Source of the DNA: Deltaproteobacteria bacterium
Lineage (GTDB): Bacteria; UBA10199; DSSB01; JACPFA01
Reading direction: 5' to 3'
NCBI GenBank assembly: GCA_016183235.1
Contig: JACPFA010000033.1
Location: forward strand, 62,001 to 126,000
Length of the DNA: 64,000 nucleotides
Notes under the pieces: model-generated
Seen by the model: the letters and a program-made list of their open reading frames with translations, nothing else
What the model was told of the DNA's origin: nothing
Database searches by the model: none
Shown: positions 1 to 64,000 of the stretch, in pieces
Position numbering within the stretch: the stretch's first letter is position 1
Layout of the letters: every line of letters begins with the position of its first letter
Made by a program: the position numbers and the translations under genes

Positions 1-1040
1 AATAAAACAACAGGGCCCAAGGTGGTACGAACGTTCAAAGCTAGTTGGCTAAGTCCCCCATCGGTTTCGCTGTCACGCCTCATCCCGGTTAAACCCATTT
101 GGGTAAAATAATCTAATAATGAAAATCGAATATCTGCATTGAGTTGATAGCCATCTAATTCACTCTCACGCATTAAAAGGCCAGCTACCGTCATGACCTC
201 AAGACGGTAGGCACCTGGAAAATCAAAAGACAAGGCTCCGGCCAGATCCACCTGATGTCGAGGTAAGCTGGTTGGCCCATCCGCTACTTTTTCTCCATCC
301 ACATAGACCTGACCCCCTGGAAATAAAACTTCTAAGGGATGCCCCTTTAGTAAAGACGCTAAAGGGTTTTGATCGTATTGATAAGCCACCCAAACTCGCC
401 ACGTGGAATCGGTAAGAACGGTCAATCGAGCCGCCCCTTTAGTGACGCTTTCTGACAAGGGATCGATGTCAACCATACCTTGAAGGGAACCAAGGCCTGG
501 ATGAGAATAAGCACCGCCTAGACCAACATCCACAGTTTCTAGGTCTGGAAAGGGCTTGCGGTAATCAGCTCGAGTGTAAAAGATTAACCCATCGATGGGT
601 CGCAGAGAAAGTTTTGCCCCCACGCTAGGAGAATCATCATGAACTTCAGAATAAAGATCGACAGGCCAACCTACATACGCATCAAACCCAAGCCAAGGCG
701 CGATAACAAACCGCCCGGCTACCCCATCGAGCGATAAAGGCGCACCATGGTCTAATAAAAAAAGCCGCCCGGCTTGAACTGCTCCCGATCTCCAAGAATA
801 TTGGGCATAAGCTTGATCGACAAAAAGTTTATAATTCCCCTCTCCACGATTATCTTCGGTCACTCCGCCTATTCTTAAAAAAGCCTTGGCTTTCTCATAT
901 AAAGCTACCCAACCATCAAAGTCAAAAAGCCCCGCATAGTGATCTTCTTGTAAAAAAGAACCCACCCGGGGATTGAGATTGTAAGTAATGACTGCAGGCT
1001 CCGAAGTTGCTCCAACCGCTAATGGCCCTTTATCCCCCAT
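1..1040 (-). CDS. Outer-membrane beta-barrel protein, partial (3' end outside window)
   Basis: The minus strand is open from an ATG at 1040-1038 to the left edge (about 346 codons seen). The translation alternates polar and hydrophobic residues with many aromatic strand ends, as in outer-membrane barrels; no enzyme motif is seen. The ATG overlaps the last 11 nt of the multihaem cytochrome gene and is preceded by AGGAG at good spacing, so translational coupling is likely. Odd point: the N-terminus (MGDKGPLAVGATSEP) is not a signal peptide although a barrel must be exported. Loss of one G from the GGGGG tract at the junction would fuse this frame to the cytochrome. A porin partner of the cytochrome in electron transfer across the outer membrane is an inference from neighbourhood. 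Confidence 0.7.
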   Translation of the reverse strand, partial: MGDKGPLAVGATSEPAVITYNLNPRVGSFLQEDHYAGLFDFDGWVALYEKAKAFLRIGGVTEDNRGEGNYKLFVDQAYAQYSWRSGAVQAGRLFLLDHGAPLSLDGVAGRFVIAPWLGFDAYVGWPVDLYSEVHDDSPSVGAKLSLRPIDGLIFYTRADYRKPFPDLETVDVGLGGAYSHPGLGSLQGMVDIDPLSESVTKGAARLTVLTDSTWRVWVAYQYDQNPLASLLKGHPLEVLFPGGQVYVDGEKVADGPTSLPRHQVDLAGALSFDFPGAYRLEVMTVAGLLMRESELDGYQLNADIRFSLLDYFTQMGLTGMRRDSETDGGLSQLALNVRTTLGPVVL

Positions 1041-3900
1041 GGTGACACTCCTGACATACAGGTTCTTGATAAGTAGTTTTGGGCTCATGGGCCTGGTTGT
1101 GACAAAGGCCCAAATTTCCCTTACTACACGTGTTTTGAATGGCTGGAATGGTGCGGGTATCGTAATGAATATTTTCGGCGGGGCTCATGCCTTCTGCATT
1201 CACAAATAAAGGGCTGAAGTGCATAAACGCAGTATGCCCAGGGCTATTAGTAGATACCCAAGGGGAATTATCATAAGACACATGGGGATAGGCGGTGTGA
1301 CATTCATAACAAGAAGGCACGCCTTGCAAATTATTCAGAGCAAGGTCGGCTTTGCTTTGTTGGTTCGAGCTAAACCCCACAACCTCACCGTGACATTTCA
1401 AGCAATTTTGATTAGACTTCGAATAATAAAATCCGTGGCCCTCACCTTTGGCCCATTGCCCAACATGGGTCACCCCTTCTTTTGAATCATGGCAGCCGAT
1501 GCGTTCACAGTTAAGTTTAGGGCGTACCCCTTCATCGGTGCGATCATAATCTTCGCCGTGACAGGTGCTGCAAACTTTTGCATCGGTTTTGCGTTCTTTT
1601 AAGAAAGTAAGCGCATGTTCGGTTTTAGGCGCAGGGCTCAACCAATCACTTTGCCGATGCGGATATAAGGCATGGCATTCATAACAAGAAGGTGCCAGGT
1701 CACTACCTTCAAAAGAAGAACCATGACAATTGACCGTATCACACGATTGCTTACCATCATCGTAGGCCTCTGCACCATGCACCTTGCCCTTTTCCCAACG
1801 GTTGTTGCCATTGTGACCTTGAATGTGCGGATAATTTTCGTGGCATTTGAAACAAGAAATACCTGAGTTGCCTCCCTTAAGATCATCGCCATGACAATTG
1901 CTGCATTTTATTTGCCCTTCATTATGACACAGGCGGCAAGAATCTGGTTTTCCATCAACCTTGGTTAGTTCGAACGTGTAGGTCCCATGTTTAACTTTGG
2001 CATCCCAATTGGGAATATGTGGATAGCTAGGGTGACAGCTTTGGCAACTCACTTGCGTTACCCCACCCGAATAATCACCCCCGTGACAAAGCCGACATTC
2101 GGCCATCTTATCTTCGGCATTACTCGTTTTAATATACTGCGCATGCCCTTCAAACTTAGGCCAGTGTTCGAGAGTCGCTGCTGGATCTATTTTTGCTGAT
2201 TTGTGTTTCAGAAAACTGGGGTGACATTCTTGACAAGTTTTGGCCCCCTCTGGGAACTGATCTAAATTAGAACCATGGCAGGTTTTGCAACGATCAATAT
2301 CGGCTCTGGCTGCCTGCCCATGCGATAACTTCCAACCTTGATTCCATGGGCTATGGGGATAGTCTTCGTGGCAACTTCGACAATCGGGGCCTTTAGTCTT
2401 TGGCCCTGGAATGAGATTATCACCGTGGCATCGCACCGTGGCACAAGAATTAGCTGTATTCGCTAATACAAAATCTTTATGAATATTGGCTTCCCCAGCA
2501 TTAGGGCCCCAATTGGCGGCGTGCGGATATTCTTCGTGACAGCCATAACAACTGGGGTTTTGCCCCCCTTTAAGATCGTCGCCGTGGCATTGAGTACACT
2601 CACTCTTGTCGTGCGACAGAGTATAGTCGCCGTGAAATTCATATAGCTTCCACAAACTGGTATCTTCTAGAGTGTAAAGGCCTGTCTTGGTAGCATGTGG
2701 ATAAGAGGGATGACACGTAAAACAGTTTTTACCGTTGGGTTTAACTTTTGCTAAATCAAAACCATGGCAGCCCTGACAGGTGATAACATTTTTATTTAAG
2801 TCATCACGCACCACTTCATCGTGGGAATTTTTCCAATCATTAAGGTGGGGATAGTTGTGACAAGAAAAACAATTTTTATCCCCCAAAACTTTTTTGAAAT
2901 CATCCCCGTGGCATTGTTGACATATCGCAGGCCCAAATTCTTGATAAGCCTGGCGATGATCTGTTTTCCAACCTTTGTCATGGGGGAAAACACCCTCGTG
3001 ACATCCTTTACAAGAAACGCCTGAAAGCCCCCCTTCTAATTTGGTGCCGTGGCAAGATGTCGCACATTTTTCCTGTCGCACTTTAGGATCGGCTGATAGC
3101 GCACCATGCTGATCAGAACTTACCCAATTTTCTGGATGAGGATAGGTGCCGTGACAAGAAAAACAATTTTTGCTCGGCACTTCATTGCCTTGAAAATTTT
3201 CCCCATGACAGACTTGGCATTTTTCTTTGGCGGCTTTTTCAGCTTGTTGGCCGTGAATGTTTGCCAATTTCCAGTTTCCTTCATGAGGGAAAACCCCTTC
3301 ATGACAACTTTTGCAAGCAACCCCCGAAAGACCCCCTTCTAATTTGCTGCCATGACAAGAAGTAGCACACTTCTCTTGTCTTACCTGTGGATCAATAACC
3401 AATGCACCGTGTTGATCAGAATTTTTCCAATTTTCTGGATGAGGATAGGTATCGTGACAAGAAAAACAATTTTTACTCGGCACTTCATTGCCTTGAAAAT
3501 TTTCCCCATGACAGCCTTGGCATTGTTCTTTGGCGGCTTTTTCAGCTTGTTGACCGTGAACGTTTGCTAATTCCCAATTTTCTTCATGCGGAAATAAACT
3601 GTGACAACTTTTACAATCGGGTGCCCCTTGCCGCATCTTATGACAGGCCAAACACACCTCCCCTAGGTTATCGTTTAAAAATTCTTGCCCGTGCATGGAG
3701 GGACTAACCCAATCAGCGGGGTGAGGATAAGGAAGCTCAAGAGAAACATCTAGGTTTGGGTCAAGACTCGCTGGGGGGTTGGACTCGTTTAAAAGGTCTT
3801 CTAAAGTGTAGGTGTCCCTTCCACAACCTGCTAAAAAAAGCAGGATGGTACAAAAAAGAAGAGTAAAAAATTGTCTATCTGGATATGGAAGTAAATCCAT
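1030..3900 (-). CDS. Multihaem c-type cytochrome lipoprotein (about 27 CxxCH plus variant sites)
   Basis: A 956-residue protein with a hydrophobic leader and lipobox ending LAGC (Cys26), so exported and probably lipid-anchored. I count about 27 CxxCH haem motifs plus several with wider spacing: CATSCH twice, CATVRCH, CDTVNCH, CERIGCH and one very wide C-x7-CH near the end. The motifs sit in a recurring unit in which a haem site is followed by YPH..W and then HG, repeated through the protein, so it grew by internal duplication. Two blocks around residues 110-290 are near copies. Likely role is long-range electron conduction at the cell envelope; acceptor unknown. The gene overlaps the downstream barrel gene by 11 nt and may form a conduit with it. 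Confidence 0.9.
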   Translation of the reverse strand: MDLLPYPDRQFFTLLFCTILLFLAGCGRDTYTLEDLLNESNPPASLDPNLDVSLELPYPHPADWVSPSMHGQEFLNDNLGEVCLACHKMRQGAPDCKSCHSLFPHEENWELANVHGQQAEKAAKEQCQGCHGENFQGNEVPSKNCFSCHDTYPHPENWKNSDQHGALVIDPQVRQEKCATSCHGSKLEGGLSGVACKSCHEGVFPHEGNWKLANIHGQQAEKAAKEKCQVCHGENFQGNEVPSKNCFSCHGTYPHPENWVSSDQHGALSADPKVRQEKCATSCHGTKLEGGLSGVSCKGCHEGVFPHDKGWKTDHRQAYQEFGPAICQQCHGDDFKKVLGDKNCFSCHNYPHLNDWKNSHDEVVRDDLNKNVITCQGCHGFDLAKVKPNGKNCFTCHPSYPHATKTGLYTLEDTSLWKLYEFHGDYTLSHDKSECTQCHGDDLKGGQNPSCYGCHEEYPHAANWGPNAGEANIHKDFVLANTANSCATVRCHGDNLIPGPKTKGPDCRSCHEDYPHSPWNQGWKLSHGQAARADIDRCKTCHGSNLDQFPEGAKTCQECHPSFLKHKSAKIDPAATLEHWPKFEGHAQYIKTSNAEDKMAECRLCHGGDYSGGVTQVSCQSCHPSYPHIPNWDAKVKHGTYTFELTKVDGKPDSCRLCHNEGQIKCSNCHGDDLKGGNSGISCFKCHENYPHIQGHNGNNRWEKGKVHGAEAYDDGKQSCDTVNCHGSSFEGSDLAPSCYECHALYPHRQSDWLSPAPKTEHALTFLKERKTDAKVCSTCHGEDYDRTDEGVRPKLNCERIGCHDSKEGVTHVGQWAKGEGHGFYYSKSNQNCLKCHGEVVGFSSNQQSKADLALNNLQGVPSCYECHTAYPHVSYDNSPWVSTNSPGHTAFMHFSPLFVNAEGMSPAENIHYDTRTIPAIQNTCSKGNLGLCHNQAHEPKTTYQEPVCQECHHGG

Positions 3901-4019
3901 AAGTAGTCATCGGTTAAAAAGGGCTTTTGTTTCTTAAGAACTGCCTTTTTTATGGTAAAAAAATGAATGATTTAAATCAGTTAGCGGCATGATCCAATTC
4001 ATGTTCAAAAAAACGTACA

Positions 4020-4049
4020 TTGACAAAATGTTGTTACACCGACTAAAAT
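4020..4049 (+). promoter_or_regulatory. Sigma-70-type promoter giving a possibly leaderless mRNA
   Basis: TTGACA at 4020-4025 and TAAAAT at 4044-4049 are 18 nt apart. A start about 7 nt past the -10 box would fall on the A of the ATG at 4056, and no ribosome binding site lies upstream of it. The 155-nt gap 3901-4055 separates divergent genes and must also hold the cytochrome promoter, which I could not place. Confidence 0.5.
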
Positions 4050-4055
4050 CATGAC

Positions 4056-5234
4056 ATGTGGGCCTGCACAAAATGTAACCTGGGGGTCATTTTCATAGCT
4101 TTAAGTCTGCTTGCAATGAGTTCCTGTGGAGGCAGCCAAGAACCGACGAACCAACAAGAAACCCTTACCCAAGGGCAAAACAAGCCTACTCCACCGCCTG
4201 CGACTTCATTCCCCTCATTGTTTGGTCCAACTTTGAAGGCGCCATTTTTCCCTCCCATGGGCCCTATGTTTCAACCACCACCTAAGAAGCCTCAGCCCAC
4301 TCCATCACCCACTCCACGATCCACTTCGCAGCCCACTCCACCACCCACTCCACCGCCTGCAAATACGGCTAACCTCATTGTTTATACCCGCAATATTATC
4401 CTCAATAATTTTCTAGGTGGCCCCTCGTTACAAAACGGCGGACCCTTCATCGAAATTCTAAACCCAGATACTAAAACATCTAGAACCCTGGTTCAGGATG
4501 CCGGAACCACAAGCCTCATGCCTTCTTGGAACCAAGACAAAACAAAAATTGTTTTTGCTTCTAACCGAGATGGAGATGCCACGAAAGATTTAGACTTATG
4601 GGTGGCTAATGCGGATGGTAGCGGTTTGGCACCTTTAACCAATAGCCTTGGCCACGATTGGACGCCCGCATGGTCTCCCGATGGTAAGTGGATTGCCTTT
4701 GCTTCAACTCGAAGGGCTGCCCCCAATCAATACAATGAAGTTTACGCGTTTGATATTTTTCTTCTTAACGTTGCAACGGGCGAACAAACTTTGTTAGCCG
4801 ATCTGGGCCGTCAAGATGAAGACCCTATTTTTTCTAAAGACAATCAAAAAGTCTATTTTGTTGGCGAGGTGATCGAACAAGACCAAAGTGTTTTTAAGAT
4901 TTTTGAGGTCAACATTGCAGGTAATGCACAACCTCGTGATTTAGGAATAAGAGGCGAAGATATTAGCATCGATTATAATAAAAATATTTTATACTATTAC
5001 AACCAAGCTAGCCTTTATTCTTTTGATTTAAATACTCCACAATCCAAAAAATTAACCGCTGACGGGCAAAACATCCCTTATGAACCATGGGTTAATTCTA
5101 ATGGAAATCCACTCCAAGTGGTTTACATCAATAATTTAGGGGCCAATGGCGGAAATATCGTTATTTCCAATTTAGATGGTTCGAATGCTTCAACCGTAGG
5201 CCTCATGCCTGATGCCTTTTTCCCACGCTGGTAA
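4056..5234 (+). CDS. Lipoprotein with proline-rich linker and TolB-like beta-propeller
   Basis: 392 residues. A hydrophobic leader ends in a lipobox-like MSSC near residue 24, followed by a Pro/Thr/Ser-rich linker (about 30-110) and then PD40/TolB-type propeller blades, seen as repeats resembling PSWNQDKTKIVFASNRDG and PAWSPDGKWIAFAS. TolB-type propellers bind partner proteins in the periplasm; no Tol-Pal genes are near, so this is a TolB-like envelope protein of unknown partner rather than TolB. The start has no Shine-Dalgarno and sits where transcription should begin. The gene converges on the methyltransferase with only a large palindrome between the two stop codons. Confidence 0.75.
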   Translation: MWACTKCNLGVIFIALSLLAMSSCGGSQEPTNQQETLTQGQNKPTPPPATSFPSLFGPTLKAPFFPPMGPMFQPPPKKPQPTPSPTPRSTSQPTPPPTPPPANTANLIVYTRNIILNNFLGGPSLQNGGPFIEILNPDTKTSRTLVQDAGTTSLMPSWNQDKTKIVFASNRDGDATKDLDLWVANADGSGLAPLTNSLGHDWTPAWSPDGKWIAFASTRRAAPNQYNEVYAFDIFLLNVATGEQTLLADLGRQDEDPIFSKDNQKVYFVGEVIEQDQSVFKIFEVNIAGNAQPRDLGIRGEDISIDYNKNILYYYNQASLYSFDLNTPQSKKLTADGQNIPYEPWVNSNGNPLQVVYINNLGANGGNIVISNLDGSNASTVGLMPDAFFPRW

Positions 5235-5416
5235 ATTACTAACCAGTCGGCCGTATGGGCTACAGCTTACTTCGGTTTATGGGCTGCGACTGTGTCAGAT
5301 TTCACAAAAAGTGCTCGACGTAGCTATGGCTACGCCTCCGCGCTTTTTGTTCATCTTCCTTGTCTCACTCCATAACCCTCGCAATCTGTAGCCCATACGA
5401 CCGACTGGTTAGTAAT
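5235..5416. repeat. Palindromic element P-A copy 1 between convergent genes
   Basis: Arms 5235-5265 and 5386-5416 (31 bp) are reverse complements with one mismatch. The core 5266-5385 is shared with 48759-48881: both contain TTCGG, TATGG, CTGCGACT, CTCGACGTAGC, GGCTACGCCTCCG, CTTCCTTGTCTC and CATAA in the same order. The outer arms of the two copies are unrelated in sequence. It starts one base after the stop codon of the propeller lipoprotein and its right arm contains the stop codon of the methyltransferase, so it may end both transcripts. Confidence 0.85.
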
Positions 5417-6575
5417 CATTTTTTATAACCTTAAGAAAAAGATTAAAGCCTAATTCTTCTGCTAGGATTTCCGGTTTGGAATCTGCTGGGGCCAGAGCAG
5501 CTAGTTCTTCGCGAGTGCGAAAATTCAACGGCCATTCATTCACATACCATTGAAAGATTTTAGTCGTTTCTGCTGGGCAAAGATTACCTACTAACAATAC
5601 CCCCTTAGGATTCAACATCGAATACAATACTTGTAAGAGCATTTTGGAAAGATTGTCATCGAGATAATCAAACAGCCCTGAACTAATAATTAAATCTTGG
5701 CCGTTCAATTGCCCCATGGTTTCGGGATCTGATAACATTTTTTGAATGGGCTGGTTAAAAAATGCAAATCGGGTACGGCGTTGGTATTGTTCTTGTAAAT
5801 TGCGCAACCGATGTTGCAGCCTCTCAATGGCATCGGTGTCTTGGTCGAGAAAAAAGGCCTCTACCTGATTACTCTCGGGGGTTGTCATAAAGTGTTGGAA
5901 CGGAATCGAAGGCCCACAGGCTAAATCTAACACACGCACGGTATCTTTGGATTTTAGCGCCGCTTGTATGGTTGCCACTAAAACATCATACATAACTTTA
6001 AGCCGATTTTTGACCGGAGCCCCCGAAGGTGAAGTCACACTGAAGCGATGGCAGCATTTTTCAAACAAAGTTTTACCCACATAAACATTATCATCACAAA
6101 GCATTTCCATCATGATAAAATCGCCAGCATAACCATGGGGTTTGAGAATAGCACGGGTGGAAAAGGCTGAACAAAAAGTGACAAATCCTAAAAGTTGTTC
6201 TTGAAAATAGGTTTTGTAAATAAAGTGCTCTGCTGGAGAAAGCCCTTGGCACAAGGGCTCCATAAGTTTGGCGTAGTGATTGATATCGTCTACAATTTTA
6301 TCGCCATAAATCGTCAGCAGCTCTTTTTCCATTTTGGTTTTTATTTCATAAGGGGCATTGGCCAAAATCTTTTCTTCGGCATCGAGCAGGCGTTGATAAT
6401 GACTCAAACAATAACGAAGATCGGCCACGTGAAGGCGAAATTCTGGTTTGATTTTCTCAGGATCAACTACTTGTTTAAGAAATTTTTCAGCTCGATCGCG
6501 AGTATCTTGTAACTCGGTTTCTTTGAGTTGATTATAAATGGCCTTTGATTGTTGAAGGTAATAATGGTCGTACAC
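5409..6575 (-). CDS. Class I SAM-dependent methyltransferase with N-terminal helical domain
   Basis: 388 residues, probably from a GTG start. The C-terminal half is a Rossmann methyltransferase: motif I VLDLACGPSIPF, an acidic FFLDQD after it, and ISSGLFDYL further on. The middle has KPHGYAGDFIMMEML and LFEKCCHRF...VKNR, which match my memory of proteins annotated as extracellular-factor (3-hydroxypalmitate methyl ester) biosynthesis, PhcB-like. The N-terminal 150 residues are helical and unassigned. Substrate is unknown. The gene stands alone and its last codons run into palindrome P-A copy 1. Confidence 0.7.
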   Translation of the reverse strand: MYDHYYLQQSKAIYNQLKETELQDTRDRAEKFLKQVVDPEKIKPEFRLHVADLRYCLSHYQRLLDAEEKILANAPYEIKTKMEKELLTIYGDKIVDDINHYAKLMEPLCQGLSPAEHFIYKTYFQEQLLGFVTFCSAFSTRAILKPHGYAGDFIMMEMLCDDNVYVGKTLFEKCCHRFSVTSPSGAPVKNRLKVMYDVLVATIQAALKSKDTVRVLDLACGPSIPFQHFMTTPESNQVEAFFLDQDTDAIERLQHRLRNLQEQYQRRTRFAFFNQPIQKMLSDPETMGQLNGQDLIISSGLFDYLDDNLSKMLLQVLYSMLNPKGVLLVGNLCPAETTKIFQWYVNEWPLNFRTREELAALAPADSKPEILAEELGFNLFLKVIKNDY

Positions 6576-6612
6576 CGAATAGGCATAATTTAAACAAAGT
6601 TACGGGTCAAGA

Positions 6613-6647
6613 GGCCTTCTTTAGTTTTGTGGCCTTCTTTAGTTTGT
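6613..6647. repeat. Short tandem direct repeat upstream of tatA
   Basis: Two adjacent copies of GGCCTTCTTTAGTTT(T)GT at 6613-6630 and 6631-6647, differing by one T. They lie between the methyltransferase start and tatA. No function is evident. Confidence 0.6.
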
Positions 6648-6717
6648 GGTAGGTTGAAAGATCACATTTGTCCCATTGTGTTCTGAACCCATTTGCTGTA
6701 AAAGAATTTCCTGCCCT

Positions 6718-6945
6718 ATGTTTGGCTTAAGTTCCCCAGAATTGATGGTCGTTTTGTTGGTTGCGCTAATTTTTATTGGCCCTAAACAACTCCCTGAATT
6801 GGGAAAAAGACTGGGCCACCTCATGCGTGCCTGGCGCTCCACCAAAACAGAAATAGAATTGCAAATTAAAGATTCTATGAACCCTGCCGATAAACCTAAC
6901 CTCAAACCCCCTCCGGCCGATAAGCCCCATGAACCAAAACCCTGA
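6718..6945 (+). CDS. tatA: Sec-independent protein translocase TatA/TatB family
   Basis: 75 residues from ATG 6718. An in-frame start exists at 6676, but MFGLSSPELMVVLLVALIF is the family's usual N-terminus, so the later one is chosen. One membrane segment, the IGPKQLPELGKRLG hinge with its conserved Gly-Pro, an amphipathic helix, and a short Pro/Lys tail. It forms the twin-arginine pore with TatC. Length is between typical TatA and TatB, so which of the two it serves as, or both, is open. It overlaps tatC by 17 nt, pointing to coupled translation. Confidence 0.85.
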   Translation: MFGLSSPELMVVLLVALIFIGPKQLPELGKRLGHLMRAWRSTKTEIELQIKDSMNPADKPNLKPPPADKPHEPKP

Positions 6946-7660
6946 ATCCACTTTAATCCAACATTTAGTCGAACTGCGCCGTCGCTTAATCTCGGCTCTG
7001 CTTGGTTGGCTAGTGGGTATTGGAATTTGTCTTTATTTTTCTAAAGAAATCTTTGGGTATTTAAGCCTTCCCTTAAAAAAGGTTCTGCCCGAAGGTTCCC
7101 ACTTCATAGCCACCCACCCCATTGAAGCCTGGACTACTTATTTTAAAGCCTCGCTCTTGGCAGGTTTCTTTTTAAGCTCACCCTTTTTATTTTACCAATT
7201 GTGGAAATTCGTAGCGCCCGGGTTACTAGCCAAAGAAAAAAAAGTCACTCTAGGGTTTGTCATCACCTCGTCTGTCTTTTTTATTGGAGGTTCGCTTTTT
7301 GGTTATCATTATATTTTTCCCATCACCTTCCAATATTTTTCGGGGTTATTTTCAGGAACCGACATTTTACTTTTGCCCCGAATGGCGGATTATTTTTCAC
7401 TGGCAGCCCAAATGTTACTGGCCTTTGGTTTGATTTTCGAATTGCCTTTATTGATTTATTTCTTAGCTTCTTCAGGGATTGTATCTTTCAAAACCCTCTG
7501 GGGGTTTCAACGCTACTTAATCGTCGTTGCCTTCATCATAGGCGCCATCCTCACCCCACCCGATGTGCTTTCTCAAACCTTACTCTCAATCCCCATCATC
7601 CTACTTTATCAAGTAGGCCTGTTAGGCGCATGGTTTCATCGTAAAAAAATCCCAAAATAA
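6929..7660 (+). CDS. tatC: Twin-arginine translocase subunit TatC
   Basis: 243 residues, polytopic, with the N-terminal HLVELRRRL motif and the LAGFFLSSPFLFYQLWKFVAPGL region that hold the TatC signal-recognition residues; about six membrane segments. It is the receptor for folded, cofactor-bearing proteins with RR signal peptides. Overlap with tatA shows an operon. The stop is followed after 10 nt by palindrome P-C copy 1, across which cysN is transcribed in the opposite direction. Confidence 0.95.
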   Translation: MNQNPESTLIQHLVELRRRLISALLGWLVGIGICLYFSKEIFGYLSLPLKKVLPEGSHFIATHPIEAWTTYFKASLLAGFFLSSPFLFYQLWKFVAPGLLAKEKKVTLGFVITSSVFFIGGSLFGYHYIFPITFQYFSGLFSGTDILLLPRMADYFSLAAQMLLAFGLIFELPLLIYFLASSGIVSFKTLWGFQRYLIVVAFIIGAILTPPDVLSQTLLSIPIILLYQVGLLGAWFHRKKIPK

Positions 7661-7670
7661 AATTTATCTG

Positions 7671-7905
7671 GTCTCCCCTAATTTGCAGCCAACCCCTACT
7701 GAAGAGACCCGGCGCTCCATCGCCGACCCTCATATGGGTCTGTCCGGCATGGACTTTCTGTCATTGCGAGCCCAACGGGCGTGGCAATCTCACCGGTTAA
7801 ACCGAGGGGATTGCTTCGTCGCAGACTCCTCGCAATGACAGAAGGGGCCCCGGCGATTCCGCGATGGGTCTCTTCAGTAGGGGTTGGCTGCAAATTAGGG
7901 GAGAC
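7671..7905. repeat. Palindromic element P-C copy 1 with nested TGTCATTGCGAG element
   Basis: Perfect 40-bp arms at 7671-7710 and 7866-7905. Inside them is a core shared with 47735-47883 (GGCGCTCCA, CGACCCT, TCCGCGATGG), and at its centre a second palindrome (R1) at 7759-7840 beginning TGTCATTGCGAG and ending CTCGCAATGACA. The outer arm sequence is unlike that of the other P-C copy. It lies between the convergent tatC and cysN; the right arm touches the cysN stop codon. Confidence 0.9.
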
Positions 7906-9143
7906 TATTTAATTATGCCGGCGGCAACGGTGTTGTTGGTGAGTTCATCAATGAGAATGAAATTCCCGGTGTTGCGATTATACGCATAGGGATCGTAGAC
8001 CAGGGGTTTGAGTGTCTTGATTTGCACGCCCGCAATTTCGTTGAGATGCAATTCGGTTGCCGGTTGTTTTTCTAAGGTATGGATATCGACCCGATGATCC
8101 AGAGCCTTCACCATGGCTTTCGTCAGCAAGGTTCCATGTTTGATTGAATATTTTTTTTGAAGTTGAAGAGGTGCCTCAGCCATCCAACATAGGGTTGCCG
8201 AAAAATCGGTGGATACTTGAGGTGCTTTTTTTGTGTCGGCCAACGTGTCCCCACGACTAATGTCAATTTCATCTTCTAGGGTGAGGGTAATAGATTGAGG
8301 GCAGAAGGCTTCTTGCCAAGAGCCTTGGAAGGTATCAATCGATTTAACTTTCGATTGACGACCCGAAGGCAACACCTGTATTGCTTGGCCTACCTTTACC
8401 ACTCCGCTTGCAATTTGCCCAGCATAGCCCCGATAATCTAAATGAGGGCGAACGACATACTGCACTGCCATACGAAAATCTTTTAAATTGCGGTCGTGTT
8501 CAACCTCGATATTTTCTAAAATATCTAAAATAGTTTCTCCTGAGTACCAAGGTGCCAAGTCACTACGCCGTACAATATTGTCACCCTTGAGGGCAGAAAT
8601 GGGGATAAACCGTAAATCTTTTAATTGAAAAGTTTGGGCAAAATCTTTAAATTCTTGGACAATGGCGTCGAAGCGCTCTTGTTTCCAATCCACCAAATCC
8701 ATTTTATTGATACACACTAAAACATGCTTGATACCCAATAGATTGGCAATGTAGGCATGGCGCCGGGATTGAGGCAACAAACCTTTACGGGCATCGACCA
8801 AAATCATCGAAAGATTAGCGGTTGACGCACCTGTGACCATATTGCGGGTGTATTGTTCATGCCCTGGGGTATCGGCAATAATAAATTTGCGTTTGTCGGT
8901 GGAAAAATAGCGATAGGCCACATCAATCGTAATTCCCTGTTCTCGTTCGGCACGCAGCCCGTCGGTGAGCAGTGCCAAATTAACACGTTCTTCTTGTTTA
9001 CGTTGGGCGGTTTTTTCAATAGCTGAAAGTTGGTCTTCGTAAACTTGATGGGCATCATACAGCAAACGGCCAATCAGCGTTGATTTGCCGTCATCAACAC
9101 TCCCGGCAGTGGTAAAACGTAAAATGGATTTTTCTTCCATCAT
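7905..9143 (-). CDS. cysN: Sulfate adenylyltransferase subunit 1 (GTPase)
   Basis: 412 residues, EF-Tu-like GTPase: G1 GSVDDGKST, switch II DTPGHEQYTRN, G4 NKMD, then two beta-barrel domains. Couples GTP hydrolysis to APS formation from ATP and sulfate by CysD. The length is that of CysN alone, with no APS kinase (CysC) domain fused. It starts directly after the cysD stop with no gap, and its own stop touches a palindrome. No APS/PAPS reductase gene is in the window, so whether this feeds assimilation or sulfation cannot be told. Confidence 0.95.
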   Translation of the reverse strand: MMEEKSILRFTTAGSVDDGKSTLIGRLLYDAHQVYEDQLSAIEKTAQRKQEERVNLALLTDGLRAEREQGITIDVAYRYFSTDKRKFIIADTPGHEQYTRNMVTGASTANLSMILVDARKGLLPQSRRHAYIANLLGIKHVLVCINKMDLVDWKQERFDAIVQEFKDFAQTFQLKDLRFIPISALKGDNIVRRSDLAPWYSGETILDILENIEVEHDRNLKDFRMAVQYVVRPHLDYRGYAGQIASGVVKVGQAIQVLPSGRQSKVKSIDTFQGSWQEAFCPQSITLTLEDEIDISRGDTLADTKKAPQVSTDFSATLCWMAEAPLQLQKKYSIKHGTLLTKAMVKALDHRVDIHTLEKQPATELHLNEIAGVQIKTLKPLVYDPYAYNRNTGNFILIDELTNNTVAAGIIK

Positions 9144-10046
9144 TTAAAAATACCCTTCTTTTTTCTTCTCTTCCATCGATGAATCCGAGCCATGGTCAAT
9201 TACGCGATTTTCTCGTTCGGAACGTTTGTGATGAAAAGTTTCATCGACAATTTCTTGCAAGGTTGTGGCCGTGGAGCGAATCGCCCCCGTACAAGGGGTG
9301 CAACCGAGCGAGCGATAGCGACAAACAATTTTTTCAATTTTATCTCCCGGTCGTGGGGGATTTTTTTCGGTCAGTGGTAAAATCATTTCCCCACGAACAA
9401 TCACTTCTCGTTCTTTAGCAAAATACAGTGGCACCACGGGGATTTTTTCCACCATGATGTAATGCCAAATATCGGCCTCTGTCCAATTGGAGAGCGGAAA
9501 CACGCGAATCGATTGCCCTGGATTAATTTGCGCGTTGTAAAGGTTCCACAATTCGGGGCGCTGATTTTTAGGGTCCCATTGCCCAAATTCATCGCGAAAA
9601 GAATAAATTCTTTCTTTGGCCCGTGATTTTTCTTCTTCACGCCGGGCCCCACCAAAAGCCGCATCAAAACCATATTTACTCAAAGCCTGAAGCAACCCCG
9701 TAGTTTTTAAGGCCCCACAACATTTGTCAGTACCATATTGCCAAGGGTTCATATTCCCAGCAATGGCACTTTCGTTGCGCTCAACAATGAGATTAGCCCC
9801 AATACTTTTAATAAATTGATCCCGAAATTCATACATTTCGGGGAATTTATAACCCGTATCGATGTGCATGAGTGGAAAGGGAATTTTGCCCGGATAAAAA
9901 GCCTTGAGGGCCAAGCGCACCATCACACTAGAATCTTTACCCACCGAATAAAGCATGACCGGGTTTTTAAACTCGGCCACTACCTCACGGATAATATGAA
10001 TGCTTTCCGATTCTAATTCTTCTAAATGAGTTAAATGATGAGTCAT
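9144..10046 (-). CDS. cysD: Sulfate adenylyltransferase subunit 2
   Basis: 300 residues, PP-loop (N-type ATP pyrophosphatase) family: [12 protein letters not shown] loop, [34 protein letters not shown] and a Cys-containing [13 protein letters not shown], all typical of CysD. It makes adenosine 5'-phosphosulfate together with CysN, which follows immediately in the same operon. Confidence 0.96.
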
Positions 10047-10069
10047 AATTTATCAGCAAGCCTCAAAAG

Positions 10070-10192
10070 GGGGCCTCTAAAAAGGGCCCAGATGCAAGGC
10101 GCCCGCAAAGACGCGACCGGAGCGTATATGGAAATACGTGAGGATCGCGGCTTTGCGGGCAACGCTGCAGATGGGTCCTTTTTAGAGGCCCC
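10070..10192. repeat. Palindromic element P-B copy 1
   Basis: Arms at about 10070-10085 (GGGGCCTCTAAAAAGG) and 10177-10192 pair completely. The core has AGATGCAAGGC on the left and CAACGCTGCAGATGG on the right and matches the element inside RNase P RNA at 48326-48452 in order and length. Where the two copies differ in the stem both sides differ, so pairing is kept. It ends one base before the hpf stop codon and lies between hpf and cysD. Confidence 0.85.
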
Positions 10193-10513
10193 TTAGGCTG
10201 ATTTAATGGAACCATTGTGCCGCCGCTGCGATACCCTCAGGTCATGATCTTTGCGCAGCTGCATTTCTAATTTATGCACGGCTAGATCAATGGATTTATA
10301 CATGTCGTCGGACAATTCCGTGCTCGTATAATCCTTGCGATTGGCATGAAATTCAATCTTACATTGAAAACTCTGTTTTTTCCCAACCACCGCAAGATAA
10401 ACATGGGCATTATCCGGATCGGCAAACTTGGTAAGGTGACCCATAACGCCTTCAATATGATTTTCAATAGCTTCGGTTCTTTCTACATCGTGAAAATGAA
10501 TCTGAATTTGCAT
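10193..10513 (-). CDS. hpf: Ribosome hibernation promoting factor / sigma-54 modulation protein
   Basis: 106 residues from the ATG at 10513, chosen because AGGAG stands 6-7 nt upstream; an in-frame start at 10537 would precede that site. Short HPF/YfiA type: MQIQIHFHDVERTEAIENHI at the N-terminus, the beta-strand CKIEFHANRKD, and a helix ending in KLEMQLRKDHD. Binds the 30S decoding region in resting cells. It lacks the long C-terminal dimerisation domain. The stop codon is adjacent to palindrome P-B copy 1. Confidence 0.88.
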   Translation of the reverse strand: MQIQIHFHDVERTEAIENHIEGVMGHLTKFADPDNAHVYLAVVGKKQSFQCKIEFHANRKDYTSTELSDDMYKSIDLAVHKLEMQLRKDHDLRVSQRRHNGSIKSA

Positions 10514-10580
10514 TAAACACTCCTCATCGTCAAACAACGAATTCTGTTATGCTTATGGTTGGGATGAAATGTCAAGCCCA

Positions 10581-11966
10581 TCAGAAATCGGAGAGAGAAA
10601 TCCAAAAGATCGCCTGGCCAGCATCATCGATAACCATCAATTTCCCCGCACTTTCATCGATGACTAAACGCGCTGGATCAATGGCCTGCGTGCTCACCGA
10701 AGACGAAGCTGCTGCAGATTGCGCTGGGCTATATTTATAAACAACTCCATCTGTGCCTAACATATAAAGATCAGTGCAACTGCTACGATCCCCACAAACA
10801 ATATCCACGGCTAAAACAGAGTCCGGCAATGTTAATTCATTAAAACCAAAATTCGAATCAAAATAACCAGGGATTGAATCGGAGATGCGAATTCCTAAAG
10901 GCCGCTTCACTGCACTTGCGCCCACCACTTGACCAGCCGAAAAGGCACGATATTGGGCGGGCACACTATTAGTACTACCATTGATTAATTGGGTGTCTTC
11001 AAACATAACCAACTCCATTGTCCCATCGGTTGCACCAACATAAACAAACCAACCTTCATTACCAAAGGTTGCAAGACCTAAAATAGAATCTACGTCGATA
11101 TTTGAAACCTGGTCACTCTCCGTCGGATAAGCCGTGCTAATCAGATACTTTATTAACTCAACAAAGTCAGTGCCCGCACATAACAAAAGATAATCTGTAG
11201 GATCAGCGCCACTAGCACCAGGGCTATCGATACGCACATATTTTAGTGAGGCATTGGTACATTGACTACCCTGAGAACTGGTTAAAGCTGAAGCTGATCG
11301 ATTAATTTTATGCAGCTTATTATTCGCATAGTCTGTAACCAAGATAACATCGTCTTTAGCGGTTGCACTCGTTAATTCCATGGTAGAATCATTGATGATC
11401 GAAACAAGATCAAACGTCGATTCTAAAGACGTGCCGGTATTACTAAAAACTTTCAGCGTATATTGATCGCTTAAATCTTTCCCTAAAAGGTAGCTGCGAT
11501 TATTTTCTTCATCTACATACACATCAATAATTTGCGATAACTTATGGGCAAAGGCGTCATCCGGCACCGTAATACTGCCGCAGCTGGCGCTGGTACCCGC
11601 ACTGGTGGTTTGCCGAATACAAAGGATATCACCCGCATCGGCCGTAATGGAACAAGCAAATGAACCATCACTTTCTGCGGTATCGCAAAATTGACTGGCA
11701 TAGGCGGTTGAAGACAAAATCTGTTGCCATGGGATGATCGAGCTCGTGCCATCTTGCACCTCGATGGTAACCTCAGCCCCACCTTCCACGGCCCCGGCCT
11801 CGCCCACCACATACACACTGCCACTGCCATCGGGTGTCACCGTAATATTAGCCACGGTTGGCGCTGGAATAGAAACCGGCGGTGCTGCAGAACCACAATT
11901 GCTGAGGATTAAAAATAGACTAAAAAGAAAGGCGGCGCGTAGGAGGCGCAAATTGCTTGGGAACAT
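10581..11966 (-). CDS. Secreted lipoprotein with Ig-like and propeller-like repeats, function unknown
   Basis: 461 residues from ATG 11966, which has GAGGG upstream; a TTG at 11993 is less likely. The leader ends LILSNC, a plausible lipobox. Residues about 35-110 look like an immunoglobulin-type beta-sandwich (VYVVGEAGAVEGGAEVTIEV), with four Cys (QFCDTAESDGSFACS, LCIRQ, ASCGS) that may form disulfides. The rest has repeated strands such as VYVDEENNRSYLLGKD and LYMLGTDGVVYKYSP, like a beta-propeller. No enzyme motif is seen. It is transcribed alone. Confidence 0.7.
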   Translation of the reverse strand: MFPSNLRLLRAAFLFSLFLILSNCGSAAPPVSIPAPTVANITVTPDGSGSVYVVGEAGAVEGGAEVTIEVQDGTSSIIPWQQILSSTAYASQFCDTAESDGSFACSITADAGDILCIRQTTSAGTSASCGSITVPDDAFAHKLSQIIDVYVDEENNRSYLLGKDLSDQYTLKVFSNTGTSLESTFDLVSIINDSTMELTSATAKDDVILVTDYANNKLHKINRSASALTSSQGSQCTNASLKYVRIDSPGASGADPTDYLLLCAGTDFVELIKYLISTAYPTESDQVSNIDVDSILGLATFGNEGWFVYVGATDGTMELVMFEDTQLINGSTNSVPAQYRAFSAGQVVGASAVKRPLGIRISDSIPGYFDSNFGFNELTLPDSVLAVDIVCGDRSSCTDLYMLGTDGVVYKYSPAQSAAASSSVSTQAIDPARLVIDESAGKLMVIDDAGQAIFWISLSDF

Positions 11967-12077
11967 GAAAAAGCCCTCAATGGATCGTATCAACTAGACA
12001 CCTCTAACCTTATGCAGGTTAAAGAGCCACTATACTATCCTTTTGGTGCCCCTACGAGAAAATTTAGAAGACTCACT

Positions 12078-12160
12078 TGTCATTGCGAGGCCAGCCGGCC
12101 GAAGCAATCCCCTCGGTTAGGCAGAAGAGATTGCTTCACCCTGCTGGGTTCGCAATGACA
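12078..12160. repeat. Solo R1 palindromic repeat (TGTCATTGCGAG type)
   Basis: Begins TGTCATTGCGAG, ends CGCAATGACA, with an inner GAAGCAATC/GATTGCTTC pair. It is the same type as the elements nested in P-C copy 1 and P-D copy 2, but here it stands alone in the 417-nt gap between a lipoprotein and the sigma-54 regulator. Confidence 0.8.
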
Positions 12161-12196
12161 GAAACCCTAACACAACTACTATAAAAAAAATTTAAA

Positions 12197-12267
12197 GCTC
12201 AATCAATGGTTATCTCATCAAAAAAATCTTAGAACTTAAACGAGATAACCATTGGTTATCCTTGAGC
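12197..12267. promoter_or_regulatory. Imperfect inverted repeat upstream of the kinase/sigma-54 regulator
   Basis: The left arm 12197-12216 and right arm 12242-12267 are complementary (GCTCAA, AATGGTTATCTC and complements), the right arm having 8 extra bases that repeat GGTTATC. It lies 117 nt before the regulator's start, followed by a very AT-rich stretch at 12305-12365. It could be an operator or a transcript hairpin; nothing decides between them. Confidence 0.45.
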
Positions 12268-12383
12268 TTCCCCTTTTCCCCTATCCAAAAAATCGATGCT
12301 GTTAAATAATTTATATATATAATATTTTTACAAAGAACCGCTTTAACTATATAATCAAGTGCCTACTTAATAGAAATTATCGA

Positions 12384-15300
12384 ATGAAAGTGGGGCCGAA
12401 GTTGCCTACCATTGATCAACAATATGAAATCATTAAAGAATTGGGCTCAGGCCTACAATCTACGGTTTTCTTGGTCAAAAAAACAAACCAATGCCTTGCC
12501 TTAAAGCTTTTTAAAGAGGCCCTGCCTGGTTACGATGTTAATGCGACCCTCGAAGCGATTAAGGCGGAGTGCCAAGTTTTAAAACAGCTCCATCACCCTG
12601 GCATCGGAAATTTAGAAGAATTTGGCTATGACCCCAACCGGCAACAATATTATTTAGTTTCAGAATATATTGAAGGCAATAATCTCTACGAGGCCACCCA
12701 CGAAGCCCATTTTGAAACCGTTGAAAATCTTTTCATTCAGGCCTTACGTGCCCTAGCTTATATCCACAGTCGAAAAATTTTTCACTGCGATTTAAAACCT
12801 GAAAATATTCGGGTTCAGCCTTCCGGGGTTTTGAAAATGATCGACTTCGGATTGAGTGGTTTAAAAACCAACAACACTTTTTTTGGTACCCCGGCTTATG
12901 TAGCACCCGAATTAGCCTTTGGCTTTGCACCCAACAGTCGCTCTGATCTTTATAGTTTAGCAGTTACTTTTTATGAATGTATCTTACGCATCAATCCGTT
13001 TCGCAGCCCTACTTTAACCGAAACTTTAGGGCTGCAACAATCGCTACATCCCACTGAATTAAGAAAAATCAATGTTCACATTCCGGAATATTTTTCTACT
13101 TTGATTGCCAGGCTCATGGCAAAAAATCCCAGCCGCCGCCCAGGTAGTGCGGCTTTAACTCTTAAGGCGCTCAATCAACTCTCTGGCAAACAAATCCCTT
13201 TAGAAACCGAAGCCACTCTGCAAAGCTATCTCCCGACCGACACCGAACTCATCGGGCGCAAAGAAATCTTACGTTCTTTTGAAAATATTTTAGCAACGCC
13301 CCAGAACTCTACCCTAATTTTATGGGGTGAAAGGGGCAGCGGGAAAACGCGCCTCTTAAAAGAATTAAAATTTTTAGCCCAACTCAAAGGGATTTTTACC
13401 CAAAGTTTGAGTAAACCTGCCTTGCCTTTAAAAGAAGAAGCTTGTGTCTTATTTTTCGACAATGCAACTCCTGATGCTTTAAAAAACCTCCACTTACTAG
13501 TTTTAAGTTTTCGCTTTCCTCTTTTGATCGTGGCCACCTGTCACCTGGCCCCCGAAGAAATCGAAGGCTACAAATTTGAACTGCCTCCCTTTACACCTGA
13601 TGAAATCAAACAATACCTCACCTCACTCACGGGCTTAAGCGATCCTCCGCTTCAATTATGTCAGGAATTACAAAAGCGAACCCATGGCAATCCTTTATTC
13701 ATCACGCATCTTTTACAAGAACTCATCACTCAAAAGCGCCTTTTTGATGACATGGGGCGATGGTCTAAAGATACCTTTGAAGATTTGGGAGTGGAATTTG
13801 AAAACCTTCCCCCCCCTGAACAAATGAAACACTACTTTGACAAACTTTTAACTCATCTTAAACCGGATGAGCTTCTCATCTTAAAGCTCATGGCTATTCA
13901 TCCTAGCTCGGTTAATCAAAAAGACCTACGAGCACTTCTTCCCAACTCAGAGCCTCTATTACTTAATCTATTGGGAAAAGACCTCTTAGCAAGACTTGAT
14001 TTCACCTACCACTTTACTAATCCACTTTTAAAAACCCACTTACAAAGCAAACTAAAAGATGAAGCCCCTTCGCTACATCAACGTTGGTTAAAAATAATTA
14101 AACCAACCGATCCTACTACTTATCTCCATCATGCAGGTAGAATTGAAAACAACGAAGCCGCAGCCAAAGAGCTTCTCTCATTGGCAGAACATCAATTAAA
14201 AGAGAGCCAGCTCGATAACGCCTTACAAAATATTCAACTCGCTTTATCTTACAAGCTCCAAGAGGTTGAACTGCAAGCTAAATTACTTAACTTACAGGGA
14301 ATTATTTACGAAAAACTTAATCTTTTTACTCAAGCCCTCCAAACCTTTGACCAAATTCGTTCGCTCTTACCCAAACTTAAAAATCTGGCCTCTAACCTAC
14401 CTTGGAGAATCGAATTACTAGAAAAAATCGGCGTAACTTACTTGCGGGGTGAGCAACTCGAAAAAGCCAAAGAATGTTTTGTGGCAGGGCTTGCCTTACT
14501 CGAAGATAAAGATGATTTTTTAACCAGGCAATTGCTCTTTAAAAATTATTTGGGTCGAGTGCGAATTAAAGAGGGTAACCTCCAAGAGGCGCAAAACATT
14601 TTTCAAACCACCCAAGATATTTGGGCAAAACTGCCACAAGACCGCCAAGCCCAAGTGGTTAACAATGATTTAGGCAATGTGCTGCTCATGCAGCAAAACT
14701 TTTCAGCTGGCCTACAACAATTTCAATCAGATTTAATCTTCTTTAAAAAAATTGCCCATGCCCAACTGATTGCTCGCACCCTCTATAATTTGGGAGAAAC
14801 TTATTTTCACTTAAAAGATTATGAAAACACCATTCATTGTTTGAAAGAATGCGTGGAACGCTCCCATGAAATAAAAAATTATGAATTGTTACTCAGGGCC
14901 TACAATGGCCTAGGTAATGTTTATAATGTAAAAAACGACCTACAGGAGAGTCTGCATTATTACTCCAGAGCATTAAGAATCGCTGAAAAAACCCATGAGT
15001 TCCAAAGCCAAGCTGCCATTTCGACCAACATGGGGAATATTCAAAACCAATTGAACCAACTCGAAGAAGCCTTGGTGCTATTGAAGGGCGCCATTAACAT
15101 TATAAAAAGTTTAGGCGGACGAACCGCCCATGAACAATATTTTGAAATTCGTGCCCTGGTTGAATTAGCCGATGTGTACTTAAAGCTAGAACGATGGGAA
15201 GAAAGCCGCGATTGTTTGCGCGATGCCTTGCACTTAGCTGAAAATTCTGAAGCCAACCGCAATCAAATTTTTTGGATCAAACTCGGGCAATTGAAATATT

Positions 15301-17273
15301 CATTGCTCCGCCAAGAGACCGATCGAGTCAAAGAATTGCAACATGAGTTAACTCAAAGCGCTACCGAAGAATCTCAACATAAAGAAATTAAAACTCTGCT
15401 AGAAAACTTTTCTAAACCACCTGAAAAAAAATCGATACCTGCACCCATGGGTCACAAAAAAAGGGATACCCGCATGGAAACTCTAACCGAACTAGAATAT
15501 CAAAAATTATTAAGCCTGATTAAATTGATTAATTCTGAACACGATCTTGATTTTGTCTTAAAATCAATTCTTCACCATGCCTTGGAATTGTCTGGCGCTG
15601 AAAGAGGCTTAATTTTATTACTCAATGAATCTGATCAATTAGAAATAAAATGTTGGGTCAATATGGAGGTCGACCCTTCTTTAGAACAAATTTCAACCAC
15701 CATTGCTCAAAAAGCCATCGATAATGGGCAAACAATTAAAACCGACAACGCCTACGATGACGAACGCTTTAATCAATACCAGTCGGTTTTAGTTTTAAAA
15801 CTACGGTCGATTCTTTGCTTGCCCATTTACTCTCGTAACCGCACGATTGGGGTGTTGTATCTCGACAACAAATTTCGAGCCAATGTGTTTGGCAAGGTTA
15901 ATCAAATACTGCTGGAAGCTTTTTGCGATCAAACCGGTATTGCTATTGAAAATGCTCACCTCTTTAAAAAACTACAAGCCGCGACTCTCCAGTTAGAAGA
16001 CAAGCTGAAAAAAACTCAAGACGAAGTGGAGCATTATCAAAATTTAATTCAAGAAGGTGGGGCGGGGCCTACTCGCTATAGTTACAAAAATATTGTGTCT
16101 TCTACCAAAGCCATGCATGAAATTTTTCAAGTCATGGATAAGGTGACCAACACGAATCTCAATGTTTTTATCCAAGGAGAAACCGGAACCGGAAAAGAAC
16201 TCATCGCCAAGGCCCTCCACTACAACCATAAATCTCGTGCTGACAAACGGTTTGTGGCCATTAACTGTGGGGCCATTCCTGAAAATTTAATTGAAAGTGA
16301 ATTGTTTGGTCATAAGGCAGGGGCGTTTACGGGGGCAATCAAAGATAAAAAAGGATTATTTTTAGAGGCCCACGGCGGCACTATCTTTTTAGATGAAATC
16401 GCCGATCTTCCTTTGAACTTGCAGGTTAAATTGCTTCGGGTTTTACAAGAAAATGAAATCACCCCGCTAGGTGGCTCCCAACCAGTTAAGGTTGATGCCA
16501 GGGTGCTATGTGCCTCGCATAAAGATTTAAACCAACTTACAAGTCTTGGGAAATTTAGAGAAGATCTTTATTACCGGCTTTGCCAAATCAAATTAACCCT
16601 GCCACCCCTAAGAGAGCGAAAAGAAGATATCCCACTATTGGTAGAAAAATTTGTGGGGGATTATGCTGAACAACACAAGCTTAAACAATCCCCTAAAATT
16701 AGTAGCGCTTTCATGAAAATCTTGATGGAACACGCTTGGCCAGGCAACATTCGCGAATTAGAGAATATTGTTCATGTCTCTTGTGCACTTTCTGATGGCA
16801 AAGTCTTAACGCCCGAGTGTCTACCCAGTCATTTTCAAATTCGTAACCAAACCGATCAAACCATCGACCCAACCCGCTACGTTGAATCTCAAAAAATTAA
16901 ACCCGTGGTCGAAACCCCCATTGATACCCATAACCCTTACGACCCTAACTTAGCTTGGCAAGATTATGAACGGCTTGTCTTTGCCAAGGCCTATGCCCAG
17001 TGCAATTTTAACCCCCAAGCAACAGCTAAAAGCCTGGATGTGTCTATTGCAACCATCTATAAAAAAATTAAAGAATTTGGATTGTCGAACCCTCACGCCG
17101 CAGTCTTCCAAGAAAAATTTCATTACGACACTCAGAAAAATCTTAAAGACTATCTAGAGTGCATCGTCAAAGCAGCCCATCTAGCTTCAGGAGAACGCCC
17201 TTACACCGCCATCAAATGGCTAAAAATTTCTCAGGGGCATTATTATAAAGTACTTAAAGGTTTAAGGGAATAA
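12384..17273 (+). CDS. Ser/Thr kinase - ATPase - TPR - GAF - sigma-54 activator - HTH fusion regulator
   Basis: 1629 residues. Kinase at about 14-280: HCDLKPEN (catalytic Asp136), IDFGLSG, GTPAYVAPE. P-loop ATPase with GERGSGKT at about 315. TPR repeats about 600-1000 (LEKAKECFVAGLALLE, YFHLKDYENTIHCLKE). GAF about 1040-1190. Sigma-54 AAA+ domain with GETGTGKE (1265), GAFTGA (1313-1318) and GGTIFLDEIAD, then a Fis-type HTH near 1560-1600 (ATAKSLDVSIATIYKKI) and a further HTH-like segment at the end (AIKWLKISQGHYYKVLKG). GAFTGA being intact means it can contact sigma-54. It should activate sigma-54 promoters in response to an unknown ligand and phosphorylation. Related kinase-GAF-sigma-54 fusions are known in Myxococcota. 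Monocistronic. Confidence 0.92.
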   Translation: MKVGPKLPTIDQQYEIIKELGSGLQSTVFLVKKTNQCLALKLFKEALPGYDVNATLEAIKAECQVLKQLHHPGIGNLEEFGYDPNRQQYYLVSEYIEGNNLYEATHEAHFETVENLFIQALRALAYIHSRKIFHCDLKPENIRVQPSGVLKMIDFGLSGLKTNNTFFGTPAYVAPELAFGFAPNSRSDLYSLAVTFYECILRINPFRSPTLTETLGLQQSLHPTELRKINVHIPEYFSTLIARLMAKNPSRRPGSAALTLKALNQLSGKQIPLETEATLQSYLPTDTELIGRKEILRSFENILATPQNSTLILWGERGSGKTRLLKELKFLAQLKGIFTQSLSKPALPLKEEACVLFFDNATPDALKNLHLLVLSFRFPLLIVATCHLAPEEIEGYKFELPPFTPDEIKQYLTSLTGLSDPPLQLCQELQKRTHGNPLFITHLLQELITQKRLFDDMGRWSKDTFEDLGVEFENLPPPEQMKHYFDKLLTHLKPDELLILKLMAIHPSSVNQKDLRALLPNSEPLLLNLLGKDLLARLDFTYHFTNPLLKTHLQSKLKDEAPSLHQRWLKIIKPTDPTTYLHHAGRIENNEAAAKELLSLAEHQLKESQLDNALQNIQLALSYKLQEVELQAKLLNLQGIIYEKLNLFTQALQTFDQIRSLLPKLKNLASNLPWRIELLEKIGVTYLRGEQLEKAKECFVAGLALLEDKDDFLTRQLLFKNYLGRVRIKEGNLQEAQNIFQTTQDIWAKLPQDRQAQVVNNDLGNVLLMQQNFSAGLQQFQSDLIFFKKIAHAQLIARTLYNLGETYFHLKDYENTIHCLKECVERSHEIKNYELLLRAYNGLGNVYNVKNDLQESLHYYSRALRIAEKTHEFQSQAAISTNMGNIQNQLNQLEEALVLLKGAINIIKSLGGRTAHEQYFEIRALVELADVYLKLERWEESRDCLRDALHLAENSEANRNQIFWIKLGQLKYSLLRQETDRVKELQHELTQSATEESQHKEIKTLLENFSKPPEKKSIPAPMGHKKRDTRMETLTELEYQKLLSLIKLINSEHDLDFVLKSILHHALELSGAERGLILLLNESDQLEIKCWVNMEVDPSLEQISTTIAQKAIDNGQTIKTDNAYDDERFNQYQSVLVLKLRSILCLPIYSRNRTIGVLYLDNKFRANVFGKVNQILLEAFCDQTGIAIENAHLFKKLQAATLQLEDKLKKTQDEVEHYQNLIQEGGAGPTRYSYKNIVSSTKAMHEIFQVMDKVTNTNLNVFIQGETGTGKELIAKALHYNHKSRADKRFVAINCGAIPENLIESELFGHKAGAFTGAIKDKKGLFLEAHGGTIFLDEIADLPLNLQVKLLRVLQENEITPLGGSQPVKVDARVLCASHKDLNQLTSLGKFREDLYYRLCQIKLTLPPLRERKEDIPLLVEKFVGDYAEQHKLKQSPKISSAFMKILMEHAWPGNIRELENIVHVSCALSDGKVLTPECLPSHFQIRNQTDQTIDPTRYVESQKIKPVVETPIDTHNPYDPNLAWQDYERLVFAKAYAQCNFNPQATAKSLDVSIATIYKKIKEFGLSNPHAAVFQEKFHYDTQKNLKDYLECIVKAAHLASGERPYTAIKWLKISQGHYYKVLKGLRE

Positions 17274-17276
17274 CCT

Positions 17277-17307
17277 TGTCATTGCGAGGCAAAGCCGAAG
17301 CAATCTC
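17277..17307. repeat. Half-copy of R1 repeat between convergent genes
   Basis: TGTCATTGCGAGG followed by GCCGAAGCAATC, the left half of the R1 repeat. It fills nearly all of the 36-nt gap between two convergent stop codons. Confidence 0.7.
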
Positions 17308-17309
17308 TC

Positions 17310-19301
17310 TTATATTTTTAACAAAGAACCAATCTTAACTGTAGAACTTTTCATTCCATTGGTCTTCATAATTTTTTGAACAGTGGTGCCATTGGTTCGA
17401 GCAATCTCAATAAGAGTATCCCCGTGTTTAACCCGATAATGAGCTTTTACATTTTTGGTTTTTGCTTTGGCCACTATTTTCGGTAATTGGACAACAGGGC
17501 CAGTTTTGGCATCAGAAGGAATGGTCAGAACCGTCCCATATTTTAAATTTTTAGCGGATTTGCCATTGGCCTGCATCAATGCGTTTAAGTTGGTATCATA
17601 ACGTTTGGCAATAAGGGTTAACGTCTCGCCCTTTTTCACTTTATGATAAATTTTACGTGCTGGCTTGGAAGTATTAACCGTTGGCTTGGTTGTAAGCGAG
17701 CCCGTATTGGCCTCGCTCAATACAATCGGATGGGTTGATTCTAACTGAGCTACCGCATTTTTAAGCTCGTTATCTAAAACGGCCGGGCTGACCTGTACCT
17801 GTTCTGCATCAAAATCAGCCAAAGCTAAATTGCCCGAGGCTTCTGTTGAGACAACAGAGAGAGGAGCAGGATTACTGGCAACCTCAGAAGTTTTTTCTTC
17901 GGTTGCAATGGGATTATTGTCGTTTAAATTGAGCGAAGCAAATTTCTGCACATTTTCTGGATTGACCTCTTGCTTAAGTTTGTCTTTTTTAGAGGCCAAC
18001 AACACCGATTCTACTTTTTTCTTACCACCACCCGTAGCATTAATACCACTGGGGTCATAACCCGAAGCCAATCCATAAAGGCGTCTGGCCCGCAATGCCG
18101 CAAGATCATCCCGAGTAGAAGCCCCACTTAAACTCCAACCCGAACCTTCGCCCGCTTGAGGAATTAACAAATCAGTCCCTCGTTTAAGGTGCTTGATGGT
18201 TTTTTTAGAATTATTGGCAACAATATCTCGGGTAGAAACCCCATAGCGTTTAGCGACTGATTTAAGCGTGTCCCCTTTGGCAACTTCATAACGGACCATA
18301 CGACGACTTGGACGGTTGCGGTCACGCACTCGATCGAGATTATGAGCCACTTTGACTGCCGTCCCTCTGGGAACTTTAACCTGATAACTATAAGGCGGTG
18401 TGACGCCCCGATAAAGCTCGGGGTTTAATAGATAAACTAAATCTTCCTCTACCCCAGCAGCTTGGGCAATGTTATCTAAGCCTATTGATTCGCTCGTACG
18501 CATTTTTTCAGTTGCTAAAGGGACTTGAGATTCAATGTTGGTGAAGCCATATTTATGAGGATTTTTACCAACAATGGCCGCGGCAAGAATTTTAGGCACA
18601 TAATCTTTGGTTTCTGGCCGAAAATAAGAACCTTCACAGAGTTCCCAAAAATTGGTGGTCCCATATTTTTCAATGGCTCGTTTTACCTTGCCCGCACCGG
18701 CATTATAGGCTGCAAAAGCTAGGTACCAATCCCCAAATTCTTTATGCAAATCGGCCAAATGCCGAAAAGCCGCATGGGTAGATTTTTCAATGTCTCGCCG
18801 CTCATCAATATAGTAGTCGACCTGCAACCCATAGTTGGCCCCGGTAGAACGGATGAATTGCCACGGCCCCACCGCACTGGCCCAACTGGTGGCTCGGGTA
18901 TTAAGCCCACTTTCGATCAAACTCAAAAAAGCAATATCTTTGGGCAAACCATATTGAGAGGCCACTTGAAAATAATAGGGAAAAAACCGCCCCGAACGAG
19001 CCAGTGAACGATTAAAGAAACCACGCCCCGACCCTGTAAAATAATCGACCCATTTGTGGACTCGGTCATTTAAAACAACCGGGATATCAAAAGAACGATT
19101 CGTGCCATAACGAACTTTGCCCTTCACCTTGGCATGATTGGTTTCATTGACACTATAAATAAGGTCATCAATATTTTTATAATGATGAACGGGTTTGCGA
19201 TGGGTATTTTTAGTGTGTTTAGGTGCCGATGCGCAAGCCGCAAACAACCCAACTATAGGAATTAATAGAAAAAAAAGAGGGATCCGCCTTAGGCTTGCCA
19301 T
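17310..19301 (-). CDS. mltD: Membrane-bound lytic murein transglycosylase D-like lipoprotein with three LysM domains
   Basis: 663 residues. Lipobox FAAC (Cys23). The transglycosylase domain at about 95-270 has FLSLIESGLNTRATS (catalytic Glu), AVGPWQFIRSTG, YYIDERRDIEKSTHAA and FAAYNAGAGKVKRAI, the family 1D signature. LysM repeats follow: YEVAKGDTLKSVAKRYGVS, then after a long low-complexity linker YHKVKKGETLTLIAKRYDT and YRVKHGDTLIEIARTNG at the C-terminus. Cleaves glycan strands to anhydromuropeptides at the outer membrane's inner face, with LysM holding peptidoglycan. Longer than E. coli MltD mainly through the linker. Confidence 0.93.
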   Translation of the reverse strand: MASLRRIPLFFLLIPIVGLFAACASAPKHTKNTHRKPVHHYKNIDDLIYSVNETNHAKVKGKVRYGTNRSFDIPVVLNDRVHKWVDYFTGSGRGFFNRSLARSGRFFPYYFQVASQYGLPKDIAFLSLIESGLNTRATSWASAVGPWQFIRSTGANYGLQVDYYIDERRDIEKSTHAAFRHLADLHKEFGDWYLAFAAYNAGAGKVKRAIEKYGTTNFWELCEGSYFRPETKDYVPKILAAAIVGKNPHKYGFTNIESQVPLATEKMRTSESIGLDNIAQAAGVEEDLVYLLNPELYRGVTPPYSYQVKVPRGTAVKVAHNLDRVRDRNRPSRRMVRYEVAKGDTLKSVAKRYGVSTRDIVANNSKKTIKHLKRGTDLLIPQAGEGSGWSLSGASTRDDLAALRARRLYGLASGYDPSGINATGGGKKKVESVLLASKKDKLKQEVNPENVQKFASLNLNDNNPIATEEKTSEVASNPAPLSVVSTEASGNLALADFDAEQVQVSPAVLDNELKNAVAQLESTHPIVLSEANTGSLTTKPTVNTSKPARKIYHKVKKGETLTLIAKRYDTNLNALMQANGKSAKNLKYGTVLTIPSDAKTGPVVQLPKIVAKAKTKNVKAHYRVKHGDTLIEIARTNGTTVQKIMKTNGMKSSTVKIGSLLKI

Positions 19302-19509
19302 AGTTTAATAACTTTCTCTAAAGTTTAAAATTAATCCCTATTTAACAGGTCCACTCTTTTAAGAAAATCGATCAGTCCCAGGATTCGCTTCGCATTATAC
19401 GAAATTCAGTAAAAGCCTGTCAAACAAATTGCTCATTCTGCCCCACTTTGTACAAACTTTTCAGAAGCCCCTATTTTGTTACTAAAAAAATTGACAGTCC
19501 TGCACCCCT

Positions 19510-22074
19510 ATGCTGGAACTTCGACTTATGCCAGGGCAAACCACCGCTAAACGAGTCGAAACCAAACACGTTGTTTTTAATTTTGATCGCACGAAGTTCG
19601 TCCAAGAATTATTATCGTTGGGGCTCAAAGCCATTACGCCCAAGGTAGCAAAAAAGATCTGCCAAGAAGTTGAATTACATCTCCAATCTTACCAAGCCAC
19701 TTCGATCACCTCCGAGTTGATCAGCAATGTGGTACGTTTCAAATTAGAAGAAATGGGAATTATCCCCTATCGTCCACAAAAAACAAAAGTTACGCGAATT
19801 CCTCCCCTTAAAAAAGAAGCCCCTCGCCAAATCCCTGAACCCGAAGAACCCACCGTCGTTGCAGCGGTGTGGAATGAAGATGCTGCGCTAGAAAAGTTAG
19901 TCGAATTGCCTGATAAAAAAGAAACCCCCGAAGTTAATGAACCTATTATTTTACCACCTAAAGTTTCTTTAAGTTTACCTGAACGCAGCCGTCATTATTT
20001 AGAAAAGCAGATTTTAGATGAAACCCACGCAAGTAGCTTAGAAACTACCTTCTACAAACTTGCGGAAAAAATAAGTGGTGGCGATGAACTAACCGCCTTA
20101 ACCTTTTATAACCTCATGGCCACGGGAGAATTTTTCCCTCACCTTTCGGTTTTTAAATCCAAAGATCACAAACCGATGCTCAACCCCCTTTGGGGTCAGG
20201 TCACAGGAGAATTAGTAGAAAGTCTTCATCATATTCAAAATGCCATTGAACTTTTACAAAACAAAGTAGAATTTTCTATTTTTTTAAACCTAGAAGACGA
20301 AGCTTCGCCTCCAGATCGCTCTGCTAATTTTCATTGGTTAAAAATTTTTGATAGCACAGCAAGCCCATTCCCTTCAGGCCCACACCAAGTAGTGTTTCCT
20401 ATTGATCATCCTGAAATTGAAGATTTCATCCGATTAATTTCCACAACTCCATTTGAAAAAGTAAAACCTCAATTTGCCTTATCCAGCGAATTTTTACAGG
20501 CAGTAGCCGCAGATACCTTTTTTGCGCTTAAACGACCCAGTAGCGGAAAAACAGTTAAATTAATCCCGGCACGCAAAATTTATGATGAACTTGTCAATTT
20601 AGCCAAATCGCAAGTCACCAGTATAGGCGTGCTTTTTCTCGACAACCTACCCCCTGAATTTCATGCCATACCCGCCTATATGGTATCGCCCGGCTTCACC
20701 CTTTATTCAGGGCTTAGCATGGGTGCCCTCAATCTTTTTAAGGCGATTGAAGGTCAAGAGATTAACTGGCAAAAATTACGCAGGATGATTCATGCTAGTG
20801 TGCAATTTTTAGATAATCTGGTTGATGTTGCGATGGTAGGCCTTGCCAATTTTGCAAGCCTAGAGGCCAACTTACAACAAAATCGAAGTATTGCTTTAGC
20901 GCCCGTTGGGCTCGCTGATCTTTTAATTGAACTTGAAATCCCTTATGGCTCGGAGCGCGCTTTAGAACTGACCGATCAGCTCATGGATTTTATTCGATTA
21001 GAGGCACTTGAAGCCAGCCGAGCCCTAGCCGAGAAAAAAGGCCCTTATTTAGGTTGGAACCCTGACAACAAAGGAAAACCTTTGCGTAATCAAAATATTT
21101 TGGCCATGGTTGAATCACCTGAATGGAGCAAGATTTTAGGGATCGAAGGGGGCATGCAACCCTTGCAAACCTTGACTTTGCAAGAAGGTTCGCATCAAGA
21201 AGAAAAACTTTTTTCAATCTATCCCCCTTTGGCTAAGGCCTGTTACGAACAAAATGTTTTTACACCCGAATTGGTTTCTCAATTACAAAGAGAAAATTCG
21301 ATTCAAGGCATTGTAGGCATTACTTCTGATATCAAAGAAATTTTTGTAACCCGTCAAGATATTGGGGTTGATGCCTTGCTTAAGAGTTTTGAAGTGATTG
21401 CTAAGTATTGTGATTATTCTTGGGGCTTATCGGTTTCATTCCCTTCAACCTGTCAAACCCAAGCCCTACGCCAGATACTAGCCCGTGCCTATTTAGGAAA
21501 GCTAGATCGTTTAGAATTTAAAATTGCTATACCAGAAGACTTCGAATTGGAAGAAACCGAAATCGCTACCGTGGCAGAAGTTACTGCTCCCATCAAAACC
21601 CCTCAAAGCTTACCAACCTTTTTGTCTTATGTAAGACCAACATTGTTAGAAGGTTACACCCTTCATTTACCTTCAACCGAGCAAGAATTTTATGTGACCC
21701 TTAATTTATTAGACAAAGAGCTCAAAGAAATCCTTGCCCATACCAGCGAAGTCGAAGATCACTTTGGCCCCAACCAACTGAATGCCTTCACTCAACTTAT
21801 CAATCTTATTTTGGAAGAAGGCTTAGATCTTAAAAAAATTCTAGAGCGCCTGTCTGCCTCTGAAAGTAAAGTTAGTTTTTTTGCCAAACAACTTAACAAA
21901 ACCCTCGAGCAATTTCTCAACCAAGACCCGGTTACTAAACATTGGGCACTTAAGACGGCCCCACCCCCCACTACCCATACTTATCAAGAAGTAAGTTTTG
22001 GAACTTATCGCTATAAAACCTGGCTTTGCACGGCCTGCCAAACCCCCCATTATGCCCGCATTTCCAATTCCTAA
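19510..22074 (+). CDS. Degenerate class II ribonucleotide reductase paralogue with ATP-cone-like N-terminus (probable pseudoenzyme)
   Basis: 854 residues. Residues about 16-85 resemble an ATP-cone (VVFNFDRTKFVQELLSLGL, TSELISNVVRFKLEEMG). The remainder follows the RNR large-subunit order: FYNLMATGEFFPHLSV, HQVVFPIDHPEIEDFI, GVLFLDN, and RSIALAPVGLADLLIELEIP then SERALELTDQLMDF, compared with [20 protein letters not shown] in the window's true NrdJ. The catalytic pieces are gone: where NPCSE should be there is SPGFT (393-397), the N-terminal active-site Cys (QCSACF in NrdJ) has no counterpart, and the PTGT loop reads VESPEWSKILG. It ends with LCTACQTPH, one CxxC pair. The reading frame is long and intact, so it is not simply decaying. 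A regulatory role is inference. Confidence 0.7.
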   Translation: MLELRLMPGQTTAKRVETKHVVFNFDRTKFVQELLSLGLKAITPKVAKKICQEVELHLQSYQATSITSELISNVVRFKLEEMGIIPYRPQKTKVTRIPPLKKEAPRQIPEPEEPTVVAAVWNEDAALEKLVELPDKKETPEVNEPIILPPKVSLSLPERSRHYLEKQILDETHASSLETTFYKLAEKISGGDELTALTFYNLMATGEFFPHLSVFKSKDHKPMLNPLWGQVTGELVESLHHIQNAIELLQNKVEFSIFLNLEDEASPPDRSANFHWLKIFDSTASPFPSGPHQVVFPIDHPEIEDFIRLISTTPFEKVKPQFALSSEFLQAVAADTFFALKRPSSGKTVKLIPARKIYDELVNLAKSQVTSIGVLFLDNLPPEFHAIPAYMVSPGFTLYSGLSMGALNLFKAIEGQEINWQKLRRMIHASVQFLDNLVDVAMVGLANFASLEANLQQNRSIALAPVGLADLLIELEIPYGSERALELTDQLMDFIRLEALEASRALAEKKGPYLGWNPDNKGKPLRNQNILAMVESPEWSKILGIEGGMQPLQTLTLQEGSHQEEKLFSIYPPLAKACYEQNVFTPELVSQLQRENSIQGIVGITSDIKEIFVTRQDIGVDALLKSFEVIAKYCDYSWGLSVSFPSTCQTQALRQILARAYLGKLDRLEFKIAIPEDFELEETEIATVAEVTAPIKTPQSLPTFLSYVRPTLLEGYTLHLPSTEQEFYVTLNLLDKELKEILAHTSEVEDHFGPNQLNAFTQLINLILEEGLDLKKILERLSASESKVSFFAKQLNKTLEQFLNQDPVTKHWALKTAPPPTTHTYQEVSFGTYRYKTWLCTACQTPHYARISNS

Positions 22075-22180
22075 TCTTATTATTTAGTTAATACATATAG
22101 TTACAAAAAAATTGAATAAGAAAGAAACTTTTATACACAAATAAAGCGATATTCTATATTAGGACGGAAATAATTAAATT

Positions 22181-22948
22181 ATGCAAAAATCAAATTTCTC
22201 ATTTAAATGGTTCTCTTTTCTGGGCATGAGTCTCGTGCTGTTGGGATTTTCCACCCAGGCAATAGCTCAACTACCCTACCCTGGTATTTTTGTTTATCCC
22301 CAAGAATCGGAAGGCATATCCGATGCTGAAGCAGCGCTGATCGAATCGAGTCAACCTGATATTTTAAAGAAATACAGCAATATAAAGTTCATTCGTTTTC
22401 CCAGTGACAATGGCCTTGAAAGCGAAGTTCATCAAGAACCTTACCAAGCTGATGGTGTCGTCATGGATATGGATGGAATGCAAGCGGATTTAAATGTTGG
22501 TCATGTGGCAGGTTATGTAGTCAAGGTTGAGCATCCAAAAGATGTTTTGAACCAATACAAACCCAATGGTAAAATTGAGAAAGTTGATGGTTGCCAAGAA
22601 TTCCCCAACCCGAGTGAAGCTCTGAAAGAGTACCAAGCCAAAAACTGCCCCCCTGCAGAAAAAGACCCTGCGGCTGCGGATGAACCTGACAACCAAGTCC
22701 AAGCAACTTCAACCCCTGTCGAGGGAACCGCTACTAATACCGTTGGTTCTGACGTGACCAATCCATCAGACCCATCCGATGAAGCTACAGAAGAAATAAC
22801 CGATGAATTTGATGCTGCCGAGCCGGATAGCATTATTAGCCAAGGCGGCGGTTGCGCTTTTGGCCCTGCCCTACTTTCCACGAGTTTTTCATCTTTCTGG
22901 ATGTTGACCCCCCTTACCCTGATTTTCTTGCGCTTCCTCCGCAGATAA
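22181..22948 (+). CDS. Secreted protein with C-terminal Gly-Gly-Cys/TM/Arg sorting signal
   Basis: 255 residues: N-terminal signal peptide (ending STQAIAQ), a globular part of about 130 residues of no recognised family, an acidic Pro/Thr/Glu-rich linker, and a tail GGGCAFGP + hydrophobic segment + RFLRR. That tail has the layout of MYXO-CTERM-type sorting signals (Cys just before a membrane helix, Arg cluster at the end). In such systems a membrane protease cleaves near the Cys and the protein ends up at the cell surface; here that is inference. The next gene has the same tail. An AT-rich gap of about 105 nt precedes the start. Confidence 0.75.
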   Translation: MQKSNFSFKWFSFLGMSLVLLGFSTQAIAQLPYPGIFVYPQESEGISDAEAALIESSQPDILKKYSNIKFIRFPSDNGLESEVHQEPYQADGVVMDMDGMQADLNVGHVAGYVVKVEHPKDVLNQYKPNGKIEKVDGCQEFPNPSEALKEYQAKNCPPAEKDPAAADEPDNQVQATSTPVEGTATNTVGSDVTNPSDPSDEATEEITDEFDAAEPDSIISQGGGCAFGPALLSTSFSSFWMLTPLTLIFLRFLRR

Positions 22949-23065
22949 CTATTTAAAATCATTAATATTTACATTTTTATACACTTTTTTTGTCATAATA
23001 GTGAACTTTAGTACATACTATAGCCGATAAACTAATTAGGCACATTTAAACTTTTGGGGTGTGAA

Positions 23066-23710
23066 ATGAAATCACTTAAAATTTTATCAACCACAATCGG
23101 TTTGATCTTAATGATAGGTTTAGGAACCACAGCTCGGAGTGAAGTATTCAAGGCTGTCAACTTAGAACAAGCAAAGAACATAAGAAACGCACTCGTTCAA
23201 GATTACGCCAATGATTATCCCTGCTCTTACAGAACGATTAGCACCATTGACCAGTTTTTTGAACTCACACTTATAGCTTTTGTAGCTCCTGGGGAAGCGC
23301 CACCCGCCAAAGCAGGCAACAAAAAACTTAAAGCCATTTATGGTGGCTATGCTGATTGTCTTCGTGCACAACAACAAGAACCCGCTCCAACTGAAGAACC
23401 TTCTCCTGAACCAACCGAACAGCCCATAGCCAGCCCTACTGCTAGCCCTGAGGTTGAAGTTATTGCTGAAGATACCACAATCACTGGGACTACCGAAGCA
23501 ACGGATAATTCAACAGCCCCAGCTTATACGACTGGCTCGACTGCCCCTACTTCTCTGGAAGCAGGTTTAACACCTAATACGGTTGAACTAGCCATTGAAG
23601 GCACCGGTGGCTGTTCCTTAAACTCCAATGTTGTGGGCTCACCCAGCACCTTCTTGTGGATGTTCTCAAGTTTAATTTTAGTCGTCGCTAGCTGGATTCG
23701 CCGCAAATAA
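23066..23710 (+). CDS. Secreted protein with C-terminal Gly-Gly-Cys/TM/Arg sorting signal (second of pair)
   Basis: 214 residues from the ATG at 23066, chosen for the GGGGTGTG just upstream; a TTG at 23054 would cut into that site. Signal peptide to about residue 26 (TTARS), a short Cys-containing domain (YPCSYRT, YADCLRAQQ), a Pro/Thr/Glu linker with APTEEPSPEPTEQP, and a tail GTGGCSLNS + hydrophobic segment + SWIRRK. Same architecture as the preceding gene, but the N-terminal domains are not obviously related. No family recognised. A separate 118-nt gap with its own AT-rich promoter-like sequence lies upstream. Confidence 0.72.
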   Translation: MKSLKILSTTIGLILMIGLGTTARSEVFKAVNLEQAKNIRNALVQDYANDYPCSYRTISTIDQFFELTLIAFVAPGEAPPAKAGNKKLKAIYGGYADCLRAQQQEPAPTEEPSPEPTEQPIASPTASPEVEVIAEDTTITGTTEATDNSTAPAYTTGSTAPTSLEAGLTPNTVELAIEGTGGCSLNSNVVGSPSTFLWMFSSLILVVASWIRRK

Positions 23711-23725
23711 ATTTTGAAAGTTTGT

Positions 23726-24448
23726 TTAGGGCCCCTTGATCAAATGTCTCATTTCACTCCCCCCAGAGGTGAGGCAGTCAAGGGGCTCAATTTTTTCAAG
23801 ATAGGGGAACGTTCCCAGCACCGGCACTTTTGTAAACTCTTTTAAAATAGATTCATTCGAAGAGGCCGATTCATCCAACGATGAACTCAAGGCCTTAAAA
23901 ATAACCCCGGCAATGGGTAAACGATGTTGCTGTAAAATTTTTAGCGTCATCAATGTATGATTGAGCGTGCCTAAGCCTTGTTTTGCCACCACCACGGCAG
24001 GAAGTTTAAATAAGGCAATTAGATCCAAAACTGTTTTTTGTGGAGTTAGCGGCACCAGCAGCCCACCGGCACCTTCTACTAAAATAAAATCAACCTTGGT
24101 TTTTAATTGCTCAAAATCTTGTTGAATTTTTTTAAAAGAAATTTCGATTTTTTCAAGGCGCGCCGCAACTAATGGCGCCAAGGGGGCGTGGAAAGAATAA
24201 CTGTTAATAATATGGATCCCCCGGTCTACGCCGGGGGATGACATGGGGTTAGCGGGGGATGACGCGGGGTTAGAAAATAATTTCTTATAAAACCGAACGT
24301 CCCCATCAGCGCCCGTCACGCCGCTCTCTACCGGTTTAAAGATCCCCACTCGCTTGCCTTTTTTTTGAAGGGCCAAGGCTAAACTTGCCGTTACCATCGT
24401 TTTGCCAACACCCGTGTCAGTGCCGGTTACAAAATACCCTTGCGTCAT
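23726..24448 (-). CDS. bioD: Dethiobiotin synthetase with an in-frame repeat insertion
   Basis: 240 residues. Walker A GTDTGVGKT, the substrate Lys in GIFKPVESG, VDFILVEGAGGLLVPL and VAKQGLGTLNHTL fit BioD, which closes the ureido ring of dethiobiotin using CO2 and ATP. Between DVRFYKKLF and YSFHAPLAPLVAAR the protein has a Ser/Pro/Gly-rich stretch (NPASSPANPMSSPGVDRG) that the family lacks; it is encoded by a palindromic/tandem repeat at 24214-24273 that keeps the frame. It lies on the surface loop before the PLAP motif, so activity may survive. Last gene of the bioBFAD operon; 3 nt after bioA. Confidence 0.92.
   Translation of the reverse strand: MTQGYFVTGTDTGVGKTMVTASLALALQKKGKRVGIFKPVESGVTGADGDVRFYKKLFSNPASSPANPMSSPGVDRGIHIINSYSFHAPLAPLVAARLEKIEISFKKIQQDFEQLKTKVDFILVEGAGGLLVPLTPQKTVLDLIALFKLPAVVVAKQGLGTLNHTLMTLKILQQHRLPIAGVIFKALSSSLDESASSNESILKEFTKVPVLGTFPYLEKIEPLDCLTSGGSEMRHLIKGP
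24214..24273. repeat. REP-like repeat inserted inside bioD
   Basis: GGATCCCCCG and CGGGGGATGAC form a short hairpin, and GGGGGATGAC(at/gc)GGGGTTAG occurs twice in tandem. Its length is compatible with the open frame and it codes for the non-conserved Ser/Pro/Gly loop of BioD. GATGAC and GGATCC also occur in the repeat at 42025-42103, so it belongs to the same broad class. Confidence 0.75.
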
Positions 24449-24451
24449 TTC

Positions 24452-25744
24452 TTAAGTCACCTCATCCATGGCGTCATAAACCCCTTGCACCAACATTTGT
24501 AGGGTTGGCAAATCAATGGCCAGTGGCGGCATCAGCACTAAGGTATTTCCTAAGGGGCGGATAATAATCCCTCGCTTTCGAGCCGCCAACACCACTTGAT
24601 GGCCCATTTTTTGCTCGATGGGATAAGAATCTAACTCGATCCCCACCATAAACCCTAACTGACGAACCTCTTTCACGTGAGGATGTTTTTGAAATTTAAT
24701 CAAGGCCTCGGTCAAAAATTTAATTTTAGGCTGCAAATGAGTGAGCACCTGTTCTTCTTCAAAAATTTGCAAATTCGCCAGGGCTGCGGCACAGGCCAAG
24801 GGGTTACCCGTATAACTGTGACCATGAAAAAAAGTTTTGAAATCACGATAATCCCCACAAAAGGCCTGAAAAACCGATTCCGTTGTAAGAGTAGCAGCTA
24901 AAGGCAAGTAGCCACCCGTGATCCCTTTGGCTAAACACAAGAAATCAGGTTTCACCCCTTCATGTTCAATGGCAAACATCTTGCCAGTTCTACCAAAGCC
25001 TGTCGCCACTTCATCGCAAATTAAAAATACCCCATAGCGATCACACAATTTTCGCAAAAAACTTAAAAAATTATTGGGCATTAAACGCATGCCCGCTGCC
25101 CCTTGGATCATGGGCTCTACCACGCAAGCGACAATTTCTTCTCCCTGTTGCTTAAAAATTTGTTCGGCTTGTTCAACACTAAAATTTTGAATCGTAAGGG
25201 GTTCAAAAACCAAATCTTTAAATACAGCGTGAAATAATTCAATGCCACCTATCGACACACTCCCTAGAGTATCTCCATGGTAGGCATTGGCCAAATTTAC
25301 AAAACGCCGCCTTTTTTTAAACTTGAGATTTTTGTCTTCGAGGTTACGAAAATATTGGTAGGCCATTTTCAAAGCTATTTCGACAGACGTGGCACCATTA
25401 TCCGAGAAAAATACCTTGGTTAAATTCTCTGGCACAAACTCTAAAAGTTTTTTGGCAAAAAGTGTTGAAGGTAATGTAGACTGGCCCAGCAGGGTGGCAT
25501 GGCATAAACGATCAACTTGATCTTTCAAGCTAGCTTTAAGCTTGGGGTGCCCATGGCCGTGGATATTGACCCAGAGCGAACTGACCCCATCGATATATTT
25601 TTTACCGTAGATATCGATTAAATAGCAACCTTCGCCGCGTTCAATGATAAGATTTTGCTCACGCAAATAATCTTGCATCTGGGTAAACGGGTGCCAAACC
25701 ATTTGTTTGTCTAAACGTTCAATTTCTTCAGGGCGATATTTCAT
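24452..25744 (-). CDS. bioA: Adenosylmethionine-8-amino-7-oxononanoate aminotransferase
   Basis: 430 residues from ATG 25744. Two earlier in-frame ATGs (25780, 25765) lie in or next to a repeat, and MKYRPEEIERLDKQMVWHPF gives the family's normal N-terminus, so they are judged artefacts of the insertion. Class III PLP aminotransferase: VWHPFTQM, SSLWVNIHGHGHP, ANAYHGDTLGS, ICDEVATGFGRTGKMFA, CLAKGITGGYLPLAA (Lys carrying PLP), FHGHSYTGNPLACAAA. Converts KAPA to DAPA with SAM as amino donor. The distance to bioF (about 115 nt) is filled by the repeat. Confidence 0.95.
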   Translation of the reverse strand: MKYRPEEIERLDKQMVWHPFTQMQDYLREQNLIIERGEGCYLIDIYGKKYIDGVSSLWVNIHGHGHPKLKASLKDQVDRLCHATLLGQSTLPSTLFAKKLLEFVPENLTKVFFSDNGATSVEIALKMAYQYFRNLEDKNLKFKKRRRFVNLANAYHGDTLGSVSIGGIELFHAVFKDLVFEPLTIQNFSVEQAEQIFKQQGEEIVACVVEPMIQGAAGMRLMPNNFLSFLRKLCDRYGVFLICDEVATGFGRTGKMFAIEHEGVKPDFLCLAKGITGGYLPLAATLTTESVFQAFCGDYRDFKTFFHGHSYTGNPLACAAALANLQIFEEEQVLTHLQPKIKFLTEALIKFQKHPHVKEVRQLGFMVGIELDSYPIEQKMGHQVVLAARKRGIIIRPLGNTLVLMPPLAIDLPTLQMLVQGVYDAMDEVT

Positions 25745-25763
25745 AAAACTTGCTCTAACGGGC

Positions 25764-25865
25764 ATGTTGAAAAATGTCATTCCCGCGGAGGCGGGAATCC
25801 AGAACTATTTGAAATCACTGAATCCCTGCTTTCGCAGGGATGACAGAAAGTGCACTTTTCAACAT
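25764..25865. repeat. Palindromic repeat between bioF and bioA
   Basis: Outer arms ATGTTGAAAA (25764-25773) and TTTTCAACAT (25856-25865) enclose TGTCATTCCCGCGGAGGC and a complementary CCCTGCTTTCGCAGGGATGACA half. It supplies the TGA stop of bioF inside its right arm and adds spurious in-frame start codons ahead of bioA. Confidence 0.85.
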
Positions 25866-27034
25866 TCCCCTAACGTACTCACCAATCGAGCCAATTCTTC
25901 ATCGGTATGACTTGACATCACGGTAAGGCGTAAGCGCTCGGTACCTGACGCAACCGTTGGATAACGAATGGCCGTCAACCAGAAGCCTGCCGATTTTAAG
26001 AACTCACTCGCTCGCAAGGTTTTTTCTAAGTGATTAAGACGAATGGGCACAATGGGCGAAACAATTTTAAAAGTGTTATTCCACTGAGTTTGCAGCAATT
26101 TCTCTAACGTGCGCAGATTGTGCCAAAGCCTATCTCGCCTAACATGCTCTGCTGGCATCATTCTCAATGCCACAAGGCTCGCCCCTAACACAGCAGGGGG
26201 TAGCGAGGTGGTATAAATAAAAGTGCGTACTCGATTGACCAACCATTCGATTAAATTTTTTGAACCAGCGATAAAAGCACCAAATGAACCAAAGGCCTTG
26301 CCAAAGGTCCCCATTTGAATGACCCGCTGCAAACGCTCCGTAGAAATACCGCAGGCCTCTACTAAACCCTGCCCGGTTTTCCCAAATACGCCCACGGCAT
26401 GGGCTTCATCTAAATAAATCCAAGTATCATACTTTTCAGCCAGGCTCAGCAAATCAAGTAAAGGTGCCACGTCTCCATCCATCGAAAAAACGGATTCTGT
26501 CACGATTATCAATTTGCCCTTGGCGTTCTCAGCACGTTCTTTCTTTAATTGTGCCTCGAGAGAATTTAAATCTAAATGAGGATAGATGACTTTTTTCGCC
26601 TTTGATAAACGCAGACCATCAATAATAGAAGCATGGTTGAGTTCATCGGTAAAATAAACGTCGCCCTCTGCTGCAAGCTGGCTAAGCACCCCCACATTGG
26701 CATGATAACCCGAGTTAAAAAGTAGAGCTGCTTCGGTTTGCTTAAACTTCGCGATCGTTGATTCTAATAATTCATGAAGGCTCGTACTACCATGGATCAG
26801 CCGGCTAGCCTTGCCCCCAGCCCCCCATTCTTGAATGGCCTGAATCGCGCCCTGTTTTAACCGTTCATCATCAGCTAAATCTAAATAATTGTTAGAAGAA
26901 AAATTAAGATAGGCTTTGCCATTGAAGGTTAGATGTTTGCCGTTATTGACCTGAAAAGAATAAAGCGAGCGATAAAGGCCTTGGGCTTTGATCTCTTCTA
27001 ATTCCAATTGAAAATGGTTGCCTATTTCTTTCAT
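25859..27034 (-). CDS. bioF: 8-amino-7-oxononanoate synthase
   Basis: 391 residues, alpha-oxoamine synthase fold: [93 protein letters not shown] and [15 protein letters not shown] with the PLP Lys. Condenses pimeloyl-ACP (or CoA) with alanine to KAPA. Overlaps bioB by 4 nt. The stop codon and final Cys are formed within the edge of the inserted repeat, so the C-terminus may be slightly altered. Confidence 0.96.
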
Positions 27035-27972
27035 GCCAGGGTGGGGCGTAACCCCAATTTTTTAAAGAGAAATTCATCTTCGGTAGCCGCAGGATTGGGA
27101 GTTGTTAAAAGTTTGTCCCCGTAAAAAATAGAATTGGCCCCTGCAAAGAAGCACAGGGCTTGAGTTGCCTCAGGCATGTTTTCACGACCGGCAGAAAGGC
27201 GCACTCTACTTTTTGGCATGGTAATACGAGCCACCGCAATGGTGCGAACAAAATCCAAAGGATCTAAACTTTCTACGCTCGATAAGGGAGTCCCTTCAAC
27301 CTTGACCAAAAGATTGATGGGAACGCTCTCCGGGGGTGGATCTAAGTTGGCCAATTGAGCGATCAAGCCGACACGATGCTGCACCGATTCACCCATCCCC
27401 ACAATGCCACCACAACAAACTTTCAAGTTGGCCTGGCGCACCTGGGCAAGGGTGTCTAAACGATCTTGATAAACTCGAGTAGAAATAATCTTGCCATAAA
27501 ATTCAGGGTCGGCATCGAGATTGTGATTATAATAATCAAGGCCGGCGGCCGCTAACTTTTCGGCTTGGCCCGGTTTTAGCATCCCTAAGGTTACACAGGT
27601 CTCGAGCCCTAAATCTTTAACGGCTTGCACCATGTTTGCCACTTTTTCTAAATTTTCATCATTAGGGCTGCGCCAAGCCGCGCCCATACAAAATCGGCTG
27701 GCCCCCATTTTTTTTGCCTGCCTCGCCCTTGCCAATACTGTTTCTAAATCGAGCAAATCTTCTTGAGTGATCTTAGTTTCATAGTGAGCCGATTGCGGGC
27801 AATAAGCACAGTCCTCGGGGCAACCCCCTGTTTTAATCGATAAAAGGGTGCTCATTTGCACTTCGTTAGGGTCAAAATTTTGCCGATGAATGGAGTGAGC
27901 TTTAAACAACAAATCGTTGAAGGGGAGATTAAAAAGAGCCTCAATGGCTTCAATACTCAGGGGAAGATTCAT
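27031..27972 (-). CDS. bioB: Biotin synthase (radical SAM)
   Basis: 313 residues. Radical-SAM cluster [14 protein letters not shown] (CxxxCxxC), [41 protein letters not shown] and the [14 protein letters not shown] Arg that holds the second Fe-S cluster. Inserts sulfur into dethiobiotin. First gene of bioBFAD, overlapping bioF by 4 nt. The ATG has only a weak AAGG immediately upstream. Confidence 0.97.
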
Positions 27973-27982
27973 ACCTTAAGGT

Positions 27983-28033
27983 GGTTAGACCAAAAGATAG
28001 GCCTTAGTCAAATAGGGATCCTAGAGGTTAGAC
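27983..28033. promoter_or_regulatory. Direct repeats in the bioB leader
   Basis: GGTTAGAC occurs at 27983-27990 and 28026-28033, 43 nt apart, in the 82-nt gap before bioB (reading GTCTAACC on the coding strand). They are a candidate binding site for a biotin regulator, but do not match the BirA operator consensus I know. No promoter boxes are convincing here. Confidence 0.3.
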
Positions 28034-28054
28034 AGAATAATTAATGTTAAAACA

Positions 28055-28603
28055 TCACTCCCCTAATAAATGTTGAACGGCTGCCCTAAGATCAGCAACA
28101 ACATAATGGGCTTGGGTGGTAGATTTCTCTTCTTTACCATAACCTGTTTCTACCAGGTAGGTCGTCATGTTTAATCGAAGCCCAGCTTCAATATCAGAAT
28201 TTTTATCACCAATCATCACCGCTTGAGCAGCAGAATTTTTCACAAGCTTTAACCCCTGCTCTAACATCCCTGGATTCGGTTTTCGGCAAAGGCATGCCAT
28301 GGTATAGGCCTGAACGGATCCATCGGGATGATGCGGGCAGTGAAAGACCCCCTCAATTTTCACATGCGCTTCTGCAAGCTCTTGTAACATGTACTGGGTT
28401 AGATGATGGTAATCTTCTTCCGTATAAAGACCCCGAGCAATGCCCGCTTGGTTGGTAACAATAATAATTTGTTTTTGCGCACGGGTTAAAGCCTGTAGTG
28501 CGGCCAGAACTCCAGGTAAAAACTCAAAATCATCGACCCGATAAATATAGCCCCGATCATGGTTGATTGTCCCATCCCGATCAATAAACACAACTTGTTT
28601 CAT
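28055..28603 (-). CDS. gmhB: HAD-family D-glycero-D-manno-heptose 1,7-bisphosphate 7-phosphatase-like
   Basis: 182 residues from ATG 28603 (MKQVVFIDRDGTIN); an in-frame start at 28639 would overlap the promoter region of the divergent tsaD. HAD motifs: DRDGT with the nucleophile Asp, VTNQAGIARG, KPNPGM and GDKNSDIEAG. The CPHHPDG...CLC cluster is the zinc site of GmhB-type phosphatases. Acts in ADP-heptose synthesis for lipopolysaccharide. Histidinol-phosphate phosphatase has similar motifs and cannot be excluded, but no his genes are near. Confidence 0.85.
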   Translation of the reverse strand: MKQVVFIDRDGTINHDRGYIYRVDDFEFLPGVLAALQALTRAQKQIIIVTNQAGIARGLYTEEDYHHLTQYMLQELAEAHVKIEGVFHCPHHPDGSVQAYTMACLCRKPNPGMLEQGLKLVKNSAAQAVMIGDKNSDIEAGLRLNMTTYLVETGYGKEEKSTTQAHYVVADLRAAVQHLLGE

Positions 28604-28641
28604 ATTGAGTTCTTCTAGCATGTAAAGTATCCAATGCAAAT

Positions 28642-29667
28642 ATGAAGATTCTAGCTATTGAATCCTCCTGCGACGATTTATCACTTTGCATCTACGAAGA
28701 TAAAAAAGTTTTATCGCTAGTGTCAGCTTCTCAAACCGAAGTTCATAGCCCCTTTGGCGGCGTAGTCCCAGAGCTCGCCTCCCGCGAACACTTAAACGGC
28801 ATTGTGCCAACGCTCACCCTTGCCTTAGAAAAAGCTAATCTAACATTGGCTGAGATTGATGCCATCGCAGCCACCTATGCCCCTGGCCTGATTGGTTCTA
28901 TTCTAGTGGGTTTGAGTTTTGCCAAGGCCTTAAGTTATGCACTAAAAAAACCCTTCATCGGCATTCATCATATCGAGGCCCATTTGTTAAGCCCGCTGCT
29001 CGAGGGTGAAATTGATTTCCCCTGTCTGGGGCTGGTGCTCTCCGGGGGTCACACCCATCTTTATAAAATTGCTTCGATTGGAAATTACGAATTGTTGGGA
29101 AAAACCGTCGACGACGCCATTGGAGAGGCGTTTGACAAAGTGGGAAAAATTTTAGCTCTGCCTTACCCTGGTGGCCCCGAGATCGATCGATTAAGTTCTC
29201 AAGGCAATCCCAAACGTTTTCAATTTACTTTTCCCATGGTAAAGTCCAACCCACTTTATGTCAGCTACAGTGGGCTCAAAACCGCAGCAGCGAGCCTTTG
29301 GGAAAGTTTGCAAAAGACCGATACCGAACGGGCCGATTTAGCCGCTAGTTTTCAAGAAATGGCCATTCGTATCATTGAAAGAATGATTGAACGAACCCGA
29401 CATAAAATCGGACTATTGCGCCTGTTAGTATCGGGCGGAGTGGCCTGCAATCGTCGTCTAAGACAAGGCTTAAAAGGACTCGCCGATTCGCAAGGTTTTC
29501 AGATCTTGCTCCCCTCCCCTCGCTATTGCACCGACAACGCCGCCATGGTAGCTCTGGTGGCGGATTTTTACCTGCATAAAGGAATTGTTTCGCCACTTGA
29601 TCTTGATGCCTATGACAGCCAACCACTTGGGGTTTTCCCATCCAATCGAATTAGTCCGACAAGCTAA
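28642..29667 (+). CDS. tsaD: tRNA N6-threonylcarbamoyladenosine synthase catalytic subunit
   Basis: 341 residues: AIESSCDDLSL, ELASREHLNG, ATYAPGLIGSILVGLSFAK, the metal-binding HHIEAH, LVLSGGHTHLY, DDAIGEAFDKVGK and SYSGLKTA, all TsaD landmarks. Transfers the threonylcarbamoyl group to A37 of ANN-decoding tRNAs with TsaB/TsaE (not in the window). It begins 38 nt from the divergent gmhB-like start and overlaps rsmA at its 3' end. Confidence 0.97.
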   Translation: MKILAIESSCDDLSLCIYEDKKVLSLVSASQTEVHSPFGGVVPELASREHLNGIVPTLTLALEKANLTLAEIDAIAATYAPGLIGSILVGLSFAKALSYALKKPFIGIHHIEAHLLSPLLEGEIDFPCLGLVLSGGHTHLYKIASIGNYELLGKTVDDAIGEAFDKVGKILALPYPGGPEIDRLSSQGNPKRFQFTFPMVKSNPLYVSYSGLKTAAASLWESLQKTDTERADLAASFQEMAIRIIERMIERTRHKIGLLRLLVSGGVACNRRLRQGLKGLADSQGFQILLPSPRYCTDNAAMVALVADFYLHKGIVSPLDLDAYDSQPLGVFPSNRISPTS

Positions 29668-30430
29668 GTTAGCTTGCAAAAAATCACTGGGCCAACACCA
29701 TTTAGTTGCGCCTGGGGTGATTAGTAAAATCACAGAGCTAATCCCAACTCAAAGTTCAATCATTGAAATTGGGCCTGGAGCTGGGGTTTTAAGCTGGCCA
29801 CTGGCTACAACCGCAAAAGATTTTTATTTAATCGAAAAAGATTCGATCGCTTATGACTTTTTAAAAAATTTATTCAAAGACTTTCCTCATGTAAAATTAA
29901 TTCACGAAGATTTTTTAGAATTCGACCTTTCGATCTTTCCAACTCAAGCCTACTATATTGTTTCTAATCTCCCCTACAACGTAGGCACGGCAATACTTTT
30001 AAAATTATTAAAACAATTTCCCCACGCTCATCTCATGATCTTAATGTTTCAAAAAGAAGTCGCTGACCGTCTCTTGGCAAAACCCAAAACTAAAAATTAT
30101 GGAAGCCTTTCCGTTTTCGTGCAAACCTTAGCTAAGGTAAATAAAATAAGCGACGTAGAACCAGGGGCATTTCTACCCCCACCCGATGTCCGTTCGACCA
30201 TCGTAAAAATCGAACCTTATCCCACTCAGAAACATTCTCCCAAATTAATCACCCGCTTAGAAAATCTACTTAAAAAAGCCTTCCAACAACGCCGCAAAAT
30301 GTTAAAAGGCACCTTAAAGGGATTTTTCCCTCCGAACCAATTAGATAGCTTATTAAAAAAATTCGGAAATCCCAAAGCCCGCCCCGAAGAACTCACCCCC
30401 AACCAATGGCAGGAATTAGCAACCTCTTAA
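29606..30430 (+). CDS. rsmA: 16S rRNA dimethyladenosine transferase
   Basis: About 274 residues. CKKSLGQHHLVAPGVISKI, IIEIGPGAGVLSWPLA, HEDFLEF, VSNLPYNVGTAILLK (NLPY catalytic loop), FQKEVADRLLAKP and PGAFLPPPDVRSTIVKI identify RsmA/KsgA, which dimethylates two adenines in helix 45. The start is uncertain: ATG at 29606 or 29612, or a TTG at 29585; none has a clear ribosome site, and all lie inside tsaD, so translational coupling is probable. Two large palindromes follow the stop. Confidence 0.93.
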   Translation: MPMTANHLGFSHPIELVRQAKLACKKSLGQHHLVAPGVISKITELIPTQSSIIEIGPGAGVLSWPLATTAKDFYLIEKDSIAYDFLKNLFKDFPHVKLIHEDFLEFDLSIFPTQAYYIVSNLPYNVGTAILLKLLKQFPHAHLMILMFQKEVADRLLAKPKTKNYGSLSVFVQTLAKVNKISDVEPGAFLPPPDVRSTIVKIEPYPTQKHSPKLITRLENLLKKAFQQRRKMLKGTLKGFFPPNQLDSLLKKFGNPKARPEELTPNQWQELATS

Positions 30431-30464
30431 CGACTGAGACAGCTTCGTCAAATTAACGCACCTA

Positions 30465-30651
30465 AAAAGTTTTACTGAAGTCGGCAGAGGCTTCCAGGGG
30501 TCCGTGTCGTCCGGCGGTTACGGCCGCCGGACGCACTCAAAGTCTCAGCTTTCACGGCTATATAGCCATAGTGGTGAAAGCTGGAGTTTACCCTGAGCGA
30601 AGCGACAGGGACAAACCCCTTCCAGCCTCAGCCAACTTCAGTAAAACTTTT
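30465..30651. repeat. Palindromic element P-E downstream of rsmA
   Basis: Arms 30465-30500 and 30616-30651 (36 bp, pairing with a few mismatches). The interior has three further hairpins: CCGGCGG/CCGCCGG near 30510-30530, AGCTTTCAC/GTGAAAGCT around 30547-30583, and CCCTG/CAGGG around 30590-30610. Single copy here. It begins 34 nt after the rsmA stop. Confidence 0.8.
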
Positions 30652-30677
30652 CATATTTCTCAAATATTTGAAGAGAA

Positions 30678-30850
30678 GTCTTTTCGAGGTAGGGAGAGGT
30701 CAAGGGAGAGCCTTTTAGCGCAGAAGGTCGGATCCAACGCATGCGCCTCAGGACAGGCTCCGGAGGGCGTCTGTCCCTCGCAATGACAGATGCCCTCATA
30801 GGCCGACCGGGCGCGGGCTCTCCATTGGCCTCTCCCTACCTCGAAAAGAC
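30678..30850. repeat. Palindromic element P-D copy 1
   Basis: Arms 30678-30712 and 30816-30850 (35 bp, three mismatches). The core shares GAGAGCCTTTTAGCGCAG, CCTCAGGACAGGCTCCGG and CCGACCGGGCGCGGGCTC with P-D copy 2 at 47941-48215. At its centre only a stub of R1 remains (TCTGTC and CTCGCAATGACAGA), where copy 2 carries a whole R1. Confidence 0.85.
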
Positions 30851-30894
30851 GTGACCCTAATTGAAGAACTAAATGGAAGATTGCCACGCTCGTT

Positions 30895-30968
30895 ATCATG
30901 GGTCCCCGCCTTCGCGAGGATGACACCGCTCGCAATGACAGATGAGCCCTGCTGGACTCGGAATGACA
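30895..30968. repeat. Fragments of small palindromic repeats
   Basis: ATCATGGGTCCCCGCC, GCGAGGATGAC, CTCGCAATGACAGATGAG and GGAATGACATGAC follow one another. They look like partial R1-type and REP-type pieces. The whole stretch 30431-31022 holds repeats and no credible gene. Confidence 0.55.
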
Positions 30969-30990
30969 TGACTTCTATTAATGACTAGAC

Positions 30991-31018
30991 AAACCTAATG
31001 GGCGTAGGTAGGTTTTTT
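30991..31018 (+). terminator. Terminator-like hairpin just before the deoxynucleoside kinase start
   Basis: AAACCTA (30991-30997) pairs with TAGGTTT (31009-31015), followed by TTT to 31018, four bases before the ATG at 31023. It could terminate transcripts entering from upstream or sequester the start; no other ribosome site is visible. Confidence 0.5.
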
Positions 31019-31022
31019 GCTT

Positions 31023-31685
31023 ATGGAGCGCTCATTCCGTTACATTGCTGTGGAAGGGCCCATTGGAGCGGGCAAGACAACCCTTGCCACCAAGATCGCT
31101 CAAGATTTATCTGCTCGACTTATTTTGGAAGAAGCGGAAAAAAATCCTTTTTTGGCCCAATTTTATCAAAACCTAGACCACAAAGGAGGTTATGCCTTTC
31201 AAACTCAAGTTTTCTTTTTGCTCTCTCGTTTCAAACAACAACAAGAATTGGCTCAACAAGATCTCTTTTCTACCACCCAAGTTTCGGATTACATTTTTGC
31301 CAAAGATCGAATTTTTGCTTTTCTCAATCTTGAGCAAGAAGAAATTTCCCTCTACGACAAACTTTATCAAACTTTAGATACCCGCGTGGTAAAACCTGAT
31401 CTGGTAATCTTTTTACAAGCTAGCCTTGAAACCCTAAAAGGCCGCATTAAAAACCGTGGGGTTGCTTATGAAAAACAAATCACTGATGAATACTTAGAAA
31501 ATTTATGTCAGGCTTATAATCAGTTTTTCTTTCAATACAATGAGGCACCGCTTTTAACTATTAATTGTAGTGAAATCGATATCATTAATGAAGAAGCAGA
31601 TTACAAACGTCTCATTCGTGAAATCGCCAATATGGAAAAATCAAAATTAACCCGTCATTATGTTAGCATCAGCAGCAAAAAATAA
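31023..31685 (+). CDS. Deoxynucleoside kinase (deoxyguanosine/deoxyadenosine kinase family)
   Basis: 220 residues from ATG 31023 (a TTG at 31017 is in frame but within the hairpin's T run). P-loop VEGPIGAGKTTLATKIA, RLILEEAEKNPFL, TQVFFLLSRFKQQQ, VSDYIFAKDRIFAFLNL and a lid-like LKGRIKNRG match bacterial dGK/dAK proteins that phosphorylate purine deoxynucleosides for salvage. It heads a run with panB-panC, overlapping panB by 26 nt. The same family pairing (dNK beside pan genes) is plausible but its reason is unknown to me. Confidence 0.85.
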   Translation: MERSFRYIAVEGPIGAGKTTLATKIAQDLSARLILEEAEKNPFLAQFYQNLDHKGGYAFQTQVFFLLSRFKQQQELAQQDLFSTTQVSDYIFAKDRIFAFLNLEQEEISLYDKLYQTLDTRVVKPDLVIFLQASLETLKGRIKNRGVAYEKQITDEYLENLCQAYNQFFFQYNEAPLLTINCSEIDIINEEADYKRLIREIANMEKSKLTRHYVSISSKK

Positions 31686-32457
31686 AATCACCGTCCCACA
31701 AATCATACAGGCCAAACGTCGAGAAAAACTGGCCATGGTGACAGCTTATGATTACACCATGGCAAGGTTCGTTGATGCAGCAGGCGTCGATATTATCTTA
31801 GTCGGTGATTCATTAGGCATGGTGATTCAAGGAAAAAAGAACACCTTAAGCGTCACCATGGAACAGATGATTTATCATACCCGTTGCGTGGCCCAAGGCG
31901 CCCGCCATGCCCATGTGGTTTTAGATATGCCTTTCTTAAGTTATCAAGCTTCAAAACAAGATGCCATCAAACATGCAGGCCTTGCTCTAAAAAAGGGAAA
32001 GGCCGAATCGATTAAATTAGAAGGTGGAGTGGAGATTGCTGAGATTGTTAAAACCCTCACCGCTCTGGGCATACCCGTCATGGGACATGTGGGCTTAAAG
32101 CCCCAACATGTTCATGCCATGGGTGGTTTTAAAATTCAGGGCAAAACTCCTGTAGCCGCCAAAAAAATCTTGCAAGATGCCATTGCTCTGCAGGCCGCTG
32201 GGGCTTATGGTTTGGTGTTGGAAGGTATCCCACATGTACTCGCTAAAAAAATTACCAAGGCTCTAAAAATCCCCACCATCGGGATTGGCTCTGGAGTGCA
32301 CTGTGATGGCCAAGTGTTGGTTTGCTACGATTTATTAGGGATGAATCCTGATTTTACACCTAGCTTTGTTAAACAATTTGCCAAAATAGGCCCTGCTATT
32401 AAAACAGGGGTTAGCCAATTTGTAAAAGAGGTTAAATCAGGAGTTTTTCCCTCATGA
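31660..32457 (+). CDS. panB: 3-methyl-2-oxobutanoate hydroxymethyltransferase
   Basis: 265 residues. MVTAYDYTMARFVDAAGVD, ILVGDSLGMV, MPFLSYQ, KLEGGVEIAEIV, MGHVGLKPQHVHAMGG and IGIGSGVHCDGQVLV are PanB signatures. Adds the hydroxymethyl group from methylene-THF to alpha-ketoisovalerate, first step to pantothenate. Its first codons overlap the preceding kinase and its stop overlaps panC (ATGA). Confidence 0.97.
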   Translation: MLASAAKNKITVPQIIQAKRREKLAMVTAYDYTMARFVDAAGVDIILVGDSLGMVIQGKKNTLSVTMEQMIYHTRCVAQGARHAHVVLDMPFLSYQASKQDAIKHAGLALKKGKAESIKLEGGVEIAEIVKTLTALGIPVMGHVGLKPQHVHAMGGFKIQGKTPVAAKKILQDAIALQAAGAYGLVLEGIPHVLAKKITKALKIPTIGIGSGVHCDGQVLVCYDLLGMNPDFTPSFVKQFAKIGPAIKTGVSQFVKEVKSGVFPS

Positions 32458-33293
32458 AAATGCTTAGCTCCAGCCTCGAAACGTTTGATTATTTACAAAA
32501 TTTAAAACACCAAAAAAAAACCATCGGTTTTGTGCCCACCATGGGCTACCTCCACCCGGGGCATCTTTCACTCGTTGATATTGCCGCACAACACACCGAC
32601 ATTGTGGTGATGAGTATCTACGTTAACCCCACTCAATTTGGCCCTAATGAAGATTTTGAAAAATACCCCCGCGATTTAAATCGTGACATCCAGTTAATCG
32701 AAAAAAAAGTTGATGTTTTATTTACGCCAGAAACGAACGACATCTATGGTTTAAAAAATATCCCGGTGTGGAAAGATCAAAACAACCTGGAGTCTAAATT
32801 GTGTGGCAAATCGCGGCCTGGGCATTTTAAAGGAGTCTCTGAGATCGTTTTGCGTTTATTCAAAGTGGTTGATCCTCACGTGGCAGTTTTTGGAGAAAAA
32901 GATTATCAACAATTAACGCTCATCCGACACATGGTTGAAGATTTGGGTTTGAAAATAAAAATTTTGGGTGGCCCCACCCTACGAGACAGTGACGAACTGG
33001 CACTGAGCAGTCGTAATGTTTACTTAAAACCAGAATCTAGAAAAGAGGCCTTGACCTTATATGAAGCTATTCAATTGGCGCAAAATTTGGTAAAAAAAGG
33101 CGAGTTGAGCGTTGCTAATATAAAGGCTGCATTAATGAGACTTTTTAATTCTCATCCTAACCTCGAAATTGATTATGTAGAGATTGTTAATGCCCATACC
33201 CTTGCCCCTCTAGAAAAAATCAATGAACCTGCTCGGCTGATGCTGGCCATCAAAATCCAAGGAGTTCGTCTGATTGATAATGCAAGCCTATGA
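32454..33293 (+). CDS. panC: Pantothenate synthetase
   Basis: 279 residues. GFVPTMGYLHPGHLSLV (HIGH-like motif), VNPTQFGPNEDFEKYPRD, CGKSRPGHFKGVSEIVLRL, FGEKDYQQLTLIRHMV and LRDSDELALSSRNVYL. Joins pantoate and beta-alanine with ATP. Overlaps panB by 4 nt and the next gene by 4 nt, so panB-panC and the amidohydrolase-like gene are one transcript. Confidence 0.97.
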   Translation: MKMLSSSLETFDYLQNLKHQKKTIGFVPTMGYLHPGHLSLVDIAAQHTDIVVMSIYVNPTQFGPNEDFEKYPRDLNRDIQLIEKKVDVLFTPETNDIYGLKNIPVWKDQNNLESKLCGKSRPGHFKGVSEIVLRLFKVVDPHVAVFGEKDYQQLTLIRHMVEDLGLKIKILGGPTLRDSDELALSSRNVYLKPESRKEALTLYEAIQLAQNLVKKGELSVANIKAALMRLFNSHPNLEIDYVEIVNAHTLAPLEKINEPARLMLAIKIQGVRLIDNASL

Positions 33294-34573
33294 CTAAAGA
33301 TGTTCAAATCATTACGGCCGACTTTGTGCTTCCCATTGAAGACCCACCCTTTGAACAAGGCGGTGTAGCCATTGCTGAGGGAGCCATTCTTGCGATGGGT
33401 TCAAAAGAAAAACTTTCCCAACAATTTCCTCGCGGCAATCCAACCCACTTTGCCCAAGGGGCTTTACTCCCAGGGCTTATTAACCCCCATTTAATCGTCG
33501 ACGCCAATGCCTTAGCCAGGCGACTCAAGCCTTGGCTTGACCCTAACAACGAACATTTTAACTTTGTGGAATGGCTACTTACTTACGCTGAATTAAAAAG
33601 CCAATTATCACCTGAAGAACTTTCGGCTTCGATCCAAAGTAATTTAATTAAAACTCAAAGCGCCGGCATTACCACGCTAGGTGCGGTAAGTTCTTGGGAT
33701 GATAGCATTCAACTCTATGAAAAATCGCCCTTGAGAATCGTAGCCTTTGCCGAAATTTTGAACCTCAACAAACAAAAAGCCGCCCACGATTTTGAAAGTG
33801 CTATCAGTAACATTGAAAAAATAGCCGAACATGAGTTGAAACGCATCACCCCAGGGTTAGCCCCTTTTTCCGCCTTCACTTTATCAAAAAATTTACTTAA
33901 AATTTTGGCCCAACATGCCGATGAATATCATTTGCCCGTTCACCTCCACGTGGCCGAAACGTTTAGCGAGATGGAATTTTTTTATGCTTCAAAAGGAGAT
34001 ATTACCGACCACTTGTTTCCCGAAGCCGGCTGGAAAGAAATTCCCCCACCCCATCAAATGACTCCTATTCAATATTTACGTGAAATTGATTTTTTAAAAC
34101 CCAATCTTATTTTAATGGGCTGCCTTCACTTGGGCGCCACTGACCTGGCCATTTTAGAACAAGCCCATGCTAAAATTTTACTCGCCCCGCAGGCCTTTTA
34201 CCGGCTTAAGTTGGGTGAAATCCCTTTTCAAAAAACTTTTGCCGCTTCTCTTACCACAGCATTGGCCACCCTCGGCTCTCCTTGGGGAGGGGGAATTTCG
34301 TTGTGGGAAGAATTACGTGCCACTACGACTCACTTAGAAAAAAATGGGGTGGTTTTTAGCTATGAAGATTTACTCAAAAAAGTAACCCTTGATGCAGCCA
34401 AGTGCTTACTCATAGAACAACAAATTGGTAGTTTGAAAAAAGATAAACGGGCTGATCTGTTGGTGATTAACACGCAAGCCAAAGACACAGCGGCACTGGC
34501 GGAACGCCTTGTTTTAGATACGGATGAAGCGAATGTGCAAGCCATGTGGGTAGATGGCAATCGGGTTTCTTAA
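33290..34573 (+). CDS. Amidohydrolase-superfamily protein lacking key metal ligands (possible pseudoenzyme)
   Basis: 427 residues with the overall COG0402 (cytosine/aminofutalosine deaminase-like) layout: N- and C-terminal composite beta domain (FVLPIEDPP..., LKKDKRADLLVINT) around a TIM barrel with PVHLHVAETFSEMEFF and LAPQAFYRLKLGEIP. Two metal-site motifs are broken: the usual PGLxNxHxH reads PGLINPHLIV (second His missing) and the usual LGTDS/G reads LGSPWGGG (Asp missing). The ORF is intact and translationally coupled to panC. Either it has a different chemistry or it has no catalytic role. Its 3' end overlaps the convergent next gene by 4 nt. Confidence 0.75.
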   Translation: MTKDVQIITADFVLPIEDPPFEQGGVAIAEGAILAMGSKEKLSQQFPRGNPTHFAQGALLPGLINPHLIVDANALARRLKPWLDPNNEHFNFVEWLLTYAELKSQLSPEELSASIQSNLIKTQSAGITTLGAVSSWDDSIQLYEKSPLRIVAFAEILNLNKQKAAHDFESAISNIEKIAEHELKRITPGLAPFSAFTLSKNLLKILAQHADEYHLPVHLHVAETFSEMEFFYASKGDITDHLFPEAGWKEIPPPHQMTPIQYLREIDFLKPNLILMGCLHLGATDLAILEQAHAKILLAPQAFYRLKLGEIPFQKTFAASLTTALATLGSPWGGGISLWEELRATTTHLEKNGVVFSYEDLLKKVTLDAAKCLLIEQQIGSLKKDKRADLLVINTQAKDTAALAERLVLDTDEANVQAMWVDGNRVS

Positions 34574-35181
34574 CGCACGGTTAGGCTCACGATGTCTTCC
34601 CCGCATTCGTTAAGGAAAATCGTATAACCAAAAATTTTTACAGAAACCGGTTGAATGGGCTTGCGAGTATTTTGCGATACTAATTCAATCTCTTTCTTTT
34701 TACCCCCTGAAGAAATTTCTAAAAACATCCCCACAACCCCTTCATGAGTACAATCATAACCTTCTTGACAAAGGGTATTAATAAAATTTTTACCAAAAAT
34801 TTTTAAAGTTTTATTGCCGTCTTGTAATAGGGCGGTTTGGGCAACCCCTAAAAAGAATTCTTGGCCAAGGGTGATGGGAATTTGATGAGTTAATAAATCG
34901 TGAGAAGGAATTTTGCCTTGGGTCACCTGGAAAGATTTAGCAGCAAAGACCCCGTTGGGTTGACTCTGCCCCTCTACCTCAACATAATCACCAGGTTTTA
35001 CTTTTTGACCCCCAGCTGAACCACTTAAATAAACCCGAACGATGGGAGGGACTTCTACTGAAAAGCTTCTCCCACTAGGATGCACTGACTTAACAATGCC
35101 CTTGATGGTTTCTGCTTGAACAACGTACGGAACAATCAAAAACCACAAACTAAACCCAATTGTTTTCCACTTCCACATCAT
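34570..35181 (-). CDS. Secreted OB-like protein, function unknown
   Basis: 203 residues with a signal peptide (cleavage after VVQA). Residues about 25-80 read KGIVKSVHPSGRSFSVEV...KVKPGDYVEVEGQ, a pattern common in DUF5666-like or OB-fold repeats. The C-terminal half has FLGVAQTALLQ and LKIFGKNFINTLC with three Cys. No enzyme motif. Convergent with the preceding gene, with a 4-nt tail overlap. Confidence 0.6.
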   Translation of the reverse strand: MMWKWKTIGFSLWFLIVPYVVQAETIKGIVKSVHPSGRSFSVEVPPIVRVYLSGSAGGQKVKPGDYVEVEGQSQPNGVFAAKSFQVTQGKIPSHDLLTHQIPITLGQEFFLGVAQTALLQDGNKTLKIFGKNFINTLCQEGYDCTHEGVVGMFLEISSGGKKKEIELVSQNTRKPIQPVSVKIFGYTIFLNECGEDIVSLTVR

Positions 35182-35190
35182 ACTGATAGA

Positions 35191-35220
35191 CCTGTTGAAG
35201 GTTTTTTAAACCTTCAACAG
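35191..35220. terminator. Hairpin between HU and the OB-like gene
   Basis: CCTGTTGAAGG and CCTTCAACAG pair around an A/T-rich loop, about 21 nt after the HU stop codon on the minus strand. A weak terminator of the HU transcript is likely; it lacks a long T run. Confidence 0.55.
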
Positions 35221-35241
35221 ATCATCATTTGAAAAATCAAT

Positions 35242-35529
35242 CTACTTCTTGCCAAGGATAGAATCTTTGGCAGCTTTAGCAACACGGAACTTCACAACCT
35301 TTTTGGCTGGAATTTTAATAGGCTCACCCGTTTGTGGATTGCGACCAATTCTAGCTTTGCGGTTTACAAGTACCAGTTTCCCCAACCCAGGAAGGGTAAA
35401 AGAATTTTTGGCTTCACGATAAGCAAGCTTAACGAGCTCTTCAAAAAATATTACGATCTCCTTCTTAGTTTTATCAAGTTTCTTAGCAATGGCATCGACA
35501 GTCTGTGACTTGGTCAACGGCTTCGACAT
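35242..35529 (-). CDS. hup: HU-family DNA-binding protein
   Basis: 95 residues. Typical HU length and motifs: helix MSKPLTKSQTVDAIAKKL, FTLPGLGKLVLVNRKARIGRNPQTGEPIKIPAKKV (the DNA-wrapping arm with Arg-Asn-Pro) and a Lys-rich C-terminus FRVAKAAKDSILGKK. AGAGGAG stands at good spacing before the ATG. Non-specific chromosome architecture; IHF is less likely because the arm and the N-terminus are HU-like. Transcribed alone. Confidence 0.93.
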   Translation of the reverse strand: MSKPLTKSQTVDAIAKKLDKTKKEIVIFFEELVKLAYREAKNSFTLPGLGKLVLVNRKARIGRNPQTGEPIKIPAKKVVKFRVAKAAKDSILGKK

Positions 35530-35630
35530 AATTTGACTCCTCTATGTTAATAGGTTGAATTGTTAATGGAGTTACAAATAGCAAGGTTTTATGGGGTTGT
35601 CGACAGTTTTAATGTAAAAAAGTGCGATTT

Positions 35631-38600
35631 TTAGGGGCTTTTTTGTAAGTTCAACCTTTTTTCGAACGGAAACAGGGCGTGCTGTGCAACCAGGAAAAGT
35701 GGAATCAACAAAAACGAAAAAAGCGTGCCCAACGTTAAGCCCCAACTCATAGCCAATGCCATAGGCCGAACAAACGGATCGGAGCCCCCCAACCCATAAG
35801 CGGTGGGCATAGTCCCCAACACGGTGGTAAGGGTGGTAAGGATGGCCGGCCGCAGACGCAACCGACAGCCTTGTAACAGGGCATCTTTAAAGGTAGCCCC
35901 CTTCGCCAGTTGACGATTAAAAAACTCAACGATTAAGATGGCGCTATCGACCACCACCCCTGCCATCCCCACCAACCCCAACATGGCCAAGAAATTAAGA
36001 TTAAGCCCATGACTAAAAAACGCAAAATAAATCCCCACCACCCCTAAAGGAATCGTAAACATAATCATAAAAGGTTGAACCACCGAGCGTAGGGTTGCAG
36101 CAATAATCACAAAGATGAGAAAGAGAGCCACGAGAAAGGCCTTGGTTAGTTGGCCCATACTTTCTTGAATATCTTCAAGCTCACCCCCAAATTCCACAAG
36201 CACCCCTGGAAATTGGCTTTGAATTTTTTGCAGTTCGGCCTCCATCTTTCGATTCACAGCAATGGGAGTGGTTGTTGAAATATCGACATTGGCCGATACC
36301 GTAATAACCCGTTGACGATCTTCATGTTTGATCGCTGAAAAAATTTGGCCCGTTTGAAAAGCCCCTAGGGATTTAAGTGGAATCAAATTCCCTTTAGCAT
36401 TTGCCACAAAAATATTCTCCAAGGTGCTGGCTTTTTTACGTTCGGTTTCAGGGAATCGCACCACAACATCAATATCTTCATCACCTTCTCGAATATGCGT
36501 CGCCACATTACCTTCCATGGCGGTCCGCACCGCTATGGCCACATCTTCAAAGCTAAGCCCTGCCTGGCTTAAACTATCTTGGCTTAAGATAGCTTTAAGT
36601 TCTTGATTGCCAATATCAAAATCTCTTTTCACATCTAAAACGCCGGTGAGCTTTTGCAGCTCTTGGATGCCAATGCTACTGGCCTGAATCAACCTGTTTA
36701 AATCGTCGCCCTTAAACTTAAGTTCTACCGGCCGTTTGCGGCTGGGGTTATGCACCACTTCATCAAAAGAAATCTTTTTGAATCCGGTAAGTTTATCGGT
36801 TTGTTCTCGTAGGGCCTGAATAATTTCTATTGAACTGCGCTTGCGATCGACCTCGGGGACTAAATGCACCATGATTTGCCCGAGGTAAGGTTCGCGCTGG
36901 GTGAGATCATCGCGCGGATGAAGTTGCACAATCCCCCCTTCGGTGACAAAATCTTCAACTTCGGTGGAAGGCAGGGCTGCTAGGAGTGCTTCAATTTCTT
37001 TTAATTTCTCCATGGTTTTTTCTACCGGCGCACCTTGTTCAAGTTCAACGCGAACAAAAAATCGGTCGACCCCACCGGTCGGAAAGTGAACATAAGGAAT
37101 GACTCGAGAACCAACCACTAAAAGAAAACCGGTAAGCAAAACAGCCCCTACACTTAAAAAAACGGCCGTTTTTTTCAAATTGGCAATGGCAGATAAATAC
37201 TTGCCATAGCTGCGATCAAGGAATGACATCACTCTGGAGCGTTTAACTTCAACGACCTTGCCCTTCGCCCACTTAGAAAGTTCAAGCATGTGGTTGGGCA
37301 AAATAAATAGCGCCTCTACTAAAGAAACACTCAACGCTAAGGTGATAATCAGGGGAATTTGCCGCACAAATTTACCCGTTAAATCAGACATCATCAAAAG
37401 AGGAACAAAAGCGGTAATCGTTGTTAAAACCGTCGCCATGATGGGGCGAGTCACTTCTGCAGAACCGTGCAGCACAGCATCCTGATAATTTTTACCCGAT
37501 TCTAAATGCCGCTGAATGTTCTCGGCCATCACCAGGTCTTCATCTACCAGCATACCCGACACCATAATAAGCCCAAACATAGAAAGTAAATTAATGGAAA
37601 GCCCCGTCATTTTCATCAGAGCTAAGGTGCCCAAGAAAGCAATGGCCATTCCAAACAAGGCACTGAGCGCTGCACGTTTGGATAGGAAAAAAATTAAAGG
37701 GATCAATAAAAAAATCAAACCGTAGGTGCCATTATTTAACAACACATTGAGCCGACGTTTGACAAAATAAGTCATGTCGTTGTGTACACTCACCTGAATG
37801 CCCGCTGGTTTACGTTTGGAATATTCAGCAAGTTTAAGCTTCACTTCATCCATGAGACGAATAGCATCGTAACTACTACGTTTGATGATGAGAAGATTGG
37901 TGGCCTCACGCCCGTTGGTACGTAAAGGATAATTATTTTCTTCAAACCCAAAACTCACTTGTGCGACATCTTTGATCTTAATGGAATAGCCCGCATCGTT
38001 ACTGCGCAACACAATATTTTCAATTTCAACCTGGGTTTCAAATTCACCCGAAACACGCAATAAATGCTCTTTACCCCCTTCTACCACCCTGCCCCCTGGC
38101 ACATTGACATTGGTCTTTTTCAATACCTGCACCACTTCATTCAACGAAACATGGTAAAGCTTTAATTTTTCAGGATCGACATAAACAGAAAATTCAGGAT
38201 CTCGGTAACCTTTACGTTGAATCGAAGAAATACCCTTCATATCGAGTAATATGGTTTCTAAAAAACTCACTTCTTGCCGTAAAATTTTTGGATCTACTTC
38301 TCCCGCAATAGAAATTTCTGCCAAAGGGTCGCCCTTGGTGGTAATTTCTTGAACTACGGGTTTATCTTCTAGGTCGCTTGGCAAGTCTTCGACACGATCA
38401 ACGGCCCGCTGAATATTATTAATAATTTTGCTTTTATCCGAGGCATCGGGCTCAAGGGTAAGATTGATAATTGAAATACCTTCTGCCGAAACCGAACTGG
38501 TCTTTTTAATGTCATCAACCTCTTTTAATTCTTTTTCGATCGGTAGGGTGATGAGTTTTTCAATTTGAGCGGCAGTGGCTCCGGGGTAGCGAGTTTGAAT

Positions 38601-38744
38601 AATCACCCGATCAAATTCAATATTGGGAAACACATCCCGATTCATGGTTGAAACGGAATAAATCCCAACCCCCAAAATTAGGAGGGTCAAGAGATTAACC
38701 AAGATACCATTATTAATGGAGAACTTCGTCAGTGACACCAGCAA
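35631..38744 (-). CDS. RND-family efflux permease
   Basis: 1037 residues, AcrB/HAE1-type. One N-terminal membrane helix, then a long periplasmic loop beginning DVFPNIEFDRVIIQTRYPGA, a membrane block with MVSGMLVDEDLVMAENIQRHLESG (the proton-relay region, here Asp-Glu-Asp), a second loop, and a last membrane block with GMAGVVVDSAILIVEFFNRQLAKG. Exports substrates from periplasm or membrane through a TolC channel. The TolC gene precedes and overlaps it by 32 nt; no membrane-fusion adaptor gene lies in the operon, although RND pumps normally need one. Confidence 0.92.
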   Translation of the reverse strand: MLVSLTKFSINNGILVNLLTLLILGVGIYSVSTMNRDVFPNIEFDRVIIQTRYPGATAAQIEKLITLPIEKELKEVDDIKKTSSVSAEGISIINLTLEPDASDKSKIINNIQRAVDRVEDLPSDLEDKPVVQEITTKGDPLAEISIAGEVDPKILRQEVSFLETILLDMKGISSIQRKGYRDPEFSVYVDPEKLKLYHVSLNEVVQVLKKTNVNVPGGRVVEGGKEHLLRVSGEFETQVEIENIVLRSNDAGYSIKIKDVAQVSFGFEENNYPLRTNGREATNLLIIKRSSYDAIRLMDEVKLKLAEYSKRKPAGIQVSVHNDMTYFVKRRLNVLLNNGTYGLIFLLIPLIFFLSKRAALSALFGMAIAFLGTLALMKMTGLSINLLSMFGLIMVSGMLVDEDLVMAENIQRHLESGKNYQDAVLHGSAEVTRPIMATVLTTITAFVPLLMMSDLTGKFVRQIPLIITLALSVSLVEALFILPNHMLELSKWAKGKVVEVKRSRVMSFLDRSYGKYLSAIANLKKTAVFLSVGAVLLTGFLLVVGSRVIPYVHFPTGGVDRFFVRVELEQGAPVEKTMEKLKEIEALLAALPSTEVEDFVTEGGIVQLHPRDDLTQREPYLGQIMVHLVPEVDRKRSSIEIIQALREQTDKLTGFKKISFDEVVHNPSRKRPVELKFKGDDLNRLIQASSIGIQELQKLTGVLDVKRDFDIGNQELKAILSQDSLSQAGLSFEDVAIAVRTAMEGNVATHIREGDEDIDVVVRFPETERKKASTLENIFVANAKGNLIPLKSLGAFQTGQIFSAIKHEDRQRVITVSANVDISTTTPIAVNRKMEAELQKIQSQFPGVLVEFGGELEDIQESMGQLTKAFLVALFLIFVIIAATLRSVVQPFMIMFTIPLGVVGIYFAFFSHGLNLNFLAMLGLVGMAGVVVDSAILIVEFFNRQLAKGATFKDALLQGCRLRLRPAILTTLTTVLGTMPTAYGLGGSDPFVRPMALAMSWGLTLGTLFSFLLIPLFLVAQHALFPFEKRLNLQKSP

Positions 38745-40230
38745 ACTCCAAGGGAATGAGGTCTCCCATCGCTAACTTTAACTTTAAATAACCCAGCTGA
38801 TAATTCAGCCAAGCTTCCAACAAAAATTTTTCTTGTTGCATAAATTCGTTTTGGTAACGCAGCACCCAATCGGTTGAAGAACGCCCCACCAGAAATTTTG
38901 CCATCTCTAAATTTAATTTTTGCTTATGCAGGCTAACGGTTTGGGCAAAATTGCTAATCTGACTTCTTCTAAAATTCAAATCTCGATAGGCATCTTCAAC
39001 TTCTTGGATAATCTGTGCCTCTAACTGTTTTAATTTTAAAAGAGTTCGGGCCTTGTCTAATTCGGCACGGGCCAGTTCGCTTTTTGCCAAGCGGTTCTGA
39101 GCCGACAAACTAAACTGCATACCAAAAAGCCAATTAGGATGACTAAAATCAAAGGTCTCGCCCACGGTTTTATCTAATTTGCGATCAATCCCATTTAATT
39201 CAAGTGAGCCAAACAAATCGAGGCTGGGCCATTTTTTGTTTTTTTCTAAAACCACCTGAATTTTTTTGGCAGCCAATTCTTTTTCTAAGGCTAAAAAATC
39301 TGGCCTTTGCGTAAGGGCCATTCTTTTTGCTTCTGCTTTGGATTTAAGTGCATGAGTATTGAAAAGACTCCCCTTCACATTAAGCTTAGTTTCCTGGCTT
39401 AACGCCAATTGCTCTTTTAATTGTAACTGATAAGCCTGAATATAACTTTGCGCAGTTAACACTTCGTTGTGGCGTTCAAAAACCGAGGCCTTGGCCGCTA
39501 ACACATCGGTGTCTTCGGAAAGCCCGAGAGATTTTTTCTGAAGATTGGTTTCTAAAAAATTCTTTCCAATTTTTTCATACTCATGGGCCCACGTTAAATA
39601 TTGATAGGCCGTCATGAGGTTCCAATAAGTCTGCAAACTTTTGACCAGAATGGCTTGTAACTTAAAGGTCTTTTGTAAAGTAGCACTTTGAGTATTAAAT
39701 TTGGCTATTTCAATAGGGTTTTTGTCTAATAAACCCATGCGATTTTTTAGTAAAGGAACTGAGGTTTCTAGCTTCACGGTTGATTCATGCAAAGTCGAGT
39801 CGGTATAAAAAGGGGAATTAGTCGAAAAGCGCTCGTGATTAAGCGACAGTTTGCTATCAATCCCAAGGGGGAACCGCTGGCTGGCTTCAACATTCAGATT
39901 TAAAGCACGATTGTCAGTGCCAAATACAATTGAAGACTCATCACCTTGATCAATATTATAAGACGCAAGCCCAGTCACCTTAGTATCATAAACACTTTTG
40001 GCTTTCAATTCGCCGGTAGCAACGATCTTAGAATTAATTTCTTCTATTTTGACCTGAAAATGATCCCGCAAAACCCTTTCGATAATCTCTGGTTCGCCTA
40101 TTTTTAGAGTTTCAGCTTGAATCGGTAATGATGAAAAAAAGATCAGCCCCAAGGAGAAAAAATGTCTCAAACTAAAAATTCTAACCGGGTTTTTGTGCAC
40201 AATGCCTATCCTAAAGGTTAATTGCCTCAT
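38713..40230 (-). CDS. TolC-like outer-membrane efflux protein
   Basis: 505 residues; N-terminal hydrophobic leader ending LPIQA after an unusually long polar start (the true start may be a little downstream). Two OEP-type halves of long helices and short strands: KAKSVYDTKVTGLASY, LLKNRMGLLDKNPIEIAKFN, and DFLALEKELAAKKIQVVLEKNKKWPSLDLFGSLELNG then AEDA-like EVEDAYRDLNFRRSQI. It should form the trimeric exit duct for the RND permease encoded next in the same transcript. Confidence 0.87.
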   Translation of the reverse strand: MRQLTFRIGIVHKNPVRIFSLRHFFSLGLIFFSSLPIQAETLKIGEPEIIERVLRDHFQVKIEEINSKIVATGELKAKSVYDTKVTGLASYNIDQGDESSIVFGTDNRALNLNVEASQRFPLGIDSKLSLNHERFSTNSPFYTDSTLHESTVKLETSVPLLKNRMGLLDKNPIEIAKFNTQSATLQKTFKLQAILVKSLQTYWNLMTAYQYLTWAHEYEKIGKNFLETNLQKKSLGLSEDTDVLAAKASVFERHNEVLTAQSYIQAYQLQLKEQLALSQETKLNVKGSLFNTHALKSKAEAKRMALTQRPDFLALEKELAAKKIQVVLEKNKKWPSLDLFGSLELNGIDRKLDKTVGETFDFSHPNWLFGMQFSLSAQNRLAKSELARAELDKARTLLKLKQLEAQIIQEVEDAYRDLNFRRSQISNFAQTVSLHKQKLNLEMAKFLVGRSSTDWVLRYQNEFMQQEKFLLEAWLNYQLGYLKLKLAMGDLIPLEFAGVTDEVLH

Positions 40231-40285
40231 TGCCTGGCTTATCAGAAATTATTGAAATAATTAGAAAAATGGCTATACTTCCACC

Positions 40286-40392
40286 CTAGTGCTTCGACAA
40301 TTTAATTATTTTCTCTTTGAGAAAATAATTAAACGCTCAGCACTAGTCCTGAGCGCTATTATAAGATAAAAATTAAGCTGTCGAAGGACTAG
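40286..40392. repeat. Cruciform-like element: outer stem enclosing two hairpins
   Basis: Outer arms 40286-40307 and 40371-40392 (CTAGT.CTTCGACA and complement). Between them are a strong hairpin 40302-40333 (TTTAATTATTTTCTC and complement with a TTT loop) and CGCTCAG/CTGAGCG at about 40334-40356. All three stems can form together as a branched structure. It lies in the 288-nt gap between divergent tolC-like and ECF sigma genes. Confidence 0.75.
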
Positions 40393-40518
40393 AATTATCT
40401 AGCTGGCTTTATCATGATTTGTTAGATCGATCAATGCTAGCCACATCGTCTCTTTAAAAGAGGGCTTTGTTTTAAGTCCGCTTGATTCGATGTTGGTTAG
40501 GCTTTAGGGTTAAACCCA

Positions 40519-41163
40519 ATGAAACATGCCCATAGCCTCGAAAACCCAACCGACTCCAAGCAGTCTTGGCCCGACGAAAAATTAATTAAGGGGTATTTAA
40601 AAGGAGAGATGGATTGTTTCAGGGTCATTTACGATCGCTATCAGCAACGGGTTTTTTTTATAACCCGTCGCTATTTTAACGATGGCAATAAGGCCGAAGA
40701 AGTTTTTCAAGAAATCTTTTTAAAGGTCATTCAAAAACTGTCAGGTTATCAAAACACCGGGTCGTTTCGCGCGTGGCTATTTAAACTTTGCCGCAACCAT
40801 TGCATTGATGTGATTCGTAGTCAGGCCAGAAAAAAAGAAGTAAATGAGAGTAATCTGCATTCTAATCACGATTCGGAAGACAATGCTGGAGTTTTGGATG
40901 AACTGGCAACCGTTGAGGCCACGATGGAAAATCACACCTATGATCAACAACTGGCAAAAAAATTAGACCTGGCCTTAACTAGCCTACCTGAAGAACAAAA
41001 AGAGGTTTTTTTGCTTAAAGAAAGGGGCGGCCTGACCTTTGAAGAAATTGCCGAAATGATTCAAGTGTCAGTAAACACGGCCAAGAGTCGCATGCGTTAT
41101 GCCTTAAAAAGTTTACGCCGTTCACTCAAAAGTAAATCTTACGTTAAGGAAACATTGCAATGA
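40519..41163 (+). CDS. ECF-type RNA polymerase sigma factor
   Basis: 214 residues. Region 2: FRVIYDRYQQRVFFITRRYFNDGNKAEEVFQEIFLKV, then YQNTGSFRAWLFKLCRNHCIDVIR; region 4: ALTSLPEEQKEVFLLKERGGLTFEEIAEMIQVSVNTAKSRMRYALKSL. No regions 1.1 or 3, as expected for ECF. Overlaps the zf-HC2 anti-sigma gene by 4 nt, so the pair is co-translated. Signal and regulon unknown; the only other sigma-related gene here is the sigma-54 activator. Confidence 0.95.
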   Translation: MKHAHSLENPTDSKQSWPDEKLIKGYLKGEMDCFRVIYDRYQQRVFFITRRYFNDGNKAEEVFQEIFLKVIQKLSGYQNTGSFRAWLFKLCRNHCIDVIRSQARKKEVNESNLHSNHDSEDNAGVLDELATVEATMENHTYDQQLAKKLDLALTSLPEEQKEVFLLKERGGLTFEEIAEMIQVSVNTAKSRMRYALKSLRRSLKSKSYVKETLQ

Positions 41164-41954
41164 ATTGCCAAGAATTCGAAGCAAAAATTGAAGATTTATT
41201 CTTAGGCGAACTCTCCGGTAGCGAAGAAGATCGCATGGAAAATCATATTGCCGAATGCAGCCATTGCGAAGATTTGTGGATGGAACATCGAGAGATTCAA
41301 AAAGGCATTCAAGCCCTGGCCGAATTGGAGCGCCCCAGTGGCATAACCACGGCTAACATTTTAAAAGCCGCTAACGATCAAATCACTCGAAAAAAATTTG
41401 TGTTAGCTAGATTTTTATTAACTTTTACTCGGCCGGCTTACGCGGGTTTATTTGCCTTAGTACTCACCGCAGGTCTTGGGATCTTTGCCCATCACTTGGG
41501 GATTTTTTCTTCGCACAAACAAAATGAAATCATGCTACCTCATATGCCCGCCTCTTCGGTAAAAGAACTCCCCACTACACCTACTACCCCACCTAAACAA
41601 AATGTGAGTGCCCCTGAGCCTGATAAAGATAGAATAGTAAAAAGAGACGAAAAAGATTTAGAGGTCGTCCCTGTTACAACAGGCACGATTACCCCTTCTG
41701 TTCCTGTAGAACACGCCCTCGATGAAAAACCGAAGGCACAGCAAGAAGCCCAAAAAATAACCAATACCAGTGCACCTGCAGGGCTTGGTGTTGTCACAGA
41801 CCACTTTGCAGAACAAACCGATGATCCACAATACCTTCAGGCCATTGACGATATCGACAAGGGAAATTGCAAACGCGCAAAAAAGACTTTAAAAAAACTT
41901 TTACAAAAAAACGCCCGCCCCGAATACGAACAAGCCCTTAAAAAATGTCAGTAG
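41160..41954 (+). CDS. Zinc-finger anti-sigma factor with periplasmic extension
   Basis: 264 residues. The N-terminal zf-HC2 domain shows MNCQEFEAKIEDLFLGELS and HIAECSHCEDLW (HxxxCxxC zinc site), which holds the ECF sigma factor. One membrane helix around 95-115 (AGLFALVLTAGLGIFAHHL), a Pro/Thr-rich spacer, and a C-terminal alpha-helical piece with DDPQYLQAIDDIDKGNCKRAKKTLKKLL, like one TPR unit. So it would sense envelope events and release the sigma factor encoded upstream. Confidence 0.9.
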   Translation: MNCQEFEAKIEDLFLGELSGSEEDRMENHIAECSHCEDLWMEHREIQKGIQALAELERPSGITTANILKAANDQITRKKFVLARFLLTFTRPAYAGLFALVLTAGLGIFAHHLGIFSSHKQNEIMLPHMPASSVKELPTTPTTPPKQNVSAPEPDKDRIVKRDEKDLEVVPVTTGTITPSVPVEHALDEKPKAQQEAQKITNTSAPAGLGVVTDHFAEQTDDPQYLQAIDDIDKGNCKRAKKTLKKLLQKNARPEYEQALKKCQ

Positions 41955-42024
41955 CTTAAAAAAACCAGTTTCATATTTCATTTGACTTTTACTATAGTAT
42001 TTTAACTTTTTGATAGTATATTTT

Positions 42025-42103
42025 CTGTCATCCTCGCGAAGGCGGGGATCCAGTTCTGTAAGTAGGGTTAGGCACTGGATCCCCGCCTTCGCGGGGATGA
42101 CAG
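42025..42103. repeat. REP-type palindrome downstream of the anti-sigma gene
   Basis: CTGTCATCCTCGCGAAGG and GGATCCAG on the left mirror CTGGATCC and CCTTCGCGGGGATGACAG on the right, spaced by about 22 nt. Common class of proteobacterial interspersed palindrome. It could end the sigma/anti-sigma transcript. Confidence 0.85.
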
Positions 42104-42157
42104 CCTATTTAAAAATTGAAACACTATATTATTCTGACATTTATTGAACCTTTATCG

Positions 42158-42541
42158 TTATGCCCTATTATTTTTGGGGGCTCTATCTTCAAACACTTTT
42201 TTGGCATTTAATTTGGCTAATTCTTGAAAATCATAAAAAAATATTTTTCCATTGCCTTGAAGATTCCAAATCGCAAAAGACCGCTGAAATTTATTCTTAA
42301 TACATTTTTTGTAAACAACCCAACCCACAACCATAAGGAGAATTAAAACTATAGCTGCAATACGCAACCCCATAATTATAAATAATAAAAATTCTGAACC
42401 TAGAATTATAAGGATTAAACTAGAAAAAATTGTAAGATAAACATGCGACTTAATCCTTTGATCTTCATAACTATCATACGTATCTATATATATACGATGA
42501 GTTCGGCTTAAACTCAGCCAATTTACATAATTCATCTTCAT
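42158..42541 (-). CDS. Membrane protein fragment, 3' part of a probably split gene
   Basis: 127 codons with two hydrophobic segments (FSSLILIILGSEFLLFIIMGL, AAIVLILLMVVGWVVY) and a charged C-terminal tail. No known family. It overlaps the upstream fragment by 68 nt in another frame. The overlap contains a TATATATATA run (42485-42494); a slip there would join ...NSSYIY to IDTYDSYEDQ and give a single membrane protein of about 240 residues. The first residues before that run are probably not native. The sequence is more AT-rich than its surroundings, suggesting recent acquisition. Confidence 0.5.
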   Translation of the reverse strand: MKMNYVNWLSLSRTHRIYIDTYDSYEDQRIKSHVYLTIFSSLILIILGSEFLLFIIMGLRIAAIVLILLMVVGWVVYKKCIKNKFQRSFAIWNLQGNGKIFFYDFQELAKLNAKKVFEDRAPKNNRA

Positions 42542-42866
42542 TCTCTGGTAATTTACCGTAGATTTTATTCAAAAATGTATAAAAGGCTTCATTTAGTAAA
42601 AAAACTCCTAAGACTGAAAGAAGCCAAAACCATACAAATAAAACGATTTGGGAAAAATCGTTAGTATTTTGATTAATCCATGCACTTTGTTTCAACCATT
42701 GATGCAAATTTGAGCAATATGTGCTGCCAACAAAATATGTACTCACAACAAATAAACCACCTAAAAAGGTGTATAATTCATCTCTTTTCAAGGTTCCTGT
42801 TGGTAAAGTAATCATGTTTTTCAGGCCTACCACGTAACCAAGGTAAACTGAACCATTTTTGATCAA
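42474..42866 (-). CDS. Membrane protein fragment, 5' part of a probably split gene
   Basis: 130 codons from a TTG at 42866, or about 113 from ATG 42815. Two hydrophobic stretches (TFLGGLFVVSTYFVGSTY, IVLFVWFWLLSVLGVFLL), then ENEDELCKLAEFKPNSSYIYRYV and a stop within the TA-run region where the next frame takes over. Unknown family; together with the following fragment it may be a small integral membrane protein of the accessory region. Divergent from the HTH antitoxin gene. Confidence 0.5.
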   Translation of the reverse strand: MIKNGSVYLGYVVGLKNMITLPTGTLKRDELYTFLGGLFVVSTYFVGSTYCSNLHQWLKQSAWINQNTNDFSQIVLFVWFWLLSVLGVFLLNEAFYTFLNKIYGKLPENEDELCKLAEFKPNSSYIYRYV

Positions 42867-42975
42867 CTCAAAACACTCATGATTTGTAAAAAAATTTTAC
42901 ATTTCTATTGACAAATTATTTTACATTTATTACTATACTGTTTCACTTAAAGAATATGAGGGCGATTTTTAAATT

Positions 42976-43767
42976 ATGCTCGCAAAATTTATTCGAGAAC
43001 AACGCAAAAAGCATAATCTAACTCAGGAGTTTTTAGCTTCTAAGCTAGGGATTTCTCGTCCAACCTATATGCAGGTTGAGCTTGGGGAAAGACCCTTAAA
43101 GATTCCTGAAGCTGAAAAATTGGCAGAGCTGTTTGATATTCCCATGGAAAATTTTTTACATGCTAAAGGCCACTCTGTTTCGGTCGAAATTGAAAAACAA
43201 AAGAAGCGAGCAAAACCAGAAAAAGACACTATACGTATTAGCATTCCACAGGAGCGGGTTGATAAATTCAAACAAGTTTTGTTCTACATTCTTAAAAAAG
43301 TGGGGGGCAAGCCTAATGTTGGCATGACAGTATTATACAAACTTCTTTACTTCATTGATTTTGACTATTACGAAAAATACGAAGAGCAGCTCATGGGGCT
43401 GGTTTACCTTAAGCATCATCATGGCCCTACCCCACTTTTATTTGAAGATCTCATTATTGAGATGGTTAAAAGTAGTGATGTGGAAATCATAAAAAGCAAG
43501 TTCTATAAATACCCCCAAACCAAATACCTTCTTAATCCAAATGTTGAACCCGATTTAAGCATCTTAAATGGTCAAGAAAAAGAACTCATTGATTGGGAGT
43601 TGCAACGACTTTCTGATTTAACGGCCAATCAGTTATCCGATCTCTCTCACAAGGATGTCCCTTGGCTCAGCACAGAAACTGGCAAGCCTCTTGATTACGA
43701 ATCAGTTTTTTATCGCACTGCCGAAACCAGCATACGGAATTATGACCACACAGACAACGCGGATTGA
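42976..43767 (+). CDS. HTH + Panacea (DUF4065/SocA-like) antitoxin
   Basis: 263 residues. XRE-type HTH at 1-65 (FIREQRKKHNLTQEFLASKLGISRPTYMQVELGER). Residues about 95-255 carry the Panacea fold features: KPNVGMTVLYKLLYFIDFDYYEKYEEQLMG, YLKHHHGPTP and LSHKDVPWLSTETGKPLDYESVFYR. PanA-type antitoxins neutralise many unrelated toxins; an HTH-fused form probably represses its own promoter. It overlaps the RelE-like gene by 26 nt, the usual antitoxin-first order. AT-rich DNA points to horizontal gain. Confidence 0.85.
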   Translation: MLAKFIREQRKKHNLTQEFLASKLGISRPTYMQVELGERPLKIPEAEKLAELFDIPMENFLHAKGHSVSVEIEKQKKRAKPEKDTIRISIPQERVDKFKQVLFYILKKVGGKPNVGMTVLYKLLYFIDFDYYEKYEEQLMGLVYLKHHHGPTPLLFEDLIIEMVKSSDVEIIKSKFYKYPQTKYLLNPNVEPDLSILNGQEKELIDWELQRLSDLTANQLSDLSHKDVPWLSTETGKPLDYESVFYRTAETSIRNYDHTDNAD

Positions 43768-44131
43768 ATATGGCGAAACTGACTCGTTCCGCAAAGATCT
43801 AAAAAGACTTCTTAAGAAATACCGAACTCTTGAAGAAGATTTAAAAACAGTCAAACGATCTGCAATTGAGCTTTATCATCTTAATAAGATAGATTCTCGT
43901 AGCATTTTTCCAATTCCTGGATTCTGCACCAAAGAAATTCAAATATGTAAAATTAAAAAATTTACCTGCAAGGCATTGAAGGGAAAAGGCGCGCAAAGTG
44001 GAATTAGAATTATTTATGCTTTTCATACTACAATTTCTAAAGTTGTCTTTATTGAAATGTATTTTAAGGCTGACCAAGAGAATGAGAATACCCTACGCAT
44101 TAACGAATATTTGAAAACAAATAACCTTTAG
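43742..44131 (+). CDS. RelE/ParE-superfamily-like toxin
   Basis: 129 residues from the ATG at 43742, which overlaps the antitoxin's end. RelE-like pattern: ETDSFRKDLKRLLKKY at the N-terminus, a central basic strand region CKIKKFTCKALKGKGAQSGIRIIYAF, and the terminal strand KVVFIEMYFKADQENENTLRINEYL. Expected to act on translation (ribosome-dependent mRNA cleavage) or gyrase; the sequence does not decide. The 3' end overlaps the convergent deaminase gene by 4 nt. Confidence 0.78.
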   Translation: MTTQTTRIEYGETDSFRKDLKRLLKKYRTLEEDLKTVKRSAIELYHLNKIDSRSIFPIPGFCTKEIQICKIKKFTCKALKGKGAQSGIRIIYAFHTTISKVVFIEMYFKADQENENTLRINEYLKTNNL

Positions 44132-45120
44132 ATTTGCCTAACAGAAATTTTGGCTTCTTTGAGGAGTTCGACTGATTTTTCGCCTAAAGGATAATTGGCG
44201 TTATAGATCACCTCAATGATACCCGAATTAATGATCATCTTGGTGCAAGTAAGGCAAGGCGAAAAGGTGGTGTAAATCGAGGCGTCTTTGATGGCTACCC
44301 CATGATAGGCCGACTGAGTAATGGCATTTTCTTCGGCATGAGAACAAACACATTCATCTAAATTTTTGCCCGAACCTGAGAAACTATGACAACGCGGGCA
44401 CCCGCCCTCGTTACAATTGGTGATGCCACGGGGCGTGCCGTTATAACCCGTTGAAATGATCCGTTTGTCTTTTACCAACACGGCGGCTACTTTGCGTTTG
44501 AGACAATTGCTGCGCATGGCTACCGTGCGAGCGATCTCCATAAAATATTCATCCCAGGTGGGCCGGGGTTGGGCTTTTAACAAGGTCAAAACCAAAGGCC
44601 TCACTTTTTCTCGCAGCTCTTCTAAAGTGCCATTATTTTCAATTTCGACATCTCGCATTTTGGCCACTAAATCTAATTGCTGGGCGTTGGGGTCAGCATT
44701 AGCTGCCTCACGTTGTTCTAAACTTTTGAAGGCCTCTAACGTGGTGGGGTCGCCTTCGCGTGCCCGTGTTTTAATGCGCTCGAAGCGGGCCGCAGGCAAT
44801 GCGGTGATATGGAATAATTTAAAAGTAGGTTCACGCCGCAACACCCGAACTTCTTCAGGGTTGCGAATCGAATCAATCACGTAATTTTTATCGCTATCGA
44901 GCTTGGCCATGGTCTTTTCGGCCAATACGCCAGGCCCGCCAAGTTTACGCAGTTCATTGCCAATTTTGATTAAATTTTCTCGCAACACAGCTTCTTTTCG
45001 ATTGGTTAATTCGTCGCGCAGGACATCGGAGAGCGAAAAATAAATAAACCCATTTTCTTTTAAAACGGCGGCCACTTCACCCTTACCCGCCCCGTTCTTT
45101 CCCGTTAAGCCAATGATCAT
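44128..45120 (-). CDS. NMP-kinase-like / dCMP deaminase fusion
   Basis: 330 residues from ATG 45120 (AAGG upstream). N-terminal P-loop domain GLTGKNGAGKGEVAAVL with a dephospho-CoA-kinase/nucleotide-kinase character (FSLSDVLRDELTNRK, VIDSIRNPEEVRVLRR). C-terminal cytidine/deoxycytidylate deaminase domain: GYNGTPRGITNCNEGGC, CSHAEENAI (zinc His and catalytic Glu) and FSPCLTCTKMI (zinc Cys pair). It should convert dCMP to dUMP for dTTP synthesis. Proteins with a P-loop domain plus a deoxycytidine deaminase also occur in antiphage dCTP depletion, and this one lies beside a toxin-antitoxin pair, so both roles are open. Confidence 0.85.
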   Translation of the reverse strand: MIIGLTGKNGAGKGEVAAVLKENGFIYFSLSDVLRDELTNRKEAVLRENLIKIGNELRKLGGPGVLAEKTMAKLDSDKNYVIDSIRNPEEVRVLRREPTFKLFHITALPAARFERIKTRAREGDPTTLEAFKSLEQREAANADPNAQQLDLVAKMRDVEIENNGTLEELREKVRPLVLTLLKAQPRPTWDEYFMEIARTVAMRSNCLKRKVAAVLVKDKRIISTGYNGTPRGITNCNEGGCPRCHSFSGSGKNLDECVCSHAEENAITQSAYHGVAIKDASIYTTFSPCLTCTKMIINSGIIEVIYNANYPLGEKSVELLKEAKISVRQI

Positions 45121-45164
45121 GTCAAAAACCTTACACGGCCCTAAAAAGAGTGTCAAATTAAAGA

Positions 45165-45215
45165 AGTAATTTTTGAGTGACAGGAGGTATCCTCGGCTGT
45201 CACTCAAGAATTACT
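45165..45215. terminator. Long hairpin between two minus-strand genes
   Basis: Arms 45165-45183 (AGTAATTTTTGAGTGACAG) and 45197-45215 pair with one mismatch around a 13-nt loop. The right arm contains the stop codon of the YHYH-like gene and the hairpin sits between it and the deaminase start, so it could terminate or attenuate. Confidence 0.7.
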
Positions 45216-46146
45216 ATTGTAACTCCATCTTCAACTGACAATGCTTTTCTTTGCGTTTTTCTACACTGTAGCGTTTACAATATAATTCTAATTTATCTTG
45301 TTTAATTTTCTTGCGCTTGGGCGCTTTAACCGTCCCATAACAAAATTGCTCTACACGGTTGTAATAAGGGTCCATACCCAAAACCGTTCCATCTTTCATA
45401 ATCCGCAAGACTTGGTAAATTTCAAAGGGGGATTCTTTTTTAGCAAGATAATAAAGATTTTGTTTATCGGTGCTAAACGGGGTTGACTTGTAACGACGCA
45501 AAATTTTTCTGTCTTGCGGGGTTGGATTTTGTTTCATGTTTTCTAAACCCATGGTTTCAATTTTGCGTTCATAATCTTGAAAAGAAATGAGCTCTGCCTC
45601 ATTGAATGAAAATCCACAGGTATTTTTCTTAACGACGTATTTACCAGGATGAGTGTTAGGGTAATTTTCTAAATGGAGATCATGGGTATAAAGCCCAACG
45701 AAATATTTGCGATAGCGTTCGTAACGTTCTTTATAACTACTCGTGGCTGAGAAAATAACCGCACCCAAAATAATGGCCCCCAAAACAATAGCGGCTGCAG
45801 CTAATTCAGCCTCGGGATCGTGGCCATGGCCATAACCTCCATAATAATAAGAATCATAAGAATGATAGTGATGAGTCGTAACCGTGCTATTACTTGAATA
45901 CCCTAGAGTGCCGGCCCCACATTGATAGCTACTATGTACCACCGGGGCAGGATGAGCTTTGCCTTTAAACTCGTGACAATGCAGAATGCCTTTTTCAACC
46001 CCTGACCAACAATTGCAATCTTCTTCACAAATATGGCAACCATAAGCATCGGTTTCACCTGGATGCGAAACAGCTTGCCCTATTGGAGTTATCACCAATA
46101 AAAAAACCATCCCATAAAGACAGATTTTTTTTGGAAACATATTCAT
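45214..46146 (-). CDS. Secreted YHYH-like domain protein with a membrane segment
   Basis: 310 residues. Signal peptide to about QAVS, then HPGETDAYGCHICEEDCNCWSG...GILHCHEFKGKAHP, a Cys/His-rich motif as in YHYH-domain secreted proteins. A His/Tyr/Gly-rich segment follows (HHYHSYDSYYYGGYGHGHD), then a hydrophobic helix LAAAAIVLGAIILGAVIF and a basic C-terminal domain with more Cys (CGFSFNEAEL, FCYGT, LYCKRY). Metal binding is likely; function unknown. The first Met (46146) or MFPKK two codons later can be the start. Confidence 0.65.
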   Translation of the reverse strand: MNMFPKKICLYGMVFLLVITPIGQAVSHPGETDAYGCHICEEDCNCWSGVEKGILHCHEFKGKAHPAPVVHSSYQCGAGTLGYSSNSTVTTHHYHSYDSYYYGGYGHGHDPEAELAAAAIVLGAIILGAVIFSATSSYKERYERYRKYFVGLYTHDLHLENYPNTHPGKYVVKKNTCGFSFNEAELISFQDYERKIETMGLENMKQNPTPQDRKILRRYKSTPFSTDKQNLYYLAKKESPFEIYQVLRIMKDGTVLGMDPYYNRVEQFCYGTVKAPKRKKIKQDKLELYCKRYSVEKRKEKHCQLKMELQ

Positions 46147-46282
46147 TCCCCCTTGAGTTAGAAATTTTAGCCTATTCCATCAAATTTTCACACCTCATTT
46201 TAGAGACTTAAAGCACCCAAATTGCGACTTGCATTTTTCATAAATCAGACTATTTAGGGGGTGGTTTAAAAAAGGAGCGCCA

Positions 46283-46978
46283 TTGAAAGATCAAATTGAA
46301 AAGCTAATAAGTTACGGTAAGTTGGATTTTGAAATCCACGAAATTCAGTCTCAATTAGAAGATATTCCACAAAATTTAAGGCTTTTAGAAGAAACCTGGC
46401 AACAGGCCAAACTTGCTTATGATACACAAAATACCCTCTTAGTCGAAAAAGAAACCCTATTACATTCTCTACAACAAGAATTCGCCACCGACCGAGATAA
46501 AACCAACGAAAAAGAGGCCCGGCTTCATCAAATTAAGACCCAAAAAGAATTTCAAGCCATCACCAAAGAAATTGCCGATACCAAGCGCATCAACCATGAA
46601 AAAGAAACCAAGATCAATCAATTGACTCAAGAGGTAGAACCGCTCAAAACTGTGGTTGCCGAATTAAAAACCAAACTCGATGCGGCGTGGAGTACTTACA
46701 GCCAAGAAAAAGAATCTTTTAGTGAAATTCAAAATGAACTTAGCAACAAAATCACTGAAATCTTAGAGAAGAAGAGAGCTATTGAAATCAAACCGATGTT
46801 GTTAAGTAAATATGAGCGTATTTATAAAGTCCGCAAACCCGCTCTTTCACAAGTGGCATCAGGCAGTTGTAATGAATGCAATATACGTATTTCACCTCAG
46901 GTCATTAACTTAATGCATCTACAACCCGACTTATACACTTGCGCAAATTGTGGACGAATTTTATACTTGGCTCACTAA
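46283..46978 (+). CDS. Coiled-coil protein with C-terminal zinc ribbon (COG1579 type)
   Basis: 231 residues from a TTG start with GGAG at the right distance. About 165 residues of antiparallel coiled coil (IHEIQSQLEDIPQNLRLLEETW, RLHQIKTQKEFQAITKEIADTKR) lead to a C4 zinc ribbon, SGSCNECNIRISPQV...YTCANCGRILY. The family is widespread, its job unclear (links to flagella or RNA metabolism have been proposed). Operon with a small unknown gene and rnhA, and RNase P RNA follows; this neighbourhood recurs in other bacteria as far as I recall. Confidence 0.88.
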   Translation: MKDQIEKLISYGKLDFEIHEIQSQLEDIPQNLRLLEETWQQAKLAYDTQNTLLVEKETLLHSLQQEFATDRDKTNEKEARLHQIKTQKEFQAITKEIADTKRINHEKETKINQLTQEVEPLKTVVAELKTKLDAAWSTYSQEKESFSEIQNELSNKITEILEKKRAIEIKPMLLSKYERIYKVRKPALSQVASGSCNECNIRISPQVINLMHLQPDLYTCANCGRILYLAH

Positions 46979-46988
46979 AAGGTAAACT

Positions 46989-47273
46989 ATGAAAAAAATC
47001 CCCAAAGATGCTTTAGCAGAGCTTCTGATTTACATCGCTGAGCATGAAACCTTTGCTTCGCTCAAAGATTTCTCGAGTTTTAGGCCCGCCGAAGTGCGCT
47101 TTGCTTTAAAAGAATTGGCCATGCAACTGAAAAAAGAATTGCAAAGAGACGGGGTGAGCGGGGTTGATATTGCTAAATTAAAAGGGATTGATAAACGCAC
47201 CAAACAAATTCTCTCGGCACTATCCCCTCGCGAAAGCAAACTCCTCTTAAGAGCATTCTCCATCGATGGCTAA
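46989..47273 (+). CDS. Small conserved-looking helical protein, unknown
   Basis: 94 residues, AAGGTAAACT before the ATG. Mostly helical and basic: PKDALAELLIYIAEHETFAS, RPAEVRFALKELAMQLKKEL, KLKGIDKRTKQILSALSPRE. Overlaps rnhA by 8 nt, so it is translated as part of the same operon. The family is not recognised. The final segment resembles an interdomain helix of nucleic-acid-binding proteins, but that is weak. Confidence 0.65.
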   Translation: MKKIPKDALAELLIYIAEHETFASLKDFSSFRPAEVRFALKELAMQLKKELQRDGVSGVDIAKLKGIDKRTKQILSALSPRESKLLLRAFSIDG

Positions 47274-47682
47274 AAAACTCATCCTTTACGCCGATGGCGC
47301 CTCACGTGGTAACCCCGGCTTAGGGGGAGCAGGCGCGGTTCTTAAAGATAAAACCGGAAAAACTCTGGAAGAAATCACCTACTTTGTGGGCCAAGCGGTC
47401 ACCAACAATGTGGCTGAATATACCGCCTTGCTCGTAGGTCTAGAAAAGGCCTTGGAATTAGAGACAACCGAGATAGACATCTTTATGGATAGCGAATTAG
47501 TGGTGCGCCAAATTAAAGGTGAGTATCAAGTTAAGAACGAAAAACTTTTAGAGATTTTCGTTCAAGTTCAAAGGCTATTAAAAAAATTTTCTTCTTATAA
47601 AATCCAACACATCCCCCGCGAAAAAAACAAAGAAGCCGATCGCCTTTCCAACCAAGCCATTAACTTAAGAGACATGGCTTAA
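47266..47682 (+). CDS. rnhA: Ribonuclease HI
   Basis: 138 residues. The four acidic catalytic residues are visible: Asp in YADGASRGNPGLGG, Glu in NNVAEYTALLVGL, Asp in FMDSELVVRQIKGEY, and Asp in EKNKEADRLSNQA. Compact form without the N-terminal hybrid-binding domain. Removes RNA from RNA-DNA hybrids. Last gene of the zinc-ribbon operon; two large palindromes follow before RNase P RNA. Confidence 0.94.
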   Translation: MAKKLILYADGASRGNPGLGGAGAVLKDKTGKTLEEITYFVGQAVTNNVAEYTALLVGLEKALELETTEIDIFMDSELVVRQIKGEYQVKNEKLLEIFVQVQRLLKKFSSYKIQHIPREKNKEADRLSNQAINLRDMA

Positions 47683-47703
47683 ATCATTTGCAAATAGAGC
47701 CAC

Positions 47704-47914
47704 GTCTTTTCGGCGTCATTGTTGTGGTGAAGCCGGCGCTCCAGCGGCGACCCTTATGCGGATTTGCCGGCACGGAATCCTTCCGCGTTCCCCCATCATG
47801 GGTCCCTGCCTTCGCAGGGATGACATGGGCCTCGGCTTTCCATGCCGGCAAATCCGCATAGGGGGCCCCGCCGCTTCCGCGATGGCTTCACCACAACAAC
47901 GACCCCGAAAAGAC
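47704..47914. repeat. Palindromic element P-C copy 2
   Basis: Arms 47704-47734 and 47884-47914 (31 bp, two mismatches), sequence unlike the 40-bp arms of P-C copy 1. The core shares GGCGCTCCA, GCGACCCT, GGGGCCCCG and TTCCGCGATGG with copy 1. Where copy 1 holds R1 at the centre, this copy holds a different small palindrome, GGGTCCCTGCC/GCAGGGATGAC at about 47806-47827. It begins 21 nt after the rnhA stop. Confidence 0.88.
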
Positions 47915-47940
47915 TTTTCTGTAAATATTTGCAGAAATAT

Positions 47941-48215
47941 AAAAAGTTTTTCTGAGAGGGGCTAGAGGGTAACTTGAGAGCCTTTTAGCGCAGGAGGGCG
48001 GCTCCTTCGAGAAGCCTCAGGACAGGCTCCGGAGGGTATCTGTCATTGCGAGCCCAACGGGCGTGGCAATCTCACCGGTTAAACCGAGGAGATTGCTTCG
48101 TCCCCTCGACAGACTCGGGATAAACTCCGACTCCTCGCAATGACAGAAGCCCTCCTTAAGCCGACCGGGCGCGGGCTCTCAAGTTACCCTCTAGCCCCTC
48201 TCAGAAAAACTTTTT
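47941..48215. repeat. Palindromic element P-D copy 2 with nested complete R1
   Basis: Perfect 42-bp arms at 47941-47982 and 48174-48215. Core as in P-D copy 1; at the centre a complete R1 element at 48041-48145, nearly identical to the R1 nested in P-C copy 1 at 7759-7840 (shared TGTCATTGCGAGCCCAACGG, CTCACCGGTTAAACCGAG). 47683-48301 contains these palindromes and no credible gene. Confidence 0.9.
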
Positions 48216-48301
48216 AGGTACGGTAATTTGCAAATGAAATGGAAAAATGTCGTTTCAAAACCCGTATTGACTTTTGGATGACAATGCTCAAACCTAGATG
48301 C

Positions 48302-48730
48302 GAGGCAGAGAAAGAAGGTCGCTTTGGGGAGCCTCTGAAAAAGCTCCAGATGCAAGGCAGGCTGAGGAGGCCGACTGAGGCGTACTAACAAGTACGCCGC
48401 AGGGAGTGCCGACGAAGACAACGCAGCAGATGGACTTTTGCAGAGGCTCCCCCAGAGAGGAAAGTCCGGGCACCAGAAGAGCACCGTAGTGGGTAACACC
48501 CATCCTATTTGTCGAAAGACAGGTAGAGGACTAGTGCAACAGAAAGTATGTACGTCCGCTCGCGCGGAGCTGTAGTGAAATCAGGTAAACTCTACGGGGT
48601 GCAAAACCAAATAAGGAGTTGTTTCGCTCTTAACCATGACTCCGGGTAGGTTGCTTTATGACCCGCACAGTAATGTGTGTGGCAAGAGAAATGATCTTCC
48701 ACGACAGAACCCGGCTTATTTCTCTGCCTT
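48302..48730 (+). ncRNA. rnpB: RNase P RNA (class A) with a palindromic insertion at P3
   Basis: P1 is 48302-48313 paired with 48719-48730 (GAGGCAGAGAAA with TTTCTCTGCCTT). The conserved core is present: GAGGAAAGTCCGGGC at 48457-48471, CAGAAAGTATG near 48540, GGTAAACTC near 48585, and ACAGAACCCGGCTTA at 48704-48718. It is the catalytic RNA that matures tRNA 5' ends. The P3 region, a short hairpin in most bacteria, is replaced by about 127 nt matching palindrome P-B, which makes the gene about 429 nt. The core regions are intact, so it is judged functional. Confidence 0.95.
48326..48452. repeat. Palindromic element P-B copy 2 inside RNase P RNA
   Basis: GGGGAGCCTCTG (48326-48337) pairs with CAGAGGCTCCCC (48441-48452). 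The core has AGATGCAAGGC, a GGCGTAC/GTACGCC stem, and CAACGCAGCAGATGG, in the same order as P-B copy 1 at 10070-10192. It starts just after P2 (GGTCGC) and ends just before GAGGAAAGTCC, i.e. where P3 belongs. Confidence 0.88.
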
Positions 48731-48909
48731 ACTAAGGAGCCCCTAAGGTTCTACACATCTTGCTTCGGCTTATGGCCTGCGACTTCGTCAGGCTCGTCAA
48801 AAGTCCTCGACGTAGCGCTTTGGCTACGCCTCCGGGCTTTTGACTTCGCCTTCCTTGTCTCGGCTCATAATCCTATGCAATATGTGCAGAACCTTAGGGG
48901 CTCCTTAGT
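48731..48909. repeat. Palindromic element P-A copy 2, probable rnpB terminator
   Basis: Arms 48731-48758 and 48882-48909 (28 bp, one mismatch), directly against the last paired base of RNase P RNA and followed by eight T at 48912-48919. The core matches P-A copy 1 at 5266-5385; the arms do not. Confidence 0.85.
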
Positions 48910-49190
48910 ATTTTTTTTAAGTGAATTGACTGTGAATGGTTTGTGGATGATTGAGGCCTAAAATTATTTTACTTTATTTTTCAATGGTTTACAAATGACG
49001 CTGCGCAATATTTTATAATATTTTTTTAAAGGCATTTTTCCACACCCACGCTAGACGCTTAATTTTCAATAGTTTGCAAGGCACCCCCATGGCAAAGTCG
49101 GTCTAGTCAATAAAAAAACAGCTTTCCTCACCACGAATCATCATTAATCGTGGATTGGCCGGGCATCTCATCAAAAATTGGGTGAGGACG

Positions 49191-49244
49191 TTGACACACT
49201 ACATCTTGTGGTTTAGGCTGTAGCTCAACCACTACATATTGTGT
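49191..49244 (+). promoter_or_regulatory. nrdJ promoter with two NrdR boxes
   Basis: ACACTACATCTTGTGG (49196-49211) and CCACTACATATTGTGT (49229-49244) match the NrdR box pattern and are 33 nt apart, about three helical turns. TTGACA at 49191 and TAGGCT at 49214 (17-nt spacer) make a plausible promoter overlapped by the first box. NrdR represses RNR genes when dATP is high. No nrdR gene is in the window. The rest of the gap from 48920 to 49190 is AT-rich and shows nothing I can name. Confidence 0.75.
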
Positions 49245-49270
49245 TTTTGTTGGGAAGGAGGACTCTATTT

Positions 49271-52200
49271 ATGGCAACCAAAACAGCTATCCGTCAAACT
49301 TCGGTTCGTAACCGTAAACAAACTTTAGACGTAGCCCAAAAGGGCCTTAGCGTTAGGCGTTTATTTACTCGAGCGGGGGTTGATGCTTACGAAAATATCA
49401 ACTTTGTTCAACGTCAGTCCACTATTATTGACCCTGACGGATCCGTAGTTTTTCAAATGGATGCCGCTGAAGTTCCAGAAACTTGGAGTCAATTGGCCAC
49501 CGATATCTTGGTCCATAAATATTTTCGTAAACGCGGTGTTCCTGTAACCGGTGGCGAAAATTCGGCTAAACAAGTTTGCCATCGTATTGCCCATGCCATT
49601 CGCCAAGCCGGTGAAGCCTTTGGGGGATATTTCAAAGACGAGGCCGAAGCAGAAAGTTTTGAACAAGAACTTAAACACATTCTCATTTCCCAGAAAGGCG
49701 CCTTCAACTCTCCGGTTTGGTTCAACTGTGGGTTGTGGCACGAATATGGCATTGCGGGGAGTGGGGGTAATTTTGCTTGGAATCCAGAGACACGACAAAT
49801 TGAAATGATGGCTAATTCTTACCAAGCTCCCCAATGTTCGGCTTGTTTTATTCAATCGGTTGATGATGACCTGATGAGTATTTTTGATCTCATCAAAAGT
49901 GAAGCTCGATTATTTAAATACGGCTCGGGCACGGGCACGAATTTTTCAAAAGTTCGTGGCAGACAAGAACGGTTATCAGGTGGCGGCACTTCGTCGGGTC
50001 TCATGAGTTTTCTTGAAGTCTTAGATAAGGGTGCTGGTGCTACCAAAAGTGGTGGCACTACCCGGCGCGCTGCCAAAATGGTCTGCCTCGATATGGACCA
50101 CCCTGAAATATTAGATTTTATTAACTGGAAGGTTCGCGAAGAAGACAAGGCCAAGGCCCTCATTGCAGCCGGCTATCCCAGTGATTTTAATAGCGAGGCC
50201 TACAAAACTGTTTCTGGGCAAAATTCTAACAATTCATTGCGCGTAAACGATGAATTTATGCAAAAGGCTTTGAGTGGGGGGCAATGGAACACAACTTTTC
50301 GCACCACAGGTGAAGTTTGCGAAAGCTATGATGCCAGCCACTTGTTAGAACAAACTTGCACGGCCGCCTGGCGCTGCGCTGACCCTGGCTTACAATACGA
50401 CTCCACCATTAATAAATGGCACACCAGCAAAAATTCGGGCCGCATTAACGCAAGCAATCCGTGTGTGACTGGAGACACCGTTGTTGCCACAACTGAAGGG
50501 CTCAAGCCTATTATAGAACTTGTTGGGAAATCGGCAGATATTTTAAGTTTTGATGGGCGGATCGTCCATACTTCAGAAGTTTTCGCCACAGGGTTCAAAC
50601 CTGTTTTTGAACTTAAAACTCAAAGTGGTTATACACTCAAGTTGACTGAAGATCATAAAGTTTGGACTGTCAACCGTGGTGATGTCCCTGCCATAGAACT
50701 AAAAGATACCGACCAGTTTGTTTTAGTTCCAGGGCACTTTGGCACCACTCACTTAGAACAAAAAATGGCTGAATGGATTGGCCTTTGTGTTGGAGATGGC
50801 TGCAAGGCCAAAGATGCCCAAGGGCTTATCACAGTCACCATGGCAAGTGAAGAGAATGAAATTTTACAAGAATATGTCGATTATTTAAATACTCTCAAAG
50901 CAGATCGAAAAATTGCCGGTGTTCGATATACTGAGACAGGAGTTCGCACAGCCACTTCGGCACAAGTTATCAAAGAAGTGGTCGATAATTACGCAGTCCT
51001 TGATGAAGGTTCCGCTAAAAAAAGATTCGCCATCGAAGCATTTCAACTCGACAAATCAAGTGTTGCAGCCATTTTACGTGGTCTATTTACCACCGATGGC
51101 ACGGTCGCAAACTATGGAGAAAAATCACAATACGTTGCCCTTGATTCGACGAGTCTTGTCCTACTTCAACAAGTTCAAAAAATGCTTCTTTCTTTTGGTA
51201 TCAAGTCAAAGATTTACGAAAACCGCCGGGCAGGAAAACTCAACGCCCTTCTACCTGACGGAAAAGGCAACGCAAAAATCTATCCCGTACAAGAGATCCA
51301 TTCATTAAGAATCAGTCGTAGCTCGCGGATTTTGTTTGAACAATTTATTGGGTTCCATCCCCGCTCACAAAAGTCAAAGGCATTGCAAGAACTCAATCAA
51401 AAGGTCGGTGTCTATCAAGACCATTTAATAGATACTTTTAAATCTCTCACTCCCCTCGGTATTCAAAAAGTTTATGATTTACGAGAGCCTCTAACTCACC
51501 ATTTTGTTGCCAACGGTTTGCTAGTCCATAATTGTTCTGAATATATGTTTTTAGACGACACGGCCTGCAATTTGGCATCGGTTAACTTGAGCAAATTTTT
51601 AGATGAAGCAGGTAATTGGGATGTTGAAGGTTACCGCCATACAGCTCGCATGCTCTTCATCGCCCAAGAAATTTTGGTGGATTTTAGTTCTTACCCCACT
51701 TCTAAAATTGCCCTCAATAGCCATGACTATCGACCCTTAGGTTTGGGTTATGCCAACCTGGGTTCTTGTTTGATGCGATTAGGCATCCCCTACGATTCAG
51801 AAGCCGGCCGTGCCATTGCGGCTGCCCTCACGGCCATTCTTTGTGGACATGCTTACAAAACTAGTAGCGAGATGGCCGCTAATAAAGGCCCCTTCCCAGG
51901 CTACGAAAAAAATCAAGAACCCATGGTAGAGGTCATGAATTTGCACCGTGATCACGCTTACAAAATTGATGAGCGGCATTGCCCAAAAGATTTATTAAAA
52001 GCCGCTCATGAAGATTGGGACGCCGCGGTAGAATTGGGCGAAAAATTTGGCTATCGCAATGCCCAGGCCACGGTTTTGGCGCCCACTGGCACGATTGGTT
52101 TATTGATGGATTGTGACACCACAGGGATTGAACCCGATTTTTCTTTGGTGAAATTTAAAAAGCTGGCCGGCGGCGGTTATTTTAAGATTGTCAACCAATC

Positions 52201-53524
52201 GATTCCGGCGGCTTTAAAAAAGTTGGGTTATTCGGCGCGTGAAATTGCTGATATTGTCACTTATATTCGTGGCACATCTTCACTCCGCAATGCCCCGTTC
52301 ATCAATTTTGAAACTTTAAAGCAAAAAGGCTTTACTGAAGCTGAGTTAGATAAAATCGAATCTAAACTCGAAGGGGTGTTTAACTTAAGCCAAGCGTTTT
52401 CAGTATTTAACATCGGAGAAGAAACTCTTGCCCGTTTAGGATTTCAAAAATCCAAAACCTCAGACGCCAACTTTAATTTACTCAAAAGTTTAAGTTTTAC
52501 CGATGAACAAATCGAAGCAGCTGAAGTTGTTATTTGTGGCACCATGACCATTGAAGGGGCTCCTCACTTGAATCCTGAGCATTTGCCCATTTTTGATTGT
52601 GCCAATAAATGCGGCAAAAAAGGCAAACGCTTTCTCTTACCGATGAGTCATGTGAAAATGATGGCCGCAACGCAGCCCTTTATTTCGGGGGCCATTTCTA
52701 AAACGGTGAATCTTCCTCATGAAGCCACTGTTGAAGATATCCGCCAAATTTATGTAGAAGGTTGGAAGTTGGGCCTAAAGGCCATTGCCCTTTATCGCGA
52801 TGGTTGTAAAGCCAGCCAGCCTTTATCTTCGGGTACAGAGCAAAAAGAAAAGACGGAGCCGGCGCCTGAAGTCATTGCACCCAAACCACTGGAACGAAAA
52901 CGTCTTCCGCTCAAGCGCCGTGGTTTCACACAAGAGGCGCGGGTTGGCGGGCATAAGGTTTATTTACGCACCGGCGAATATGAAGATGGTGCCTTGGGTG
53001 AAATTTTTATCGACATGCACAAAGAAGGTGCTGCCTATCGCAGCATGATGAACTGCTTTGCCATTGCGGTTTCCTTAGGCTTGCAATACGGGGTCCCACT
53101 CAAAGAATTTGTAGATGTATTTACCTTTACCCGTTTTGAACCTCAAGGCTCGGTAGATCATCCTAATATTAAATTTGCCACCTCCATCATCGATTATATT
53201 TTCCGAGTGATCGGCTTGGAATATATGGGCCGAACCGACTTTGTGCAGGTGAAACCTGAATCGGTTACCCCCACCAGTATTGAGCCAGTTCAGTCGCTGC
53301 CGCCTGCAGCAGCAACTGAAAGTTCTCCAAAACTAGAATTAATCCAGGGCCAAAAAGAAGAAGACCCACAATTAGCCGCAAATAGTTTGGGCAAGAGTTT
53401 GAACAGTCAACTTTCTACCATGATGGGTGATGCCCCCTTCTGCGACAGTTGTGGTCACATCACGGTGCGCAATGGGGCCTGCTATAAATGCCTGAATTGC
53501 GGCAATTCGATGGGCTGTTCATAA
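49271..53524 (+). CDS. nrdJ: Vitamin B12-dependent (class II) ribonucleotide reductase with intein
   Basis: 1417 residues before splicing, about 1060 after. Start at ATG 49271 because AAGGAGG precedes it; an in-frame ATG at 49241 lies inside the second NrdR box. Catalytic features: first active-site Cys in [17 protein letters not shown] (interrupted by the intein between Pro and Cys), [22 protein letters not shown], and a C-terminal Cys-rich tail FCDSCGH...[13 protein letters not shown] that re-reduces the active site. Makes dNTPs using adenosylcobalamin with or without oxygen. No ATP-cone is seen at its own N-terminus. A degenerate paralogue with an ATP-cone-like region is at 19510-22074. 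Confidence 0.96.
50462..51532 (+). mobile_element. Intein with LAGLIDADG homing endonuclease in nrdJ
   Basis: 357 residues from Cys (CVTGDTVV, block A) to the terminal His-Asn ([10 protein letters not shown]), followed by Cys of the extein. Block B is seen as [11 protein letters not shown]. Two DOD-type motifs, [10 protein letters not shown] and [10 protein letters not shown], mark the endonuclease. The insertion point is immediately before the catalytic Cys of NPCSEY, so the reductase is inactive until the intein is removed. All splice-junction residues are present. Confidence 0.95.
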
Positions 53525-53550
53525 ACTAAAATACTTTTTTTATCTCATCT

Positions 53551-53571
53551 CCCCTCCCTTTATGGGAGGGG
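53551..53571. repeat. G-rich palindrome at the left of the DUF559 gene
   Basis: CCCCTCCC-TTTAT-GGGAGGGG, followed by AAGGGGAGGGGGATTTT. It lies between the nrdJ stop and the DUF559 stop codon and resembles the pair of palindromes on the other side of that gene. Confidence 0.7.
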
Positions 53572-53572
53572 A

Positions 53573-53926
53573 TTAAGGGGAGGGGGATTTTAGACCCTCA
53601 CAAGCTTGGTAAATTCTCTCTAATATTTCTGAGGTATTAGTTAGCACTTCACGATTCCAAAATCTCAGCACCTTATATCCTTGCTTCTGAAACCACTGAT
53701 CACGTTGTTGATCTTCCACTGTCTGTTCTGCATGTTGTCCGCCATCACACTCGATAATCAAGCGTTTTTCATAACACACAAAATCTACAATATAATCTCC
53801 AATAGGTTCCTGTCTTCTAAATTTGAGGCCACTGAATCTTTTCGCCCTCAGATGATACCATAAACGATTTTCAGTATCAGTTGATTGGCTCCTTAACTTT
53901 TTTGCAAAAGAGGTCATTGGTTTCAT
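53573..53926 (-). CDS. DUF559 (very-short-patch-repair-like) endonuclease
   Basis: 117 residues. PD-(D/E)XK-type core: LRAKRFSGLKFRRQEPIGDYIVDFVCYEKRLIIECDGGQHA (IVDF and ECDG are the catalytic strands), then FQKQGYKVLRFWNREV. The family is related to Vsr nucleases. Substrate unknown. It is closely bracketed by CCCTCTCCC/GGGAGAGGG palindromes (53551-53590 and 53968-54041), which suggests the gene and repeats travel together. The start may be MKP or, three codons on, MTS. Confidence 0.88.
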   Translation of the reverse strand: MKPMTSFAKKLRSQSTDTENRLWYHLRAKRFSGLKFRRQEPIGDYIVDFVCYEKRLIIECDGGQHAEQTVEDQQRDQWFQKQGYKVLRFWNREVLTNTSEILERIYQACEGLKSPSP

Positions 53927-53967
53927 TTTTTCTGTTCTTCATCCCTCTCCTTGTCCCCTCTCCCTAA

Positions 53968-54041
53968 CCCTCTCCCACAAGGGGAGAGGGGAATACGCAT
54001 GGAATGCCACCCCATCCACCTCTCCCACAAGGGGAGAGGGG
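53968..54041. repeat. Two copies of a CCTCTCCC-GGGAGAGG palindrome
   Basis: CCTCTCCCACAAGGGGAGAG occurs at about 53969 and again at 54019, each a hairpin with an ACAA loop; 53944-53966 is a third, degraded C/T-rich piece. They lie just upstream of the DUF559 start. Confidence 0.8.
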
Positions 54042-54150
54042 AATTTTGAGCCATTGTGGGTTTAATTAACAAACCCGTTGAATTTTGAAAGAAATTTTTA
54101 CCTTTTTGCTTTTAAGTGGGGTCTAAGAAGTAAACGGACCTTGATTAATT

Positions 54151-55149
54151 ATGAAGAAAAGAATTTTTTCCATGGTATTACTGACTTTAAGCTTTTTGGG
54201 GAATCATTCCTGTGAAATATGGGTTGATGACCTGCTCGGTCCTTTTTACTTTTATTATGTCCCCGATGATTTCACGACCATTCAGGAGGCCATTGATTTT
54301 GCTGAGACCGGAGATACCGTGGTGATTGAAGCTGGGGTTTATTCGCCTTCTGAAAATGGGGAATATTTCCCCCTTGAACTTAAATCGGGGGTGAGTTTGA
54401 AGGGTAGTAACAATACCATCCTCGATGCTGAAAATTCCGGGCCCATTTTTGACCTCTTTAACCTAAGTGGCATCACCATTGAAGACCTCACCTTGCGCAA
54501 TGGCTGGGCCAATCAAGGCGGGGCTTTGTCGATTGTTGATTCTAGTGTGACCCTTAAAAATTTGCTCATCCATCACAACCGGGCTGACTTGCGGGGTTCT
54601 GCTATTTATTTAGAAGATGCCGATGGCACGGTGATTAAAAATAATCTGATTTATAATAACTACCAAACCGTCTCGGGCGGTGGAAACCCCGCCCAAGTAG
54701 AAGCCATTGCTAGCAATTTTTCTTTTATTAACAATACAGTGGCCAATGGCGATGGAGATGGGTTGAAGCTCATGGGGTCGAGTACCACAACAGTGCTTAA
54801 CAATATATTTTACAACAATGGCAATACAACCGTAGGCGTAGGGGCCAATGACCTTTCCTCTGCTCAAAATTCAACCATTACTTATAATTTATTTTACTTG
54901 AATGACTTAGGCCCTTTATATTTGCAGGGGGCTAGTCGAACTGCAAACGACGCCAACAACTTTTCAAGTGCCGATTCGGTTTATGAAAATTTTGAAGGCA
55001 ACCCCTTCTTTGTAAATTCGAGTGCGGGTGATTTTCGTTTAATATCAGGCTCGGTTGCCATTGATGCTGGCGATCCCGCCACTCACTTCAACGACACCAA
55101 CGGCAGCCGCAACGACCTAGGCGCTTATGGTGGCCCGGATACATTATAG
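54151..55149 (+). CDS. Secreted right-handed beta-helix protein
   Basis: 332 residues with an N-terminal signal segment (MKKRIFSMVLLTLSFLG, and a Cys at 21 that might be lipidated). Body: PDDFTTIQEAIDFAETGDTVVIEAGVYSP opens a DUF1565/pectate-lyase-like helix; repeated N-rich coils follow (VTLKNLLIHHNRADL, TVIKNNLIYNNYQ, TTTVLNNIFYNNG). The end NGSRNDLGAYGGPDTL is the usual C-terminal cap of such proteins. Surface carbohydrate binding or cleavage is possible; no catalytic set can be named. Confidence 0.82.
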   Translation: MKKRIFSMVLLTLSFLGNHSCEIWVDDLLGPFYFYYVPDDFTTIQEAIDFAETGDTVVIEAGVYSPSENGEYFPLELKSGVSLKGSNNTILDAENSGPIFDLFNLSGITIEDLTLRNGWANQGGALSIVDSSVTLKNLLIHHNRADLRGSAIYLEDADGTVIKNNLIYNNYQTVSGGGNPAQVEAIASNFSFINNTVANGDGDGLKLMGSSTTTVLNNIFYNNGNTTVGVGANDLSSAQNSTITYNLFYLNDLGPLYLQGASRTANDANNFSSADSVYENFEGNPFFVNSSAGDFRLISGSVAIDAGDPATHFNDTNGSRNDLGAYGGPDTL

Positions 55150-55166
55150 AGAAGAAATTTTCATTT

Positions 55167-56225
55167 TCACTGAACAATTTCCTTCAATATTTCTTGAACG
55201 ATGGCATTTTCTCCTTTCACGGTGGCAAGGACTTTTAGAACTGGCTGATACCAATTTTTACCACGGCTTTTGAGTTCTTCCCACGCTCGACTTAAATCAC
55301 CTTTTCTATCTCGAGCTAATACTTCCAACAAACTTAGGGCCTGAGATAAATCTTTCTTTGCTTTAGCGACCACAGCTATTTCTCTTTTGGTTGAAACAAG
55401 GAGTTTATGAAATACGAAGTAAGCCGGATTAGGTACATAAACCAAAATTCCATCATCATAAGGTATGACGCATTCAATAGGATCCGATATTAAATAATCC
55501 AGAAATCGCAAAGGTTGGGCTGCTACTTTTAAAGAGGGGAGTTCAATAGGTTTAGCCGTGGGTTTGCCAACCAGAGGAGTTAATAAATCTAAATGCAATT
55601 CCCGCCCCAAAATTTTAAAAGTAGTTGAGGGATGTTTCAAGTTAAGTGGTGGCACGGGAACAAAACCTAACCTAGCATGATCCAAAACTTTGGGAAGATC
55701 ACTGGATGCATTTTCCATGGCCAATGCCACTGAGATATGACGCTCTTGTGCAATGTCAATATCTTGCGTACGGTTTTGTTGCAACCAAACCACACCCAAC
55801 AATTGGGAATAGGCCTGAAAAGCGTGTGTGCCCACTAACACCGATCCCATTTTAAAAACACCACTTTCGGCCAAAAGCATGATCACGCGGGAACTTAAAG
55901 AATCAGGAATCATAACCCCCCCTTGAATGAGCATGGAGCAAAGTCTCTTGCGATTTTCCTGATCTGACAATTTAAGTGTCTTGCCTATTTGATGATTATG
56001 AATAAGATTTAAAAGCTCAAGACTTTCCGGCCCTAAATAAGTTTGAGTTTGCTTGCCAGAAAAACGATGCTGAAGATACCAATAATTCTTTTGCTTGATT
56101 TTTTTGCAAACGAAAGTGCCTTTTAAATCGGCAATGGAACGGCTAGCCTCATCAGCTTGAACCAATTGTAAAAGCTGGGCATAAAGTGTTGTTACGGTTG
56201 GGGAAAGATCTTTGAAAGGGGTCAT
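55167..56225 (-). CDS. GSU2403-like nucleotidyltransferase-fold protein
   Basis: 352 residues. The region about 125-160, MGSVLVGTHAFQAYSQLLGV then QQNRTQDIDIA, has the G[ST]xxx...DxD layout of minimal nucleotidyltransferases and closely resembles GSU2403-type proteins. The C-terminal half (LRFLDYLISDPIECVIPYDDGILVYVPNPAYFVFHKLLVS) fits a second domain of that family, and the N-terminus has a wing-like YWYLQHRFSGKQTQTYLG. Such proteins are often linked to AbiE-like toxin systems, but no antitoxin partner is adjacent. The promoter region carries a perfect inverted repeat, suggesting autoregulation. Confidence 0.75.
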   Translation of the reverse strand: MTPFKDLSPTVTTLYAQLLQLVQADEASRSIADLKGTFVCKKIKQKNYWYLQHRFSGKQTQTYLGPESLELLNLIHNHQIGKTLKLSDQENRKRLCSMLIQGGVMIPDSLSSRVIMLLAESGVFKMGSVLVGTHAFQAYSQLLGVVWLQQNRTQDIDIAQERHISVALAMENASSDLPKVLDHARLGFVPVPPLNLKHPSTTFKILGRELHLDLLTPLVGKPTAKPIELPSLKVAAQPLRFLDYLISDPIECVIPYDDGILVYVPNPAYFVFHKLLVSTKREIAVVAKAKKDLSQALSLLEVLARDRKGDLSRAWEELKSRGKNWYQPVLKVLATVKGENAIVQEILKEIVQ

Positions 56226-56266
56226 AGTTATACGTTATATTACAAATTTAACGTATAACTAGTCAA
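56226..56266 (-). promoter_or_regulatory. Promoter with operator-like inverted repeat for the nucleotidyltransferase
   Basis: On the minus strand, TTGACT (56266-56261) and TAATAT (56242-56237) are 18 nt apart. AGTTATACGTTA and TAACGTATAACT, perfect 12-bp complements 11 nt apart (56226-56237 and 56249-56260), fill the spacer and the stretch from the -10 box to the start codon at 56225. The leader would be only about 5 nt and has no ribosome site. Confidence 0.65.
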
Positions 56267-56465
56267 CCCAATAATGGAAAACCATTTTGTTCTAATTTTT
56301 GTTATTATTTGTATAATAATTGTACAATGATACGTCAAATCGAGGTGCCTACACCTCTAAGAACTAAAAGCATCCCGGGGAGCTATACTAACTTATTGAT
56401 ATAATTATATATTTTTAAGTTTTCTTAGCCAGCAATTGGTATAAACCTTGCTATGAATTAAAAGG

Positions 56466-59400
56466 ATGGTGTGGATATTTTTAGGGGATTTAGGTTCCGT
56501 TACTCGCACGGTGGGGCCCGTTGCCAATCAGCCGGAAACGCCACCTCCCCTCGCTCCTGCTCCGAGCGTTTGGTCGCTCATTACCTCTCCACAACTTTGG
56601 GCTGCCAATGCGGGCAATGGGCAACCGCCTAGGCCTGGGGTTTTTGGTACAGCCCAGGCTTATACTGGACAAATCGCTCCAAACCAAGCAACCGGCACTC
56701 CCATTGACCTGACCCCTTTCATGGATATCTTAGAAAATGGGATTCGTAACGAAGCTGATTTAAAATTAGCGCATCAACTATTCATGTTGATTGATCCCGA
56801 AGATGCGGGAAAGATTTCGGAAGCGGCAAAGGGGGTACCGATAAAATTTGTGGAAGTAGACCCTCGTAGCAACATACGTGGAGGTACGCACGTTACGTTT
56901 GACCAGGATATCAGCCGGAAAACTGCGGCACAAGCCCAGAGAATTACCCTTCATACCTCTGGCACTCAAGGTACTAATATCGTCACTCTACTTCATGAAC
57001 GAGTGCACGCAGCGCCCTACTCTTACTTACCACTAGACTATCATTTAGACCTACCCGACATTCCTGGGTCCGATGCAACTTTTCACCAAATCTACCACGC
57101 CGTGCTTGCCAACAAATACTACGACGAAGCCATGGCCTTTTCATCGGAAACCCGCTTCGCTATGGCGTTTCACCAGACCGCTGGGCACAATTTATTTGAA
57201 TTTAAGTCCCTTCAAAATTATTTGGAGACTGAGGAGGTCATAGACTCTGCTTATGCACACTATGGCTTTGAAGGAGTTTACTGGGCCATACGGGAAAGTG
57301 AGGCCTACCTCCCTTACAAAATTGGGGCCCTTTATCTGGCCTTGCTTCGCAAGACTAACCAACAAAGTTACCCCACTTGGGGCGAAATCCTAACCCTAAT
57401 GAATGTTGAGGAAAAAGACGGTAAATTAATCATTACCGCAAAGGCCTTGGGAGATTTTTATCAAAAGCACCTAAAACCGCTGATTGACCGCCACCAAACT
57501 CGGATGGGTTTAGCCGCTTTAAGCCTCGCCACCATGACCGGTGAAGCAGCGAAAAAAAGAGATCGTGCTTTGGCATTTTTAATGGGCAGGCTTTCTCCTG
57601 AAGAAGCACAAGATTTTTTACGCAAAGATTTTGATTTTGTGGTCACACAAGTAGGAGCTCTCATGGGAGATCCACTTGAAGAAAAGGCCAGGGCCTCTAA
57701 ACAAGCAAAAATCACTGAAGTGGATATTGAGCCTCGTCCTAAACCCCTTCCAGCCAACAACCCTAATCTTCTTCAAGATGCCCCTGAAATGGCTGCTGAT
57801 ACTATTGAAATCCTAGGTAAGGAAGCCGAATTAGTGACAAAAATTTTAGCTAGCTCGATTCAAGGAATTATCTCCCAATGGAAAATCGTGCTCCACTTTG
57901 CTGAATACACCGATCCTCTTACCGCTGCCAAGGTCTATGGCAAACTCATGGGAATCATGCAAACTGAACCCAAGTCCAATACCCAATGGCAATTAGGGAT
58001 TTCGCTACTGCGCTCAGGATATATGGCTGAAGGTATGAGCATGATTGCCGAGGCCTTTAGAGAAAAACCCCTGAAATCCCACCGGGATAGTCGTATTCAC
58101 ATCACAGAGGGTGACATTAAAATCCTGGTCGATGCCGGCGAGGCCGCATGGGTTGGAGATGTGCTGGCCATCGCAGAAAAAACTTTGAGAGACCTGGAGC
58201 AAAAACGTGAACTTGACTATAGCTTAGCTGAGGTGGTTTATGATTTGGGAATTGTATTGGGTGATCTTCAGGCACTACCCCATTCAACTGAAACGGAGTC
58301 TTTGAAAAAGAGAGCCTATGACTTACTCGCCCGATCAGTGGATCTATTGCAAGGCACTTTCATTGGAAGAGTCAAAGATACTATTAAATATAGCCCTACA
58401 GAAAATGAAACTGTCGAACAAGCTTCCCAAAGAAATATTCTTTTTCAACTAGGACGATGTATTAGATTCTACTTAGCCGATCCTCAGCAAGTCTCCCGAG
58501 GTTTAGAAATTTTCTTTTATCACGATCAACACTTTAAAATATTAGAACCCTATAATCGGAATGGTCTCTTTACAGATATTTTAATAATAGACGTTGGCAA
58601 GTGTGGTTCTAACACCGATAGGCAAAGATTATGGGATTTTTATTTTCGGTCTTATGCTACCCCACTCAGTCAACATTTAGAATACTTGGCGGATTTAGCC
58701 TTGGGTTCAACCGATCTCGATCTGCAACGAGCCGGGCTTGAATTTTTGCTCAAACCACAAACGGGCTTTACAGAAATTGCCCGTTGGAATGCGATCTTAA
58801 AAAATCTCGCCTCCTTTCCATCAAATGATCAAGCTTCTATTTTAAAAAATGTTTACCAACAAATTCTTTCTACCAAATCTTCTTTTGAGGACTCATTTGG
58901 AGCAAAAACTTGCCTGTTCAAGCTTATCAAGCTCGCCTTGGAAGGAGGCCAACGAGAGATGATTCAAGATTTTGTTGACCGATGGAAAAGGGAAAGCACA
59001 CCTTTCCACCGTGAAAAAACAATCGGGCTATGGGTTGAAACTTTATCTGCCATTCTTAATCAAGGGCAAGGCCTAGACACCCTTGTGGAACGTATTGAAC
59101 ACGACCTAGTCGAAACCCGTAGGCAATTTGACAAAACCGCCCTGTTGGAAATTCTATCCCTGCTTAGCGAAGCTTCAAGTAATGGCAGTTGGCTAGCAAA
59201 TTTTGCCGGAAAAGAATCTTGTCTCTTGCGTTTGGCCATGGCGTGCATTGACAAAACCCTCCAAAGCATAGGTGGCCATTCAACGGATTATGCCTATCAA
59301 TTGAGTCCGCTCTTTGATGCCCTAAAAACCTTGCCGGTTTCTGACCAAGAAAAAGATAAACTCTTTGCCCACCTCATCGAGAAGGCCTCGCCTGAGCCTG

Positions 59401-62400
59401 GAGTTTATGCCAAATCTCTTGAAGGATTGGAAGGCCTGTTAGAAGCCATCCGAGTCATCCCCTTTATTTTAGAAAGCCCCAACTACCCCCTTGCCCGAAA
59501 AATCCTAATTAATCGGCTGGCAGCCGCTGCTAGAGCCTTGCGTTACCATGGTGAAGATTTTCGTATGACCAGGACCCTAGAAGGCCTCCAATGGGTTTGT
59601 GAAAGGCTAACCGATGATGCGCTCGCCCCTTCCAACCCAGATTTGAAAAATTTACGAACTACCGATGAATATCAAAGGGCGCTGGCTTACTTACGAGCCT
59701 TTGTTTCACCTGAGGTTCGCCCAAGCTTGAACCCTGGTGAACTTAAAGCTGCTTATCAAGCTGCCCTGCGCGAGGGTGATACAGCCACGCTTCAGGGATT
59801 GAGTGCTGATATAAAAGAATTGGTAGCTCATGAATGCCAGACCTTTAGAGGAGAAGGTTACGATGGTAAACCTAAAACCATTGACGAATTACGCCAACTC
59901 TTTTTTGCACAAATTTATGAGGATTGGCAAAGAGCCTACGCTACAGGTGAAGAGGCCATGGCAGAAACTCTGTTTGAATTATGGAGTTCTTCAAACGATC
60001 CCCGAGAGGCCAAGGTAAAAAGGCTTTTTTTCTTAAGAGAGTTGGCTAACCCTTCTTTAAGCCTAAAATGGAAACGCCTTATTTTTGCCAAACTCAAGGA
60101 AACTGACACCATCTCGGTCTACGCAGTTCATACTGCCGAAACCCTCAGTAAAAATGGTGAAACCGAGCAGGAAAATCTTTTTTACCAAATGTTTGAGCTC
60201 CTTAAAAGCCGTGACTTAAGAAATGGCGGGGATTTTTGGCTGAACCTGATAGCGCTGTTACCCCCTGATGAGGCACGACAATTTCTACAACGCTGCCGTC
60301 TCCAGGTTCATCATTCCACCACAAAGTTTGATTTAGCGAAGCCCATGGATTGGTTAGTGTATATGGGTGAATCTGATTATACAGATAAACGGACTTTGGA
60401 ACGGCGCAGCTCTATTCTTTTTGCTGCCCTTCACTTGGCTGTCGTCATAGAGAAAAAAGGTATTACCCACTTAAACCGGGAAAAATTGCTAGCCGAATTT
60501 TTGGCCCTTGTACCCACCTTCCCCTGGCAATACCGTTATCTAAGCCAGCATGATTTTGGAGAGGTTTTAGAACTATTACAAAGGGCTAAGTTACCTACCG
60601 CAGAAGTAGCCGAGGCTCTCATTGCTCATTTCCCAAAAATACAAACAGAATATGATTGGCTCTACGACAAGATCCGCCTAGGCCAAGTTAAATTACCCCC
60701 TTTCTTTGAAGAACGGGATATTCTAACCAGGCACCTTTTAACCTGGATCTTTTTAGAATTTATTGAAGGGGAACAAAATCCCTTATTAGTAGAATTGAAA
60801 AATGCAAAAAATTTCGGCGAAGCTTTGCGTATTTTTATAGAAAAGACCGGCCTAGAAAAAGTGGGGCAGTTTTTGAGCTTTTGGCCAGAAGTGCCTCTAG
60901 AAATTCGCCAAGAGCTAGTAAAATTACAAAGCAATGTAGAGCCTAGTCATTTTGAAGAGGTCAAGGCAACCATCCGTGAACAATTTGCAGGTAGTCCATT
61001 CGTTGATGAACTCATTACCAATCTTGAAACATACCACGAGGCAGGAACTGCTCTTATCGGTTCAGGCACCATTGGTGAAGTTTATCGATCGGCCCTAACC
61101 ATCGACGGTCGAAGGCAAGAAGTAGCCATTAAGGTCGTTCCCAAATCCAAAGAAGATAAATTTAAAACCGCTTTATCTAAACTTCAAAATGTGGCCCGAT
61201 TTTTGGAACTCCACAGCGGACGCCTGCCTGGTGCTCAGCAGGCCAAACGTTTGGTAAACTTTTTCTTAGAAATGGTACGCCCAGAATTTGATCTCACCCA
61301 AGAGGCTCAAAATGCCGCGGCCATACGGGCCCATAAATCGTCTGGTATTGATCTCCCTGAGTATGTGATTGATGGAGAAGGCAAACCACTGGTGCGAGCA
61401 AAGGCTAGTGTCCAAAAATTCATTCAAGGTATTCCCCTCTCTCAAATCCCTGACCATGCCACCCGACAACTAATTTTAGACAAACTGCAAGAGGAGTTGA
61501 TGAAGCAGGCCTTGGAACAGGGGCGGTATCATTCCGATCTACAGCCCGGCAATGTGCGAGTACAAATCGAGGATGACGGCACTTATAAAATTTGGCTCTT
61601 AGATTTTGGCCAAGTGGGAGAATTATCCGGGTTTGAACAAAACCAGGTACGGGAATTCATGGGTTCCTTTATGGAGTTAAACGAACATCCCGACCAACTG
61701 GTAAATGTTTTAGAACAAATGGGCACCAAACTGGCTGATTATGATCGCACGCTTTTGCTAGGAGAACTTATTGAAATCGGCACAAGCTGGGAAGCCGATC
61801 TCAACCATCTTTCTGAATTGATCAGCAGAATTTTTAAGGCCTGTCAACAACATGGCCTAGAAATCAACCTGCCTTACCTTCAATTACTCAAAGGCATGGC
61901 CACATTTGAAGCCCTCCGTTCTACGGCAATGGAAGCCCCTGACCAACCTGCCCGCATTCCCGTTACCGAACTTCGACCCATGGAAGAACCTACTAAACCA
62001 GATCCCGCAAAACCAGAAATACCCAAACCTACATTTCCTCCCAAACCAGATTCACCCTGGCTTACCGCCCTTAAAGGATTCTGGAAAGAACATGTGACAA
62101 CATATGGTGAGCGCGCCTTGGCAGAAAAAGCTCGCATCGTTGAGGCATTGAATCAACATTTTGCAGGCGAATTGAGCCCAGAAGAAATCAATAAACTTTT
62201 TGATCGGCTTTATGATCCGATGGGTAAAGCATTTACCGTGCGCAGTAGCTCGGGTGAAGTTTTTGAAAACTTGAACCACGTTGAAGCGTTATTGCGAACT
62301 GCCGTTGAACAAGGCAAAGGCAACACCGTCACGATCGAAGATTTCCTCGTGCAAATCGAAGGCCGCAAAGATGGGACCTTAGGGCGTTTTCAAGAAGCAA

Positions 62401-63905
62401 GTTTTAAAGAAATTCTCAAATCCCCTATTTGGGTAGAACACCCCATGGGCGGTGCAACCACTTTTATTATCGCCGATATTTTATCCGAAGCCGCCATGGG
62501 CCGGTGGCAGCATGCCAGCCCGTTACATGCCGGGCTCACGTGGGCAGAACTAGCCGCCGTGGGTGGCGGGAGTAAAAAGATTTTCGAAGCAAGCTTCGAA
62601 GCTTTGGAAACAAAATTGAAAGCTCAAATGCCGATCGATCGCTACAAAAGTTTTGTTGGAAATAAAAGATATCTTGCTATGAAACGTGGGCTTATTAATC
62701 ACTCTGGCACTTACTTAGCCCTCGCTTTTATGCAAATGATTGCCACGGGTGAGGTTAGCTTCAAGGACTTAGGTAAAATGGGTTTAATTTTCACCGCTAG
62801 CCACACCGTAACTGCGGCCGTAATGAAGGGACTGTCGCTTGTTTTAAAAGGTTTGAAGGGCACAGGGCTTGGAACGGTGGTATCAACCATCATCGATTTT
62901 TATGTCTTCAAAAAAATCGAGGCCTCGGTTTCAAGTATCATGCTTAGCTTAGATATGAACAAACCCATCGAAGCCATGGAGACAAGCGTTGCTAAAATTC
63001 GTGTGAATCAGGATGGTGAAGTTGATTACGAGGCTTTTAATAAAGCCTTTGGTGACTTAGTTACACTGAAAACGCAAGACAATGCAGCCGCTTTGGCGTT
63101 GCAAAAATATCAAACCAGGCTCGATGAAATTGCTCATCACAATATTTTTCTGCTGCATCGCCTCTTGTATCAACCCGAAGTGATTCGTGGTCAATCAGAA
63201 TTAGTTGCCAAGAGGCGCGCCCTCGACCCCAAACTTTTTAAAACCCACGCCTTTGCCATTGCCCACAATCGATTGACTGAGCTTCCTTTAGAACTACGCA
63301 ATTATGTCTCGGCCGCTCGAACTCAAGGCCAAAAGCTCACGGTAGCAGCCATTGAAAACGATCGGGAATTAAAATCATTGGAAACAGAATTTTTAGACCA
63401 CTGTAATGAACTTGACCCCATGACCGCCATTGCACTTCGAGAACAACTTGGCGCCTTACATACTCAAGCCAAAACACAAGCCCTCACTAAAAGCTGGGGC
63501 CTAGCCGACCAAAACATCGCAGGCCTTTTGACCGAGGCTGCTCTCTTGGCTAATCAAAAAACTGCAGAATCAGAACGCCAAACTTTTATGGCTACCTATA
63601 AACAGCGCTACACCGATTGGGATAAAAAAGACCTGCTCATCAAAACTTTTTGGAACTCTTACCCCAATGATCCTTATTACGGCGCCCATCAACAAGCAGA
63701 AAATTTACAATTAGCTTCTGCATCGCCTGAAACAGCAGCACGCGAATTAGACCTTGGCTGGTGGAAAGACCTTTCACTACCCGACCTTTACGTTCTCAAA
63801 GACTATGTGAACGAATCCAAAGCCACCCCACCCTCAACACCAGGCTTTGAAGCCATGGCAGCAGGTATTCAAGTAGCCTTAATTGACATGGCACCTTTGG
63901 ATTAA
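56466..63905 (+). CDS. Giant protein with HExxH motif and UbiB/ABC1-like kinase domain
   Basis: 2479 residues; the ATG at 56466 has AAAAGG immediately before it and an in-frame stop 10 nt upstream, so no earlier start exists. No clear signal peptide. Region 160-300: TNIVTLLHERVHAAPYS gives HERVH (177-181), a zincin-like metal site, with ESEAYLPYKIG further on. About 400-1500 is helical-repeat-like with no known motif. About 1520-1760 is an ABC1/UbiB-type kinase: GSGTIGEVYR (1532), VAIKV (Lys1556), FIQGIPL, HSDLQPGN (1689-1696), LLDFGQVG (Asp1713). A Pro-rich linker near 1840 and a C-terminal part with hydrophobic helices (about 2080-2150) follow. Function unknown. Confidence 0.85.
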   Translation: MVWIFLGDLGSVTRTVGPVANQPETPPPLAPAPSVWSLITSPQLWAANAGNGQPPRPGVFGTAQAYTGQIAPNQATGTPIDLTPFMDILENGIRNEADLKLAHQLFMLIDPEDAGKISEAAKGVPIKFVEVDPRSNIRGGTHVTFDQDISRKTAAQAQRITLHTSGTQGTNIVTLLHERVHAAPYSYLPLDYHLDLPDIPGSDATFHQIYHAVLANKYYDEAMAFSSETRFAMAFHQTAGHNLFEFKSLQNYLETEEVIDSAYAHYGFEGVYWAIRESEAYLPYKIGALYLALLRKTNQQSYPTWGEILTLMNVEEKDGKLIITAKALGDFYQKHLKPLIDRHQTRMGLAALSLATMTGEAAKKRDRALAFLMGRLSPEEAQDFLRKDFDFVVTQVGALMGDPLEEKARASKQAKITEVDIEPRPKPLPANNPNLLQDAPEMAADTIEILGKEAELVTKILASSIQGIISQWKIVLHFAEYTDPLTAAKVYGKLMGIMQTEPKSNTQWQLGISLLRSGYMAEGMSMIAEAFREKPLKSHRDSRIHITEGDIKILVDAGEAAWVGDVLAIAEKTLRDLEQKRELDYSLAEVVYDLGIVLGDLQALPHSTETESLKKRAYDLLARSVDLLQGTFIGRVKDTIKYSPTENETVEQASQRNILFQLGRCIRFYLADPQQVSRGLEIFFYHDQHFKILEPYNRNGLFTDILIIDVGKCGSNTDRQRLWDFYFRSYATPLSQHLEYLADLALGSTDLDLQRAGLEFLLKPQTGFTEIARWNAILKNLASFPSNDQASILKNVYQQILSTKSSFEDSFGAKTCLFKLIKLALEGGQREMIQDFVDRWKRESTPFHREKTIGLWVETLSAILNQGQGLDTLVERIEHDLVETRRQFDKTALLEILSLLSEASSNGSWLANFAGKESCLLRLAMACIDKTLQSIGGHSTDYAYQLSPLFDALKTLPVSDQEKDKLFAHLIEKASPEPGVYAKSLEGLEGLLEAIRVIPFILESPNYPLARKILINRLAAAARALRYHGEDFRMTRTLEGLQWVCERLTDDALAPSNPDLKNLRTTDEYQRALAYLRAFVSPEVRPSLNPGELKAAYQAALREGDTATLQGLSADIKELVAHECQTFRGEGYDGKPKTIDELRQLFFAQIYEDWQRAYATGEEAMAETLFELWSSSNDPREAKVKRLFFLRELANPSLSLKWKRLIFAKLKETDTISVYAVHTAETLSKNGETEQENLFYQMFELLKSRDLRNGGDFWLNLIALLPPDEARQFLQRCRLQVHHSTTKFDLAKPMDWLVYMGESDYTDKRTLERRSSILFAALHLAVVIEKKGITHLNREKLLAEFLALVPTFPWQYRYLSQHDFGEVLELLQRAKLPTAEVAEALIAHFPKIQTEYDWLYDKIRLGQVKLPPFFEERDILTRHLLTWIFLEFIEGEQNPLLVELKNAKNFGEALRIFIEKTGLEKVGQFLSFWPEVPLEIRQELVKLQSNVEPSHFEEVKATIREQFAGSPFVDELITNLETYHEAGTALIGSGTIGEVYRSALTIDGRRQEVAIKVVPKSKEDKFKTALSKLQNVARFLELHSGRLPGAQQAKRLVNFFLEMVRPEFDLTQEAQNAAAIRAHKSSGIDLPEYVIDGEGKPLVRAKASVQKFIQGIPLSQIPDHATRQLILDKLQEELMKQALEQGRYHSDLQPGNVRVQIEDDGTYKIWLLDFGQVGELSGFEQNQVREFMGSFMELNEHPDQLVNVLEQMGTKLADYDRTLLLGELIEIGTSWEADLNHLSELISRIFKACQQHGLEINLPYLQLLKGMATFEALRSTAMEAPDQPARIPVTELRPMEEPTKPDPAKPEIPKPTFPPKPDSPWLTALKGFWKEHVTTYGERALAEKARIVEALNQHFAGELSPEEINKLFDRLYDPMGKAFTVRSSSGEVFENLNHVEALLRTAVEQGKGNTVTIEDFLVQIEGRKDGTLGRFQEASFKEILKSPIWVEHPMGGATTFIIADILSEAAMGRWQHASPLHAGLTWAELAAVGGGSKKIFEASFEALETKLKAQMPIDRYKSFVGNKRYLAMKRGLINHSGTYLALAFMQMIATGEVSFKDLGKMGLIFTASHTVTAAVMKGLSLVLKGLKGTGLGTVVSTIIDFYVFKKIEASVSSIMLSLDMNKPIEAMETSVAKIRVNQDGEVDYEAFNKAFGDLVTLKTQDNAAALALQKYQTRLDEIAHHNIFLLHRLLYQPEVIRGQSELVAKRRALDPKLFKTHAFAIAHNRLTELPLELRNYVSAARTQGQKLTVAAIENDRELKSLETEFLDHCNELDPMTAIALREQLGALHTQAKTQALTKSWGLADQNIAGLLTEAALLANQKTAESERQTFMATYKQRYTDWDKKDLLIKTFWNSYPNDPYYGAHQQAENLQLASASPETAARELDLGWWKDLSLPDLYVLKDYVNESKATPPSTPGFEAMAAGIQVALIDMAPLD

Positions 63906-64000
63906 CTGAGAAGAAAAGAAATGAGCGAATCGGCGTGAAGGATCTCCACAGGTCTTTTTAATGCCTGATAGGATATTGCCGCCTTCCATTTAACATCAAA
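63902..64000 (-). CDS. Partial reading frame at the right edge
   Basis: The minus strand is open from the right edge to a TAA at 63904-63902, ending FDVKWKAAISYQALKRP and VEILHADSLISFLLS. It meets the giant protein gene tail to tail. Thirty-two codons of plausible composition are too few to name a family. Confidence 0.35.
   Translation of the reverse strand, partial: FDVKWKAAISYQALKRPVEILHADSLISFLLS

Follow-up and report, generated by a model that had tools for sequence, protein, structure and literature searches.

The window analysed here is a 64-kb stretch of contig C33 from a bacterial genome of 2.61 Mb (51 contigs, 98% complete). It encodes a large multihaem cytochrome with c3/c7 and MtrC/MtrF-like domains (1030-3900), the RNA gene rnpB (48415-48734), and a class II ribonucleotide reductase interrupted by a LAGLIDADG intein (49241-53524). 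Nine long palindromes, labelled P-A to P-E, are interspersed in this region. Two of them flank rnpB (48326-48909). The rnpB model match runs into the right arm of P-B2; the RNA may have its real 5' end elsewhere. A further short palindrome type, CTGTCATCCTCGCGAAGGCGGGGATCCAGT, lies at 42025-42103, has several copies in our genome sample, and presumably resembles the dRS3 repeats of Neisseria. The palindromic features of the window are as follows.

5235-5416: P-A1 palindrome with ATTACTAACCAGTCGG ends, occupying the whole gap between two convergent genes
7671-7905: P-C1 palindrome; 40 or more perfect outer pairs unique in the genome, core common to many copies
7760-7839: GTCATTGCGAG inverted doublet, a REPIN-like module at the apex of P-C1
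10070-10192: P-B1 palindrome, one among 40 or more copies with nearly constant arms
30465-30651: P-E, first hairpin of a double palindrome, T1 end type
30652-30677: conserved 26-nt linker between P-E and P-D1, with its own short palindrome (CTCAAATATTTGAAGAG)
30678-30850: P-D1, second hairpin of the double palindrome with P-E, T2 end type
47704-47914: P-C2, T2-type hairpin of the second double palindrome
47915-47939: conserved 25-nt linker between P-C2 and P-D2
47940-48216: P-D2, T1-type hairpin of the second double palindrome, 43 perfect arm pairs
48042-48144: GTCATTGCGAG inverted doublet, a REPIN-like module nested in the P-D2 apex
48326-48452: P-B2, diverged P-B-like palindrome directly upstream of rnpB, overlapping the rnpB model match
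48731-48909: P-A2 palindrome with ACTAAGGAG ends, immediately after rnpB
48740-48750: P-A2 hypervariable arm block, left arm (alignment columns 10-20)
48890-48900: P-A2 hypervariable arm block, right arm, the perfect complement of the left block

All nine palindromes claimed in an earlier note are real: they fold at the places given there, with energies of -69 to -177 kcal/mol, and are members of dispersed families. Inverted-repeat scans recovered eight of them as long arms; the weakest, P-B2 (48326-48452), was detected by folding only and missed by the arm scan. The perfect long outer stems reported at 7671 and 47941 were likewise borne out by the scans, with 40 or more perfect outer pairs at 7671-7905 and 43/43 perfect arm pairs at 47940-48216. 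Mononucleotide shuffles of six sources yielded no palindromes of such strength, as opposed to 18 in the real sequences. A 464-kb sample representing 18% of the genome contained 52 palindromes of at least 100 bp (11.2 per 100 kb). A set of 19 genomes from elsewhere in the class, all relatives from beyond its genus and family, had 8 in 690 kb, or about 1.2 per 100 kb. None of that length was present in 366 kb from ten genomes outside the class.

Searches of the organism's own genome returned about 30 copies of P-A in several subfamilies, 40 or more copies of P-B with nearly constant arms, 13 full-length copies of P-E with the same arms in most, and many copies of P-C/P-D. The proposal that a shared core is framed by locus-specific paired arms holds for P-A, P-C and P-D and fails for P-B and P-E, most of whose copies have the same arms. 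Identical outer arms genome-wide, named in the earlier note as the mark of simple MITEs, were accordingly found for the latter two families and not for the former three. To call the arms of those three "completely" different was nonetheless an overstatement, as the outermost motifs TACTAA, GTCTTTTCG and TAAAAAG are common to different copies (TACTAA to P-A1 and P-A2, GTCTTTTCG to P-C2 and P-D1, AAAAGTTTTnCTGA to P-D2 and P-E). The end types TAAAAAGTTTTACTGA, GTCTTTTCGAGG, GTAATGCTTCAGT and ACTAAGGAG recur in many copies; other outer arms, including those of P-C1, were seen once, as 30-48 perfect pairs around a shared core. The variable part of the arm is the block between the conserved ends and the conserved core. 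About a dozen P-B copies (e.g., L095, L099, L106, L115) share a one-sided 24-nt extension, CACCTCTAATAACTTGGATTTGGG, which resembles a second, broken copy of the end.

Real as they are, the nine palindromes are not all separate. P-E with P-D1, and P-C2 with P-D2, each form one double palindrome joined by a conserved linker of 25-28 nt, and the sequence outside both hairpins is also conserved. Among the loci examined, this layout occurs at 14 places, one with a 46-nt gap. The layers of the elements reassort: a single middle layer was found with at least five different outer arms around it, topped at its apex by either the GTCATTGCGAG doublet (REPIN-type) or an AT-rich palindrome. Elsewhere in the class, the P-A core lies inside P-B-like ends (GGGCACCTCTAAAAACT) or inside the ACTAAGGAG ends known from this genome. 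The end motif GGNACCTCTAAAAACT is present in 18 of 60 genomes, around cores differing in length.

Alignment of homologous copies showed how the arms change. In the T4 family (five copies, 48 arm pairs), 28 pairs were invariant and 20 had changed on both sides, with no one-sided change; the arms differ by 10-42% between copies. Pairing was retained in 239/240 alignment cells, while shuffles and slid pairings fell well below. In P-A (11 copies), 14/33 pairs had changed on both sides and again none on one side only. The covariation check suggested in the earlier note thus returned exclusively two-sided changes, and its conjecture of fast-drifting stems that stay paired is strongly supported, both by these two families and by the pairing across 133 distinct elements, in which 4156/4321 outer pairs were Watson-Crick. 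In the T1, T2 and P-A families, the two arms of an element differed 5 to 10 times less from each other than copies did among themselves.

The P-A changes cluster in an 11-bp block between the invariant ends and the inner part. Across the 21 closest pairs of copies, the block was 29% different, the inner part 3.5% and the ends 1.6%, an approximately eightfold faster pace of change for the block than for the inner part. Even between copies whose inner parts are 95-99% alike, block divergence can reach 55%, always with pairing intact. In one P-B copy (L114), the right arm matches the inverted left arm wherever a site is diagnostic, the single such case of arm overwriting. We also considered whether the target site might supply or guide the arm sequences and set this idea aside, as the T1, T2 and T4 blocks were unmatched in their own flanks; the P-A block gave a weak match to its own flanks, with 6/200 swaps scoring as high.

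Near-identical copies are located at unrelated sites, which makes dispersal clear. Most P-A copies have a TA at either boundary, an ambiguous sign of target-site duplication because TA is also the continuation of the palindrome. Long repeated DNA, a source of candidate insertion sequences, amounted to one 749-bp repeat in the 464-kb sample, and a plasmid collection held no P-B match. The same 464 kb contains 104 GTCATTGCGAG half-sites, with 34 inverted doublets and 39 unpaired; 33 of the 34 doublets span 69-119 bp and one spans 205 bp. The half-sites therefore occur mainly as spacing-limited inverted doublets, as expected of REPINs. On contig C16, a gene for a 166-aa Y1_Tnp protein that scores above the Pfam cut-off (L178:1456-1953) has GTCATTGCGAG half-sites on both sides in the same orientation, a RAYT-like arrangement, while the RAYT model NF047646 gives the protein 22 bits against a cut-off of 80. 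This was the sole intact Y1 gene found, and inspection of its locus revealed no P-A or P-B ends beside it. Only for the innermost, REPIN-like GTCATTGCGAG module do we suggest, tentatively and from this arrangement, a mobilising enzyme, namely the product of the Y1/RAYT-like gene. Integron attC sites were also considered and dropped because the end motifs do not fit R boxes.

How the outer arms and cores came together can be read in several ways. The second conjecture of the earlier note was that cores insert into the loop of existing stems, in which case mobile cores would have entered pre-existing hairpins such as terminators and the outer arms would be host stem. The middle layer housed in at least five outer arms and the exchange of apex modules within one stem fit this conjecture in part. 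So does the location of the elements: 21 of 46 sampled either sit no more than 15 nt from a gene 3' end or run slightly into it, against 2.6 in a crude null, figures that are approximate because genes were called by a simple codon-usage ORF scorer and the null handles overlaps differently from the observed count. However, the arms reach 40-51 perfect pairs, and ordinary terminator stems are far shorter. The P-A and T4 arms are homologous among copies and differ by paired substitutions, indicating that the arms travel with the core, and no stem without its core was found. We consider loop insertion unlikely as the general explanation. The 3'-end preference may itself reflect insertion tolerance at these positions or a terminator role.

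The same preference, along with the very stable folds and strong covariation, would be expected if the stems were functional RNAs (bidirectional terminators or stabilisers of mRNA 3' ends) in which selection preserves pairing by way of ordinary compensatory mutations. Structured RNAs tolerate G-U pairs as they covary, but the outer-pair mismatches of the 133 elements comprise 47 G-T and 44 A-C, with no G-T excess, which is unexpected under selection on an RNA stem, and T4 and P-A show no one-sided variants. Of the double changes, about half are of transversion type (19/34 in T4 and 21/46 in P-A), for which passage through G-U is impossible. Moreover, the 48-bp arms are near-perfect although a single mismatch would hardly weaken them, whereas the core retains conserved mismatches. 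We regard RNA-level selection as decidedly improbable. An equally doubtful account treats the elements as ordinary MITEs with several end subfamilies, so that every arm sequence would have its own transposon family behind it and serve as that family's terminal inverted repeat. The elements are indeed short, non-coding and dispersed with terminal inverted repeats; P-B and P-E, whose terminal repeats are constant within the core family, fit well, as does the GGNACCTCTAAAAACT motif around cores of varying length in those 18 of 60 genomes. The terminal repeats of P-A and T4 are not constant, and founders would carry fixed sequences rather than a block that diverges by up to 55%, always paired, around a P-A inner part 95-99% alike. 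No autonomous parent with P-B ends, the ends used for this search, was found in the organism's own genome or in 20 stretches of related genomes.

A possible reason for the persistence of such palindromes lies in the nuclease repertoire. SbcCD cuts palindrome-formed hairpins in E. coli (PMC4245961). The SbcD family model had no match in this genome and matched 2 of 45 other genomes of the class, one match being weak and the other in an assembly with 8% contamination; by comparison, it matched 10/14 genomes outside the class and 13/14 controls. The absence of SbcD is a plausible permissive condition for long palindromes. Relatives that also lack SbcD have far fewer palindromes, and thus its absence is neither sufficient nor the whole cause.

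The elements are dispersed, are built of modular layers, and change strictly in arm pairs without G-U intermediates. The explanation we favour, and consider probable, is that they are mobile palindromes of a non-autonomous, MITE/REPIN-like sort, in which self-templated copying rewrites the arms and the absence of SbcD allows this. Such palindromes would accumulate in intergenic DNA on a common plan: conserved short ends, then an arm block that is specific to each copy yet always paired, then a conserved imperfect core able to hold nested palindromes. The ends and core would stay fixed because the mobilising enzyme needs them. What maintains pairing would be the recopying of one arm from its partner, and not selection acting on RNA stems. 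Such recopying could proceed by intrastrand template switching, or by gene conversion within the hairpin, as the element is replicated or transposed, and the hairpins would persist for want of SbcCD. That template switching can preserve the pairing of hairpin arms is known (PMC8794818). From the exclusively two-sided changes, the similar numbers of G-T and A-C mismatches, the hypervariability of the block and the overwritten arm of L114, all patterns in aligned sequences, we infer arm-onto-arm copying at the DNA level. Copying alone does not explain the roughly eightfold faster change of the block, for which a local mutation source is also needed.

Perfect long stems with paired changes are usually taken as proof of functional RNA. 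The same signature without G-U intermediates, in dispersed DNA repeats, is more likely a record of DNA copying. Many copies of differing age form a natural dataset on which arm-to-arm copying can be measured, and the lack of detectable SbcD across the class provides a testable reason for the persistence of long palindromes. A more specific proposal, which we hold to be somewhat short of probable, is that mobile palindromes with a hypervariable block rewritten at or around transposition by arm-to-arm copying constitute a natural record of intra-palindrome template switching in a class lacking SbcCD.

Several known systems share part of this picture. Bacterial MITEs such as Correia/NEMIS, ERIC and RU elements are, like the elements here, short, non-autonomous, dispersed and mostly intergenic, with inverted terminal repeats. 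In our case, the terminal repeats vary within a core family, and a search with P-B ends found no parental transposase with the same ends. REPINs, with their RAYT/TnpA-REP transposases, are the closest known kind, being small, dispersed intergenic palindromes with conserved ends and a variable paired middle (PMC3116915, PMC8266576). The likeness extends to the GTCATTGCGAG module, which occurs as inverted doublets and whose half-sites flank a Y1 gene. Because REPINs already combine conserved ends with compensatory changes between them (PMC3116915), the earlier note's "distinct class of interspersed element" was too strong. Differences remain. At 120-480 bp, and with up to about 48 perfect arm pairs, P-A, P-B and the double palindromes exceed REPINs in length; they also have nested layers, two-hairpin units and, separating the conserved end from the conserved core, a fixed hypervariable block. 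A Y1 link is seen for the GTCATTGCGAG module and not for P-A, P-B or the double palindromes. The mitochondrial DHE of Allomyces and RHE of sponges are also mobile palindromes, sometimes two tandem hairpins, that spread in intergenic DNA, but they are much shorter and organellar; in sponge RHE, it is the loops that vary around conserved stems (PMC2800124), the reverse of our finding. Long perfect stems are further known from template-switch hairpins, maintained by instantaneous multi-base compensatory changes (PMC8794818), and from the perfect palindromes of nematomorph mitochondrial genes (PMC6649704). Those cases concern RNA genes and protein genes at fixed loci, whereas the palindromes described here form dispersed repeat families in a bacterium.

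Follow-up and report, generated by a model that had tools for sequence, protein, structure and literature searches.

A candidate pseudoenzyme family of class II ribonucleotide reductase origin in one uncultured bacterial phylum

Gene organisation of the locus

The window analysed here is a 64,000-nt stretch of contig JACPFA010000033.1 (assembly GCA_016183235.1). On its plus strand, an open reading frame at positions 19510–22074 encodes a homologue of ribonucleotide reductase (RNR), designated pseudo-RNR. As the earlier note on this sequence had stated, the frame of 854 codons is intact and free of stops. Translation likely starts at Met7 (ATG at 19528), since the orthologues in families f2 and f5 begin with MxxSxAVKK at this point (bacterial families are numbered throughout, f1 being that of the window). 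Codon usage is normal and matches that of the neighbouring genes.

Divergent from pseudo-RNR lies a minus-strand gene for a LysM/SLT lytic transglycosylase (MltD-like; 17310–19301), a neighbour kept in f1, f2 (G001 and G002) and f5; the next gene, on the plus strand, encodes a kinase-TPR-GAF-sigma54 regulator (12384–17273) and is kept in f1 and f2. A minus-strand consensus promoter of the sigma-70 type (19394–19423; 12/12, 18-nt spacer) faces the MltD-like gene. On the other side, 22181–22948 and 23054–23710 encode two adjoining secreted-looking proteins with a GGC-hydrophobic-RR tail that resembles a sorting signal; neither has an NCBIfam match, and Pfam gave nothing significant for 22181–22948. 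Elsewhere in the window, a 956-aa protein with many cytochrome c3/c7-type matches (1030–3900) is probably a multihaem cytochrome.

RNR is an essential enzyme under tight control. The window also carries a large, catalytically intact NrdJ (49241–53524, plus strand), which an intein (TIGR01445, LAGLIDADG_3) splits at the catalytic Cys (NPC / CSEYM). No ATP-cone match to this NrdJ was found, in agreement with the earlier description of it as having no N-terminal ATP-cone. Two exact NrdR-box-like matches, at 49197 and 49230, lie upstream of the gene and are the only ones in the genome; by the consensus, we take them to be NrdR boxes. NrdR is present in 42 of the 46 genomes of the window's phylum (the same 46 make up its class). 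No NrdR-box-like site was found upstream of pseudo-RNR, and one match with two mismatches lies inside its frame. Beyond co-occurrence, no genetic link of pseudo-RNR to an intact RNR was detected, and the large NrdJ is found also in genomes without the pseudo-RNR gene.

Pseudo-RNR is an NrdJ homologue without the catalytic motifs

The protein matches the Pfam RNR barrel (E = 7.5e-31), and its top named family is NCBIfam PRK08665, the vitamin-B12-dependent NrdJ (E = 1.6e-60). Its scores fall under the NCBIfam NrdJ cut-offs (205 versus 961 bits and 121 versus 400 bits), and its nearest solved relative is the Thermotoga maritima NrdJ 1xje (E = 1.8e-15). PRK06948 ('RNR-like protein') was rejected as its identity at 44 bits versus a cut-off of 906. 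Alignment and modelling place what is left of the all-alpha N-terminal domain of RNR at about residues 156–216 (19975–20157, like all features of the protein on the plus strand), and Pfam Ribonuc_red_lgN is detected in five of nine family members. The best conserved segment of the barrel (FLDN ... GLADLL ... IPYGS) spans residues 405–515 (20722–21054). A TSCPD domain follows at about residues 709–805 (21634–21924), with a Pfam value of 6.3e-5 that is barely above the cut-off; it goes undetected in three of the nine family members scanned. Near the C-terminus, the sequence CTAC (22027–22038) is a possible remnant of the CxxC in the NrdJ tail.

The catalytic roles of NPCGE, the redox Cys, PTGT and the specificity loops are established for RNR. 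When pseudo-RNR was aligned with 23 catalytically intact RNRs, the landmarks listed in the earlier note were found in the expected order (HQVVFPIDHPEIEDFI, residues 292–307; SPGFT, 393–397; IALAPVGLADLL, 461–472), the first of them, at 20383–20430, corresponding to the strand that follows loop 2. The alignment also bears out the losses described there: SPGFT (20686–20700) replaces NPCGE at the thiyl-Cys loop, with both the thiyl Cys and the Glu lost, the first redox Cys (SACFVLP) has no counterpart, and the PTGT phosphate loop is replaced by SPEW (SPEWSK, 21115–21132). Further losses are the second redox Cys, which has become Leu (ACNLGSIN to GLSMGALN), the GGGTG strand, loop 1 and most of loop 2. 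Because the catalytic motifs are missing from the sequence, pseudo-RNR is very unlikely to be able to produce deoxynucleotides in the way known for RNRs, and an intact nucleotide site has probably gone as well. A different reaction carried out in the old barrel would fit the predicted retention of the fold. However, conservation in the active-site loops is among the lowest in the protein, and the invariant columns of the family are structural RNR residues, with no new invariant Cys or His and no new polar or metal-binding positions among them, which makes a neofunctionalised enzyme a very improbable outcome.

A structure model of pseudo-RNR, built from an alignment with 37 viral NrdJs plus the relative L054, has a pLDDT of 74.7 and a pTM of 0.63 and contains the RNR barrel, much of which is modelled at a pLDDT above 90. 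The best PDB matches of the model are to T. maritima NrdJ, at a TM-score of 0.68–0.70 by target length and about 0.5 by query length. An AlphaFold model based on no more than two family rows had a pLDDT of 35 and did not recover the fold. Since the fold fails without the aligned rows of intact NrdJs, the model can confirm only compatibility with the RNR fold.

The N-terminal domain has a cone-like helical core

A profile match and the models place a cone-like domain at about residues 22–86 (19573–19767), where an ATP-cone-like domain had been proposed. The Pfam ATP-cone match (PF03477) has a value of 0.007, below the cut-off, and covers profile positions 12–66 of 88 only. Both structure models give three helices and no strands, residues 1–20 being of low confidence. 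In hhalign comparisons, the domain aligned with cap-less cones at 1.7e-13 and with full ATP-cones at 2.8e-5. Judged by their sequences, the proteins carrying the cap-less cones are probably class III NrdD; Pfam reported the ATP-cone only for a 150-aa N-terminal piece of one of them (L189). Taken together, the below-cut-off Pfam match, the modelled helices and the hhalign results indicate that the helical core is present and homologous, and to this extent the proposal of a cone stands. It does not extend to an intact three-stranded beta-cap, which in a functional cone holds ATP, as the VxKRxG motif of the cap is absent in register from all nine aligned family members. The cone also lacks its C-terminal part. 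A VKK-like motif lies 9–22 residues ahead of the first cone helix in G001, G002, G003, G004, G010 and G024, with AKR in the window protein; it might be a displaced cap remnant that keeps nucleotide binding possible. In RNRs with several cones, the ligand residues of the second and third are likewise reported to be variable (PMC9669993).

The earlier note had suggested that the paralogue could supply allosteric sensing in trans, its ATP-cone or specificity site regulating the cone-less NrdJ. The cone homology, the lack of a cone in the window NrdJ and the VKK/AKR motif are in keeping with this suggestion, and PMC5794259 offers a precedent in which RNR is controlled by ATP-cones on the radical-generating subunit. 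However, a motif out of register, a truncated cone without strands in either model, and nearest relatives that are the cap-less cones of probable NrdD all speak against a sensor. Because this cap-less domain is combined with the loss of the RNR specificity loops, we find sensing in trans unsupported and consider it improbable. We likewise found no evidence for a repurposed nucleotide-binding protein, the other role put forward in that note, as no intact nucleotide site is recognisable.

Distribution and genomic context of the family

A profile of the cone-like domain detected 11 of the 46 genomes, from seven families, and each time an RNR homologue carries the domain N-terminally. Of these 11 copies, nine are dead and one is partly decayed; the last has the catalytic residues in a frame-shifted gene. 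All readable copies in f1, f2, f5, f9, f15 and f18 are dead, having lost the catalytic, substrate-phosphate and specificity-loop motifs. In f13, the copy of G019 is partly decayed (DPCSGQ; PTGT lost), that of G034 keeps the catalytic residues and has a frameshift and a short deletion at loop 1, either real or an assembly error, and that of G039 keeps them in an open frame that does not include the cone. In G003 the gene is divided between two contigs; G007 has a C-terminal fragment of it, on a short contig, and no cone was seen there. When the family profile A4 was searched against genome contigs, it found one locus, on a 5263-base contig; the contig of the G004 copy is likewise 5263 bases long. 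Among 385 genomes scanned with the cone profile, matches outside the phylum were all weaker (best 8.6e-11). Nine of these outside loci were read; they have no NPCxE, and most resemble class III NrdD in sequence. Viral contigs yielded no member of the family, which, as far as searched, is restricted to one uncultured bacterial phylum.

A gene that we read as mutY lies directly upstream of the copies in f9, f13 (G034 and G039), f15 and f18, whereas G019 and G004 have neither this gene nor an MltD-like neighbour within the stretch read. Such adjacency, together with the divergent MltD-like pairing kept in f1, f2 and f5, would suit a scaffold acting outside dNTP metabolism, for example in cell-wall turnover or in mutY-dependent repair; this is a narrower form of the reading of pseudo-RNR as a non-catalytic binding protein. 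However, the neighbourhoods are of two different kinds, and the adjacency to mutY looks inherited rather than functional because copies with catalytic residues also sit there. We therefore regard a scaffold of this type as unlikely.

Phylogenetically, the nine cone copies that are dead or partly so group together (96/99), and the mutY-locus NrdJs of G034 and G039 join them (95/95). The branches are long, that of the window protein being the longest, and the inner order is unsure. Since f13 as a single clade is not rejected (p-AU 0.088), activity may have been lost once or several times; in a 29-row tree from which the f21 copies were left out, the minimum number of changes of state is two. The ancestor of the family would have been an active NrdJ, because two mutY-locus genomes keep the catalytic residues. 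Relatives with the catalytic Cys, which had been named as evidence against a dead paralogue, thus exist at that locus; they represent the ancestral state, and their existence does not imply that the window protein is active. Outside the window, its genome has a second small NrdJ (L038; G000, C33:1659–3314) in which the same residues are lost (SPYGEM, GVIYGSIN), and the f2 relatives of L038 are intact. In f21 genomes, decayed RNR homologues without the cone-like domain lie beside smc (L087:2161–3618 in G044 and L088:2702–3673 in G042).

Selection has shifted from the catalytic loops to other regions

Selection was measured on congeneric relatives, as the window gene has no close relative for a dN/dS of its own. 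Between G002 and G007, the dN/dS of pseudo-RNR is 0.22 (NG86) or 0.12 (YN00); the intact small NrdJ gives 0.04 and 0.02. For G002 and G003, pseudo-RNR has 0.25–0.28 (dS above 1) and the large NrdJ 0.12, and in the distant comparison with G001 the value for pseudo-RNR is 0.51. Pseudo-RNR is constrained, but more loosely than an enzyme, and the constraint is weak relative to an active RNR because the members share only 21–25% identity. Purifying selection keeps the protein folded in these genus-level relatives and, by extension, presumably in the window organism.

Mean pairwise identity falls from 0.88 among intact copies to 0.14 among dead ones in the NPCGE loop, and from 0.67 to 0.15 in the region of loops 1 and 2, whereas segment 405–515 goes only from 0.52 to 0.39. 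Among the dead copies, the cone is likewise at 0.39, compared with 0.14–0.25 for other parts of the RNR body. Constraint has thus left the catalytic loops and now lies in the cone-like domain and in residues 405–515.

These data bear on whether pseudo-RNR could be a decaying relic, that is, a redundant and functionless NrdJ heading for loss. The long branches, the undetected TSCPD domain in three of nine members, the motif-less second copy L038 and the absence of the gene from many families of the phylum would be expected of a relic. The dN/dS values of 0.12–0.28 among close relatives together with the normal codon usage argue against one, as do the open full-length frames across seven families, the neighbourhoods kept between families and a cone-like domain that is more conserved than most of the remaining protein. 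We judge a relic to be improbable.

Discussion

Pseudo-RNR is best explained as a member of a phylum-restricted pseudoenzyme family derived from class II RNR (NrdJ, PRK08665 type). It would descend from a NrdJ that was still active, had a cap-less cone-like domain at its N-terminus and was encoded next to mutY; catalysis would have been lost at a time when the cells depended on the larger NrdJ. Since all catalytic residues are lost and the genes are nevertheless kept intact across the phylum, the family probably has a non-enzymatic role of a kind not yet described. We lean slightly towards a non-catalytic, selectively maintained binding protein with no named partner, whose interaction surface may be formed by the cone-like domain and the conserved helical segment of residues 405–515. 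More tentatively, it could be a binding or regulatory subunit for which the likeliest partner is the remaining NrdJ or another protein of dNTP or DNA metabolism. The more specific picture of a nucleotide-blind regulatory subunit that binds the remaining NrdJ, contacting it with the cone-like domain and the outer helices, is rather doubtful; if it were true, RNR would be controlled by a regulator that itself has no allosteric nucleotide site.

The intermediate stages (residues kept, partly decayed, dead), found partly at one locus, trace the conversion of a radical enzyme into a non-enzyme. The family may also bear on the function of the cone-like domain in class II RNRs, a role that has been called unclear (PMC9669993). 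The earlier note knew of no RNR pseudoenzyme of this kind. For bacteria, we too found no description in the open-access papers searched, but those of betaherpesviruses are well known (PMC5469499, PMC11772975) and are, as far as we found, the only other dead RNRs reported.

With T. maritima NrdJ and the families PRK08665 and TIGR02504, pseudo-RNR shares common descent, the predicted barrel fold and the TSCPD domain. It differs from class II NrdJ in having no redox or thiyl Cys, NPCxE, PTGT, GGGTG, loop 1 or full loop 2, and in scoring far under the family cut-offs. With the ATP-cone (PF03477) and the inner cones of RNRs it has the helical core in common, the closest profile being that of the cap-less cones of probable NrdD; as its VxKRxG beta-cap is not in register, nucleotide binding would not be expected. 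The large-subunit homologues of betaherpesviruses (HCMV UL45, MCMV M45, HHV-6B U28) are inactive and have a non-enzymatic, protein-binding role (PMC5469499, PMC11772975). Pseudo-RNR resembles them in its homology to the RNR large subunit, in the absence of catalytic residues and in being kept under selection, as measured on congeners. However, the betaherpesvirus proteins are viral and act in host signalling, whereas the family described here is of class II, bacterial, and present alongside an intact RNR in the same cell.

Follow-up and report, generated by a model that had tools for sequence, protein, structure and literature searches.

How did an essential RNA come to carry a 127-nt palindrome in one of its helices? 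The question is raised by the RNase P RNA gene (rnpB) of a deltaproteobacterium (assembly GCA_016183235.1), which lies in a window of 64,000 nucleotides, the whole stretch of DNA analysed here and the reference for all coordinates. The interval 48302–48734 matched RF00010 at 142.4 bits (cut-off 100), identifying a class A RNase P RNA, and no other place in the 2.61-Mb genome matched RF00010, so that a single rnpB was detected. The original prediction had placed P1 at 48302–48313 and 48719–48730, described the conserved core sequences as intact and proposed folding the RNA as a check. In the minimum-energy fold, P1 formed at these positions (12 pairs, one of them G-U), followed by a run of pairs leading into a single long hairpin. 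P2 was read by eye rather than computed, because its helix crosses the P4 pseudoknot. The core is also intact next to the insert, as judged from the RF00010 alignment and from the blocks kept relative to six relatives. The features of the gene are as follows:

48302–48313, forward strand: 5′ strand of rnpB P1, paired with 48719–48730 in the minimum-energy fold
48314–48320, forward strand: 5′ strand of rnpB P2 (GAAGGTC), partner 48693–48699, by eye against relatives
48322–48325, forward strand: 5′ side of the P3 host stub, ~4 bp, pairing with 48454–48457 with C48453 bulged, read from the sequence
48326–48452, forward strand: palindromic, very probably mobile element in P3, 127 nt, from the covariance model, blastn copies and fold
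48326–48337, forward strand: left outer arm of the element, GGGGAGCCTCTG, perfect 12-bp complement of 48441–48452
48348–48358, forward strand: conserved core block AGATGCAAGGC
48426–48432, forward strand: conserved core block GCAGATG, across the stem from AGATGCAAGGC
48441–48452, forward strand: right outer arm of the element, perfect 12-bp complement of the left arm
48457–48715, forward strand: RNase P core, GAGGAAAGTCCGGGC to ACAGAACCCGGCTTA, from the RF00010 alignment and the alignment with six relatives
48719–48730, forward strand: 3′ strand of rnpB P1, from the minimum-energy fold

The region spanning the insert (48316–48460) folded with z = –7.15, and none of 200 shuffled sequences was equally stable. 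The predicted duplex is long and near-continuous, yet it is broken by frequent internal loops. P3 was originally thought to have been replaced by a 127-nt element. An element of that length is indeed located in P3, but the replacement was not outright: a host stub of ~4 bp persists beneath the insert, and P3 is therefore greatly extended instead. The RF00010 alignment does not begin before 48415, a position within the insert, which displaces the true 5′ side of the gene; repeats of this type can displace covariance-model alignments of rnpB. A search of 48100–49000 against Rfam 15 (4227 families) up to E = 5 returned RF00010 alone and no family for the insert.

P3 is known to vary in length, in agreement with the lengths that we measured by counting the bases that separate the P2 strand from GAGGAAAG. 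These counts were used because a simple helix finder overshot P3 in several relatives. They are also independent of a MAFFT alignment of seven sequences, in which the 5′ end of the present rnpB was misplaced. The present genome has 134 bases in this interval. An rnpB match was found in six of the seven same-order genomes, and the interval in these was 17, 18, 20, 20, 24, and 25 nt, which is the short P3 that the original prediction proposed to look for in relatives. Among 41 rnpB loci of the phylum, 39 could be measured (the present genome and 38 others, G042 and G033 having no recognised P2 box), and all 38 relatives fell between 10 and 98 nt. When the covariance model of the element was run over the window and 40 other rnpB loci, the element was found inside rnpB in the present genome only and was absent from the gene at 40 of 40 other loci; one of these (G008) has a copy upstream of rnpB, outside the gene. 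Another same-order genome (G005) has 17 matches to the model elsewhere but only 25 nt at P3. Since the order-level relatives have a short P3, this element-carrying genome included, the long P3 appears to be new to the present lineage. The empty site would correspond to the short P3 of these relatives, which are the nearest available to the comparison.

Two other members of the phylum also have a longish P3, of ~100 nt in G034 (L191, 350–449) and ~59 nt in G014 (L055, about 955–1013). Neither sequence is repeated in its own genome, so we make no case for P3 as a general landing site. This repeat test covered G034 and G014, leaving out the suggestive-looking G029 and G044.

Within its own genome, the insert is one among dozens of copies. 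The exact 11-mer AGATGCAAGGC occurs 54 times compared to zero for the reversed control, a few of the 54 reading as chance matches, and the two-block pattern that pairs it with GCAGATG occurs at 32 places (control, zero). A blastn search with rnpB against its own genome gave 18 matches including itself, and those of the insert elsewhere reached E = 2.6e-29. A covariance model built from 30 sequences gave 112 matches at E ≤ 0.01, or 79 distinct places after merging strands, though cores of a second palindromic family (see below) may be among the weakest. The copy in rnpB scored 110.0 bits (48326–48453), less than the relative that had been proposed near hpf:

10070–10192, forward strand: same-family copy beside hpf, 121.6 bits with the covariance model

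Both copies were in the training set and so match the model by construction; the independent support for their relatedness comes from the exact core 11-mer and from blastn of rnpB. The hpf-side relative is thus real, and the suggestion that the copies might prove unrelated is countered by blastn, the 11-mer, and the covariance model, which together establish kinship. With dozens of copies in the genome and a short P3 in relatives, the original reading of an interspersed element within an essential RNA is supported. The S30AE/HPF gene (10193–10537, minus strand) adjoins the hpf-side copy: the gene ends where the element starts, its stop codon lying at the edge of the element arm.

Copies are ~125 bp across the family. 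The copy in rnpB falls into a minor subgroup, the nearest core among the copies compared being 91.8% identical. We noted that another member of this subgroup lies immediately 5′ of a tRNA-Leu gene (L060), and that two more (L063 and L065) read as broken by extra sequence at the tip, which suggests nested insertions.

The family extends well beyond this genome. At E ≤ 1e-4 the covariance model found the element in 33 of 46 genomes of the phylum, 11 of the 46 containing the two-block pattern. In a wider sample, the pattern was present in 20 of 385 genomes, namely the same 11 and nine outside the phylum; one of the nine (G087) does not resemble the element, leaving eight credible genomes. No similar sequence was found in plasmids and phages at E = 0.01. 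When 84,980 species were scanned for element ends lying 8–38 nt from the rnpB block GAGGAAAGTCC, three stretches were returned and no second case: two stretches from Saccharibacteria are chance matches just 5′ of GAGGAAAG and not an element in P3, and one from Pseudomonas was read as not being rnpB. The scan pattern was exact, so diverged ends would be missed; it fits the window by eye, and the window's own record possibly lies outside the collection. The literature that we searched, which was poor in subscription papers, held no description of the core sequence or of the element family. The motif in the accessible part of PMC4666352 is a different one, and the accessible part of PMC10969869 does not mention RNase P or rnpB.

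When 30 sequences were aligned, changes on both sides were seen in 19 of 31 stem pairs. Two-sided cells numbered 130, compared to 45.2 ± 6.6 after shuffling and at most 76 when partners were slid. The outer arms were the most variable, while AGATGCAAGGC and GCAGATG were invariant, partly because the sequences had been collected by those words. The alignment thus shows a family that keeps its predicted stem through compensatory change.

Evidence on how the family moved comes from the flanks of sister copies. Composite copies carry a left extension, starting GGGCACCTCTAATAACTTGGATTT, that is absent from the rnpB copy, a simple one; the extension sequence was found at 17 places in the genome. Among composites with both ends, a 4-mer was common to both flanks in 16 of 22 (shuffled mean, 2.6), and none of 5000 shuffles reached that number. 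For simple copies the figure was 4 of 23 (1.4 after shuffling), with 199 of 5000 shuffles as high. The flanks in this test were trimmed by hand. The target duplications of this subset of sister copies are 4–5 bp and show that the family, at least in its composite form, moved as DNA. No target duplication is visible at the flanks of the rnpB copy; as the duplications belong to left-extended composites, this copy would have arrived in the same way only by analogy with them. At the one such locus that was read (L204, near position 1500), the left extension ACCTCTAATAACTTGGATT stands alone, with no palindromic core, and apparently provides the final part of a neighboring gene's frame.

A transposase driving the family would be expected between the ends GGGNACCTCTAA. 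Y1_Tnp, the domain that we examined, was matched twice in the genome, once by a sequence containing stop codons; G017, another carrier of the element, gave no match, and no transposase could be tied to the family by this means. The element resembles bacterial MITEs and REP/RAYT systems in being a small palindromic multi-copy repeat, with short target duplications in a subset of copies. An origin from REP/RAYT was rejected for lack of a clear link: the distribution of Y1 transposases does not follow that of the element, and REPs, given as 20–40 bp in the accessible part of PMC3733652, are much shorter than the ~125 bp found here. The element is MITE-like in its length of 127 bp, its perfect 12-bp arms, and its 79 dispersed places.

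Repeats inside rnpB are not without precedent. The STRR sequences of cyanobacteria reportedly lie in the P12 region of the gene. These repetitive sequences, the subject of Vioque, 1997, are likewise located inside rnpB, but they are short tandem repeats, whereas the present insert is one structured palindrome. The closest parallel comes from Rickettsia, where palindromic elements (RPE) occur in the tmRNA gene and in rnpB, the gene of M1 RNA (Delihas, PMC2229807, citing Ogata et al., 2002). RPEs are 105–146 bp and their effect may be neutral, according to the same text. Both systems place a palindromic interspersed repeat within an RNase P RNA gene, and this kind of event is therefore already known. 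The host here belongs to another phylum, and the parallel is drawn from size, palindromic form, and location within the gene. As far as our searches show, in literature poor in subscription papers, novelty lies in the host group, in the element, and in its clear position within P3. Intervening sequences (IVS) of 23S rRNA are similar insertions into a structural RNA; they are cut by RNase III (PMC11270868, accessible part), and the IVS of Coxiella holds an ORF (PMC4990558, accessible part), whereas a 127-nt palindrome is seen here.

Collectively, our results make it very likely that a non-autonomous, MITE-like palindrome of ~125 bp entered the P3 hairpin in the sole rnpB of this lineage. A hairpin landing in the loop of a peripheral hairpin would lengthen that hairpin. 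As the element folds into a hairpin of its own, its arms could stack on the residual P3 stub and form a long P3 arm directed away from the core, and the RNA would still fold. The insert is most likely tolerated rather than functional, and would have been kept because its cost is small and not for any function.

Other explanations were weighed against this insertion. The reading that P3 lengthened by itself and resembles the repeat through convergence could draw on the variable P3 lengths of the phylum, including the two long, unrepeated examples above, but it is refuted by the strong blastn matches of the insert elsewhere in its own genome. An assembly or binning artefact, in which element copies were misjoined at rnpB, is very improbable. 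The assembly consists of 51 contigs and repeats are typical break points; nevertheless, the insert is unlike every copy compared, both P3 flanks are present, the contig is 153,672 bases long, and contamination is 0.2%. It is somewhat easier to imagine, though still improbable, that the element has been domesticated, such that the P3 arm is a working domain under selection, for example a protein-binding or stability element. The rnpB copy does retain perfect 12-bp arms and the core despite its limited identity to the copies compared, and its arms differ from those of other copies on both sides simultaneously. Kept pairing is, however, seen equally in copies outside rnpB, leaving nothing special to the rnpB copy, and none of the 40 other rnpB loci of the phylum has the element inside the gene.

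An alternative that is compatible with insertion concerns the fate of the transcript. RNase III might cut the long duplex, as in an IVS, so that the mature RNase P RNA would consist of two pieces joined by P1/P2 and tertiary contacts, like fragmented 23S rRNA. The near-continuous duplex would suit such cleavage, and 23S rRNA is fragmented at inserts by RNase III without ligation (PMC11270868, accessible part). On the other hand, frequent internal loops interrupt the stem, and the accessible part of that article makes no mention of RNase P. We regard cleavage as rather unlikely. Equally tentative is a broader view, in which the insert represents a family of structured palindromes that crosses phyla and has not been described: compensation lets the stem vary freely while the facing blocks AGATGCAAGGC and CAACGC-GCAGATG stay near-invariant. 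The folded core would then be recognised by a protein or RNA process that maintains or disseminates the hairpin. Here that hairpin would have settled as a lasting domain of an essential ribozyme, and cleavage within it might yield a two-piece RNase P RNA.

The tolerated insertion amounts to a natural experiment: an essential RNA bearing a mobile hairpin at a peripheral helix indicates where extra sequence can be accommodated. The case also offers a test of whether RNase P RNA works when cut in two, and it draws attention to a widespread palindromic family that combines strong stem covariation with a conserved core and matches nothing in Rfam.

Upon inspection of the sequence downstream of rnpB, we noted another repeat:

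48730–48910, forward strand: second palindromic repeat family, 181 bp, adjoining P1 on its 3′ side, with a T-run beyond it

This second family has 35 genomic matches, among them the palindrome itself and its reverse. The run of eight Ts (48911–48918) is parted from P1 by the second palindrome, which may therefore now serve as the terminator stem of rnpB. Its core scored 26.3 bits with the covariance model of the P3 element, and the two palindrome families may therefore be distantly related. Next to rnpB lies a class II ribonucleotide reductase gene (49241–53524), which contains an intein with a LAGLIDADG domain.

Follow-up and report, generated by a model that had tools for sequence, protein, structure and literature searches.

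A giant protein joining a putative zinc-peptidase domain to a UbiB-type kinase with a glycine-containing nucleotide loop

The window analysed here, a 64,000-nucleotide stretch of a contig from a Deltaproteobacteria bacterium, encodes a 2479-residue protein in which an amino-terminal HExxH domain is followed by a long, helix-rich middle region and a UbiB/ABC1-type kinase domain. That a peptidase-like motif and a UbiB-type kinase are joined in one protein, as proposed in an initial annotation, is confirmed, and the combination is conserved in relatives. The protein and these relatives, called type I giants here, are a conserved family, restricted within our sample to one uncultured, Deltaproteobacteria-like class. 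As judged by motif alignment, the nucleotide loop of their kinase appears to bear, naturally, the alanine-to-glycine change that activates human COQ8A/ADCK3 in the laboratory.

Architecture and distribution of the type I giants

The gene is one uninterrupted open reading frame with an ATG start, upstream of which the open frame extends for just three more codons. Its features are the following (window coordinates, strand):

56466..63905, +: type I giant, a fusion of putative zinc peptidase and UbiB kinase, 2479 residues (open reading frame)
56643..57425, +: HExxH peptidase-like domain, residues 60–320 (conserved with seven relatives; no Pfam or NCBIfam match)
56994..57008, +: HERVH, residues 177–181, putative zinc-binding and catalytic motif (H, E and H invariant in eight members)
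57126..57128, +: Glu221, putative third zinc ligand, gluzincin-like (invariant in eight members)
57423..60785, +: helix-rich middle, residues 320–1440, of which about 424–540 are TPR-like (homology among type I members; composition)
60801..61925, +: UbiB/ABC1 kinase domain including the UbiB-specific amino-terminal extension, residues 1446–1820 (profiles, motifs)
60858..60869, +: KVGQ, residues 1465–1468, the UbiB KxGQ motif
61059..61082, +: GSGTIGEV, residues 1532–1539, glycine-rich loop replacing the UbiB alanine-rich loop
61530..61553, +: HSDLQPGN, residues 1689–1696, catalytic loop
61599..61610, +: LDFG, residues 1712–1715, metal-binding motif
61953..63902, +: proline-rich linker followed by a 600-residue carboxy-terminal extension, residues 1830–2479

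The only domain recognised by Pfam in the protein is ABC1 (PF03109). The highest mean Kyte-Doolittle value over 19 residues is 1.32 and, because no such stretch reaches 1.6, the earlier description of the protein as soluble-looking is fair; no signal peptide is obvious and no transmembrane segment is seen in the sequence. Proline and glycine are scarce in the long linking stretches, which look helical by simple propensities, in keeping with what had been annotated, and match no Pfam repeat family. The proline-rich linker covers approximately residues 1830–1880, and the extension beyond it has no relatives in the 290 genomes searched.

The first search for relatives, in 60 related genomes, revealed, within the class, giant open reading frames of 1862 to 3175 residues that share this kinase; the full-length protein, used as query against genome contigs, found none. 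The named relatives come from metagenome-assembled genomes labelled "Deltaproteobacteria bacterium" and "Bdellovibrio sp.". The two sub-groups of the family can be aligned end to end by hhalign (probability 100), in 1707 columns that extend through the whole kinase, and the helix-rich middle of around 1000 residues is homologous among the members. Type I giants are present in ten of the 46 class genomes and in none of the 339 genomes sampled outside the class. With a profile of the amino-terminal domain, nine of the 46 class genomes were matched, eight of them including the HExxH part; the aligned sequences of the domain have diverged too far to be searched for by pattern. Its sole matches in the 339 outside genomes, weak ones in G177 and G365, are confined to the TPR-like part and were rejected. 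A profile of the kinase, for which at most four candidates per genome were scored, matched 11 giants in the ten class genomes with E-values of 1e-141 to 1e-165 among 385 genomes, and the best match beyond the giants was 1e-63. As the profile was built from the giants, their own scores are necessarily high, and the information lies in the gap that follows. The remaining matches are mostly ordinary UbiB open reading frames of 440 to 760 residues, mostly starting around model position 100. PF03109 matches in many class open reading frames of 1000–1700 residues cover only model positions of about 140–220; these appear to be ordinary Ser/Thr kinases, comparable to that of window positions 12384–17273, and were discarded.

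In the type I gene of G041, one in-frame TAG (L043:9807-9809) separates the middle region from the kinase, which may reflect a broken gene, a protein made as two chains or an assembly error. At the loci compared, no gene neighbour is common to the window giant and its relatives; the initial annotation had noted no partner genes beside it. The patchy distribution shows only that the giant is accessory.

The amino-terminal HExxH domain

The HERVH motif reported at residues 177–181 is present in the translation of the open reading frame. By itself it is weak evidence, since about 11% of shuffled proteins of the same composition contain an HExxH, and it is the conservation in relatives that makes it real. 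Nine type I members with a readable amino-terminus were compared, the amino-terminus of the G025 protein being cut by a contig end. In eight of these nine the motif is found at the homologous place, as HERVH, HERFH, HEILH (in two), HELLH, HEIFH, HEIAH or HELFH. Of about 490 alignment columns, ten are invariant, and these include His177, Glu178, His181 and Glu221, the last located 40 residues past His181; both the glutamate of the motif and a putative downstream metal ligand, whose conservation the annotation had left to be checked, are thus retained in all eight. The window domain shares only 15–31% identity with its seven HExxH-containing homologues, in which the motif is invariant and at the same position, and this refutes a coincidental occurrence of the motif in so long a helical protein, a reading to which we give next to no credence despite the frequency of the motif in shuffled sequences. 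Homology within the family is independent of the motif, because it is supported by pairwise BLAST over the domain (E-values of 1e-46 for the window protein against G038 and 1e-79 for G020 against G004) and by the end-to-end alignment. The exception among the nine is the protein of G027 (L035:10254-15833, +), which retains the middle and the kinase and lacks the HExxH domain; the peptidase part is therefore not indispensable and can be lost or replaced.

This HExxH family has no entry in Pfam. Pfam and NCBIfam yield nothing for it at E < 0.03, its best peptidase match is SprT-like (E = 1.1, in one member), and the M48 model PF01435 does not match the window domain. A PDB sequence search with the domain profile gave COMMD2 as the sole match (E = 0.001); it lies in the helical part and was taken as chance. 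The conserved HExxH and downstream glutamate fit the layout of gluzincins, clan MA(E), with Glu221 as the putative zinc ligand, and from these residues we infer a zinc-dependent, gluzincin-type peptidase. This layout resembles that of the M48 peptidases (Ste24, HtpX, Oma1), which differ from the window domain in matching PF01435 and in their membrane helices.

The kinase domain and the type II giants

The kinase-like block with nucleotide-binding motifs described in the initial annotation is borne out by profiles and by the presence of every catalytic motif. PF03109 matches residues 1486–1740 with an E-value of 1.4e-21 (77 bits, cut-off 22.9), and the NCBIfam UbiB model TIGR01982 matches residues 1446–1816 with an E-value of 6.6e-32, its 110.6 bits being far below the equivalog cut-off of 487.55. 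A relative of solved structure is the "probable conserved ATP-binding protein ABC transporter" of PDB entry 5yjz (E = 6.9e-10). In addition to the motifs listed above, VAIK is found at residues 1553–1556 and PEFDLTQE at 1606–1613, so that the KxGQ extension, VAIK, ExD, HxDxxPGN and DFG follow each other in the order of UbiB/ABC1/COQ8 (ADCK3) proteins. Throughout type I, KxxQ, VxxK, the ExD region, HxDxxPGN and DxG are retained, and a motif table has the lysine, aspartate, asparagine and metal-binding aspartate in all of these type I kinases. The glycine of KxGQ is missing in most members (KLLQ, KLAQ, KVAQ, KWFQ), with the lysine and glutamine kept, while the window protein, unlike these, retains the full KVGQ.

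The nucleotide loop is where the giants depart from UbiB. The window kinase does not have the alanine-rich loop but a full GxGxxG, GSGTIGEV. At the third loop position, which in the motif alignment is equivalent to Ala339 of ADCK3, ten of the 11 type I kinases have a glycine, whereas all 17 ordinary UbiB proteins compared, that of E. coli included, have an alanine (ASASLGQV, ASASIAQV or AAASIGQV). The other type I loops are GSGTIGEC, GSGSIGDV, ASGTIAEI, [KS]EGTI[GA]G[VI] and RAGSIGKI, with ASASMGEI in G025. In ADCK3, according to a review, the A339G substitution alone reverses the preference for ADP and permits autophosphorylation, and removal of KxGQ enhances this further (PMC4718504); the mutant has since been used as a hyperactive control (PMC7877690). 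The giants also differ from UbiB in that they have no membrane anchor and in that their kinase is part of a chain of 1500–3200 residues with a peptidase-like domain.

A maximum-likelihood tree calculated without the type II proteins described below places the giants beside ordinary UbiB, and one branch separates all 11 type I kinases from the ordinary UbiB proteins (support 100/98); the relative nearest to the window protein in this tree is G027. Adding type II gives support values of 91/83 (type I) and 95/89 (UbiB) and sets type II apart (100/100). Because some rows sit on long branches, the precise order of branching is uncertain.

Scanning the class genomes with PF03109 also uncovered a second form:

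L105:6283-10818, -; L106:1-4656, +; L107:2778-7313, +: type II giants, M48 domain and ABC1-like kinase

These proteins, of 1512 residues in G044, at least 1552 in G034 and 1512 in G026, all have an amino-terminal HExxH and are mutually homologous in the amino-terminal domain, the middle and the kinase. They are restricted to these three class genomes among the 385 searched. Their amino-termini match Pfam M48 with E-values of 7e-10, 6e-7 and 0.011, the last failing the cut-off, and the HExxH, a downstream ExxxD and other M48-like residues are conserved. When the amino-terminal domains of the two types are compared with hhalign (E = 0.1), the overlap is limited to 22 columns at the HExxH helix. 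The kinases can be aligned (hhalign probability 96); in type II, DRN or DRT replaces DFG and the second glutamate of the ExD..E region is missing. All three type II loops, GGGS[LM][MV][TS]V, have a glycine at the position of Ala339. An 885-residue ABC1 open reading frame of G044, its amino-terminus cut by a contig end, has alanine there and was not counted. Together, type I or type II giants are found in 13 of the 46 class genomes, including G027, which lacks HExxH, and G025, truncated at its amino-terminus. The combination of a putative zinc peptidase, a long middle region and an ABC1-like kinase is thus present at least twice in the class, in two forms.

Proposed function, alternatives and other open reading frames

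For the observed architecture we propose, at roughly even odds, a soluble, cytoplasmic and self-contained peptidase-kinase with coupled sites. The amino-terminal domain would act as a zinc-dependent peptidase of the gluzincin type, and the kinase would bind ATP and transfer phosphate, as a real kinase and not in the ADP-preferring mode of UbiB. The helical middle would recruit the substrate and couple the two sites, a coupling that we purely infer. Phosphorylation of the protein's own chain or of a bound substrate might then switch peptidase action on or off; put differently, the kinase may regulate the peptidase or mark its substrates. More tentatively, and with some doubt on our side, the giants may represent a new class of bacterial signalling enzymes that arose at least twice, once with the novel HExxH domain and once with M48; within one chain, a zinc peptidase and a UbiB kinase re-activated by nature would control each other. 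If so, the alanine-rich loop of UbiB can evolve back to a true kinase loop. It has long been asked what this loop is for in UbiB/COQ8 proteins and whether they act as kinases in the first place. In the lineage described here, nature appears to have made A339G itself, in a kinase tied to a peptidase. Substrate, partner and regulatory logic can be tested within one polypeptide.

The kinase might instead keep the job of UbiB, that of an ATPase whose targets are isoprenoid or quinone lipids; the giant would then be an enlarged UbiB that stands in for, or helps, the ordinary protein. Its assignment to the UbiB family by profile and the retained KxGQ-type residues are consistent with this, as are the presence of UbiA in all ten type I genomes and the absence of ordinary UbiB from seven, absences that are tentative because the assemblies are 83–98% complete. 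However, giant and ordinary UbiB coexist in the window's genome, G010 and G027, many class genomes have neither protein, and the giants lack carboxy-terminal membrane helices. Furthermore, the alanine-rich loop and KxGQ, which restrain kinase activity and are critical for Coq8 function in yeast (PMC4718504), are altered in the giants, and we consider this reading unlikely. A pseudo-enzyme scaffold, in which an ATP-binding, kinase-like domain and a metal-binding domain sit on a helical framework and serve only as switches, structural or sensory, seems more improbable still. As protein kinases, UbiB proteins often perform poorly (PMC4718504), HExxH is lost in G027 and the type II kinases have altered motifs, but the type I kinases keep all their catalytic and metal-binding residues, which is unusual for dead enzymes, and HExxH and the glutamate are invariant wherever the domain exists.

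An effector, cargo-sorting or predation role had been suggested for the protein. Its large size, the presence of both peptidase and kinase and the patchy occurrence would suit a secreted or cell-to-cell delivered factor, yet it has no obvious signal peptide or transmembrane segment, no secretion, adaptor or immunity gene is conserved nearby, and the viral contigs searched contain no match. The core is also conserved from end to end between families, with no variable tip, and a defence library gave only kinase-region matches (E = 0.002–0.03). These results lend the suggested roles no support, and we regard a delivered effector or predation factor as very unlikely.

Returning to the coupled peptidase-kinase, no UbiB/peptidase fusion was found in the literature, only the co-occurrence in plastoglobules of Arabidopsis, where several ABC1 kinases and the M48 peptidase PGM48 are present in one particle (PMC3635846, PMC12587418). 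The likeness is an analogy only: the plastoglobule proteins are separate and reside on plastid lipid droplets, unlike the giants, and nothing points to a common origin of the two arrangements as wholes.

Several other open reading frames were noticed. About 4.6 kb downstream of the giant's gene (L061:6505-14337, -) lies another giant, of 2610 residues, whose only Pfam domain is a Cro/C1-type helix-turn-helix near residues 2188–2241. At window positions 49241–53524 (+), a ribonucleotide reductase-like protein of 1427 residues contains an apparent intein (CVTGDTVV ... VHN|C junctions), and a DUF559 endonuclease-like open reading frame (53573–53926, -) adjoins it. Finally, window positions 12384–17273 (+) encode a 1629-residue regulator that combines Ser/Thr kinase, AAA, TPR, GAF and sigma-54 activator domains; comparable kinase open reading frames of 1000–1700 residues seem to be numerous across the class.
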